Assembly: GCF_011634835.1 (NCBI RefSeq)
Contig: NZ_SIRP01000001.1
Location: forward strand, 3,509,571-3,546,667
Length of the DNA stretch: 37,097 bases
From: Isoptericola sp. BMS4
GTDB lineage: Bacteria; Actinomycetota; Actinomycetes; Actinomycetales; Cellulomonadaceae
Reading direction: 5' to 3'
Notes under the pieces: model-generated
The model's input: the letters and a program-made list of their open reading frames with translations, nothing else
What the model was told of the DNA's origin: nothing
Database searches by the model: none
Position numbers and translations under genes: made by a program
Part shown: piece after piece, positions 1-37,097 of the stretch
How the letters are laid out: the number at the start of each line of letters is the position of its first letter
Position numbering within the stretch: position 1 is the first letter of the stretch

Positions 1-100
1 CAACCGCCTACTCTTGACAGCCTGACGACGCGTGTTGCGACGACCGCTTGAACCCGCCGAGCCGAGAGTTGTCAGGACGTGCGGGACGTATACCGGCCTC
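1..100. other. Window-edge non-coding stretch downstream of the TetR gene
   Basis: No convincing gene is seen in the first 100 bases. The stretch is the 3' flank of the leftward regulator gene that ends at 101. It holds the left arm of a hairpin (69-77) whose right arm lies inside the last codons of that gene. A related word, GACAGCCTGAC, sits at 16-26. Anything further upstream is outside the window. Confidence 0.5.
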
Positions 101-112
101 TCATCCTGACAA
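69..112 (-). terminator. Hairpin at the 3' end of the TetR gene (candidate terminator)
   Basis: TTGTCAGGA (69-77) is an exact inverted match of TCCTGACAA (104-112), giving a 9-bp stem with a 26-nt loop. The right arm overlaps the final codons of the regulator gene, adjoining its stop codon. No T-run follows, as is usual for actinobacterial terminators. The TGTCAGG/CCTGACA core is the same as in the much stronger hairpin at 5650-5699. Confidence 0.35.
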
Positions 113-700
113 GTCGCCGGGCGGGGAGGCCCGCAGCGCAGCGACGCCGTCGGCGACGAGCACGCGCAGGTCGGGCTCGCCGTCGCCGTCCACCCAGGCG
201 TCGACGGCGACGGCGAGCATCGCCGCCACGGCCCGCCCTCGCACGCGGGTCGCGTACGGTTCCGCGCCGGTGGCCTCGGCCTCGGCGGCGCCCAGCGCGT
301 CGCCGAGCTCCGCCGTCGCCTGCGCGAACACGGTGCGCAGCGCCGGGGTGCCGCGCAGCAGCCGCAGCTTGCGCAGCCAGTCCGCGACGGGCGCGCCGGG
401 GCCGCTCCAGGCGTCGCCGGGCAGCGCGTCGAGCGCCTCGGCCACGGCCGCGAGCGCCCCGACCCGCCGCGCCCGGCGGACGACGTCGCCGATGAACGCG
501 TCGTCCGCCTCGTCGTGGACGACGAGGCCTTCCTTGGTGCCGAAGTGCCGGTAGACGGTGCGCTCGGCGACGTCGGCGCCCGCCGCGACCTGCGCCACGG
601 AGACGGCGTCGTACCCGTGGCGCTCGAACAGGTCGAGCGCCACCCGCTGCACGTGGCGCATCGTGGTGGCGCGACGCCGCTGCCGCAGGTCGGCTCCCAT
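101..700 (-). CDS. TetR/AcrR-family transcriptional regulator
   Basis: A 199-residue protein. An N-terminal TetR DNA-binding domain occupies about residues 10-60, with the typical helix-turn-helix stretch containing VAERTVYRHFGTKEGL at about 43-58. The C-terminal ligand/dimerisation region is variable and alanine-rich. The ATG at 700 is preferred because GGGAGGTGG lies about 9 nt upstream; the reading frame stays open to a GTG at 778 but that start has no ribosome site. The gene is divergent from the ABC exporter pair at 811-3403. In this family that layout usually means a local repressor of the exporter that responds to a small toxic ligand. The two CAGTCRCTG boxes in the gap are the best operator candidates. 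The family call is secure; the ligand is unknown. Confidence 0.9.
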   Translation of the reverse strand: MGADLRQRRRATTMRHVQRVALDLFERHGYDAVSVAQVAAGADVAERTVYRHFGTKEGLVVHDEADDAFIGDVVRRARRVGALAAVAEALDALPGDAWSGPGAPVADWLRKLRLLRGTPALRTVFAQATAELGDALGAAEAEATGAEPYATRVRGRAVAAMLAVAVDAWVDGDGEPDLRVLVADGVAALRASPPGDLSG

Positions 701-747
701 GCGTACGTCCACCTCCCGTGCCCTCGCGATCGCGTCCCGACAAGAGT

Positions 748-777
748 ACAGTCGCTGCCAGTTGACAGTCACTGCCA
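748..777. promoter_or_regulatory. Direct-repeat operator candidate between tetR and the ABC exporter
   Basis: ACAGTCGCTGCCA (748-760) and ACAGTCACTGCCA (765-777) differ at one base and are spaced 17 bp apart. Each contains a 9-bp near-palindrome, CAGTCGCTG (749-757) and CAGTCACTG (766-774). A perfect TTGACA hexamer (762-767, + strand) overlaps the second box and could be the -35 of the exporter gene, although no good -10 follows. Repression by the adjacent TetR protein is inference from position. Confidence 0.45.
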
Positions 778-810
778 CATCGACCGACGCAGGTCCCGAC
801 GGGAGGTCCC

Positions 811-1725
811 ATGCCGGAGCAGGTCGTCGACATCCACGGGCTCGTCAAGACGTTCGGGTCGTTCCGCGCCCTGGACGGGCTGCGCCTCGGACTCTCCGCC
901 GGGGAGGTGCGCGGGTTCCTGGGGCCCAACGGCGCGGGCAAGTCCACCACGATCCGGATCCTGCTCGGCATGGTGCGGGCGTCCGGCGGGCACGTACGAC
1001 TCTTCGGCGAGGACCCGTGGCGGCAGGCGGTGGCGCTCCACCACCGGCTCACCTACGTCCCCGGCGACGTCGCGCTCTGGCCGGGGCTCACCGGCGGGCA
1101 GTGCATCGACGTCCTCGGGGCGTCCGGGGCGCCCCTCGACCCCGCGCGGCGCGAGGCGCTCGTCGAGCGCTTCGACCTCGACCCGACCAAGCGCGTGCGC
1201 GACTACTCGAAGGGCAACAGGCAGAAGGTGGCGCTCGTGGCCGCGTTCGCGGCGCGCGCCGACCTGCTCGTGCTCGACGAGCCGACGTCGGGCCTCGACC
1301 CCCTCATGGAGGAGGTCTTCCGCGAGTGCGTGGCCGAGCGCGCCGCCGACGGCGCCACGGTGCTGCTGTCCAGCCACATCCTGTCCGAGGTCGAGGCCCT
1401 GTGCTCGACCGTGACGATCATCCGCCGGGGACGCACCGTGCGCGACGGCACCGTCGCCGAGCTCCGCGGTCTGGCGCGCACCCGGGTGCACGCCGTCACC
1501 CGCGGGCCGGCCCCGGACCTCGCTGCGTTCGACCTGCACGACGTCGCGTCGTCACCCGCCGACTCCGGCCCCGACGGCGGCCACGACCTCACGTTCACCG
1601 TCGACCCCGGCGACCTCGACCGGGTGCTCAAGCCCTTGGTCGACGGCGGCCTGGCGTCGCTCACGGTGCGCCCGCCGAGCCTGGACGAGCTGTTCCTCAG
1701 CGAGTACGACGGGGCCACCGCATGA
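811..1725 (+). CDS. ABC exporter ATP-binding protein
   Basis: A 304-residue cytoplasmic ATPase. Walker A GPNGAGKST lies at residues 38-46, the signature is degenerate (YSKGNRQ, about 132-138), Walker B LLVLDEPTSGLDP starts at 152, and the switch histidine is in SSHILSE near 187-193. The C-terminal ~90 residues are the extension typical of DrrA/CcmA-type drug-export ATPases. The ATG at 811 has GGGAGG just upstream. Its stop overlaps an ATG (ATGA at 1722-1725). That ATG now opens a 30-codon mini-ORF rather than the permease, because of an 89-bp duplication. It works with the permease at 1811-3403, probably exporting a hydrophobic toxin or antibiotic; the substrate is not deducible. Confidence 0.92.
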   Translation: MPEQVVDIHGLVKTFGSFRALDGLRLGLSAGEVRGFLGPNGAGKSTTIRILLGMVRASGGHVRLFGEDPWRQAVALHHRLTYVPGDVALWPGLTGGQCIDVLGASGAPLDPARREALVERFDLDPTKRVRDYSKGNRQKVALVAAFAARADLLVLDEPTSGLDPLMEEVFRECVAERAADGATVLLSSHILSEVEALCSTVTIIRRGRTVRDGTVAELRGLARTRVHAVTRGPAPDLAAFDLHDVASSPADSGPDGGHDLTFTVDPGDLDRVLKPLVDGGLASLTVRPPSLDELFLSEYDGATA

Positions 1726-1833
1726 CGGCGAGGAGCCCCCGCGGAGGTACTCCGAGGAACGAGGGGTGCCCGAGCGAGGCACCGCAGCGGTCAGGCAGAA
1801 AGGACACCGCATGACGGCGAGGAGCCCCCGCGG
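1716..1833 (+). repeat. 89-bp-offset direct repeat at the ABC ATPase/permease junction
   Basis: The same 29 bases, spanning the start ATG and the following codons, occur at 1716-1744 and 1805-1833. The offset is 89 bp, which is not a multiple of three. The first copy carries the ATGA overlap with the ATPase stop; the second carries the ATG used by the permease (1811), preceded by AAAGGA. The spacer contains a small hairpin, GGTGCC (1765-1770) and GGCACC (1778-1783). It looks like a segmental duplication or an insertion with target duplication. Confidence 0.8.
1722..1814 (+). CDS. 30-codon mini-ORF bridging ATPase and permease (possible coupling leader)
   Basis: The reading frame opened by the ATG at 1722 runs 30 codons and stops at TGA 1812-1814, overlapping the permease ATG at 1811 as ATGA. 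It is therefore linked by ATGA overlaps on both sides. Its first codons (MTARSPRG) are identical to those of the permease because they lie in the duplicated 29-mer. The peptide itself has no recognisable domain. The likely role, if any, is to pass ribosomes from the ATPase to the permease after the duplication. Expression is not proven. Confidence 0.35.
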   Translation: MTARSPRGGTPRNEGCPSEAPQRSGRKDTA

Positions 1834-3403
1834 CACCGGACTCGGCGCGGTCCTGCGTCTGCAGCTGCGCACCGGGTGGGTGGTGCTGCTCGCGTGGGTG
1901 CTCGGGCTCGTGGCCACGTACGCCGCGACGGTCTCGGCCATCGACACGACGTACGGGACGCCCGAGCAGCTCGCGTCGTACCAGGCGACGGTCGGTTCCG
2001 ACCCGACGATGGCGGCGATCAACGGCACCCCGTACGGGGCGGACACGCTCGGCGGCGTGGTCGCGAACGAGTTCGGCTTCATCGCCGCGATCGCGGTCCC
2101 GCTGATGGGGCTCCTGCTCGTGGTGCGCGGCACGCGCGCCGCCGAGGAGACCGGCCTGCTGGAGCTCCTGCGCTCGCGGGCCGTCGGCTCGCGGACGCCG
2201 TGGGTGGCCGCGCTGCTGCTGACCGCGACCGCGCTCCTCCTGGTCGGCCTCGGCATGGCGGCGGCCCTGGTCGCCGAGGGCGTCGCGACCGCCGACGCCG
2301 CCCTGTACGCGGCGTCGGTCGTCGGGCTGGGCCTGGTCTTCGCGGGCGTCGCGACACTGGCCGGACAGCTCCTGCGCCGGGCCGCGGGCGTCGTGGGGGC
2401 CGGCGTGGTCGTGCTCGGTGCCGCGTACCTGTTCCGGGCGGTCGGCGACGTCAAGGACAACGGGTGGCGCTGGCTCTCGCCGCTCGCGTGGCAGCAGGAG
2501 ACCCGGCCGTTCGCCGAGGACGCGCGCGTGTGGCCGCTGCTGCTCGCGCTCGGCGCGGCGGCCGTGCTCGTGACCTCGGGCCTGGCGCTCGTCGGGCGCC
2601 GCGACCTGGGCAGCGCCGTCGTGCCCAGCAGGCCGGGGCCCGCACGCGCAGGTGCGGTGCTGACGAGCACGCTGGGCCTCGCGCTGCGGCAGCACGGGCC
2701 GGCGCTCGCCGGGTGGGCGCTGGGCGCGGCACTGGTCGGCGCGGTCTTCGGGGCGTTCACGGACGACGTCGCGGACGTCGTGGCCGCCAACCCGGACCTG
2801 CAGGCGGTGTTCTCCGCGGGTGCGCAGGGCGACCCGACGAGCTGGTACGCCTCGTTCACGCTGGTGCTGCTGGTGCTCATGGCGCTCGGCGCGGGCGCGC
2901 AGGTCGTGGGCAGGGTGCGCGCCGAGGAGACCGCGGGGCGGCTGGAGGCCGCGCTCGCCCGGACCACGTCGCGGGTGCGCTGGCTCGGTGCGCACATCCT
3001 GGTCGCGGTGGTGGGCGGCGCCGTCGTGGCGCTCGCCGGGGGCGCCGCGCTGGCCGGCGTCGTCGCGCGCGTGACGGGCGACGACGGCGGCACCCTCGCG
3101 TCCGCCGTGGACTACCTGCCGGCGGTCGCCGTGGTCCCGGCGTTCGGCGTGGCGCTCGTCGGCCTGGCCCCGCGGGCCACCGCGGTGCAGTGGGCGGCGC
3201 TCGGCTACGTCGCCGTCGTCGAGATGCTGGGCGAGACCCTCGACCTGCCCGACGCGCTGCTCCAGGCCTCGCCGATGCACGCGATCGGGAGGCTGCCCGC
3301 CGAGCCCGCGTCCGGCACCGGGGTGCTCGTGGTCCTCGCCGTCGCGGTCGCGCTCGTGGGCCTCGGCCTGGCCGGGTTCCGCCGCCGCGACGTCCCGCGC
3401 TGA
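1811..3403 (+). CDS. ABC exporter permease (two-half, polyketide/tetronasin-resistance type)
   Basis: A 530-residue membrane protein with many hydrophobic segments (roughly 12) arranged as two similar halves. A soluble segment follows the first helix, and RGTRAAEETG (first half) is mirrored by RVRAEETAGR (second half). This repeated R-x-EE-TG layout is characteristic of large ABC-2-like exporter permeases annotated as tetronasin-resistance or polyketide-antibiotic exporters. The ATG at 1811 is chosen because AAAGGA lies 5-6 nt upstream; a GTG-type start at 1766 in the same frame is less likely. It pairs with the ATPase at 811-1725 and is probably controlled by the TetR protein at 101-700. Confidence 0.85.
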   Translation: MTARSPRGTGLGAVLRLQLRTGWVVLLAWVLGLVATYAATVSAIDTTYGTPEQLASYQATVGSDPTMAAINGTPYGADTLGGVVANEFGFIAAIAVPLMGLLLVVRGTRAAEETGLLELLRSRAVGSRTPWVAALLLTATALLLVGLGMAAALVAEGVATADAALYAASVVGLGLVFAGVATLAGQLLRRAAGVVGAGVVVLGAAYLFRAVGDVKDNGWRWLSPLAWQQETRPFAEDARVWPLLLALGAAAVLVTSGLALVGRRDLGSAVVPSRPGPARAGAVLTSTLGLALRQHGPALAGWALGAALVGAVFGAFTDDVADVVAANPDLQAVFSAGAQGDPTSWYASFTLVLLVLMALGAGAQVVGRVRAEETAGRLEAALARTTSRVRWLGAHILVAVVGGAVVALAGGAALAGVVARVTGDDGGTLASAVDYLPAVAVVPAFGVALVGLAPRATAVQWAALGYVAVVEMLGETLDLPDALLQASPMHAIGRLPAEPASGTGVLVVLAVAVALVGLGLAGFRRRDVPR

Positions 3404-3412
3404 GCCGCTCCA

Positions 3413-3426
3413 GCCGGCCGGCCGGC
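3413..3426. terminator. GC palindrome between convergent genes (weak terminator candidate)
   Basis: GCCGGCCGGCCGGC is a 14-bp perfect palindrome lying in the 40-nt gap between the exporter permease stop (3403) and the response-regulator stop (3444). Its position between convergent genes suggests a role in ending both transcripts. There is no loop or T-tract to make this firm. Confidence 0.25.
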
Positions 3427-3443
3427 CCCGAGACGGCCCGGTG

Positions 3444-4136
3444 TCAGGCGTCGACGCCGAGGTAGTGCAGCACCGCGCGCACGCGGCGGTGGTCGGCCGA
3501 GTCCTGCGGCAGGTCGAGCTTGGTGAAGATCGACGCGACGTTCTTCTCCACCGCCCCGTACGACAGGTACAGGGCGTCCGCGATCGCCCCGTTCGAGCGC
3601 CCCTGCGCCATCAGCTCGAGCACCTCGCGCTCGCGCGGCGTCAGCCGGGTCACGCCGTCCTCGGCGGACCGGTGCGCCCCCATGAGCTGGCGGACCACCT
3701 CCGGGTCGAGCACCGTCTCGCCCGCCGCGACCCGGGCCAGGGCGGCGACGAAGTCCCCCACGTCGGCGACGCGGTCCTTGAGCAGGTACCCGACGCCGCG
3801 CGGGTCGCCCTCCAGCAGTCGCGAGGCGTACCGCGTCTCCACCCACTGCGAGAACACCAGCACCGGCAGGCCCGGGTGGGCGGTGCGCAGCTCCTCGGCC
3901 GCCCGCAGGCCCTCGTCCGTGTGCGTCGGCGGCATCCGGATGTCGGCGACGAGCACGTCGGGCGGCTCGCCCGCGGCGGCCAGCCGCGTGACCTCGCGCA
4001 CGAGCCTCTCCCCGTCGGGCACGGCGGCGACCACGTCGTGCCCGCGGCGGGCGAGCAGCGCCACCAGGCCGTCGCGCAGGATCGCGGAGTCCTCGGCGAC
4101 GACGACGCGCAGGGCGGCGCGGTCCTGGGCGCTCAT
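3444..4136 (-). CDS. NarL/LuxR-family two-component response regulator
   Basis: A 230-residue protein. The receiver domain spans about residues 10-130, with acidic E15-D16, predicted phospho-acceptor D65 in VADIRMPP, and lysine in YLLKD. A C-terminal LuxR-type HTH spans about 165-215 (LTPREREVLELMAQGRSN, then AVEKNVASIFTKL). The ATG at 4136 overlaps the kinase stop as ATGA, so the two genes are translationally coupled. It should bind DNA once phosphorylated by the adjacent kinase. Targets are unknown; the convergent ABC exporter is one possibility by proximity only. Confidence 0.94.
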   Translation of the reverse strand: MSAQDRAALRVVVAEDSAILRDGLVALLARRGHDVVAAVPDGERLVREVTRLAAAGEPPDVLVADIRMPPTHTDEGLRAAEELRTAHPGLPVLVFSQWVETRYASRLLEGDPRGVGYLLKDRVADVGDFVAALARVAAGETVLDPEVVRQLMGAHRSAEDGVTRLTPREREVLELMAQGRSNGAIADALYLSYGAVEKNVASIFTKLDLPQDSADHRRVRAVLHYLGVDA

Positions 4137-5569
4137 CGGCGGGCACCTCCGGGTGCGGGGAGCGGGATGGTCACGGTGATCACCGTAGGCCCTCCGGCGG
4201 GGCTCACCACGTCGAGCGTGCCGTCGACGCCGGAGAGCCGGTCGGTCAGGCCGGCGAGCCCGCTCCCCCGCCCGGACGCGTCCGGGGCGCGCACGCCCGC
4301 CCCGCCCTCGCCGTCGTCGTGCACCCGCAGCACCAGCGCGCGCCGCGCCGTGCCCGTCGTCGCGTCGGCCACCGGCTCCACGCCCGCCACGACGTCCACG
4401 CCGGTGGCGCGGGCATGCTTGGTCGCGTTGGCGACGAGCTCCGCGACGGCGAAGTACGAGATCGCGGTGACGCTGGGCGGCAGGTCCGCACCGTCGAGCC
4501 CGACGGCGTGCACGCGCACCGGCAGCGCCGCCCGCGCGGCCAGGGTCTCGAGCGCGACGGCGAGCCCCGCGTCGAGCGCCGGGGGCCGGATGCCGCGGGC
4601 GAGCTCGCGCAGCTCGGCGAGCGTGTCCTTCGTGCTCGTGTGCGCGGTGTCGAGGACGGCGGCCAGCTCGGCGACGTCCACCCCGTCGGAGCCGTCGCGC
4701 AGGAGCTCGCGCGCCTCGCCGATCTGCATGGCGACGGCCACGAGGTGCGCCTGCGTGCCGTCGTGCAGGTCACGCTCGATGCGGCGCAGGCGCGCGTCGG
4801 CGTCCTCGACCGTCACCGCGCGGGCCCGTTCCGCGTACGCCACCCGCAGGCTGGCCCGGGTGGGGCTGAGCAGCCCCGTGGCCAGCAGCCGGAACAGCCC
4901 GACGAACAGCGCCTGCACCTGCGGCCACAGGTACAGCAGGATGATCCCCGCCCCCACGAGGGCGAGCTGGCGCACCGGCGTGTCGACGAACCAGTCGGCG
5001 CCGAACGACGCGCCGCGGTGCCAGGACCCGTCGGACGCCTGCTGCAGCGGCAGCCATCGCGACCAGAACCAGTGCGTCACGGCGCCCAGCGCGACGGCGA
5101 GGACGACCGTGCTGACCACGAACGACACGATCGCCAGCGGGAACGTCACCACCATGTACAGCAGCGCCCGCCAGGCCGTCGCGTCGCCGAGCATCCCGCC
5201 GAGGCGGCGCCAGAAGCCCCGCCGGGGCGTGTGCGGGGCGGGCTCCGCGATCTCGACGCCGAGGTAGCGCACCGCCATCCGCCGGTACATCGAGCCCCAG
5301 CCCCGGGCGCCGAGGAGCACACCGCCGGCCACGAACAGGCCCACGACCGTCACCGCGACCCCCGCCGTGAAGACCACCGTGAACAGCGCGTAGGTGAACG
5401 CGAACGGCGCGAGCAGCAGCGCCAGCCACAGGAAGCCGTACCCGCGCCAGGTGCGGCGGTCGTAAGGGGCGAGGAGGAACGGCGGGCGCGCGGGCCACGC
5501 CGCGGGTCGCGCCGGCGCCGCGGCCGCGGGCGCCGGCGCGGGGCCGTCGGTGGACGTCATGGTGGTCAT
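4133..5569 (-). CDS. HisKA_3-type sensor histidine kinase
   Basis: A 478-residue membrane kinase. A Pro/Ala-rich N-terminus leads into a sensor region with about four to five membrane segments (roughly residues 40-235). The phospho-acceptor His is in RIERDLHDGTQ (about H269). The ATPase domain has ELVANATKHA (N box), VHDDGEGG (G1) and RGSGLAGLTDRLSGVDG (G2). The composition matches DesK/LiaS-like kinases that sense the membrane or envelope. Possible starts are ATG 5569, ATG 5560 (better spaced from GGAAG) and an upstream GTG at 5614; 5569 is a compromise. It is cotranscribed with the response regulator through a 4-nt overlap. Confidence 0.92.
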   Translation of the reverse strand: MTTMTSTDGPAPAPAAAAPARPAAWPARPPFLLAPYDRRTWRGYGFLWLALLLAPFAFTYALFTVVFTAGVAVTVVGLFVAGGVLLGARGWGSMYRRMAVRYLGVEIAEPAPHTPRRGFWRRLGGMLGDATAWRALLYMVVTFPLAIVSFVVSTVVLAVALGAVTHWFWSRWLPLQQASDGSWHRGASFGADWFVDTPVRQLALVGAGIILLYLWPQVQALFVGLFRLLATGLLSPTRASLRVAYAERARAVTVEDADARLRRIERDLHDGTQAHLVAVAMQIGEARELLRDGSDGVDVAELAAVLDTAHTSTKDTLAELRELARGIRPPALDAGLAVALETLAARAALPVRVHAVGLDGADLPPSVTAISYFAVAELVANATKHARATGVDVVAGVEPVADATTGTARRALVLRVHDDGEGGAGVRAPDASGRGSGLAGLTDRLSGVDGTLDVVSPAGGPTVITVTIPLPAPGGARR

Positions 5570-5649
5570 GCTTCCAGGCTGCCCGCGCGCGTGCCGTGCC
5601 GGTACCCGGCCCACCGCCGCGTGGTCACGGGGGACGTCCCCCGTCCTGC

Positions 5650-5699
5650 GAGCTGTCAGGCTCTCGTGCGCGTCTCCCGGTACGAGAGCCTGACAGCTC
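5650..5699 (-). terminator. 18-bp perfect hairpin downstream of ahcY
   Basis: The arms at 5650-5667 (GAGCTGTCAGGCTCTCGT) and 5682-5699 are perfect inverted repeats of 18 bp with a 14-nt loop (5668-5681). It lies 5 nt beyond the ahcY stop codon (5705) and before the kinase gene, so it should end the ahcY transcript. The TGTCAGG/CCTGACA core recurs in the hairpin at 69-112. No T-tract is present. Confidence 0.8.
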
Positions 5700-5704
5700 C
5701 CGCG

Positions 5705-7246
<1,542 letters not shown>

Positions 7247-7371
7247 GGTGGCCCTCCAGGGTCGGGGTCGTGGCGTCGTGGCTGCGCTGGGGGCTCCCGT
7301 CTGCGCGGGCCCCGCCGCCGTCGGCGAGGGGCCAGCCCCCAGGGTAGTCCGCGGCGAGGCGCGGACGCAGC
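7247..7371 (-). promoter_or_regulatory. ahcY leader/promoter region
   Basis: The segment lies between the upstream hairpin and the ahcY start. It holds a -10-like TACCCT (complement of 7341-7346) and just upstream a short inverted repeat, GTCCGCG (7347-7353) and CGCGGAC (7360-7366), which could be an operator. Below the -10 the leader is GC-rich with several self-complementary runs. I looked for the conserved SAH-riboswitch core expected upstream of some ahcY genes and could not recognise it. Confidence 0.3.
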
Positions 7372-7401
7372 GAGGCCGGGCACCCAGGGGTGCCCGGCCT
7401 C
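7372..7401 (-). terminator. 13-bp hairpin terminating the compatible-solute ABC operon
   Basis: GAGGCCGGGCACC (7372-7384) and GGTGCCCGGCCTC (7389-7401) form a perfect 13-bp stem with the 4-nt loop CAGG. It lies about 70 nt beyond the stop of the binding-protein gene (7472) and before the ahcY leader. Its position and strength make it the probable terminator of the ABC operon. Confidence 0.75.
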
Positions 7402-7471
7402 CCGTGACGCGTGGCCGCGTCAGGTGGGCGAGCGCTGTGTCATACGGCACGCCCGATCGGTGCGCGGAGCG

Positions 7472-8392
7472 TCAGCTCTGCACGTCCGGCACGACGTCGG
7501 GGTTCTCCGACAGCCACTCGTCGACGCCCGCGGCGGGGTCGTCCTCGTGCTTGTTGACCACCGTGTCCTCGAGTGCGCCGTACTGCGCGTCGTCCAGCTT
7601 GATCTGGCCGATGAAGTCCGCGACCTCGGGGTTCTCCTCCGAGAAGCCCTTCGTGGCCAGGAAGTGCAGGCCCTCGGCCTCGCCGAGCGCGCCCTTCGGG
7701 TCCTCCAGCGTCTTGACCGGGAAAGCGGAGTTGGCCCAGAACGGCTTCCACAGGGTGACGAGGATGTCCTCCTGGGCGTCGGTCGCCTTCTTGAGCTCGG
7801 AGAGCATGCCCGTCGTGGACGACGTCTCCAGCGTGTAGCCCGCCTCGTCGAGGCCGTACTCCGGGATGACGCTGTTCTGGGTGGCCTCGGTCAGACCGGC
7901 ACCGGACTCGATGCCGACGATGCGGCCGTCGAACGTGTCGACGTTGTCGGGCAGGTCCGCGATCGAGTCGACGTCCGTGTACTCGGGCACGGCGAAGGTC
8001 AGCTTCGCGCCCTCGTAGTACGTGTCGAGGTCCTCGATGTCGTCGCTGTACTGCTCCATGTAGGAGGCGTGGGTCACCTCGGGCCACGCCGACGGGTAGA
8101 TGTCGACGTCGCCCTGAGCCAGCGCGGTGTACAGCAGTCCGGCGTCCTGGAGCTCCTCGTGCTCGACCGTGTAGCCGGCGTCCGTCAGCTTCTTGTCGAG
8201 CAGGTAGGCGGTGCTCAGACCGTCGGTCCACGACGGGATGTAGCCGAGGGTGATGGTCTTGTCGCCGCCCCCCGACTCGCCGCCGGAGCCGCTGTCGCCC
8301 TCGTCGCTTCCGCAGGCGGCGAGCGTGAGCCCGAGCGCCGCGACGGAGGTGAGGGCGATGCCCCGGCGGAGATGCTTGCGATGGGTGCTCAT
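7472..8392 (-). CDS. Glycine betaine/proline-type ABC transporter substrate-binding lipoprotein
   Basis: A 306-residue exported lipoprotein. A basic N-terminus (residues 2-10) and hydrophobic core lead to the lipobox LAAC with Cys27, then a Ser/Gly/Asp-rich linker and an OpuAC-type periplasmic-binding fold. Aromatic residues expected to cage a quaternary amine are visible in YIPSWTDG (early), PSAWPEVTH and LWKPFWAN. The ATG at 8392 has GGAAGGAA about 11 nt upstream. It is the third gene of a three-gene importer, 60 nt after the permease. The likely ligand is glycine betaine, proline betaine or choline for osmoprotection; the exact one cannot be read from the sequence. Confidence 0.9.
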   Translation of the reverse strand: MSTHRKHLRRGIALTSVAALGLTLAACGSDEGDSGSGGESGGGDKTITLGYIPSWTDGLSTAYLLDKKLTDAGYTVEHEELQDAGLLYTALAQGDVDIYPSAWPEVTHASYMEQYSDDIEDLDTYYEGAKLTFAVPEYTDVDSIADLPDNVDTFDGRIVGIESGAGLTEATQNSVIPEYGLDEAGYTLETSSTTGMLSELKKATDAQEDILVTLWKPFWANSAFPVKTLEDPKGALGEAEGLHFLATKGFSEENPEVADFIGQIKLDDAQYGALEDTVVNKHEDDPAAGVDEWLSENPDVVPDVQS

Positions 8393-8452
8393 GTGCTGAG
8401 TTCCTTCCGTTGACAGGGAATCGAGTCCCCGAGCTGGCTCGTGGGTCGGCGC

Positions 8453-9376
8453 TCAGACCGGGGTGGCGGTCGCGGCCGCCGCCCGGCTGCGGTTGCGGAC
8501 CCTGGCGACGAGCGTCTTGCCGGTGGGCTGGCCGATGGCTCCGGTGACGCGGTCCAGGAAGATCGCCACGATGACGACGGACAGGCCGGCCTCGAAGCCG
8601 AGGCCCACGTCCAGCCGCGAGATCGAGGTGACGACCTGGTTGCCCAGTCCGCCCGCTCCGACCATGCCGGCGACGACCGCCATCGACAGGGACAGCATGA
8701 TGACCTGGTTGACGCCCGCCATGATGGTCGGAAGCCCCAGCGGCAGCTGGATGCCGTAGAGGATCTGGCCCGACGTCCCGCCGAAGGCCTCGCCGGCCTC
8801 GACGGTCTCGGAGTCCACCTGCCGGATGCCGAGCTCGGTCAGCCGCACGCCGGGCGGCAGGGCGAAGATGATCGTGGCGCAGACGCCCGCGACCACGCCG
8901 ATCCCGAAGAAGAGCACGACGGGCACCAGGTAGACGAACGCGGGCATGGTCTGCATGAAGTCGAGGACCGGGCGGACGAACGCGCTGACCCTGTCGTTGC
9001 GGGCCGCGAGGATGCCGATGGGGATCGCGATCACGATCGCGATCACCGCGGCCACGAGCACGAGCCCGAGGGTCTCCATGGCGGGTTCCCACATCTCCAT
9101 GCTCTCGATGACGAGCAGGCCCACGAGGGTGAACACCGCGAGCCCCCAGGACCGCACCAGCAGCGCGATCAGCGTGAAGACGGCGATCATCACCAGCTCG
9201 GGCGGCGCCAGCAGCACGTCGGTGACCAGGCTCACGAGGAAGTCCAGCACGGCGCTGATCCCGTCGAGCAGCCCCGACAGGTTGGAGGTGATCCAGTCGA
9301 CCGCCTCGGAGGCGGCGTCGCCGATGTGCAGGTCGGGCATGACCGTGTCGGACGCAGCTGTGGGCATCGGGGACAT
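8453..9376 (-). CDS. Glycine betaine/proline-type ABC transporter permease
   Basis: A 307-residue inner-membrane protein of the ProW/OpuAB family. About 75 N-terminal residues with an amphipathic stretch are followed by roughly six to seven membrane helices. The cytoplasmic EAA loop is visible as EAGEAFGGTSGQILYGIQLP. IAIPIGILAARNDRVS and VVAGMVGAGGLGNQV are family hallmarks. The start ATG (9374-9376) overlaps the ATPase stop as TGATG, so it is translationally coupled to the ATPase. It forms the channel for the importer with the proteins at 9376-10629 and 7472-8392. Confidence 0.93.
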   Translation of the reverse strand: MSPMPTAASDTVMPDLHIGDAASEAVDWITSNLSGLLDGISAVLDFLVSLVTDVLLAPPELVMIAVFTLIALLVRSWGLAVFTLVGLLVIESMEMWEPAMETLGLVLVAAVIAIVIAIPIGILAARNDRVSAFVRPVLDFMQTMPAFVYLVPVVLFFGIGVVAGVCATIIFALPPGVRLTELGIRQVDSETVEAGEAFGGTSGQILYGIQLPLGLPTIMAGVNQVIMLSLSMAVVAGMVGAGGLGNQVVTSISRLDVGLGFEAGLSVVIVAIFLDRVTGAIGQPTGKTLVARVRNRSRAAAATATPV

Positions 9377-10629
9377 CAGTGCACTCCTGCCGTGTCGAGG
9401 GTGGTGTCTCCGTCCGCACCGGCGGCGTCCGGGCCGTCGGCGGCGCCGTCCGTGCCGTCCGGGCCGGACAGGGCGCTCAGGAGCGTGACGCGCGGGATGA
9501 CGCCCTGCAGGCGCCCCTGCTCGTCGACCACGGCGATGGGGTTGCGGGTCGCGGCCGCGTACGGGAAGAGCTCGAACAGCGGGGTGTCCGCGGTGACGCG
9601 CGGCACGTCGGTCGCGCTCAGCGGGAGCTTCTCGGCCCCCGTCTTCAGCGCGGCGGCGATGTCGTCCTCCCAGACGATGCCCTCGACCTTGCGGCTGCGC
9701 GTGGTCACCAGCAGCGCGGGGACCTGGTTCTCGCGCATCAGCTTGTGCGCGGAGCGCGGACCGGTCTCGGAGCCCACGACGGCGACCGCCCGTTCCATCA
9801 CCGCGCCGGCGGTGAGCACCCGGCTGCGGTCGACGTCGGCGACGAACTGCGCCACGTAGTCGGTGGCGGGCTCGTTGAGGATCTGCTCGGCGCTGCCCAC
9901 CTGGACGACGCGCCCGTCGCGCATCATCGCGATCCTGTCACCGAGCCGCATCGCCTCGTTGAGGTCGTGCGTGATGAACAGGATGGTCTTGCCGAGCTCG
10001 GCCTGCAGCTCCAGCAGCTGGTCCTGCATTTCCTTGCGGATCAGGGGGTCGAGCGCGCTGAAGGCCTCGTCCATCAGCAGGACGTCGGTACCTGCGGCGA
10101 GCGCGCGGGCCAGGCCCACGCGCTGGCGCATGCCGCCCGAGAGCTGCGACGGCAGCGAGCCGCCCCACCCCTTGAGGCCGACCATGCCGAGGGCCTCCTC
10201 GGCACGCTCCTCACGCTCGGACTTGGAGACGCCACGCAGCTTGAGCGGGTACGCGGCGTTCTCGCCGACGGTGCGGTGCGGCAGCAGCGCGAAGTGCTGG
10301 AACACCATGCTCACCTTGTTGCGGCGCACCTCACGCAGGCCCGTCTTCGACAGGTGGGTGACGTCCTGGCCGTCGATGCGGATGACGCCGTCGGTGGGCT
10401 CGAGCAGGCCGTTCACCGTCCGGATCAGCGTGGACTTCCCGGAGCCGGAGAGGCCCATGACGACGAAGATCTCGCCGGGCTCGACGCTGAACGTCGCGTC
10501 GATCACCGCCGCGGTCAGGCCTTCCTTCCGCAGCTGAGCGCGGTCGGCGCCCTCGGCGAGCATGCGGACACCGCGCTGCGGGCGGCGGCCGAAGATCTTC
10601 GTCAAGCCAGATGCTTCGATGGCTGGCAC
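9376..10629 (-). CDS. Glycine betaine/proline-type ABC transporter ATP-binding protein
   Basis: A 417-residue ProV/OpuAA-family ATPase. Walker [10 protein letters not shown] is at about 59-67, the signature is LSGGMRQRVGLARAL, Walker B is VLLMDEAFSALDPL, and the switch is FITHDLNEAMRLGD. Two CBS-like modules follow (about residues 275-395). In OpuA-type importers such modules act as ionic-strength sensors, so direct osmotic gating is likely. The GTG at 10629 is preferred: GGGAG lies 4 nt upstream and the protein then begins PAIEASGLTKIFG, the normal N-terminus. The frame remains open to 10785, but that extension is arginine-rich and unlike the family. First gene of the operon. Confidence 0.93.
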   Translation of the reverse strand: MPAIEASGLTKIFGRRPQRGVRMLAEGADRAQLRKEGLTAAVIDATFSVEPGEIFVVMGLSGSGKSTLIRTVNGLLEPTDGVIRIDGQDVTHLSKTGLREVRRNKVSMVFQHFALLPHRTVGENAAYPLKLRGVSKSEREERAEEALGMVGLKGWGGSLPSQLSGGMRQRVGLARALAAGTDVLLMDEAFSALDPLIRKEMQDQLLELQAELGKTILFITHDLNEAMRLGDRIAMMRDGRVVQVGSAEQILNEPATDYVAQFVADVDRSRVLTAGAVMERAVAVVGSETGPRSAHKLMRENQVPALLVTTRSRKVEGIVWEDDIAAALKTGAEKLPLSATDVPRVTADTPLFELFPYAAATRNPIAVVDEQGRLQGVIPRVTLLSALSGPDGTDGAADGPDAAGADGDTTLDTAGVH

Positions 10630-10941
10630 GATTCTCCCGGGTCGGGGACAGTGACCGTGCGCCGTGCGGGCACCACGGCCCATGTCACGGCAACACCTCG
10701 TCGCTCGCTCCTCGACGACCGTCGGGGCCGAGACGACATGGCGCGACGCATCTCGGCGTCGGCGCTTTGCACGATCGTAGGCCATCGCACCCCGTGATCA
10801 GGGCTTCCCCTGCCGCGAAGGCGATGATGTTTATCACTATGTGACTCTACTCGGACTTCGTGTCACAAATAGTTAACAATCATTCTCGGGCTGGGGGCCG
10901 ACACCCCAAGGCACGATCCATGGGGGACATGTCGGACAAGG
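10630..10941 (-). promoter_or_regulatory. 312-nt intergenic region: promoter of the compatible-solute ABC operon
   Basis: No gene is seen here. The stretch separates the Nramp-like gene's 3' end (10942) from the GTG start of the ABC operon (10629). At about 10825-10885 it contains a notably AT-rich island, unusual for this DNA. In it TGTGAC (10840-10845) and GTCACA (10862-10867) form a spaced inverted repeat (16 nt apart), a plausible regulator site. No unambiguous -35/-10 pair could be assigned. About 200 nt of untranslated leader would remain before the GTG. Confidence 0.45.
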
Positions 10942-12258
10942 TCATCCACCGATCAGCGGCTCCACCGCCTTCACCAGCTCGCTCACTCCCAGCACGAGGA
11001 ACATCAGCGCGACAAGGCCGAGGACGACGTTCGTCCACGGACGGTTGCGCCATTTCCGGGGCACCCGGGACGAGTTGAGCAGGAACAGCAGCGTCAGCGC
11101 CAGGAACGGCATGAACAGCGAGCCCAGCACCCCGTACGCGACGACCAGGGCGATGGGCCTGTCGAGAAGCAGCAGAAGCATCGGGGGAAACGTCAGCCAC
11201 AGCACGTACGCGCGGTAGTACAGCCCTCCCGAGCGCCGGCGACGATCGTCGTCGGCGTGACCCAGCGCGGTGGCGACGAAGTCCGCGAACATCAGGGAGA
11301 CGCCGTTCCACACGCCGAGGATCGACGAGAACGAGGAGGCCCAGAACCCCACGAGGAAGACCGGGGCCATGGCCTCCCCGTACCGGTCCGCCAGCACGTC
11401 GGCGAGATCGACCAGCCCACCCTGCCCGTCCGCGACGGCGGAACCGCTGGAGTAGAGGAGCTCGGCGCCGACGATCAGCATCGAGATCACGAAGACGCCC
11501 GAGATCACGTAGGCCGAGGCGTTGTCGATACGCATGACACGCATCCATCCCGGCGCGTACCAGCCCTTCTCCCTGAGCCAGTAGCCGTACGCGGCGAGCG
11601 TGATCGTGCCACCGACGCCGCCGGCCAGCCCGAGCGTGTAGAAGACGGAGCCCTCGGGGACGCGCGGCACCAGGCCAGCGACGACCTCGCCGAGGTTCGG
11701 GGCGGTGAGCACCGCGGAGCCCACCACGGTCACGAACATGAGCCCGACCAGGACGGCGACGATCTTCTCGAACGCGCGGTACCGGCCCAGCCACACGACC
11801 CCGGCACCGATCAGGCCCGAGGCGACGGCGAACCAGACCAGGTCGACCTCCGGGAACAGCGCCGCGAGCGGCAGCGCGGTGCTCGACATGGCGGCGGCGC
11901 CGTAGCTGAACCCCCACACGACGATGTAGACGCCGAAGTAGACGGTGGCCCACGCGCCCAGGGACTTCCAGCCGTCGAAGATTGTGCGGCCGGTGGCGAG
12001 CGACCAGCGACCCGCACCTTCCACCAGGACGATCTTGATCAGTACGCCGACGACGGCCGCCCACAGGAGCGTGTACCCGTAGGTGCTGCCGGCGACGAGC
12101 GTGGCCACGAGGTCACCGGCGCCGATCCCCGTGGCGGCGACCACCAGCCCGGGCCCGACGATCCGCCAGCGCGGCCTCGCGTCGTCGAGCGTGTGCCGCA
12201 GGCCCTGCTCCGTCACGCCGCGCGCGCCTGCCGTCCCTGTGACGTCGTCGTCCCCCAT
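10942..12258 (-). CDS. Nramp-superfamily transporter lacking the DPGN metal motif
   Basis: A 438-residue membrane protein with about 11 hydrophobic segments and the LeuT/Nramp fold pattern. It starts GPGLVVAATGIGAGDLVATL in helix 1 (about 35-54). Canonical Nramp Mn/Fe carriers have DPGN at this point; here it reads GIGAGD, and the sixth-helix M-P-H type motif is not seen either (GGVGGTITLAAYG). It therefore belongs to a divergent branch of the family and its substrate may not be Mn or Fe; another cation or organic solute is possible. ATG 12258 is the start. The gene is divergent from the GGT gene at 12362 and lies upstream of the compatible-solute operon on the same strand. Confidence 0.82.
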   Translation of the reverse strand: MGDDDVTGTAGARGVTEQGLRHTLDDARPRWRIVGPGLVVAATGIGAGDLVATLVAGSTYGYTLLWAAVVGVLIKIVLVEGAGRWSLATGRTIFDGWKSLGAWATVYFGVYIVVWGFSYGAAAMSSTALPLAALFPEVDLVWFAVASGLIGAGVVWLGRYRAFEKIVAVLVGLMFVTVVGSAVLTAPNLGEVVAGLVPRVPEGSVFYTLGLAGGVGGTITLAAYGYWLREKGWYAPGWMRVMRIDNASAYVISGVFVISMLIVGAELLYSSGSAVADGQGGLVDLADVLADRYGEAMAPVFLVGFWASSFSSILGVWNGVSLMFADFVATALGHADDDRRRRSGGLYYRAYVLWLTFPPMLLLLLDRPIALVVAYGVLGSLFMPFLALTLLFLLNSSRVPRKWRNRPWTNVVLGLVALMFLVLGVSELVKAVEPLIGG

Positions 12259-12361
12259 GGCGCCGGACGCTACCGGCCTCGCGGCGCCTCGCCCCGGACG
12301 ACGCGCGGCGACGCGCTAGCGTGACCCGCGACCTCGGACGACGCCCGACCTCGGGAGCCCG
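12259..12361. promoter_or_regulatory. Divergent promoter region, Nramp-like gene and GGT gene
   Basis: A 103-nt gap between two divergent starts (12258 and 12362), so it must hold both promoters unless one is leaderless. The GGT gene has GGGAG 5-6 nt before its ATG. No clear -10/-35 hexamers or operator palindrome were recognised. Confidence 0.4.
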
Positions 12362-14260
12362 ATGACGACCCGCCCCGGCTTCACCCCGCCCCCGGCCCAC
12401 CCGACCCGGCCCGACCTGCGGGGCACGTTCGGGATGGTGGCCTCCACGCACTGGCTCGCGTCCGCGAGCGCCCAGTCCGTGCTGGAACGGGGCGGCAACG
12501 CCTTCGACGCGGCCGTCGCGGGCGCGTTCGTGCTGCACGTGGTCGAGCCGCACCTCAACGGGCCCGGTGGCGACATGACGGGGATCTTCGCGACGGCGTC
12601 CGAGCCCGACCGTCCCCGGGTGCTCATGGGCCAGGGCCCGGCGCCCGCGGGCGCCACGATCGGGCACTACCGCGACACCGAGGGCCTCGACCTGGTGCCC
12701 GGGTCGGGCGCCCTCGCCGCCGCGGTGCCCGGTGCCGTCGACGCGTGGCTCCTGCTGCTGCGCGACCACGGCACCTGGCCCCTCGCCGACGTGCTGGAGC
12801 CGGCGATCGGGTACGCCAGCGACGGTCACCCGGTGCTGGCCGCGGTGTGCCGCACGGTCGAGGGCGTGGCGGACCTGTTCGCGGAGCACTGGCCGACGTC
12901 GGCCCGCCGGTGGCTCCCGGACGGCCGCGCCCCGCGGCCCGGAGAGCTCGTCACGAACCCCGAGCACGCGGCGCTGCTGGCGGACCTGGCCGCGGCGGCC
13001 GAGGCCGCCCGGGAGCACGGCGCGGCCCGCGCCCGGCAGGTCGACGCCGCCCGGGACGCCTGGCGCACCCGCGTGGGCGAGGCCGTCGAGGCGTTCGTGC
13101 GCACGCCCCACCGGCACTCCGACGGCCGGGACCACGCGGGCGTGCTCACGGCGGCCGACGTCGACGCGTTCGCCGCCGGCTACGAGGACGCCGCGACCGT
13201 GAACTTCCGCGGGTACACCGTCGCCAAGACGGCGGCGTGGGGGCAGGGACCGGCCCTCCTGCAGGCGCTGCGCCTCCTCGACGCGTTCGACGACGACCGC
13301 CTCGACCCGTCGACCGAGCTCGGCGCGCACACGGTGCTGGAGACGCTCAAGCTCGTGCTCGCCGACCGTGACACCTGGTACGGCGACGACGACGTGCCGC
13401 TCGACGCGCTCCTGAGCGCGGAGCACGCGGCCGCCCGCCGCACCCTCGTCGACGAGCGGGCATCGCACGAGCTGCGCCCGAGCACCCTGCTGGGCCGATC
13501 CGCTCCCCCGGCTCCGCCCCTGCGCACGACCTACGCGACCGGCGCTCCTGCCGCGGCGCTGCCCGGGGCCCCGACCGGCGGCGCGGCGGCCGGCGTCGGG
13601 GAGCCGACCGTCCCCGCGACCGCGGCGCCCGGGACCTCGGACGGGCTCGAGACCGATGTGCACGGCCGCACGCGCGGCGACACGTGCCACCTCGACGTCG
13701 TCGACCGCTGGGGCAACATGATCAGCGTGACGCCGTCCGGCGGCTGGCTGCAGTCCTCCCCCACGGTCCCGGGGCTGGGGTTCGCCCTCGGCACCCGTCT
13801 GCAGATGACGTGGCTCGACGAGGCGTCACCGTCGCGCCTGGAGCCGGGCCGCCGCCCGCGGACCACGCTCACGCCCACGCTCGTGCTGCGCGACGGGCAC
13901 CCCATCATGGCGTGCGGGTCTCCGGGCGGGGACCAGCAGGACCAGTGGCAGCTCGCGTTCCTGCTGCGGGTGCTCGTCGGCGGCTACACGCCCCAGGAGG
14001 CGATCGACGCCCCGGCACTGCACACGACGTCGGCACCCGGGTCGTTCTGGCCCCGCACCTGGACGCCCGGGGGCGCCGTCGTCGAGAACCGGTTGGGCTC
14101 GGACGTGATCGCCGCGCTGGAGGCGCGCGGCCACGTCGTCACCCGCGCCGGCGACTGGGCGCTCGGCCGGCTGTCGGCCGTCACCCGTGACCCCGCCACC
14201 GGAGTCCTCGGCGCCGCGGCCAACCCGCGCGGCGCACAGGGGTACGCCGTGGGCCGCTGA
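12362..14260 (+). CDS. Gamma-glutamyltransferase-family N-terminal-nucleophile hydrolase
   Basis: A 632-residue protein. Family blocks in order: MVASTHWLASASAQSVLERG with GGNAFDAAVAG (residues 24-58), PHLNGPGGD, the autocleavage site GDTCHLDVVDRWGNM with predicted nucleophile Thr441, then GSPGGDQQDQWQ and a C-terminal half matching the small subunit. The enzyme normally self-cleaves before this threonine and transfers or hydrolyses gamma-glutamyl groups (glutathione, mycothiol-like or other gamma-glutamyl compounds). The residue after the nucleophile is Cys rather than the usual Thr. A ~45-residue Pro/Ala/Gly-rich insertion (about 376-425) precedes the cleavage site. No signal peptide is apparent, so it may be cytosolic like the YwrD-type branch. 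Start ATG 12362. Confidence 0.88.
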   Translation: MTTRPGFTPPPAHPTRPDLRGTFGMVASTHWLASASAQSVLERGGNAFDAAVAGAFVLHVVEPHLNGPGGDMTGIFATASEPDRPRVLMGQGPAPAGATIGHYRDTEGLDLVPGSGALAAAVPGAVDAWLLLLRDHGTWPLADVLEPAIGYASDGHPVLAAVCRTVEGVADLFAEHWPTSARRWLPDGRAPRPGELVTNPEHAALLADLAAAAEAAREHGAARARQVDAARDAWRTRVGEAVEAFVRTPHRHSDGRDHAGVLTAADVDAFAAGYEDAATVNFRGYTVAKTAAWGQGPALLQALRLLDAFDDDRLDPSTELGAHTVLETLKLVLADRDTWYGDDDVPLDALLSAEHAAARRTLVDERASHELRPSTLLGRSAPPAPPLRTTYATGAPAAALPGAPTGGAAAGVGEPTVPATAAPGTSDGLETDVHGRTRGDTCHLDVVDRWGNMISVTPSGGWLQSSPTVPGLGFALGTRLQMTWLDEASPSRLEPGRRPRTTLTPTLVLRDGHPIMACGSPGGDQQDQWQLAFLLRVLVGGYTPQEAIDAPALHTTSAPGSFWPRTWTPGGAVVENRLGSDVIAALEARGHVVTRAGDWALGRLSAVTRDPATGVLGAAANPRGAQGYAVGR

Positions 14261-14379
14261 CCGATCGAGGAGATCCCCCGCACCGGGTCGGGCGCCGCGC
14301 GGAGGTCCCGCTCGAGCTCGAACCCGGAGTTCAGGCCACCGACACGTCCTGGACACCTCGACGTGTGACCGTACGCCCC

Positions 14380-15420
14380 ATGAAGATCGCACCCGTCTCC
14401 CCCGCGGACGCCTCCGGTGCGGGCGACGTGGAGAACTCCTGGGTCCTGCCCGAGCAGAGGATCGCCTTCGTCTCGATCGGCAAGAACGCCTGCACGTCGA
14501 TCAAGTGGCTGCTGGCGGAGATCTCCGGGCAGGACGTCGCACGGATCATGGCCGCCGACTCGCTCCAGTCGACCCGCCGCATGCTGATCCACCACCGCAG
14601 GTCGTGGCGCGACACCCCGAAGCTCACCCAGCTCGCTCCCGAGGCCAGGGCCGAGATCTCGCCTGCCAACGGCTGGTTCGTCTTCGCCGTCGTCCGCGAC
14701 CCGCGGCTGCGCGCCTTCTCCGCCTGGCAGTCCAAGTTCCTCGTCGGCGACCCGTCGTACAGCGGCAGGAAGTACGCCGGGAGGGACTGGCTGCCACGCA
14801 CCCCCGAGTCGGCGCAGGACGTGCTCGACGACTGGGAGCGGTTCGTGGGGGCGCTCGAGCGAGGAGGGCCCGCCGGTGGCATCTCTCTCGGCGACGGCCA
14901 CTTCGCCCCGCACACGGAGCGGCTGCACGAGGAGACGGTCCCGTACAGCCGCATCTACGACATCAGCGAGATCGGCGAGCTCACCGGCGACCTGACCGAC
15001 CACCTGGTCCGCACCGTGGGGTCCTCCCCCGAGCTGGCGCTCGCCCGGGAGAACGACACGCCCCTGGCCGCCGGTCGCGAGGTCTACGCGGGCGGCATCC
15101 GCCAACGGCTCGAGGCCGTCTACGCCTCGGACTTCGAGCGCTTCGGCGACCTCTGGTCGGACTCGTTCTCGCGCGTCCTGGACCGCCCGGCGGGGTGGAG
15201 CTCCGACGCCCTGCGCGACATCGGCGCGCGGCGGGCGATCAACGAGCAGGTCGCCAGGCTCGACGCCAAGGCCAAGGAGCAGCGGCGCCGGGTCCGCGAG
15301 CTGACCCGGGAGAACGACGAGCTGCGGCGCCGCCTCGACGGCCGGCAGCCCGGGGCGTCATGGCTGGCGCGGGCGGTGCACGGCGGGGGCCGCGCCGTGC
15401 GGCGGGCGGTCGCACGCTGA
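14380..15420 (+). CDS. Sulfotransferase-family protein (Sulfotransfer_2-like)
   Basis: A 346-residue protein predicted to move sulfate from PAPS to a glycan or other hydroxyl. The 5'-phosphosulfate loop reads FVSIGKNACTSIKW (about 30-43), resembling the FVHIPKxxxTS pattern, and the 3'-phosphate site is FAVVRDPRLRAFSAW (about 102-116). The last ~60 residues carry a charged coiled coil (EQVARLDAKAKEQRRRVREL, then LTRENDELRRRLDG) and a basic tail that may mediate oligomerisation or membrane association. The ATG at 14380 is chosen; a GTG at 14365 in frame is equally weak in ribosome-site terms. It is convergent with a second sulfotransferase and separated from it by a strong hairpin. Confidence 0.82.
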   Translation: MKIAPVSPADASGAGDVENSWVLPEQRIAFVSIGKNACTSIKWLLAEISGQDVARIMAADSLQSTRRMLIHHRRSWRDTPKLTQLAPEARAEISPANGWFVFAVVRDPRLRAFSAWQSKFLVGDPSYSGRKYAGRDWLPRTPESAQDVLDDWERFVGALERGGPAGGISLGDGHFAPHTERLHEETVPYSRIYDISEIGELTGDLTDHLVRTVGSSPELALARENDTPLAAGREVYAGGIRQRLEAVYASDFERFGDLWSDSFSRVLDRPAGWSSDALRDIGARRAINEQVARLDAKAKEQRRRVRELTRENDELRRRLDGRQPGASWLARAVHGGGRAVRRAVAR

Positions 15421-15442
15421 ACCGTTCCGTTCACGCCCGGCG

Positions 15443-15478
15443 GCGTCGTCGCCGGTCCTTCCCGACCGGCGACGACGC
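15443..15478. terminator. 15-bp bidirectional terminator between two sulfotransferase genes
   Basis: GCGTCGTCGCCGGTC (15443-15457) and GACCGGCGACGACGC (15464-15478) form a perfect 15-bp stem with the 6-nt loop CTTCCC. It fills the 58-nt gap between convergent stops at 15420 and 15479, so it should terminate both. Confidence 0.85.
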
Positions 15479-16900
15479 TCACGACGCCCCCTGCACCACC
15501 ACGCCCGGCTCGGCCTCGGCGTCGAGCGCGCCGAGGAGCGTCGCGTGGTCCCGCTCGAACCGGGCCGTGTACTCCTCGAAGAGCTGCTGGTCGACCCAGT
15601 TCGCGTCACGCAGGCGCTCGCGGACAGGGTCCGCCTCCCCCTCCGTCGCGGGCTGCCCGGACCGTCCGTGGTGACCGATCCGGTCGGCCACCGGAAGTCC
15701 CGTGCTCGCGACTGCGGCGAGGTGGCTCGCGCCGAGGTGCCGCATGGTGCCCACCAGGGTGAAGCGCTCCTCCAGCGTCTCCCTGCTCCACCGCAGCAGC
15801 ACCTCGTCGGACAGGTGCGCCGTGGACCGGAACCAGAACATGTCCTCCTCGGAGGCGATCGGCCGGAAGACGCCTCGCGAGGAGAGCTCGGCGCGGGCGG
15901 CGGCACGCATCTCGGGATGGGTCATCACGATCTGCCGGGCGAGCATGTTCGTCAGGCCGTGCGACGTCGTGTACTCGACGTGCTGCGCGAAGTCCGCCGA
16001 CCGGCCGTGGTCCGCCGTCGGCACGATCCCCGGCGCCGAGATCCTCTTGTAGAAGCCCGAACGGATCTGGGAGACCGGGTCGCGCAGCACCGTGAAGTAC
16101 CTCAGGTCGGCACCCGACGGCAGCCCCGGCAGCTCGAGGGGGACCGGGTGGTGCAGGTGCACCAGGAGCGGCCGGCCGGGCCCCGCCAGCGGACGCTCCA
16201 GCGCCACCTCGAGCTGGAGGAGACCGAACCGGCGCTGGATCTCGATCATCCGACCCCACGGGACGACGTTCTTCAGCGCGGAGATCATGCTCGTCCCCCC
16301 GGAGAACGGCAGGTGGAGGAACACCGGCACGGAGCCCGGCTCCACCTGTGCGCGCAGCCGCGCGTACTCGGCGGCCACCGGCCCCTCGTCCCACACGCTG
16401 ACGGAGCTCTCCCGCACGGTGTCGAACCGTGCCTGCAGCGAGCACATCAGCTCGCGGGCCTCGTCGTAGCGGCCGAGCTCCCACAGGGCCGTGACCAGCT
16501 TGGCCCGCGGCCACCCGGGCGCCCCGGCGTCCGGCATCTCCTCGAGGTGCTCGACCGCCTCGGTGAAACGGCCGTGCTCCGCGAGCATGACGGGGAGCCA
16601 CCCCTGCGACAGCGGGTCCTCGAAGTGCGCGGCGAGTGCCGCGACGACTCCCAGGGACAGCCCGGACCAGTCACCCAGGCGGGCGCCCACCGCCGCACGG
16701 CGAACGTCGTCGACCCGCTTCGCCGAGACGTCGACTCCGCGGGCGCGGTCGACGGACAGGTCGGTGAACAGCCTCGCGAGGTCGTCCAGAGGTCCGCGAG
16801 CCGGGCCCTGCACGGGCCCGAACTGCCCGCGGAACCGTTCCCCGTGGGACTTGCCGTCACCGTAGGCGCGGCGAACGTCCCTCTCCGTCGTGTCCAGCAT
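15479..16900 (-). CDS. Sulfotransferase-family protein with N-terminal helical (TPR-like) domain
   Basis: A 473-residue protein in two parts. Residues ~1-185 are helical, with a TPR-like pattern at about 95-165 (AEHGRFTEAVEHLEE, ELGRYDEARELM). Residues ~190-470 form the sulfotransferase: PAPS 5'-loop VFLHLPFSGGTSM (193-205) and 3'-phosphate site YFTVLRDPVSQIRSGFYK (268-285). The helical part may recognise a partner or polymer. The ATG at 16900 has AAGGGG 4 nt upstream. A 20-bp perfect palindrome lies in its leader (16921-16940). It is divergent from the GT2 gene at 17076, with which it shares a 175-nt control region. Confidence 0.82.
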   Translation of the reverse strand: MLDTTERDVRRAYGDGKSHGERFRGQFGPVQGPARGPLDDLARLFTDLSVDRARGVDVSAKRVDDVRRAAVGARLGDWSGLSLGVVAALAAHFEDPLSQGWLPVMLAEHGRFTEAVEHLEEMPDAGAPGWPRAKLVTALWELGRYDEARELMCSLQARFDTVRESSVSVWDEGPVAAEYARLRAQVEPGSVPVFLHLPFSGGTSMISALKNVVPWGRMIEIQRRFGLLQLEVALERPLAGPGRPLLVHLHHPVPLELPGLPSGADLRYFTVLRDPVSQIRSGFYKRISAPGIVPTADHGRSADFAQHVEYTTSHGLTNMLARQIVMTHPEMRAAARAELSSRGVFRPIASEEDMFWFRSTAHLSDEVLLRWSRETLEERFTLVGTMRHLGASHLAAVASTGLPVADRIGHHGRSGQPATEGEADPVRERLRDANWVDQQLFEEYTARFERDHATLLGALDAEAEPGVVVQGAS

Positions 16901-16920
16901 GGGGCCCCTTCGTCGTGTCC

Positions 16921-16940
16921 GTGCGGCCGATCGGCCGCAC
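16921..16940. promoter_or_regulatory. 20-bp perfect palindrome upstream of the second sulfotransferase
   Basis: GTGCGGCCGATCGGCCGCAC is a perfect 20-bp palindrome, 20 nt upstream of the ATG at 16900 and 135 nt from the divergent GTG at 17076. A loopless palindrome in a divergent control region is more like a dimeric-protein binding site than a terminator. The binding protein is unknown. Confidence 0.5.
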
Positions 16941-17052
16941 GGCCATCACTCCAAGGTGAGAATCGTGCCGTTGTCTGTCGCCCGGGTGACGCCGAGATGA
17001 ACTCTGCCTGAGCATCCGGAGACGTCCGCCGAGCGGTGTTCTGAGCGCTGCC

Positions 17053-17075
17053 GGAGGTGTATAGCCTCCTGTCGC
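17053..17075 (+). promoter_or_regulatory. Candidate promoter giving a leaderless GT2 transcript
   Basis: A TATAGC hexamer (17060-17065) ends 10 nt before the GTG start at 17076, the spacing expected if transcription begins at or next to the start codon. The same bases lie in a small inverted repeat, GGAGG (17053-17057) and CCTCC (17065-17069). There is no usable ribosome site near the GTG, which supports a leaderless mRNA. The -35 is poor. Confidence 0.4.
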
Positions 17076-18089
17076 GTGACGCATCGCCCCCGGATCTCCG
17101 CCGTCGTCCCCGGCAAGGACGTGGCCCCCTTCCTCGCCGACGCCCTGACGAGCCTGGGCCGCCAGGTCGAGGACCCCCGCGACCTCGAGGTCATCGTGAT
17201 CGACGACGGGTCCACCGACGCCACAGCAGACGTCGCCCGGCAGTTCACCGGCCGGCTACCCGGGCTCACGGTCCTGACCAACCCGGAGCCGAGCGGGCTG
17301 GCCAACGCCCGCAACCAGGGCCTCGCAGCAGCCACCGGCAGGTACGTGGCCTTCCTCGACGCCGACGACTGGCTCGCGCCGGGCCGGCTGGCGCACCTCG
17401 CCGACGCGTCGGACGCCCTGCGGGTCCCGTTCGTGCGGACCGACCACACGACCGTTCGCGGCCGCCGGCGAGACCTGATCCGCGCACCCCAGTCCGTCCG
17501 GGGCGTGCCCCTGGACCCGCGGGGCTCCATCCTGCCGGTGCACACCTCCACGATGGTCGACTACCCGTACGCGTGGGCGGGGATCTTCGACAGGGCGCTG
17601 GCGGAGGACGGGCTGCTGGCATTCCCGCCGGACCTGCACACCGCCGAGGACCGCCCCTGGATCTGGCGGCTCTTCCTGTCCGTGCCTCGCTACGCCGTGG
17701 TGGACGCGCCGACGCTCTGCTACCGGCGCGGCATCGCCTCGTCGCTGACGGCGATCTACGACCGTCGTCAGCTCGACATCCTCAAGGCGCTCCGGCAGGC
17801 CTACGACCTGGTGCAGCAGGACCGCGACGCCGACGCCTTCCTGCCGAAGATCACCCGGACGTCGCTCGCGCTCGTCGCGCACCACGTCGCCCGCAGCGCG
17901 AACATGCCACCCGACGTGCGGCGAGACCTGCGCGCCGGAGCGCGCGCGTTCTTCGAGGGCCTCCCCCGAGACGTCCTCGCCGCCGAGGTCCGCGTGATGC
18001 GCCGCGCACGCGCCCGGACGCTGCACCGAGTCCTGCCCCGCGGCGTGGACCGGCACCTCGCCCCCCACCTCACGGAGATCACCGCATGA
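17076..18089 (+). CDS. Family 2 glycosyltransferase
   Basis: A 337-residue GT-A enzyme. The N-terminus RISAVVPGKDVAPFLADAL is followed by the nucleotide-sugar motif VIDDGSTD (41-48) and the metal-binding DADD (95-98, in FLDADDWL). An acceptor-side AEDRPWIWRLF motif (ED near 190) is also typical. It adds a sugar from an NDP-sugar to a growing glycan on the cytoplasmic side. The start is GTG 17076 with no ribosome site, consistent with a leaderless transcript. The stop overlaps the next gene as ATGA (18086-18089). Tight coupling to the polysialyltransferase-family gene implies that the two act on the same polymer. Confidence 0.9.
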   Translation: MTHRPRISAVVPGKDVAPFLADALTSLGRQVEDPRDLEVIVIDDGSTDATADVARQFTGRLPGLTVLTNPEPSGLANARNQGLAAATGRYVAFLDADDWLAPGRLAHLADASDALRVPFVRTDHTTVRGRRRDLIRAPQSVRGVPLDPRGSILPVHTSTMVDYPYAWAGIFDRALAEDGLLAFPPDLHTAEDRPWIWRLFLSVPRYAVVDAPTLCYRRGIASSLTAIYDRRQLDILKALRQAYDLVQQDRDADAFLPKITRTSLALVAHHVARSANMPPDVRRDLRAGARAFFEGLPRDVLAAEVRVMRRARARTLHRVLPRGVDRHLAPHLTEITA

Positions 18090-19459
18090 CCACCCAGCTC
18101 GTCGTCGCCTCGACGCTCTTCGGTGCCATGACCGCTGCCGCCGCGGCCGACTCCGGACGCCTGGGGCGGCCCGACGGCGAACGCGTCCTCCTGGTGGTCA
18201 ACAACGCGCCGGCCCCCGAGCTGACACCCGCCCTCGACGAGATCCCCGGGGCCGGACCGGTGCAAGACCGGTTCGACCGGGTCGTGCACCTCACCGACCT
18301 CGTCGCTCCCGTGCACCCGTCCGACTGGCGGCCCGGGACACGGGAGCTCCCGGCGCTCGAGCGGCTCCTGCGCCACTACTGGGGTCTCGGCGACGGCCCG
18401 GTCGAGCTCGTGTGCGAGTCGATCTGGGTCAACCCCGCCCAGGCCCTGGCCCGGGTCTTCCACGACGCGCCCGTCACCGTGTACGCCGACGGTCTGATGA
18501 GCTACGGCCCGACCCGCAACCCGCTGCCCCTGGAGGTGGCACAGCGTCTGGGCGTGCTGCTGCACCTCGACCTGGTCCCGGGCCTGCGCCCGGTCCTGCT
18601 GTCCGAGCACGGTGTCGAGCCGGTCGTGGTGCCCACGGCAGCCTTCCGCGATCTCGTGCACGAGACCGCCGCCGCGGGCGGTCCGGCCGGCGAGCGCCAG
18701 GAGGCGGGCACGTCCCCCCGTCGCGCGGTCGTCGTCGGCCAGTACCTGGCCGCACTGGGTCTCATGACGGCGGAGGAAGAGGCCGACCTGCACGCCGACA
18801 TGATCCGGGCAGCGGTCTCCTCGGGCGCCGACGTCGTCCGGTTCAAGCCCCACCCGTCCGCCCCGCCGGGCATGCTGGAGCCGCTCCACCGGACCGCCCG
18901 GGACCTGGGGGTCGCCCTCGAGGTGCTCGACGACCCGCTCCCGGTCGAGGTGCACCTCGACCGTGCCGAGCACGTCGCGGTCGTCGGGTGCTTCTCCACC
19001 GCCCTCGCCACGGCTCGCGCGATCATGTCGACGCCGTCGGTGGCCGTGGGAGCGGCGGGGCTGCTGGAGCGGCTCACCCCGTTCCAGAACAGCAACCGCG
19101 TGCCGCTGACGGTGATCGACGCCGTCCACCGGCCGCGGTCCCCGTACGCCGACGTCGCGCACCTCCAGGGACTCGTCGACACCGTCGCGCACGTCATGCA
19201 GCCGCAGACGTGCGCCGCGCTGCGCCACGGCGCCGTCACGTTCCTGGCCGGCCTCCCCGAGGACGAGCGGGCCAGGTACTTCGACACGTCCAGGCTCACA
19301 CGCCTCGAGCTGCCCGGAGGTCGCCGACGGCACCCCGTGAAGCGTGCGGCAGCCGACGCCGCGTCGCGGCTGCTGCGGATGCCGGCGTTCGCTCGCGTCG
19401 ACGAGCGCACCCGGTCGTCCGCGTGGCGCCGCCGGCTCGCCCGGGCCGTCGGGACGTGA
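18086..19459 (+). CDS. Polysialyltransferase-family (alpha-2,8-polysialyltransferase-like) protein
   Basis: A 457-residue protein resembling the bacterial polysialyltransferase family (PF07388-type). It starts QLVVASTLFGAMTAAAAADS, as in that group, and continues with VTVYADGLMSYGP (about 131-141). FKPHPSAPP with the His-Pro pair (about 253-261) and a late VGCFSTALATA (about 300-310) match the HP and S/T motifs that bind the CMP-sugar donor. The C-terminal ~60 residues are basic. The ATG at 18086 overlaps the GT2 stop. Family members elongate nonulosonic (sialic/Kdn-like) polymers, but no nonulosonate or CMP-sugar synthesis gene lies in this window, so the actual donor is uncertain. Confidence 0.75.
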   Translation: MTTQLVVASTLFGAMTAAAAADSGRLGRPDGERVLLVVNNAPAPELTPALDEIPGAGPVQDRFDRVVHLTDLVAPVHPSDWRPGTRELPALERLLRHYWGLGDGPVELVCESIWVNPAQALARVFHDAPVTVYADGLMSYGPTRNPLPLEVAQRLGVLLHLDLVPGLRPVLLSEHGVEPVVVPTAAFRDLVHETAAAGGPAGERQEAGTSPRRAVVVGQYLAALGLMTAEEEADLHADMIRAAVSSGADVVRFKPHPSAPPGMLEPLHRTARDLGVALEVLDDPLPVEVHLDRAEHVAVVGCFSTALATARAIMSTPSVAVGAAGLLERLTPFQNSNRVPLTVIDAVHRPRSPYADVAHLQGLVDTVAHVMQPQTCAALRHGAVTFLAGLPEDERARYFDTSRLTRLELPGGRRRHPVKRAAADAASRLLRMPAFARVDERTRSSAWRRRLARAVGT

Positions 19460-19508
19460 GCGCGGGGCAGGCCTCCGTAGATCACCGGGCACGAGGCGGC
19501 GACGGCCA

Positions 19509-19522
19509 GCCGGTCAGCCGGC
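19509..19522. terminator. Weak hairpin between convergent glycan genes
   Basis: GCCGG (19509-19513) and CCGGC (19518-19522) flank TCAG, which includes the stop codon of the GT61 gene. It lies in the 54-nt gap between the convergent stops at 19459 and 19514. The stem is only 5 bp, so this is a tentative terminator. Confidence 0.2.
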
Positions 19523-21172
19523 CCTGATCACCCGGTCCAGCTGCTCACGGTGCTGAGCGAAGTCGAAGGTCCAGGACGACTTGTAGGCGGCACGCGACCA
19601 CCCACCCGGCGGGTGCTGCACGTCCGGCCGGTTCCAGAAGTAGTGGAGGCGGACGTCGAGCGGCAGGGAGATCAGCACCTCGTTCCGCGCCGTGTACGCC
19701 TGCTGGCTGAGCACGATCATGTCCTCGAGGCGGTCCGCGAAGAGCGTGTTGAACATCGCCGAACCTCCGAAGCCGGCGACGACCCGCGCCCGGGAGAAGA
19801 TCGCCGCCTGCGTGGCGAGCCCGTAGTCCTCGGGGTAGATCACCTCGAATCCCGCCGCCGAGAAGTAGTCCTCCACCTCCTCACGGTTGAGGCACCGCCG
19901 GTTGCCCAGCGTGTCCCGGCGCGAGACGAAGATCCGGTCCCAGGACGGCGCGGAGTCGTCACGCAGCCCGTCCCGGATCCGCTCCCAGACCGCCCGGATC
20001 TCGGGATGCACGTAGTGCGGCGCGGAGTTGTGGAACATGGGGGTCGCCCCGTACATCGACTCCAGGTACACCGGCCGGTCGACCCAGGTGATGTCCTCGG
20101 GCCGGATGCCGAAGGCGGAGAACACCAGGCGCTCGAGCCACGGGTCGCGCTCGTGGGGGTACCTGATGCGGAAGATCGCCCGCAGGTCCGGGGCGTCCTG
20201 CTTCGCCCGGTCCCACCCCCACAGGCGCGAGACCACCTCGGTCATGAGGTGGCCGAAGTGACCGGAGTTCTCGGAGTCCAGCAGGTAGTACGAGCCGTGG
20301 AGCTCGTCGGTGGGCACGACCTGCCGGTCGAGGCGCGCGAAGCTCTTGCCGACGTCGACGAGCCGGGGGTTGGTCAGGTCGGCGGCGAGATGGTGACGGA
20401 ACGAGTCCGGGAGGATCTCGTTCTCGGTGAACGTCAGCGCGTTGCTGACCAGGCCGATGCGCCCCTGGTAGTGGCGCAGGTGCAGGGGCGGGGTGTCGAC
20501 CGTGGTCTTCAGACCGCCCAGCGTCTTGCTCGCACCGTGCGAGACGATCGTGGTGCCGGAGGCGAACGTGCCTGCCGGGACTCGCTGCAGCTCCCGCACG
20601 GTGGTGGCCGAGCGCCGGGACGCCAACATCCGATTCGCCCACCGGTCCGAGAGCTTGAGGTAGTGCCGGCCGCTCTTGCGGACGCGGATCCAGTCCCGGT
20701 CGAGGCGCACCTCCGCGGTCGCGTGCGCGAGCTCGCGGGCGGCCGTCGGCACGGCGTCGTGGCCGTGGGCGAGACCGTCGCCCAGCCGACGCAGCAGCGT
20801 CTCCAGACGGTTTCCCGCCGGGTACGCCGTCAGGGCCGCCCTGGGGATCGCGTACTCGCCGCCCGGACCCAGGTGGAACAGCAGACCGCGCAGCATCGCG
20901 GCGTGCTTCTCCGGCGGTGCCACGCGGACGTTGACGATCCGGTCGACGGGACCGCGCAGCTTGAGGTGCCACTGCACGTTCGACTCCCTGTCGAACCGCA
21001 GGTAGTGCTCGTGCAGGCCTTCCAGGCCCCACTCGTCGTACGCCACCGGGGCGATGACGAACAGCTCGTCCTGCCGGTACGGGGCGAGGTAGCCCGTGAG
21101 CACCTCGGGAGGCCGGTCGTCCGCGACGACGACGGTGCGCGGGGGACGGTCGTCAATCGGACCACGCGACAT
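19514..21172 (-). CDS. Family 61-type glycosyltransferase (DUF563)
   Basis: A 552-residue protein whose C-terminal half matches GT61. It has SGHFGHLMTEVVSRLWGW (about 303-320), RIFVSRRDTLGNRRCLNREE (about 410-430), then FEVIYPEDYGLATQAAIF and VVAGFGGSAMFNTLF (about 460-475). The His of GHFGHL and the late GxGGSA block are family hallmarks. The N-terminal ~220 residues are not recognised. GT61 enzymes transfer pentoses or hexoses to glycans; the sugar here is unknown. The start ATG 21172 has GGGAGGGGAGCG immediately upstream. It lies 64 nt after the pyruvyltransferase/LicD fusion gene on the same strand and is probably part of that operon. Confidence 0.85.
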   Translation of the reverse strand: MSRGPIDDRPPRTVVVADDRPPEVLTGYLAPYRQDELFVIAPVAYDEWGLEGLHEHYLRFDRESNVQWHLKLRGPVDRIVNVRVAPPEKHAAMLRGLLFHLGPGGEYAIPRAALTAYPAGNRLETLLRRLGDGLAHGHDAVPTAARELAHATAEVRLDRDWIRVRKSGRHYLKLSDRWANRMLASRRSATTVRELQRVPAGTFASGTTIVSHGASKTLGGLKTTVDTPPLHLRHYQGRIGLVSNALTFTENEILPDSFRHHLAADLTNPRLVDVGKSFARLDRQVVPTDELHGSYYLLDSENSGHFGHLMTEVVSRLWGWDRAKQDAPDLRAIFRIRYPHERDPWLERLVFSAFGIRPEDITWVDRPVYLESMYGATPMFHNSAPHYVHPEIRAVWERIRDGLRDDSAPSWDRIFVSRRDTLGNRRCLNREEVEDYFSAAGFEVIYPEDYGLATQAAIFSRARVVAGFGGSAMFNTLFADRLEDMIVLSQQAYTARNEVLISLPLDVRLHYFWNRPDVQHPPGGWSRAAYKSSWTFDFAQHREQLDRVIRAG

Positions 21173-21236
21173 CGCTCCCCTCCCAAGGGCGTCTCACGGC
21201 AGGCTAGCGCGACACCCGGGCGCACGCCGGGCGAGG

Positions 21237-23663
21237 TCAGGCGGCCCCGGTTCGTCCCGCGGGCTGCTGCTCGTCCGGCTGATCGTCGCGCAGCTTCCAC
21301 GGCCAGTCGTAGTACGGGTCGGCGACCGACCAGCCCTCCCCGTACCGCTCGGCGAGGAACGCCTCGGGGCGCGCCGGCCCCCACAGCTCGTGGCCTCGGA
21401 ACGACAGGCGTGCGGGCGGCATCACGATGTCCGTGTCGATCTGCCGCAGCCGCATCTTCTCCATGTGCAGCGTCGTCGTCCCGGCGTCCACGAACAGGGG
21501 AAAGACATCGACGTGGAGCTTCGTCTCCGGGTCGTGCAGGTGGAAGTTCGTGTAGGAGTTCGGCCGGGTGACCCTCCACCCCTGGCCCTTCAGCTTCTCC
21601 CGCAGCCGGGCCAGCGCCGGTTCGCCGTCCTCGCGACCCGCGGCCTCCAGCGGGACCATCAGGTCGACGTCGTCGTCGTGCGCGAGGAAGTCCCCCTCCC
21701 GTACGGCACCGAGCAGCGTCCCGTACGCGAGCATCGCGGTGTACCCGCACGACTCGAGCAGCTCCCCCGCCCGCTCGATCGTTCGCAGGTAGTCCTCCGA
21801 CCGCGCCCGGAGCCCCCCGACGTCGACGATCCCGTGCCTCGTCAGCACCGCTCGAGGGGTCCCGAGCACCTCACCCGCGCGGTTGACCCCCTCGATCAGG
21901 CTCTCCAGCTCGCCGCGGGTGCGCAGGACGAACTGCAGCGACCGCATCGACGTCTTGGTGGCGGGGACCCGCAGCCGCTCCGCAGCGAGCAGGTGCCCGA
22001 GGAGCGTCCACTCGTCATCCGTCAGGGCCTCGTCCGCGCGCAGGCGATCGGTGCGGACCAGAGAGAAGAGCAGGCGTTGCTCCTCCCTGTCCGCGGTCAG
22101 CAGCCCGTCGCCGGCGCGGCGGGCGAGCTCCGCCAGCAGCTCGCGCCGCGCGGTGCCGGCGGACTCCTTCGAGTCGAGGACCGAGGCGTCGACCTCTCGA
22201 TCGGTCAGGCGCGACAGCAGGGCGAGCGTCTCCTCGACGACCCGGTCTGAGTTGACGGAACGGACGGTACGGAAGCCACCGGACTGCCCCGCGACCGCGA
22301 CCGTGAGCTTTCGCGACCTGCGCCCCCACCCGTCCAGGCGGTTGAAGACGCGCACCTCGTCGGCATCGACCGGCGCGTCGAGGCGCACCGTCCACCATGC
22401 CCCGGGCTCCCTCTCGGTGCGCACTCCCCCGAGAGCGAAGGGGCTCGGCCGCCCCGGCGTCCGTAGGGCGTCCGAGCTCTGCTGGTAGGTGACCTTCCCC
22501 TCGTCGACGACGACACGCCGGCCCTTGTTGTAGAGCCCGATGCCACGCACGTCCAGCTGCCCCTCGGTCTTCGGCAGGAAGAGCGTGACCTCGGAGACGC
22601 GACCCTCGGTACGGACCGAGAGGTAGTTCACGGCGACGCCGCCGAAGTACCCGAGGGTCGGGAGCAGAGCATCCGTCCCCGGTGCGGAGCCCAAACCCTG
22701 TCCGGGCTCCTTGGCCGGACGGGCACGGGCCGCCCGCGGGCGCACGGGCTCCTTGCGGCGCAGGAACGGGGACGCGTCCAGCAGCGGCCGGTAGTCGAAG
22801 CGGATCGCCTCCGGGCTGAACGTCAGCGAGTCCCGGAGACGTTCCACGGTGACCTGGTCGGCGTCCAGCTCCAGAGGTTGCGGCGCTCGGAACTTCTGCA
22901 CCGAGGCGAAGTAGTCGTAGAACTTATAGACGCCGCCACGCGGCGAGTCGGACGCGAGCCAGGCGCTGGGGATCCCGTAGGCGTCGGCGACGATGAGCCC
23001 GTGCAACGACGACGTGATGATGCGGCGGCATGACAGCATCTCGCGGACCACGTCCTCGACGTCCGTCCGGCTGAAGTCGATGAGCTTAACGCCGGGCCCG
23101 TAGGTCGCCTCGGCCCACCGCCGTTCGCTCCACCGCACCGCGACTCCGTACTCGTGCGTGACCGGAACGTCGGGCATGTAGTACAGGGGCAGCAGGAGGG
23201 CGGGATCACCGTAGACCTCGGGTACGTTGATGTTGAAGCCCCAGGAGGCGCTCAGCTTCGCGCGCGTCAGCGGTCCACGGACGGCCGTGTACCGCGCGTT
23301 GGCGGCCGCTTCGGGCCTGGCTTCCGTGCCGTACGTCCCTGTACCCCAGAGGATCGACTGGTCGGTGCCCTGGTTGACGATCGAACCGATCACGACGTAG
23401 TGCGGCTCGTTCCTGTCCGCGAGGACGACCTCGCGCCCGGTCATCTGCTCCACGAGCCACGGCGACAGCAGGTCACCGAAGTTCGGTGTGTAGGTGAAGT
23501 AGTTGAGCGGTACCTTCCCGTCGACCTCGATGAGGTCGGCGACCTCGTAGTCGTCGAGCAGGTGGCGGAACCGCCTCATGCCGAAGGTGTCGGGGTACCG
23601 GCGACCGAGCCGGCTCTTGGCGACCTGCGCGAGCCGGCTCCGTGCCGAGCGGTAGAGCGACAT
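21237..23663 (-). CDS. Pyruvyltransferase - discoidin-like - LicD three-domain fusion
   Basis: An 808-residue protein. Residues ~50-260 match polysaccharide pyruvyl transferase: FTYTPNFGDLLSPWLVE at 56-72, VIGSIVNQGTDQSILWGTG at 91-109, TAVRGPLTRAKL at 126-137, GDPALLLP at 152-159, ITSSLHGLIVADAYGIPS at 216-233. Residues ~338-480 look like a jelly-roll/discoidin carbohydrate-binding domain (GAWWTVRLDAPVDADEVRVF at 421-440, WGRRSRKLTVAVAG at 446-459). Residues ~635-795 are a LicD domain with AYGTLLGAVREGDFLAHDDD (646-665) and the metal pair in DDDVD (663-667). Such domains respectively add pyruvate ketals from PEP, bind glycan, and transfer phospho-alcohol groups. The ATG at 23663 is 19 nt after the GT2-TagF stop, with GGAG upstream, so the two are cotranscribed. 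Confidence 0.85.
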   Translation of the reverse strand: MSLYRSARSRLAQVAKSRLGRRYPDTFGMRRFRHLLDDYEVADLIEVDGKVPLNYFTYTPNFGDLLSPWLVEQMTGREVVLADRNEPHYVVIGSIVNQGTDQSILWGTGTYGTEARPEAAANARYTAVRGPLTRAKLSASWGFNINVPEVYGDPALLLPLYYMPDVPVTHEYGVAVRWSERRWAEATYGPGVKLIDFSRTDVEDVVREMLSCRRIITSSLHGLIVADAYGIPSAWLASDSPRGGVYKFYDYFASVQKFRAPQPLELDADQVTVERLRDSLTFSPEAIRFDYRPLLDASPFLRRKEPVRPRAARARPAKEPGQGLGSAPGTDALLPTLGYFGGVAVNYLSVRTEGRVSEVTLFLPKTEGQLDVRGIGLYNKGRRVVVDEGKVTYQQSSDALRTPGRPSPFALGGVRTEREPGAWWTVRLDAPVDADEVRVFNRLDGWGRRSRKLTVAVAGQSGGFRTVRSVNSDRVVEETLALLSRLTDREVDASVLDSKESAGTARRELLAELARRAGDGLLTADREEQRLLFSLVRTDRLRADEALTDDEWTLLGHLLAAERLRVPATKTSMRSLQFVLRTRGELESLIEGVNRAGEVLGTPRAVLTRHGIVDVGGLRARSEDYLRTIERAGELLESCGYTAMLAYGTLLGAVREGDFLAHDDDVDLMVPLEAAGREDGEPALARLREKLKGQGWRVTRPNSYTNFHLHDPETKLHVDVFPLFVDAGTTTLHMEKMRLRQIDTDIVMPPARLSFRGHELWGPARPEAFLAERYGEGWSVADPYYDWPWKLRDDQPDEQQPAGRTGAA

Positions 23664-23682
23664 GTGGTGTTTTCTCCAGGTT

Positions 23683-26600
23683 TCAGGAGTGCGGCGTGGC
23701 GGATGACGACGGTGCGTGCTGCTCGGGGGAAGGATCGTCGGGAGCGGTGACGGCCTCGAGGACACGCGCGGCCGCTCGCCCGTCGTCGCTCGGGGCGAAC
23801 TCCGCCGCGAAGCGGCTGTGGTCCTCGCCGTGCGCGGCCCAGTAGTCGCGCTCCAGGGCGGTGGCCAGCTCCTCGGTGCTCAGGCACAGCGGGCCGGGGG
23901 CGATCTCCTCGAGCTCACGGTAGAAGCCGCGCGTCGTCGTCCCGTACAGCTCGAGGTCCGGCACCAGGAAGTAGATCGGCCGGCGCAGCACGGCGTAGTC
24001 GAACATGATCGACGAGTAGTCGGTCACGAGGGCGTCCGAGGCGAGCATCAGCTCGTTGACGTCGGGGTGGTGGGTCACGTCGAGGACGCCGTCGGGCAGG
24101 TCGCTCGACGACGACGCGGTGTTGGCGTGCCCCCGGTACAGCACCACGGTCCCCGGACCGGTCGCCTCGGCCAGCCGGTCGAAGTCGAGGAACGCGACCC
24201 GCCCGTAGCGGGCGCCCTCCTTGATGTTGTCGCGCCACGTCGGCGCATACAGCAGCACCCGTGCGTCGTCGCCAAGCCCGAGCCGCTTGCGGACCTCCGC
24301 CCGCGTGATGTCTGCCGTGCCGTCGACGAGCGAGTCGTTCCGCGGGTAGCCCTGGGTGAGCACCGGCCCGTCGTAGCCGAAGGCCGAGGGGAAGATGCGC
24401 GCGGAGTAGTCGTTCTGCGCCAGCAGGTAGTCCCAGGTCGTGGCCTCGCGCTCCATGAGCCGGCGGTACGTCACGGTGAGGTTCGCCCCGGGGACGTCGT
24501 TGCCGATCCGCTTGAGCGGCGTCCCGTGCCACGTCTGCACGTACGTCTGGTGGCTCCGCTTGCGGAAGAACCACGGCCAGTTGTTGTTGTTGACGAGCAG
24601 GGTGGCCCGCGCGAGCAGCTCGTACCACCGGCGGGAGTACCGCAGCACGGGGGTCGCCCACTCGGGGACGGGCGTGGACAGGCAGGCCACGGACCAGTAC
24701 TGGGGACGGAGGTCGCCGCGGCGGTGCAGCTCGCGGCTCAGGGCGAGGGGGGAGTCCCCGATCGTGCGGCCGCCGAACGACTCGAACACGACCGCGTCGA
24801 GAGGCGCGTGCGGCCCCTCGCGGTAGTCCTCCTGCATGCGCTCCTGGTCGCGGCGGCTGCGGTCCTCGTCGTCGAGCGCCGCCCGGAGCCGCACCCACAC
24901 GGACCCGGCCTTGGGGGTCGCGGTCACGGTCGCCGACAGGCCCCCGCCGGTGACGTCGAGCGGGAGCCGCGCCACCAGCGGGCGGGCGGCCCGCGGTCGC
25001 GCGACCCGGTCTCCGGCGGCAAGGGTGACGAGAAAGCCGGACGACTTCGTGAGGACGTTGCCGACGCGGTCCACGACCGGCACTGTGACGTCGAAACGGC
25101 CGTCGGCGTCCACCGGCACGGTCACCTCGCTGCCGGGCGCCTTCTCGCTCGTCAGCGCGAGGACCAGCTCGCCGCCCAGGCCGGGCGCCGCCGCGGCATG
25201 CCCGCGCACGCGCAGCCCGGACGGGGTCAGCTCGACGTCCTCGATCTCCCCGGCGAGCGGGGCGGTCTGCACCACGACGTTGCCGAAGCGGGTCGTCCCC
25301 ACCACCAGGTGCGACCCCGGCGAGATGTCCAACCCGGAGCTCGCCGCCACCCACGACAGCCTGCTCTCGGGCGCGCCGCGGCGCCGCGCCGCCAGCCGCC
25401 AGGTCCGCGCCGGGCCGTCCGCGGGCGTCCGCGGCAGGGTGAAGACGACGAGATCGCGGTCACCCTCGCGGGTGGGCACGCCCCGCACGACGGAGTCGTG
25501 GCACCGCGCCACGAAATCGATCCCCCCCTGCGCAGGCCCGGCCAGCTCGACCTCGAGCGCGCCGGCGCGGACGCGTGCCGCGCGGACGGGCGTGCGGGGG
25601 GCGACGTGCCGTCGCAGCACGAGGTCGCCGGACTCGGGCAGGCGGTCGAGGATCCACCGGCCGTCGTCGCCCAGCGGGCCGAAGGCCGGCAGGCGCCCGC
25701 GCCCTCGGACGTCCGGCTGCGGGACGGCCGTCTCGCGCGAGGCGCCGTCGACCGTCACGGTCAGGACGAACGAGTAGCTCTCGGCGACGAGGTCCGCCAG
25801 GGCGAACGTCGCCCGGAAGCCCGAGCCCGCGTGGTCGTTCCACGGGTCGACGGCACGCAGGTCGGCGGTGGGGTCCTCGAAGCGCTCCACGGCGCCGTGG
25901 ACCCGCACAGCGCCGGAGCCGTCCGCCGGGACGGCCTCGACGGTGACGGTGCTGCTCGTGCCGCGCAGGTCGATCTGGGACAGGAAGGCATTGCCCTCGA
26001 TCGCCAGGGACCGCTCGTCGGCCAGGACCTGGTCGACCCGGACGTCGGCGACCACGTCCAGGTCGCCGTCGAGCCGCTCGACGGTGCCGTCGGGCGTCAG
26101 CCCCAGACCGACGAAGTAGTCGTCACCCACGACCGCCCGGCCCTCGCGCACCACCCCGTGCACCTTCCAGGTCCGGGACTCCCGGCGCGAGACCAGCTCG
26201 ACGACGTCGTCGCGCAGCCCGTGATACGTCGCCGCGGCGAGCAGCCGGTCGGCGACCCGGACCTCGGCGAGCCGCTCGTACCCGGCCATGTCGAGGAAGC
26301 CGCGCACCTCCTGGCGCAGGAACGTCCAGTAGTCGTCCTCGGTGCGGGGCACCTGCTCGTAGTAGGGGCGCATGTCGAAGCCGACGACCTTCGCCTCCCA
26401 CGCCTGGCGGACCGCCGCCGGGGCGTCGCGCATGACCTCGTGGAGCTCGTCGAGCATCGCCCAGCGGCCGGTGAGGTCGCGCATCGTCGACTTCTGCTGC
26501 GTGATCGACGACTCGTCGTCCCGGATCCGCCAGTGGCACACGACGTCCTGCAGCACGTCGAACCGCCCGTGCAGGTACGCCTTGGCCGACGGCACCTGGT

Positions 26601-27252
26601 CCTCGTAGAGCCCGTCCGGGAACCCCCCGACCACCCGGTGGAAGAACTCCGTCCGGAACAACTTGGTCCACGCGAAGACGTTCTTGAGGACCTCGGGCTC
26701 GTCGGCGATCGTGACGCCGGTACGGGTCCGGTCGTGCAGGCTCCGCGCCCACGGCGGCATGTGCATGCCCGTCGAGGTGTCGCGCAGGAGCGAGCCCACG
26801 GCGAAGTCCGAGCCGCTACGCATCAGCGACGTCAGCATGACCTCGATCGCGTTCGGCGGGACCGTGTCGTCGGAGTCCACGAAGCACAGCATCTCGCCAC
26901 GCGCGTTGCGCACGCCCGTGTTCCGCGCGGCGCCCAGCCCGGCGTTCTCCTGCCGGACGACCCGGACGCGCCGGTCCCTCGCCGCCACCGCGTTGATGAC
27001 GTCGATCGACGAGTCCGGGGAGCCGTCGTCGACCACGACCACCTCGATCCGGCGGTGCGTCTGGGCGAGGATCGACTCGAGGCACTCGCCCACGTAGTCC
27101 TCGACCTTGTAGACCGGGACGACGACGGACACGAGGACGCCCCGGCCCAGTCGTCGCAGCTCAGTCGCCTGCGCTCGCAGCCGTCTGGCCGGACCACGGA
27201 GCGGGGCGGGCAGACGCCGGTAGACGGATCGCAGGGCGGTGGTGGAGGACAC
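23683..27252 (-). CDS. GT2 - CDP-glycerol glycerophosphotransferase (TagF-like) fusion
   Basis: A 1189-residue protein. The N-terminal GT2 domain (about 40-270) has VSVVVPVYKVEDYV, VVDDGSPDSS (DD at 75-76) and VDSDD (125-129). A long beta-rich middle (about 370-810) without catalytic motifs probably consists of Ig-like or CBM-like modules. The C-terminal CDP-glycerol:polyglycerophosphate transferase domain (about 820-1170) has FESFGGRTIGDSP, QTWHGTPLKRIG (His near 906), YAPTWRDN (about 1002), YRGHAN (about 1037) and VTDYSSIMFDYAVLRRP (about 1075). The domain pair could add a sugar and then a glycerol- or ribitol-phosphate unit, building a teichoic-acid main chain with sugar in the backbone. 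The start is GTG 27252 without a strong ribosome site. First gene of a transcript continuing into the pyruvyltransferase/LicD fusion. Confidence 0.92.
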   Translation of the reverse strand: MSSTTALRSVYRRLPAPLRGPARRLRAQATELRRLGRGVLVSVVVPVYKVEDYVGECLESILAQTHRRIEVVVVDDGSPDSSIDVINAVAARDRRVRVVRQENAGLGAARNTGVRNARGEMLCFVDSDDTVPPNAIEVMLTSLMRSGSDFAVGSLLRDTSTGMHMPPWARSLHDRTRTGVTIADEPEVLKNVFAWTKLFRTEFFHRVVGGFPDGLYEDQVPSAKAYLHGRFDVLQDVVCHWRIRDDESSITQQKSTMRDLTGRWAMLDELHEVMRDAPAAVRQAWEAKVVGFDMRPYYEQVPRTEDDYWTFLRQEVRGFLDMAGYERLAEVRVADRLLAAATYHGLRDDVVELVSRRESRTWKVHGVVREGRAVVGDDYFVGLGLTPDGTVERLDGDLDVVADVRVDQVLADERSLAIEGNAFLSQIDLRGTSSTVTVEAVPADGSGAVRVHGAVERFEDPTADLRAVDPWNDHAGSGFRATFALADLVAESYSFVLTVTVDGASRETAVPQPDVRGRGRLPAFGPLGDDGRWILDRLPESGDLVLRRHVAPRTPVRAARVRAGALEVELAGPAQGGIDFVARCHDSVVRGVPTREGDRDLVVFTLPRTPADGPARTWRLAARRRGAPESRLSWVAASSGLDISPGSHLVVGTTRFGNVVVQTAPLAGEIEDVELTPSGLRVRGHAAAAPGLGGELVLALTSEKAPGSEVTVPVDADGRFDVTVPVVDRVGNVLTKSSGFLVTLAAGDRVARPRAARPLVARLPLDVTGGGLSATVTATPKAGSVWVRLRAALDDEDRSRRDQERMQEDYREGPHAPLDAVVFESFGGRTIGDSPLALSRELHRRGDLRPQYWSVACLSTPVPEWATPVLRYSRRWYELLARATLLVNNNNWPWFFRKRSHQTYVQTWHGTPLKRIGNDVPGANLTVTYRRLMEREATTWDYLLAQNDYSARIFPSAFGYDGPVLTQGYPRNDSLVDGTADITRAEVRKRLGLGDDARVLLYAPTWRDNIKEGARYGRVAFLDFDRLAEATGPGTVVLYRGHANTASSSSDLPDGVLDVTHHPDVNELMLASDALVTDYSSIMFDYAVLRRPIYFLVPDLELYGTTTRGFYRELEEIAPGPLCLSTEELATALERDYWAAHGEDHSRFAAEFAPSDDGRAAARVLEAVTAPDDPSPEQHAPSSSATPHS

Positions 27253-27333
27253 TGTGTCGGATCAACTCGCGTTCGAAGGATGGCGGCGGGTGGCGGCGTC
27301 GCGCCCACCGGTGACGGTCGCCCGGATCATACG

Positions 27334-27350
27334 CCCCGTGGCGCCCGGGG
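27334..27350 (-). terminator. Short hairpin between sulfotransferase 3 and the GT2-TagF gene
   Basis: CCCCG (27334-27338) and CGGGG (27346-27350) form a 5-bp stem with a 7-nt loop just beyond the sulfotransferase stop (27360). It lies in the 107-nt gap before the next leftward gene. It may end the cysQDN-sulfotransferase transcript or only attenuate it. Weak evidence. Confidence 0.25.
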
Positions 27351-27359
27351 TGGGACGGC

Positions 27360-28067
27360 TCACAGACGACGTGCGAGGCGCGCCAGGTCGTGCGACGCGC
27401 GGCCCGCGGCCCGCGCCAGGACGGAGCGGCGTCCCGGCGCCACGTCGCGGTAGCCGAAGCGCGCGAAGTCCTCGGCGTAGAACTCCTCGAGGCGGGCCGC
27501 GAGACGGGGCGACAGTTCGACGTCCTTGCTCGCGATGCCGCGTGTCGTCTCGCTCGTGCGGACCTTGGCGACCTCGGTGGGCACGTCGAGGCCGTACCGC
27601 GCGTTCAGGTCGGCGAGCGCGGCGTCGAGCCCGTCCTCGAGCCGGTAGACGCGCGCCCCGTCGACGAGGAACTGCACCTGCGGTCGGATGTGGTTGTCGT
27701 GGACGAACGGGTCCTTCGCGAAGCGCGCGAAGGCCCGTCCGGCCCACTCCTCCACCTGCGCGGCGTCGGTGCTCAGCTCCGTCTTGTGCCGCATCACGTA
27801 CTCCGACCGGAAGCGCGCCACAGGGTCGCGCACCACGGCGAAGACGGCGTCGAACCGGTCCAGACGGAACACCTGGCCCAGCAGCTCGCCGTGCATGTGC
27901 TGCGGTGTGCACCGCCGCAGGTAGTTCGGCCTGCCCTTGCGCATGCGTCCGTCGTGGTAGCTCATCCGCCAGCCGGCGTCGACGAAGTGCGTCTCGATCG
28001 ACGACCCGCCGGTCTTGGGGATGTGGACGAACAGGACGTTACGGTCGCCCTTGGTGAAGACCGGCAT
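27360..28067 (-). CDS. Sulfotransferase family 2 domain protein
   Basis: A 235-residue single-domain sulfotransferase with textbook PAPS sites. The 5'-phosphosulfate loop is LFVHIPKTGGSSIE (12-25) and the 3'-phosphate motif is FAVVRDPVARFRSEY (76-90). A conserved HMHGEL (57-62) may hold the catalytic base. It closely resembles bacterial carbohydrate sulfotransferases. The ATG at 28067 has GGAGGG 5 nt upstream and follows the cysN stop by 15 nt, so it is cotranscribed with cysQ-cysD-cysN. That linkage directly ties PAPS production to a sulfation step. The acceptor is inferred to be the surface glycan made by neighbouring genes. Confidence 0.93.
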   Translation of the reverse strand: MPVFTKGDRNVLFVHIPKTGGSSIETHFVDAGWRMSYHDGRMRKGRPNYLRRCTPQHMHGELLGQVFRLDRFDAVFAVVRDPVARFRSEYVMRHKTELSTDAAQVEEWAGRAFARFAKDPFVHDNHIRPQVQFLVDGARVYRLEDGLDAALADLNARYGLDVPTEVAKVRTSETTRGIASKDVELSPRLAARLEEFYAEDFARFGYRDVAPGRRSVLARAAGRASHDLARLARRL

Positions 28068-28082
28068 CGTCCCTCCGCCCGG

Positions 28083-29414
28083 TCAGGCGGCGTGCGGCAG
28101 GCCGCCGACCATCCCGGCGGCGACGGTCTTGTTGGTGGTCTCGTCGACGAGGATGAACGCGCCCGTCTCCCGGTTCTGGCGGTACGGGTCGACGAACAGC
28201 GGCTTCGTGACCCGCAGCTGGATGCGGCCGATCTCGTTGAGCCGGATCTCGCTCGCGTCCTCGTCCCGGTGCAGCGTGTTCACGTCGACGCGGTAGTTGA
28301 TGTCCTTGACCATCGCGCGCGCCCACCGGGTGGTGTGCTTGATGGCGTACTTCTTGCCCTTGACCAGCGGCGCGGTCTCGTCCATCCAGCAGATCTGCGC
28401 GTCGATGTCCTGCAGCGCGGCCGGGGTGTTGTTCGGCCGGGCGATCATGTCGCCGCGCGAGATGTCGATCTCGTCCGTCAGGCGCACGGTGACCGACATC
28501 GGCGGGTACGCCTCGTCGACGGGGCCGTCGGCGGTGTCGATGCCCTCGATCGTCGTCTCGAGCCCCGAGGGGAGCGCCACGACCCGGTCGCCCGGCTTCA
28601 TGACGCCGCTGGCGACCGACCCGGCGTACCCGCGGTAGTCCCGCGCGTCGTGCGACTGCGGGCGGATGACGTACTGCACCGGGAAGCGGACGTCCTGCAG
28701 GTTCCGGTCGCTCGCGACGTGCAGGTTCTCCAGGTGGCTGAGCAGCGGCGCGCCGTCGAACCACGGCGTGTTCTCGCTGCGGTTCACGACGTTGTCGCCC
28801 ACGAGGGCCGAGATCGGGATGAACGTCAGGTCGGGCACCCGCAGCCGGGAGGCGAACTCCGTGAAGTCGCGCCGGATGTTCTGGAAGACCTCCTCGGAGT
28901 AGTCGACGAGGTCCATCTTGTTGACGCACACCACGATGTGCGGCACGCCGAGCAGCGTCGCCAGGAACGTGTGCCGGCGGCTCTGCTCGATGACGCCCTT
29001 GCGCGCGTCCACGAGGATCAGCGCGACGTCGGCCGTCGAGGCGCCGGTCACCATGTTCCGGGTGTACTGGATGTGCCCCGGGGTGTCCGCGATGATGAAC
29101 TTGCGCTTCGGCGTCGCGAAGTAGCGGTACGCCACGTCGATCGTGATGCCCTGCTCGCGCTCGGCCCGCAGGCCGTCGGTGAGCAGCGCCAGGTCGGTGT
29201 AGTCGTTGCCGCGCTCGGTGCTGACCTTCTCCACCGACTCGAGCTGGTCCTCGAAGATCGTCTTGGAGTCGAAGAGCAGCCGACCGATGAGGGTGCTCTT
29301 GCCGTCGTCGACGGAGCCCGCGGTCGCGAAGCGCAGCAGGTCGGCGCTCGTGTCGACCGCCTGCTGACCGGTCGCGTCGTTCGGCATGGCGTCCTGCACA
29401 GAAGTCTCAGTCAT
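28083..29414 (-). CDS. cysN: Sulfate adenylyltransferase subunit 1 (GTPase)
   Basis: A 443-residue GTPase subunit of ATP sulfurylase. It couples GTP hydrolysis to formation of adenosine 5'-phosphosulfate (APS) from ATP and sulfate by CysD. EF-Tu-like motifs: G1 GSVDDGKST (33-41), DTPGHIQYTRNM (G3 region), then VNKMDLVDY (G4), followed by beta-barrel domains. Unlike many actinobacterial CysNC proteins, it ends after the elongation-factor-like domains (GGLPHAA) and has no fused APS kinase; a separate kinase gene lies at 32317-33564. The ATG at 29414 is 3 nt past the cysD stop, in the same operon. Confidence 0.97.
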   Translation of the reverse strand: MTETSVQDAMPNDATGQQAVDTSADLLRFATAGSVDDGKSTLIGRLLFDSKTIFEDQLESVEKVSTERGNDYTDLALLTDGLRAEREQGITIDVAYRYFATPKRKFIIADTPGHIQYTRNMVTGASTADVALILVDARKGVIEQSRRHTFLATLLGVPHIVVCVNKMDLVDYSEEVFQNIRRDFTEFASRLRVPDLTFIPISALVGDNVVNRSENTPWFDGAPLLSHLENLHVASDRNLQDVRFPVQYVIRPQSHDARDYRGYAGSVASGVMKPGDRVVALPSGLETTIEGIDTADGPVDEAYPPMSVTVRLTDEIDISRGDMIARPNNTPAALQDIDAQICWMDETAPLVKGKKYAIKHTTRWARAMVKDINYRVDVNTLHRDEDASEIRLNEIGRIQLRVTKPLFVDPYRQNRETGAFILVDETTNKTVAAGMVGGLPHAA

Positions 29415-29417
29415 GGC

Positions 29418-30320
29418 TTAGAAGTAGCCCTCTCGCTTACGGTCCTCCATCGCGGCCTCGCTCACCTTGTCGTCGCCGCGCGTCGCGCCGCGCTCGGTGA
29501 GCCGCACCGCCGCGACCTCCTCGACGATCGCGTCGAGGGTGGTGGCCTCGGACGCCACGGCGGCGGTCAGGTTGGCGTCGCCGACCGTGCGGTAGCGCAC
29601 GGAACGCACCTCGGAGGTCTCCCCCTCCTTGAGCGGGGTGAACTCGTTGACGGCGAAGAGCATGCCTCCCCGGTCCACGACCTCGCGCTCCTTGGCGAGG
29701 TACAGGTCCGGCAGGTCGATCTTCTCGGCGGCGATGTACGCCCAGATGTCCAGCTCGGTCCAGTTGGACAGCGGGAACACGCGGATGCTCTCGCCCTGGT
29801 GGACCCGGCCGTTGTACAGGTTCCAGATCTCCGGGCGCTGGTTCTTGGGGTCCCACTGCCCGAAGTCGTCGCGGAAGGAGAACACGCGCTCCTTGGCGCG
29901 GGCCTTCTCCTCGTCGCGGCGCCCGCCGCCGAAGAGGGCGTCGAAGCCGTTCTTCTCGACGGCCTCCAGCAGCACCGGCGTCTGGATGCGGTTGCGGGAG
30001 CCGTTCGGCTCCTCGGCGACGAGCCCGCGGTCGATCGCGTCCTGGACGGAGGCGACGACGAGCTGCACGCCCGTCCGCTCGACCCAGCGGTCCCGGGTGT
30101 CCAGGACCGTCTGGAAGTTCAGGCCCGTGTCCACGTGCATGATCGGGAACGGGATCCGCGCCGGCGCGAACGCCTTGGCCGCCATGTGGAGCATGACGAT
30201 GGAGTCCTTGCCGCCCGAGAACAGCAGGCAGGGACGTTCCATCTCCGCGACGACCTCGCGGAAGATGTGGATGCTCTCCGCCTCGAGGCTGCGGAGCTGG
30301 CTCAGGACGTGAGACGTCAC
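29418..30320 (-). CDS. cysD: Sulfate adenylyltransferase subunit 2
   Basis: A 300-residue catalytic subunit of ATP sulfurylase (PP-loop family). Motifs: SGGKDS (35-40), HVDTGLNF, FGGGRRDEEKARAKER, and PLSNWTELDIWAYI in the C-terminal half, ending RKREGYF as in the family. The GTG at 30320 overlaps the cysQ stop (GTGA, 30317-30320) and has GGAAGGTG about 8 nt upstream. The frame stays open to 31265 but that is an antisense artefact through cysQ. It forms the CysDN heterodimer with the next gene and makes APS from sulfate. Confidence 0.97.
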   Translation of the reverse strand: MTSHVLSQLRSLEAESIHIFREVVAEMERPCLLFSGGKDSIVMLHMAAKAFAPARIPFPIMHVDTGLNFQTVLDTRDRWVERTGVQLVVASVQDAIDRGLVAEEPNGSRNRIQTPVLLEAVEKNGFDALFGGGRRDEEKARAKERVFSFRDDFGQWDPKNQRPEIWNLYNGRVHQGESIRVFPLSNWTELDIWAYIAAEKIDLPDLYLAKEREVVDRGGMLFAVNEFTPLKEGETSEVRSVRYRTVGDANLTAAVASEATTLDAIVEEVAAVRLTERGATRGDDKVSEAAMEDRKREGYF

Positions 30321-31177
30321 GACTGGGCACCTTCCTTGCTTTCGACCCCGACCGCCGTCAGCGCCGCACGCAGGTGCGTCGCCAGGGCCGGGTGGCACAC
30401 GAACAGATCGGGGAGCCAGGGATCCTGGCGGTTGTACTCGAGCGGCGAGCCGTCCAGGCGCGTGCACTCCAGGCCGGCGGCGCCGGCCACCGCGACGGGT
30501 GCCGCGGAGTCCCACTCGTACTGGCCGCCGCCGTGGACGTAGGCGTCGACGGTCCCGTCGACGACGGAGATCACCTTGACGCCCGCCGACCCCATGGGGA
30601 CCAGCTCGACGTCGCCGCGGGCGGCCAGGTCGGACACGAACGCCGGGGGGCGGCTGCGGCTGGCCGCGAGGCGCAGCGGGCGGCTGCCGTCGAGCACACC
30701 GTCCGGGTCGGCCGGGGTAGCGGGGCTCACGGTGCTGAGCACCGTGCCGCGCGCCGGCAGGCCGACGGCTCCGGCGGTGAGCCCGGCGCCGCGCTGCCAG
30801 AGGGCCACGTGGACGGCGAAGTCGTCGCGCCACCGCCCGGCGACGTCGCCGTCCGCGTGCCGCTCGGCGAACTCGCGAGTGCCGTCGAGGGGGTCGACGA
30901 TCCACACCCGGTCGGCGGCGACGCGCGCGGCGTCGTCCTTCGCCTCCTCGGACAGGACCGCATCGCCCGGGCGCGCGTGCGCCAGTGCGGCGGCGAGCCA
31001 CTCCTGGCTGGCCGCGTCGCCGGCGTCCTTGAGCTCCTTGGCGTCGAATCCGCCGCCGGCGGCGTCCACGGCGGCCCGGAGGCCGAGCAGGACCTGCCCG
31101 GCGCCCTCGGCGAGCGCCACGGCGAGATCGACGTCGGAGAGCGACGGGTCCGGGTGGATCGGACTCGGCACGGCCAT
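30317..31177 (-). CDS. cysQ: 3'(2'),5'-bisphosphate nucleotidase (CysQ-type PAP phosphatase)
   Basis: A 286-residue member of the inositol monophosphatase superfamily. Metal-binding residues lie in LSEEAKDD (75-82), VWIVDPLDGTREF (91-103) and the C-terminal YEWDSAAPVAVA. In sulfur metabolism it hydrolyses 3'-phosphoadenosine 5'-phosphate (PAP), the inhibitory by-product of PAPS-dependent sulfotransferases, and can also act on PAPS. It is first in the cysQ-cysD-cysN-sulfotransferase transcript and overlaps cysD by 4 nt, which fits a pathway that ends in sulfation. The ATG at 31177 has GAGGAG 5-6 nt upstream. Confidence 0.93.
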   Translation of the reverse strand: MAVPSPIHPDPSLSDVDLAVALAEGAGQVLLGLRAAVDAAGGGFDAKELKDAGDAASQEWLAAALAHARPGDAVLSEEAKDDAARVAADRVWIVDPLDGTREFAERHADGDVAGRWRDDFAVHVALWQRGAGLTAGAVGLPARGTVLSTVSPATPADPDGVLDGSRPLRLAASRSRPPAFVSDLAARGDVELVPMGSAGVKVISVVDGTVDAYVHGGGQYEWDSAAPVAVAGAAGLECTRLDGSPLEYNRQDPWLPDLFVCHPALATHLRAALTAVGVESKEGAQS

Positions 31178-31318
31178 GCGACTCCTCGGATGGGGTGTGG
31201 TCGGAGGCCCTCGACAGGCCGCCGCCGAGGCTACCATTCCTCCGTGCGCGTCCGGTGGAGGGCACGAGCTGCCGGACGGTATTCCTTGATTCCCGATAGA
31301 ACTGGTTGACTACTGGCC
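31178..31318. promoter_or_regulatory. Divergent control region of the sulfate-activation genes
   Basis: A 141-nt gap between cysQ (leftward) and the TauE/SafE gene (rightward). It contains a spaced inverted repeat, CGTCCGG (31249-31255) and CCGGACG (31272-31278), and a shorter GCCTCG/CGAGGC pair nearer cysQ. An AT-richer stretch follows at 31279-31312, including ATTCC repeats. Its position makes it the likely place for a shared sulfur-responsive regulator. No -10/-35 pair was convincing on either strand. Confidence 0.4.
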
Positions 31319-32320
31319 ATGGACATCGACCTGCTCCTGATCCTCGGCGGCCTCGCGGTCGGCTTCGTCGTGGGTCTCACCGGGATGGGCGGCGGCGCCC
31401 TGATGACGCCGATGCTCATCTTCGTGTTCGGGATCCCCCCGCTGACGGCCGTCTCCAGCGACGTCGTCGCGAGCTTCTTCATGAAGCCCGCGGGAGCGAT
31501 CGTGCACCTGCGGCGCCGGACCGTGAACCTGCAGCTGGTGCTCTGGCTCTGCGTCGGGTCGGTGCCGGCGGCGTTCGCGGGCGCCCTGATCATCCAGTCC
31601 CTGCCGTTCGGGGAGTCCCTCGACGCCGGCATCAAGATCGTGCTCGGCGTCGCCCTGCTCGTGGCCTCGCTCGGCCTGGTCGTCCGGGCGGTGCTGGGGA
31701 TGCTGCAGCGCCGCACCGCCCTCGGCGAGGGCCCCGCCGCCCCCAGCAGCCCCGAGGTGCACGTCCGCAAGGTGGCCACCGTGGTCGTCGGCGCGGTCGC
31801 GGGCCTGCTGGTCGGCATGACGTCGGTCGGCGCGGGGTCGATCATCATCGTGGTGCTCCTGCTGCTGTACCCGGCGCTCAAGGCCTCCCAGCTCGTGGGC
31901 ACCGACCTCGTGCAGGCGGTGCCGCTGGTCGCGGCCGCGTCCCTCGGCCACCTCATCTACGGCGACTTCGACCTGTGGCTCACGGTCTCGCTGCTCATCG
32001 GCGCGATCCCGGGCGCCTGGTTCGGCGCCCAGGTGTCGAGCCGCGCCCCGGGCGGGATCATCCGCCGCGCGCTCGCGATCCTCCTCCTCGGATCGAGCCT
32101 CAAGCTGCTCGGCGCGTCCGTCGCCGTCGTGTTCGGCGCGATGGCCGGCGCGCTGGTCGTCGGTAACCTGCTGTGGATCGTGGTGCGGGAGCGGATCAAG
32201 AAGTTGCCGCCGAAGCCGATGCCGCTGGGCACGGTCTCCGCCCCCGCGCCACGGACCGACCCGCCGGCGGACCAGCCGACGGACCAGCCGACCTCGAAGG
32301 ACTCGTCACCCCGCTCATGA
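31319..32320 (+). CDS. TauE/SafE-family sulfur-anion permease
   Basis: A 333-residue membrane protein with about eight hydrophobic segments. The two family repeats are visible: [19 protein letters not shown] in the first half and [20 protein letters not shown] in the second. A charged cytoplasmic loop lies at about 135-150, and the tail is Pro/Asp-rich. TauE/SafE proteins move sulfite, sulfate, sulfoacetate or other small anions; export and import have both been proposed. Overlap of its stop with the APS-kinase ATG (ATGA, 32317-32320) argues for a role in sulfate supply to, or sulfite relief from, this pathway. Start ATG 31319 has no good ribosome site. Confidence 0.9.
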
Positions 32321-33564
32321 GCCTGCCCGAGACCACCCACGTCCTGACCGCCGACGAGCTCGACCTGCTGGAGCTCGCCCTGGGCGGCGGCGCCGCGTGG
32401 GTCCCGCCCGTCGGGCTCCCCGACGGCGCGGTGACCCTCACCGACGCCGAGAACACGCCCCTGGCCGTCGCCGACGACGGCGGGCTGCGCGCCGTCAAGC
32501 CGTTCGCCCGCGCCGCGGGCCCGCACTGGGACCCGGAGCTGCGCAGGACCGCGGACGCCGTGCGGGGCGAGCCGGCGGACGGCCCGACCGTCGCCGTCGT
32601 CCTGACCGAGGCGCCCACGCGGGCCGAGGTCGAGGACCTGCCCGGCGTCGTGGCGGGCGCCGGGCGCGTGCTGCTCCTCGTGCCGGCCTCCCGGCGCTCC
32701 CCCGCGCCGGGTGCGGTCGGCGCCCCGGGCCTCGTGCGCATCGCCGCCGAAGTCGCGAACGGCATCGCGACCGACACCACGACCGACGCCGGGCCGCGGG
32801 CCGACGTCGTCGCCGTGCCGTGGCCCGCCACCGCCCCCGGCGCCCTGCGCTGGGGCGACGTCGGCGCACGGTACGGCGCCGACCGCACCGTGGTGCTCGC
32901 CGACCGGCGCGACGCCGCCACCCGGGAGCGCGTGGCGGGCCTCAGGTCCGTCTGGGCCGACGAGGTCGCCGCGCTCTACCCCGAGAGCTCGGCTGCCGAG
33001 CTCGCGCGTGCCGCGCGCACCGCGCGGGCCGGCGGCGCCGTCGTCTTCTTCACGGGGCTGTCCGGCTCGGGCAAGTCGACCGTCGCCCGCGCGCTCGCCG
33101 CCGAGCTCGACGACGAGGGCCTGCACACCACGCTGCTCGACGGCGACGAGGTGCGCCAGCACCTGTCGCGGGGGCTGGGCTTCGACAAGGAGTCCCGCGA
33201 GCTCAACGTCGAGCGGATCGGCTACGTCGCCTCGCTGGTCTCCTCGCACGGCGGCGTCGCGGTCGCGGCGCCCATCGCGCCGTTCGCCTCGGGCCGCGCC
33301 CGGGTGCGCGAGCACGCGGAGGCGGCCGGGCTGTTCCTGCTCGTGCACGTCAGCACGCCCCTCGAGGTGTGCGAGGCGCGGGACCGCAAGGGCCTGTACG
33401 CCAAGGCCCGCCGCGGCGAGATTCCGGAGTTCACCGGGATCTCCTCGCCCTACGAGGAGCCGACCGACGCCGACCTCGTGATCGACACCTCGCGGGTCGA
33501 GGTGGCCGACGCCGTCGCGCAGGTGCGCGCGGCGCTCCTCGCCCGCCTGGACGCCCGCGGCTGA
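32317..33564 (+). CDS. cysC: Adenylylsulfate (APS) kinase with a degenerate ATP-sulfurylase-like N-terminus
   Basis: A 415-residue protein. The C-terminal APS-kinase domain (about 240-410) is complete: Walker [13 protein letters not shown] (about 244-255), [37 protein letters not shown] and the lid region [13 protein letters not shown]. It phosphorylates APS to PAPS, the donor for sulfotransferases. The first ~230 residues ([33 protein letters not shown], then an alpha/beta stretch) resemble the PUA-like and nucleotidyl domains of ATP sulfurylase, but the Q-x-R-N-P-x-H-R-x-H active site is absent ([12 protein letters not shown] at the expected position). It is thus probably a non-catalytic or regulatory Sat remnant, as in Sat-APSK fusions. 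Start ATG 32317 overlaps the TauE/SafE stop. Confidence 0.92.
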
Positions 33565-33572
33565 GCCGGCGG

Positions 33573-33610
33573 GACCCGGGCCGGCCGCACGATGGCGGAC
33601 GGTCCGGGTC
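33573..33610. terminator. Hairpin between convergent cysC and the exporter ATPase gene
   Basis: GACCCGGGCC (33573-33582) pairs with GGTCCGGGTC (33601-33610) with one mismatch across an 18-nt loop. The 44-nt gap between convergent stops (33564 and 33609) is almost entirely this structure, so it likely ends both transcripts. Confidence 0.5.
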
Positions 33611-34580
33611 AGTCGCCGTTCTGCTTCTTGCCGTTCCTGCCGTTCTTGCGGCGCCCGCGAGGTCCGACCCCGCCCGCGCGGCCGGACGACCTCGCCTGGC
33701 GGTGCGCGCGGACGAACTCCTTGTAGTGCGGGAGGACCTCGGAGGTACTGCCGTCCATGACGAGCTGACCCTGGTGCACCCACAGCACGCGGGTGCACAT
33801 CGCCTCGACGGTGCCGATCGAGTGGCTCACGAGGAAGATCGTCCCGGCGTTCTCGCGAACCTCGTCGATCCGCGCCTTCGACCGCGCCTTGAAGGCGGCG
33901 TCGCCGGTGGCGAGCGCCTCGTCGATCATGAGGATGTCCGGCGTCGCCGACGAGGAGATCGCGAACCGCAGCCGCGCTCCCATGCCGGACGAGTAGGTCT
34001 TCATCGGCATGTAGACGAAGTCGCCGATGCCGGCGAACTCCACGACCTCGTCGAACCGCTCCTCGACCTGCTTCGGCGTCAGGCCCAGGGCCAGGCCGCC
34101 GATCATGATGTTGCGCTCGCCGGTCAGCTCCGGCATCAGCGCGGCGTTGACGCCGAGCAGCGCCGGCTCCCCCGCGACGTAGACGGCGCCCGAGTGGGGC
34201 GGGATCAGGCCGGTGACGGCCCGCAGCAGGGTGCTCTTGCCGGAGCCGTTGACGCCGACGATGCCGATCGCCTCGCCGTGGCGCGCGACGAACGAGATGC
34301 CCCGCACCGCGTGCACCTCGCTGACCGAGCCGACGTGCTGCGTGGTGGAGCTCAGCAGCCGCCGGACGAACGACCGCCTGGGCGCCGCGGCCTGCTCCAC
34401 GTGCGCGCCGGAGCGGGCGGCCTGGCGCGCCTTGCCCCCGAAGACGCGGTAGACGATGTGCAGGTCGTCGACGACGAGCACCGGGTCGCCGAGCGTCGCG
34501 ACCGGCGGGCCCCCTTCGAGGTCCTCCGGCTCGAGCTCGGCGTCCAGGTCGACGTCGAGGTGAAGGTCCGACTCAGTCAC
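33609..34580 (-). CDS. Teichoic-acid/O-antigen-type polysaccharide exporter ATPase (TagH/Wzt-like)
   Basis: A 323-residue ATPase. An acidic N-terminus (~residues 1-30) precedes the nucleotide-binding domain: Walker A GVNGSGKST (about 109-117), ALLGVNAALMPELTGERNI (the TagH/Wzt-typical Q-loop region), signature YSSGMGARLRFA, and Walker B ILMIDEALATGDAAF. The tail is strongly basic and Asn/Lys-rich (RRKNGRNGKKQNG) and may touch the membrane or polymer. It powers export of lipid-linked polymer through the neighbouring permease. GTG 34580 overlaps the permease gene's last 8 nt. The family is clear; the substrate is inferred from the teichoic-type genes around it. Confidence 0.93.
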   Translation of the reverse strand: MTESDLHLDVDLDAELEPEDLEGGPPVATLGDPVLVVDDLHIVYRVFGGKARQAARSGAHVEQAAAPRRSFVRRLLSSTTQHVGSVSEVHAVRGISFVARHGEAIGIVGVNGSGKSTLLRAVTGLIPPHSGAVYVAGEPALLGVNAALMPELTGERNIMIGGLALGLTPKQVEERFDEVVEFAGIGDFVYMPMKTYSSGMGARLRFAISSSATPDILMIDEALATGDAAFKARSKARIDEVRENAGTIFLVSHSIGTVEAMCTRVLWVHQGQLVMDGSTSEVLPHYKEFVRAHRQARSSGRAGGVGPRGRRKNGRNGKKQNGD

Positions 34581-35571
34581 GGCCGTACCGCTCCTCTCCT
34601 CGCCAGAAGACGATGAACCCGATGACGAACGTGCCGACGGCCCACAGGCCCGCCCAGAGCCACATCCAGGGGTCCTGCGGGATCTCCGGCTCCTGGGTGA
34701 GGATCGACCGGCCCACGTACAGGAACACGGCGATCGGCTGGTACTCCAGGATGGGGGCGACGACGGCCTGCACGCCGGCGCTCAGGTGACCCGTGTAGTG
34801 GGTCACGGGGAAGATGACGCCCGACCCGAACATCGCGAGCCGCATGATGAAACCGATGATGTTGTCGAGGTCCGGGGTGATCGCGACCATGCGGGCCATG
34901 ATGAACGCGAGGCCCGTGTTGAACAGCCACAGGAGCGCGACGATCCCGGGCAGCAGCAGCCAGCTCCACGTGACGTGCACGAGCGGGTAGGCCGGCAGGA
35001 GGCCGCTGAGCAGGACGATCGTGCACATCACGAGGAGCGCGGGGACGAGCGTCGCGAGCAGCGACACCACCTGCGAGATCGGCAGCACCGCCCGGGGGAA
35101 GTGCAGCGACCGGATGAGGTTGGTCTTCTTGGCGATCGACTTGGCGCCGCCGTTCACCGACTGCTCGACGAACCGGAACAGGAACGTCCCGATCGTGATG
35201 AACGCGATGGTGTTCTCCACGCCACGGCTGGCCTGCAGCAGGATGCCGAAGATCAGGATGTAGACGGTCGCGTTGAGCACCGGGTTGAGGATCGCCCAGA
35301 GCTGGCCCAGGTAGTTGTTCTGGTTCTTCGCGTAGGCGTTGGCGGTGCCCAGCACCCGGATGAACGCCCAGCGCGAGACCACGTCGCGGATGTAGCGTCC
35401 CAGCGGGGGACGGACCCCCATCTGCTGGAGCCCGTACTCCTGCGCGAGAGCGCGACGCTCCGCGGAGGTGGTGTCCGGCACGATCGGCTCCGGGGGCCGG
35501 AGCGGGTCGCTCCCGGGGCCCGGCGTCCCGCGGTCACCCGATGCGGCGCCCGTGGTGGTGTCGGTGGTCAC
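34573..35571 (-). CDS. Polysaccharide/teichoic-acid exporter permease (TagG/Wzm-like)
   Basis: A 332-residue ABC-2 membrane protein. A ~75-residue cytoplasmic N-terminus precedes about six membrane helices. The region NNYLGQLWAILNPVLNATVY before the second half of helix 1 is the family signature, followed by SIAKKTNLIRSLHFPRAVLP and a re-entrant FGSGVIFPVTHY stretch near the C-terminus. It forms the channel for the ATPase gene, which it overlaps. GTG 35571 has CAGGA about 4 nt upstream. It is divergent from the TagB/F-type gene at 35803, sharing a 231-nt promoter region; together they suggest assembly and export of a polyol-phosphate polymer. Confidence 0.93.
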   Translation of the reverse strand: MTTDTTTGAASGDRGTPGPGSDPLRPPEPIVPDTTSAERRALAQEYGLQQMGVRPPLGRYIRDVVSRWAFIRVLGTANAYAKNQNNYLGQLWAILNPVLNATVYILIFGILLQASRGVENTIAFITIGTFLFRFVEQSVNGGAKSIAKKTNLIRSLHFPRAVLPISQVVSLLATLVPALLVMCTIVLLSGLLPAYPLVHVTWSWLLLPGIVALLWLFNTGLAFIMARMVAITPDLDNIIGFIMRLAMFGSGVIFPVTHYTGHLSAGVQAVVAPILEYQPIAVFLYVGRSILTQEPEIPQDPWMWLWAGLWAVGTFVIGFIVFWRGEERYGRD

Positions 35572-35802
35572 GAATCCTGAAAACCCGTCTTCCGAGGTAC
35601 GGCCAGCGGCTGCCCGGCCCCGACGATCCTACAGCGAACCGCCTGACCGGAGCTCAATAGCACTATACCGATAGGTTCAGTAGGTCATCACGCCCGGACC
35701 CTCACGTTCCCGTCCGCGCACGACGCCGGCGGTACCCCGCGCGGAACCTCCCGCGTGGGATACTCGTGCGCCGTCGGACCATGCGCCCCCGGGAAGGAAC
35801 GG
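35572..35802. promoter_or_regulatory. Divergent promoter region of exporter and TagB/F-type gene
   Basis: A 231-nt gap with no gene. An AT-richer island at about 35654-35688 contains a leftward -10-like TATAGT (complement of 35662-35667), about 90 nt before the permease GTG. On the right, GATACT (35759-35764) lies 38 nt before the ATG at 35803. -35 elements are not clear. The sequences are consistent with separate outward promoters. Confidence 0.4.
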
Positions 35803-37062
35803 ATGACGCACGCCAGCACCCCGCAGCCCACGCTCGCGGCCCGCGCCCGCACCCTCGCCGCGCGCGCGCTGCTCAGCGCCGGGTCTCGGGTCAAGCACCT
35901 CATCAACCGGACGATCGACGTCGAGCCGCCACCGTTCGACCCCACGCTCGACGCGCTTCCGGCCTTCCCGGTCGTGGCCTACTTCGCCGACCTGCCCGAC
36001 CAGGCCTACCAGATCCGGCAGTGGCTGCCCGTGCTCGAGCGGGTCGCCGAGCAGCACCGGTTGGCGATCGTCACCCGCCAATGGGAGACCGCGCTGCTGC
36101 TGCGCGACGCCACCACGCTGCCGGTCCTCTTCACCCGGCACCTGGACGGGCTGCGCCAGCTGTACGACCGGATCGGCGTGAAGACCGTGGTCTACGTCAA
36201 CAACGGGATGCGCAACTTCCAGTCGCTCATCTACCAGCGGGCGCTGCACGTGCACGTGAACCACGGGGAGTCCGACAAGATCTCGATGGTCTCCAACCAG
36301 GCCAAGGCCTACGACCACGTGGTCGTCGCCGGCCAGGCCGCGGTGGAGCGTCACCGGCGTGCGCTGATCAACTTCGACCTCGACCGCCTCGTGCCCTGCG
36401 GGCGCCCGCAGCTGGACCTGGACGTGGCCCCCTCCCTGGCGCCCGTCGCCGGACGCCGGACGGTGCTGTACGCCCCCACCTGGTCCGGGGAGGACGCAGC
36501 GAACAACTACACGTCGCTCGACCTGTACGGCGTGCCGATCGTGCGGGCGCTCCTCGCCCGGGACGACGTGCGCCTCGTCTACAAGCCGCACCCCCGGGTC
36601 CGCTCGGCGACCGACCCGGGCGTCGCCGGCGCCCACGCCGAGATCGTCCGCCTCGTGGGGGCGGCGCGCCGGGCCGGCGCGCCGCACGAGCTGCCGCTCG
36701 ACGCGGACGTCCTCGGCCTCTTCGAGAGCGTCGACGTGCTGGTCACCGACATCTCGTCCGTCGGCCTGGACTTCCTCTACCTGCGCCCCGACGCCCCGAT
36801 CGTGCTGACGGACCGGCGCACCGACCGGGACCGGCTCCTCGCCGAGGCGCCCGTGGCGCGGGCCACCGACGTCGTCGACGCGACGACGGTCGACGACCTC
36901 CCGCAGATCCTCGCGGCCACGCTCACGGCCGACCCGCACCGCGCCGAGCGCGAGAAGGTCCGCGACCACTACTTCGGGTTCGCCCGCGGCGAGAGCAGCC
37001 GGCGGTTCCTCGACTTCGTCACCGACTGCCTCGAGCGCCGCGACGCGATGCTCGCCGAATGA
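35803..37062 (+). CDS. CDP-glycerol:glycerophosphate glycerophosphotransferase family protein (TagB/TagF-like)
   Basis: A 419-residue protein of the GT-B-like TagB/F family. Motifs: VNHGESDKISMVSNQAKAYD (about 162-181, with the conserved His), VLYAPTWSGE (about 221-230), YKPHPRV (about 260-266) and VTDISSVGLDFLYLRPD (about 314-330). A basic amphipathic N-terminus (about 10-35) could bind the membrane, as in TagF. It should transfer a polyol-phosphate unit from a CDP-activated donor: either priming (TagB-like) or elongation, the latter also possible for the fusion at 23683-27252. The ATG at 35803 has AAGGAA 4-6 nt upstream; an in-frame GTG at 35755 is less likely. The gene is complete; the window ends just after it. 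Confidence 0.92.
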   Translation: MTHASTPQPTLAARARTLAARALLSAGSRVKHLINRTIDVEPPPFDPTLDALPAFPVVAYFADLPDQAYQIRQWLPVLERVAEQHRLAIVTRQWETALLLRDATTLPVLFTRHLDGLRQLYDRIGVKTVVYVNNGMRNFQSLIYQRALHVHVNHGESDKISMVSNQAKAYDHVVVAGQAAVERHRRALINFDLDRLVPCGRPQLDLDVAPSLAPVAGRRTVLYAPTWSGEDAANNYTSLDLYGVPIVRALLARDDVRLVYKPHPRVRSATDPGVAGAHAEIVRLVGAARRAGAPHELPLDADVLGLFESVDVLVTDISSVGLDFLYLRPDAPIVLTDRRTDRDRLLAEAPVARATDVVDATTVDDLPQILAATLTADPHRAEREKVRDHYFGFARGESSRRFLDFVTDCLERRDAMLAE

Positions 37063-37097
37063 CCCCCCCCCCCCCCCCCCCCCCCCCCGGGGCCCCC
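37063..37097. other. Poly-C/G tail at the window end, probable assembly artefact
   Basis: Twenty-six consecutive C (37063-37088) follow the stop codon directly, then GGGG and CCCCC. Such a homopolymer run at a contig edge is typical of sequencing or assembly failure at a G/C tract. No biological feature is claimed. Confidence 0.8.

Follow-up and report, generated by a model that had tools for sequence, protein, structure and literature searches.

A predicted locus for assembly, sulfation and export of a teichulosonic-acid-type wall glycopolymer in Isoptericola sp. BMS4

Within the 37,097-nt stretch of Isoptericola sp. BMS4 DNA that was analysed (the window), Pfam and NCBIfam profile searches identify a contiguous set of genes at ~14.4–37.1 kb (14380..37062). 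All gene classes named by a first-pass annotation were recovered there, namely three sulfotransferases, cysQDN and cysC, a TauE permease, two TagB/F-type transferases, a pyruvyltransferase/LicD fusion, GT2, GT61, a polysialyltransferase and an exporter, with the third sulfotransferase recognised by motif and profile only. Sulfotransferase 1 (14380..15420, forward strand; alternative start at 14365) matches PF03567 over the Pfam cut-off (3e-10) and carries the PAPS-loop motif SIGKNACTS together with VVRDPRLR. It is followed by a TPR-sulfotransferase-like protein (15479..16900, reverse), a GT2 glycosyltransferase (17076..18089, forward; PF00535, 1.8e-29), a polysialyltransferase-family protein (18086..19459, forward; PF07388, 1.2e-31), a GT61 glycosyltransferase (19514..21172, reverse; PF04577, 1.3e-20), a pyruvyltransferase and LicD fusion (21237..23663, reverse; PF04230, 3.7e-12; PF04991, 5.2e-9) and a GT2 and TagF-type (Glyphos_transf) fusion (23683..27252, reverse; PF00535, 4.2e-36), in which PF04464 matches over model positions 14–365 of 367. 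Sulfotransferase 2 (27360..28067, reverse; PF03567, 3.4e-12, over the Pfam cut-off; HIPKTGGSS and VVRDPVARFRS) lies directly behind cysN, on the same strand and 15 nt away.

The cys genes themselves encode the ATP sulfurylase large subunit CysN (28083..29414, reverse; PF00009, 3.6e-43; PF22594, 3.7e-30), the small subunit CysD (29418..30320, reverse; PF01507, 4e-41 in the genome search), a CysQ-like PAP phosphatase (30317..31177, reverse; PF00459, 7.1e-30; TIGR01331 CysQ, 1.4e-23, below the curated cut-off), a TauE/SafE-family permease (31319..32320, forward; PF01925, 2.8e-43), whose substrate is probably sulfate, and the APS kinase CysC (32317..33564, forward; PF01583, 3.9e-57; TIGR00455 over cut-off), which carries an additional N-terminal region of ~230 aa. 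Beyond these lie a Wzt/TagH-type exporter ATPase (33609..34580, reverse; PF00005, 2.4e-18), which in NCBIfam is most similar to teichoic-acid exporters (2.5e-62, below the curated cut-offs), a Wzm/TagG-type permease (34573..35571, reverse; PF01061, 4.5e-6, with a score 0.1 bit under the cut-off; NF050109, 3.1e-6, below cut-off) and a second TagB/F-like transferase (35803..37062, forward; PF04464, 1.7e-13, partial, model positions 125–365; alternative start at 35755). The combination of TagF/TagB-like transferases with a TagGH-like exporter resembles the tag/tar loci of Bacillus and Staphylococcus, whose TagF-type polymerase is present here (PF04464, 2.7e-94); to our knowledge, those loci carry no sulfotransferase or PAPS genes.

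The locus runs on for ~13 kb past the end of the window. Just beyond the window are a MobA-like nucleotidyltransferase, which lies beside a TagB/F-like gene, and a second polysialyltransferase (L003:8048-9439) that is a paralogue of the PF07388 protein described above. At 9.8–11.9 kb beyond the window end, a single gene (L003:10454-12574) fuses a CMP-nonulosonate cytidylyltransferase (PF02348), a HAD phosphatase and a NeuB domain (PF03102, 1.7e-83), and is adjoined by manA. NeuB models score under their cut-offs on this NeuA-HAD-NeuB fusion, and the HAD domain matches the KDN-9-phosphatase model at 1.2e-27, which is below its cut-off and scores lower than the KdsC model. The gene set fits Kdn, which we infer in preference to other nonulosonates. 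Because the NeuA-HAD-NeuB fusion, ManA and the second polysialyltransferase all lie within 13.5 kb past the window end, the polymer is probably nonulosonic, of teichulosonic-acid type; the polyol phosphate proposed by the first-pass annotation may still form a part of it.

The sulfotransferases of such loci belong to several families. The TPR-type protein has no Pfam sulfotransferase match at E≤1 and weak TPR/PPR-type matches only; it is assigned by its motifs, HLPFSGGTS and VLRDPVSQIRSG, by its relatives beside cysC in Promicromonospora and by an hhalign comparison in which its profile matches PF03567-type proteins (E 3.4e-5, probability 72%). The motifs in these sulfotransferases are presumably PAPS-binding. 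A TPR-type gene is the next gene after cysC in G006, G031 and G048 (gap 41–70 nt) and lies between cysC and the Wzt gene in P. kroppenstedtii (L018). PF03567 is present in 12 of the 18 Isoptericola genomes with 20 matches, 18 of which are within 19 kb of cysC, itself single copy in all 18 genomes; the two exceptions are 266 kb from cysC (G042) and on a different contig (G087). A PF03567-type gene directly follows cysN on the same strand in 10/18 genomes, with gaps of 7–19 nt in eight and of 94 and 112 nt in two.

A further type of sulfotransferase-like protein, KTGTT, was found in 23 of 39 genomes with cysC and in none of 41 without (Fisher 5.5e-10), and outside the genus in 11/21 versus 0/41 (7e-7). 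Some rows of the query profile came from such cysC loci, in eight genomes; with these genomes removed, the counts are 15/31 versus 0/41 (2.6e-7), and 9/19 versus 0/41 outside the genus (6e-6). There are 51 KTGTT matches, of which 36 are on the cysC contig (29 within 30 kb of cysC, 7 farther away) and 15 on other contigs. The family has no over-cut-off match among the Pfam models scanned (the BMS4 copy near the locus reaches 0.076, and the best value, from a relative, is 8.7e-4), and its profile matches PF03567-type proteins weakly (30%). Additional families are represented by PF13469 beside cysN (G060) and PF00685 in the G084 locus, while no sulfotransferase of the tested types was found in 10 of the 39 cysC-containing genomes; one such genome, G077, nevertheless has NeuA/NeuB and the exporter. 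The locus yields candidate carbohydrate sulfotransferases that are missed by Pfam at its cut-offs, and their co-occurrence with APS kinase makes their function testable.

For 26 of the 39 genomes, the stretch fetched around cysC contains an exporter permease; none is seen in the stretches fetched for the other 13, some of which are short or end at contig ends. NeuA/NeuB-family genes, DUF6716 and u348 occur together in 19 of the 39 neighbourhoods, all 19 of which also contain the permease. Across 81 genomes, the joint presence of NeuB and cysC (both in 13) is not significant (p = 0.078), and NeuB is within 15 kb of cysC in 10 of these 13. Comparison of the genomes shows that linkage of the locus genes to cysC and the exporter recurs in relatives. 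The parts are separable, however: G092 and G093 retain the cys core, but the stretch fetched for each shows no permease and no recognised sulfotransferase, and in G060 and G010 NeuA/NeuB lie with u348 and DUF6716 far from cysC, the 20 kb fetched there carrying no permease label. The neighbourhood comparison speaks mostly against the scattering of cys and glycan genes that the first-pass annotation had set as its refutation. Since the family matches are over cut-off, bar the weak ones stated above, and the layout recurs in relatives, the gene set is more than a chance assemblage.

We favour, with a probability of about 0.72, a reading in which the locus directs the assembly, sulfation and export of an anionic, teichulosonic-acid-type wall glycopolymer that is probably Kdn-based. 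In the proposed pathway, ManA would supply mannose-6-phosphate, which the NeuB-like domain would condense with PEP to Kdn-9-phosphate; the HAD domain would strip the phosphate and the cytidylyltransferase domain would generate CMP-Kdn. The chain would be built in the cytoplasm by the polysialyltransferase-family and GT enzymes, and the pyruvyltransferase would put on pyruvate ketals. Sulfate imported via TauE would be converted by CysDN to APS and by the APS kinase to PAPS, from which the sulfotransferases would sulfate the chain, with CysQ clearing PAP, before the polymer is exported through Wzm/Wzt and attached to the wall. The analysis thus supports the sulfated, probably pyruvylated exported polymer envisaged originally, with PAPS made beside the sulfotransferases. 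The TagF-type fusion, LicD and the MobA-like nucleotidyltransferase point either to a second polymer or to a polyol-phosphate or phosphodiester part of this one; a polyol-phosphate part made by TagF is possible.

Such a polymer has a chemical precedent in the sister genus. Promicromonospora citrea 665T is reported to have a sulfated, 7,9-pyruvylated Kdn teichulosonic acid, a cell wall glycopolymer containing Glc-3-sulfate and 7,9-pyruvyl-Kdn (Dmitrenok et al. 2017, as reported in the review PMC6801904). In P. citrea ATCC 15908, the 20-kb contig L129 carries Wzt, Wzm, NeuA and NeuB alongside a partial cysC. It also holds a GT8/CST-I fusion, three matches to PF04230, one of which falls just short of the cut-off, and two genes of the KTGTT type, neither with an over-cut-off match among the Pfam models scanned. 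It shares cysC, Wzt, Wzm, u348, DUF6716, GT2, NeuB and NeuA with the BMS4 locus; its pyruvyltransferase-family and sulfotransferase-like genes come on top of this common set. By contrast, BMS4 has other sulfotransferase types beside cysC, and relatives of its TagF fusion and LicD genes were not found on the 20 kb of L129. For the 665T polymer, the review passage describes chemistry and no genes (PMC6801904). The combination was not known to the first-pass annotation as a described system; our literature search found no gene assignment for a sulfated Kdn wall polymer, but the product chemistry itself is already known (PMC6801904).

Alternatively, the TagF proteins could make a sulfated, pyruvylated polyol-phosphate polymer of teichoic type, and the nonulosonic genes could belong to another polymer that has only the exporter in common with it. 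The LicD domain, the full-length PF04464 domain of the fusion and the MobA-like gene beside a TagB/F-like gene would all suit this arrangement, as would the occurrence of PF04464 in 12/18 genus genomes, full-length matches within 13 kb of cysC in six of them (G000, G042, G082, G083, G085, G088) and the separation of nonulosonic genes from cysC in G060 and G010. We regard it as unlikely, given that PF04464 was not found in 6/18 genus genomes, two of which (G090, G081) keep sulfotransferase, cysC, exporter and NeuA/NeuB, that the TagF fusion finds no relative on L129, and that a polysialyltransferase-family gene lies within the window itself.

Since exporters of the Wzm/Wzt type also handle capsules and O-antigens, the product might be secreted, as a capsule or exopolysaccharide, instead of being bound to the wall. 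The predicted sulfated exopolysaccharide cluster wps-1 of Actinoplanes missouriensis would favour this reading (PMC13390465). Secretion is nonetheless doubtful, as the P. citrea polymer is reported from the cell wall (PMC6801904) and the exporter ATPase best matches teichoic-acid exporters.

The PAPS genes need not act for the polymer alone. Since no ATP sulfurylase besides CysDN turned up in the genome (one CysD; PF01747, Sat, found in 0/18 genus genomes), and the genes for CysH and for a sulfite reductase, the latter recognised by eye, are 2.1 Mb from the locus at C1:1438298, CysDN should also feed sulfur assimilation. The complete supply-and-recycling module noted earlier is present as CysDN, CysC and a CysQ-like protein, but should not be exclusive to the polymer. 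With cysH and sulfite reductase outside it, the cysQ-D-N/cysC cluster lacks a feature of assimilatory clusters. The CysH of this genome carries cysteine motifs that we take to be of APS-reductase type, and APS kinase should therefore be unneeded for assimilation. That cysQ-D-N, TauE and cysC are ordinary assimilation genes merely beside a capsule-like locus is very improbable: it would agree with the sole ATP sulfurylase, with the cys core of G092 and G093 and with the Corynebacterium glutamicum cysDN-cysZ cluster, which serves assimilation, but not with an APS-reductase-type CysH, the reported lack of cysC in C. glutamicum, the sulfotransferase 7–19 nt after cysN in 8/18 genomes or the way sulfotransferase-like genes track cysC (PMC1266029 for C. 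glutamicum). In that species, fpr2-cysIXHDNYZ likewise places cysDN next to a probable sulfate permease gene, but it holds cysH/cysI in a species described without cysC (PMC1266029), whereas here cysC is present and cysH is distant.

Among known systems, SCO4873-SCO4882 of Streptomyces coelicolor is a teichulosonic acid cluster that similarly serves a Kdn-containing wall polymer in an actinobacterium; its product differs in being a phosphate-free Gal-Kdn polymer, and the word stem 'sulfat' is absent from the main texts of the three reports (PMC13011467, PMC7831098, PMC11481543). A. missouriensis wps-1 also has two predicted sulfotransferases, and the neighbouring Sat/APS-kinase-family gene AMIS_7390 is required for normal sporangia; however, wps-1 uses a Wzx/Wzy pathway, its sulfation is a prediction, and Wzm/Wzt and nonulosonic genes go unmentioned in the sections of that report consulted (PMC13390465). 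Sulfated surface polysaccharides with sulfotransferase genes in the locus are also described for Cobetia marina (PMC11766843) and a Vibrio sp. (PMC11641403), although these are capsules of Gram-negative marine bacteria, likened here by description only. According to the 2026 report on A. missouriensis, cyanobacteria are still the only bacteria with known sulfated polysaccharides (PMC13390465), in contrast to these published capsules (PMC11766843, PMC11641403) and the P. citrea polymer (PMC6801904).

On balance, we lean towards a broader model in which the conserved PAPS module (cysQ-D-N, TauE and cysC) beside Wzm/Wzt forms a fixed sulfation platform in Isoptericola, Promicromonospora and related genera, with swappable sulfotransferase types (PF03567, TPR, KTGTT, PF13469, PF00685) and sugar cassettes giving species-specific sulfated, often pyruvylated nonulosonic wall polymers. 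Sulfated glycans of Gram-positive bacteria have rarely been traced to genes. Together with its P. citrea relative, the BMS4 locus provides a concrete set of genes, open to testing by knock-out, for a sulfated Kdn wall polymer, and the BMS4 locus would supply the missing genes for the polymer known chemically in the sister genus. If the broader model is true, these genera would offer a Gram-positive parallel to variable sulfated glycans and a gene set for wall-polymer sulfation, which would explain the orphan P. citrea structure.

The window, which covers positions 3,509,571-3,546,667 of contig 1 in a genome of 4.43 Mb, was analysed with GC-frame and codon-model gene calling followed by Pfam scans, and the resulting calls bear out the gene list of the first-pass annotation for the stretch between 14.4 and 37.1 kb. 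The left edge of the locus is formed by a gamma-glutamyltranspeptidase gene (window 12362-14260), a relative of which turns up in the stretches fetched for 12 of the 18 genomes of the genus, the own genome counted. Two reverse-strand ORFs (17801-19492 and 18502-19485) were dropped as genes, the real gene at this place being 18086-19459 on the forward strand. An Rfam scan of the window returned nothing at gathering scores and a tRNA search found none. The named relatives closest to the APS kinase CysC (window 32317-33564, forward strand) belong to Isoptericola, at 64-71% identity, and to Promicromonospora, where the long matches show 57-59% and two partial ones 68 and 77%. We note that this protein carries ~230 additional N-terminal residues (window 32317-33006) without a Pfam match, into which the best matches from both genera reach.

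The locus continues into the 13.5 kb immediately past the window (L003), which hold a second TagB/F-like gene along with genes for a MobA-like nucleotidyltransferase and a GT4. They also encode u348, a family of 348-aa proteins that no Pfam entry matches convincingly, the putative glycosyltransferase DUF6716 and a GT2. Detected in an identical set of 17 loci, u348 and DUF6716 (together L003:4563-6847) are possibly a polymerase or transferase pair. At L003:8048-10443 lies another polysialyltransferase-family gene, again accompanied by a GT2 gene, such that this pair is present twice, the other copy being located at window 17076-19459. The same DNA encodes a 706-aa protein in which CMP-nonulosonate cytidylyltransferase, HAD phosphatase and NeuB domains are fused, adjoined by mannose-6-phosphate isomerase (ManA). 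The HAD domain matches the models for KDN-9-phosphate phosphatase (1.2e-27) and KdsC (5.6e-30), both under the cut-off. Since Kdn-9-phosphate derives from mannose-6-phosphate and PEP, the presence of ManA beside the fusion points to Kdn. Further past the window end (L004), a KTGTT-type sulfotransferase-like gene (L004:2568-3794) lies 26 kb from cysC, and a second ManA-like gene was recognized by sequence pattern (L004:9120-10343). The first-pass annotation had proposed a sulfated, probably pyruvylated, polyol-phosphate-containing wall polymer; sulfation is supported, as probably is pyruvylation, but the proposed backbone was incomplete, with NeuA-HAD-NeuB and ManA lying past the window. The TagF and LicD genes may contribute phosphodiesters to the same polymer or belong to a different one.

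The product class is already known chemically, with a polymer of Promicromonospora citrea as the precedent. The contig L016 of strain ATCC 15908, which we take to be the same type strain as 665T, sits exactly within L129. The gene order runs from a partial cysC through Wzt, Wzm, u348, DUF6716, GT2, NeuB and NeuA-HAD to a pyruvyltransferase-family gene, a GT8/CST-I fusion, a second pyruvyltransferase-family gene (slightly below the cut-off), a KTGTT-type gene, a third pyruvyltransferase-family gene, a second KTGTT-type gene and an amidase; neither KTGTT protein has a Pfam sulfotransferase match. The polymer of P. citrea 665T, as described in a review (PMC6801904), is a Kdn polymer with a repeat that contains Glc-3-sulfate and 7,9-pyruvylated Kdn. 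Judged from gene content, the contig would encode what this structure demands, which constitutes our strongest single argument. According to the same review, the strain also makes a pyruvylated galactan (PMC6801904), and some of the pyruvyltransferase-family genes may therefore serve the latter. In the open-licence literature searched, judged mostly by titles and the beginnings of abstracts, we found no description of the locus or of the exchangeable-sulfotransferase arrangement, nor of genes that would make a sulfated wall polymer of this kind, and the portion of PMC9912281 available to us contains no passage on the subject.

By genome comparison, the sulfotransferases and the APS kinase appear to travel together. 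With cysC scored as present at E<1e-40, it occurs in 26 of 81 family genomes (for most of which 40 first-look candidates were scored) and in 18/18 genus genomes, giving 39 distinct genomes; in the genus it is invariably single-copy. Genes of relatives were called with a custom codon model trained on the window, which misses some, for example cysC in G027 and G046. PF03567 was found in 12 of the 18 genus genomes with 20 matches, 18 of them within 19 kb of cysC; of the two exceptions, the G087 copy is on a different contig in a broken assembly and the G042 copy lies 266 kb from cysC. Across the 81 family genomes PF03567 is restricted to five, namely the five of this genus in that sample. A PF03567-type gene is the next gene after cysN, on the same strand, in 10/18 genus genomes, with a gap of 7-19 nt in eight. 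The KTGTT profile (A2; 12 rows, drawn from eight of the 23 matched genomes plus L017 and L021) matches 23/39 genomes with cysC versus 0/41 without (41 of the 55 cysC-negative genomes in the set), and 15/31 versus 0/41 when the eight genomes that supplied rows are removed, although Fisher values overstate the association because related genomes are not independent. Additional types are represented by two PF13469 proteins near cysN in G060 and, in G084, by a PF00685 protein next to which lie a pyruvyltransferase-family gene and a GT8/CST-I fusion, whereas PF00685 (Sulfotransfer_1) has no match in the own genome. Altogether, 29 of the 39 cysC-positive genomes carry some sulfotransferase-like type (27 plus G060 and G084); none was found in the other 10, where PF03567 (81 family and 18 genus genomes) and KTGTT were sought genome-wide and other types in fetched stretches and scans.

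The TPR protein (window 15479-16900, reverse strand) is an uncertain candidate for the third sulfotransferase of the window, based on motifs, a profile match and the position of its relatives. It directly follows cysC with a gap of 41-70 nt in three Promicromonospora-like genomes (G006, G031 and G048); in P. kroppenstedtii (L018) it is placed between the cysC and Wzt genes. It occurs in 2/297 genomes of the order, and cysC neighbourhoods yielded three more family genomes that were undrawn or missed by the order survey. When solved structures were searched, no sulfotransferase was matched by the two proteins used as queries (sulfotransferase 2 and the TPR protein) or by the profiles of the TPR and KTGTT types; the TPR protein retrieved mainly repeat proteins. 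A second KTGTT-type gene of the own genome (L152:9544-10605) lies 1.0 Mb from the locus. Several relatives carry a trio near NeuA/NeuB (L102:13230-15792, L096:11612-14156) in which two paralogues of the KTGTT type accompany a conserved LDVEKSGST protein of ~258 aa, the one scanned example of which matches PF03567 weakly (0.013); this trio is absent at the corresponding place in the own genome. In genomes that lack a sulfotransferase gene after cysN, its place is often taken by a gene for a ~700-aa protein (for example in G091, G092, G093, G006, G031 and G048). The sole one scanned, from G093 (L116:12411-14573), is an acyltransferase-3/SGNH fusion, which may mean that acetylation replaces sulfation.

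The exporter and nonulosonic genes likewise appear linked to cysC by position. Within the fetched neighbourhoods (up to ~20 kb per side, shorter at contig ends or where one stretch was fetched), a Wzm-type permease lies near cysC in 26/39 genomes (15/18 of the genus, 11/21 others), and the NeuA/NeuB family, DUF6716 and u348 are co-present in 19/39, always with the permease. Genome-wide, NeuB occurs in 28 and cysC in 26 of the 81 family genomes. Both are present in 13, an association by presence that is not significant (p = 0.078) and was set aside, such that distance alone was used: NeuB lies within 15 kb of cysC in 10 of these 13 genomes. In G060 and G010, NeuA/NeuB are far from cysC, and their stretches with u348 and DUF6716 bear no permease label within the fetched 20 kb. 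In the more distant Cellulomonas composti (L021), a 21-kb stretch unites NeuA, NeuB, cysC and cysQ-D-N with a TagF-like gene and two genes of the KTGTT type. A contig of a metagenome-assembled genome labelled Chloroflexi (L017:5600-12520) carries cysN-D-Q, TauE, cysC and a KTGTT-type gene in the order found here, reflecting either transfer or a binning error.

A PAPS supply dedicated solely to the polymer was rejected. The own genome encodes two PF01507 proteins, the CysD of the window and a CysH 2.1 Mb away within a sulfite reductase-CysH-siroheme locus (neighbours identified by eye), and a Sat-type ATP sulfurylase was found in none of the 18 genus genomes. With this single CysD and no Sat, CysDN should serve both assimilation and sulfation. 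The APS-reductase route of assimilation can do without cysC, and this gene should mark the point at which the pathway branches off to sulfation. In the fetched neighbourhoods of G092 and G093, the cys core stands without a permease or a recognized sulfotransferase, and can thus persist after the glycan genes are lost or be present before they arrive.
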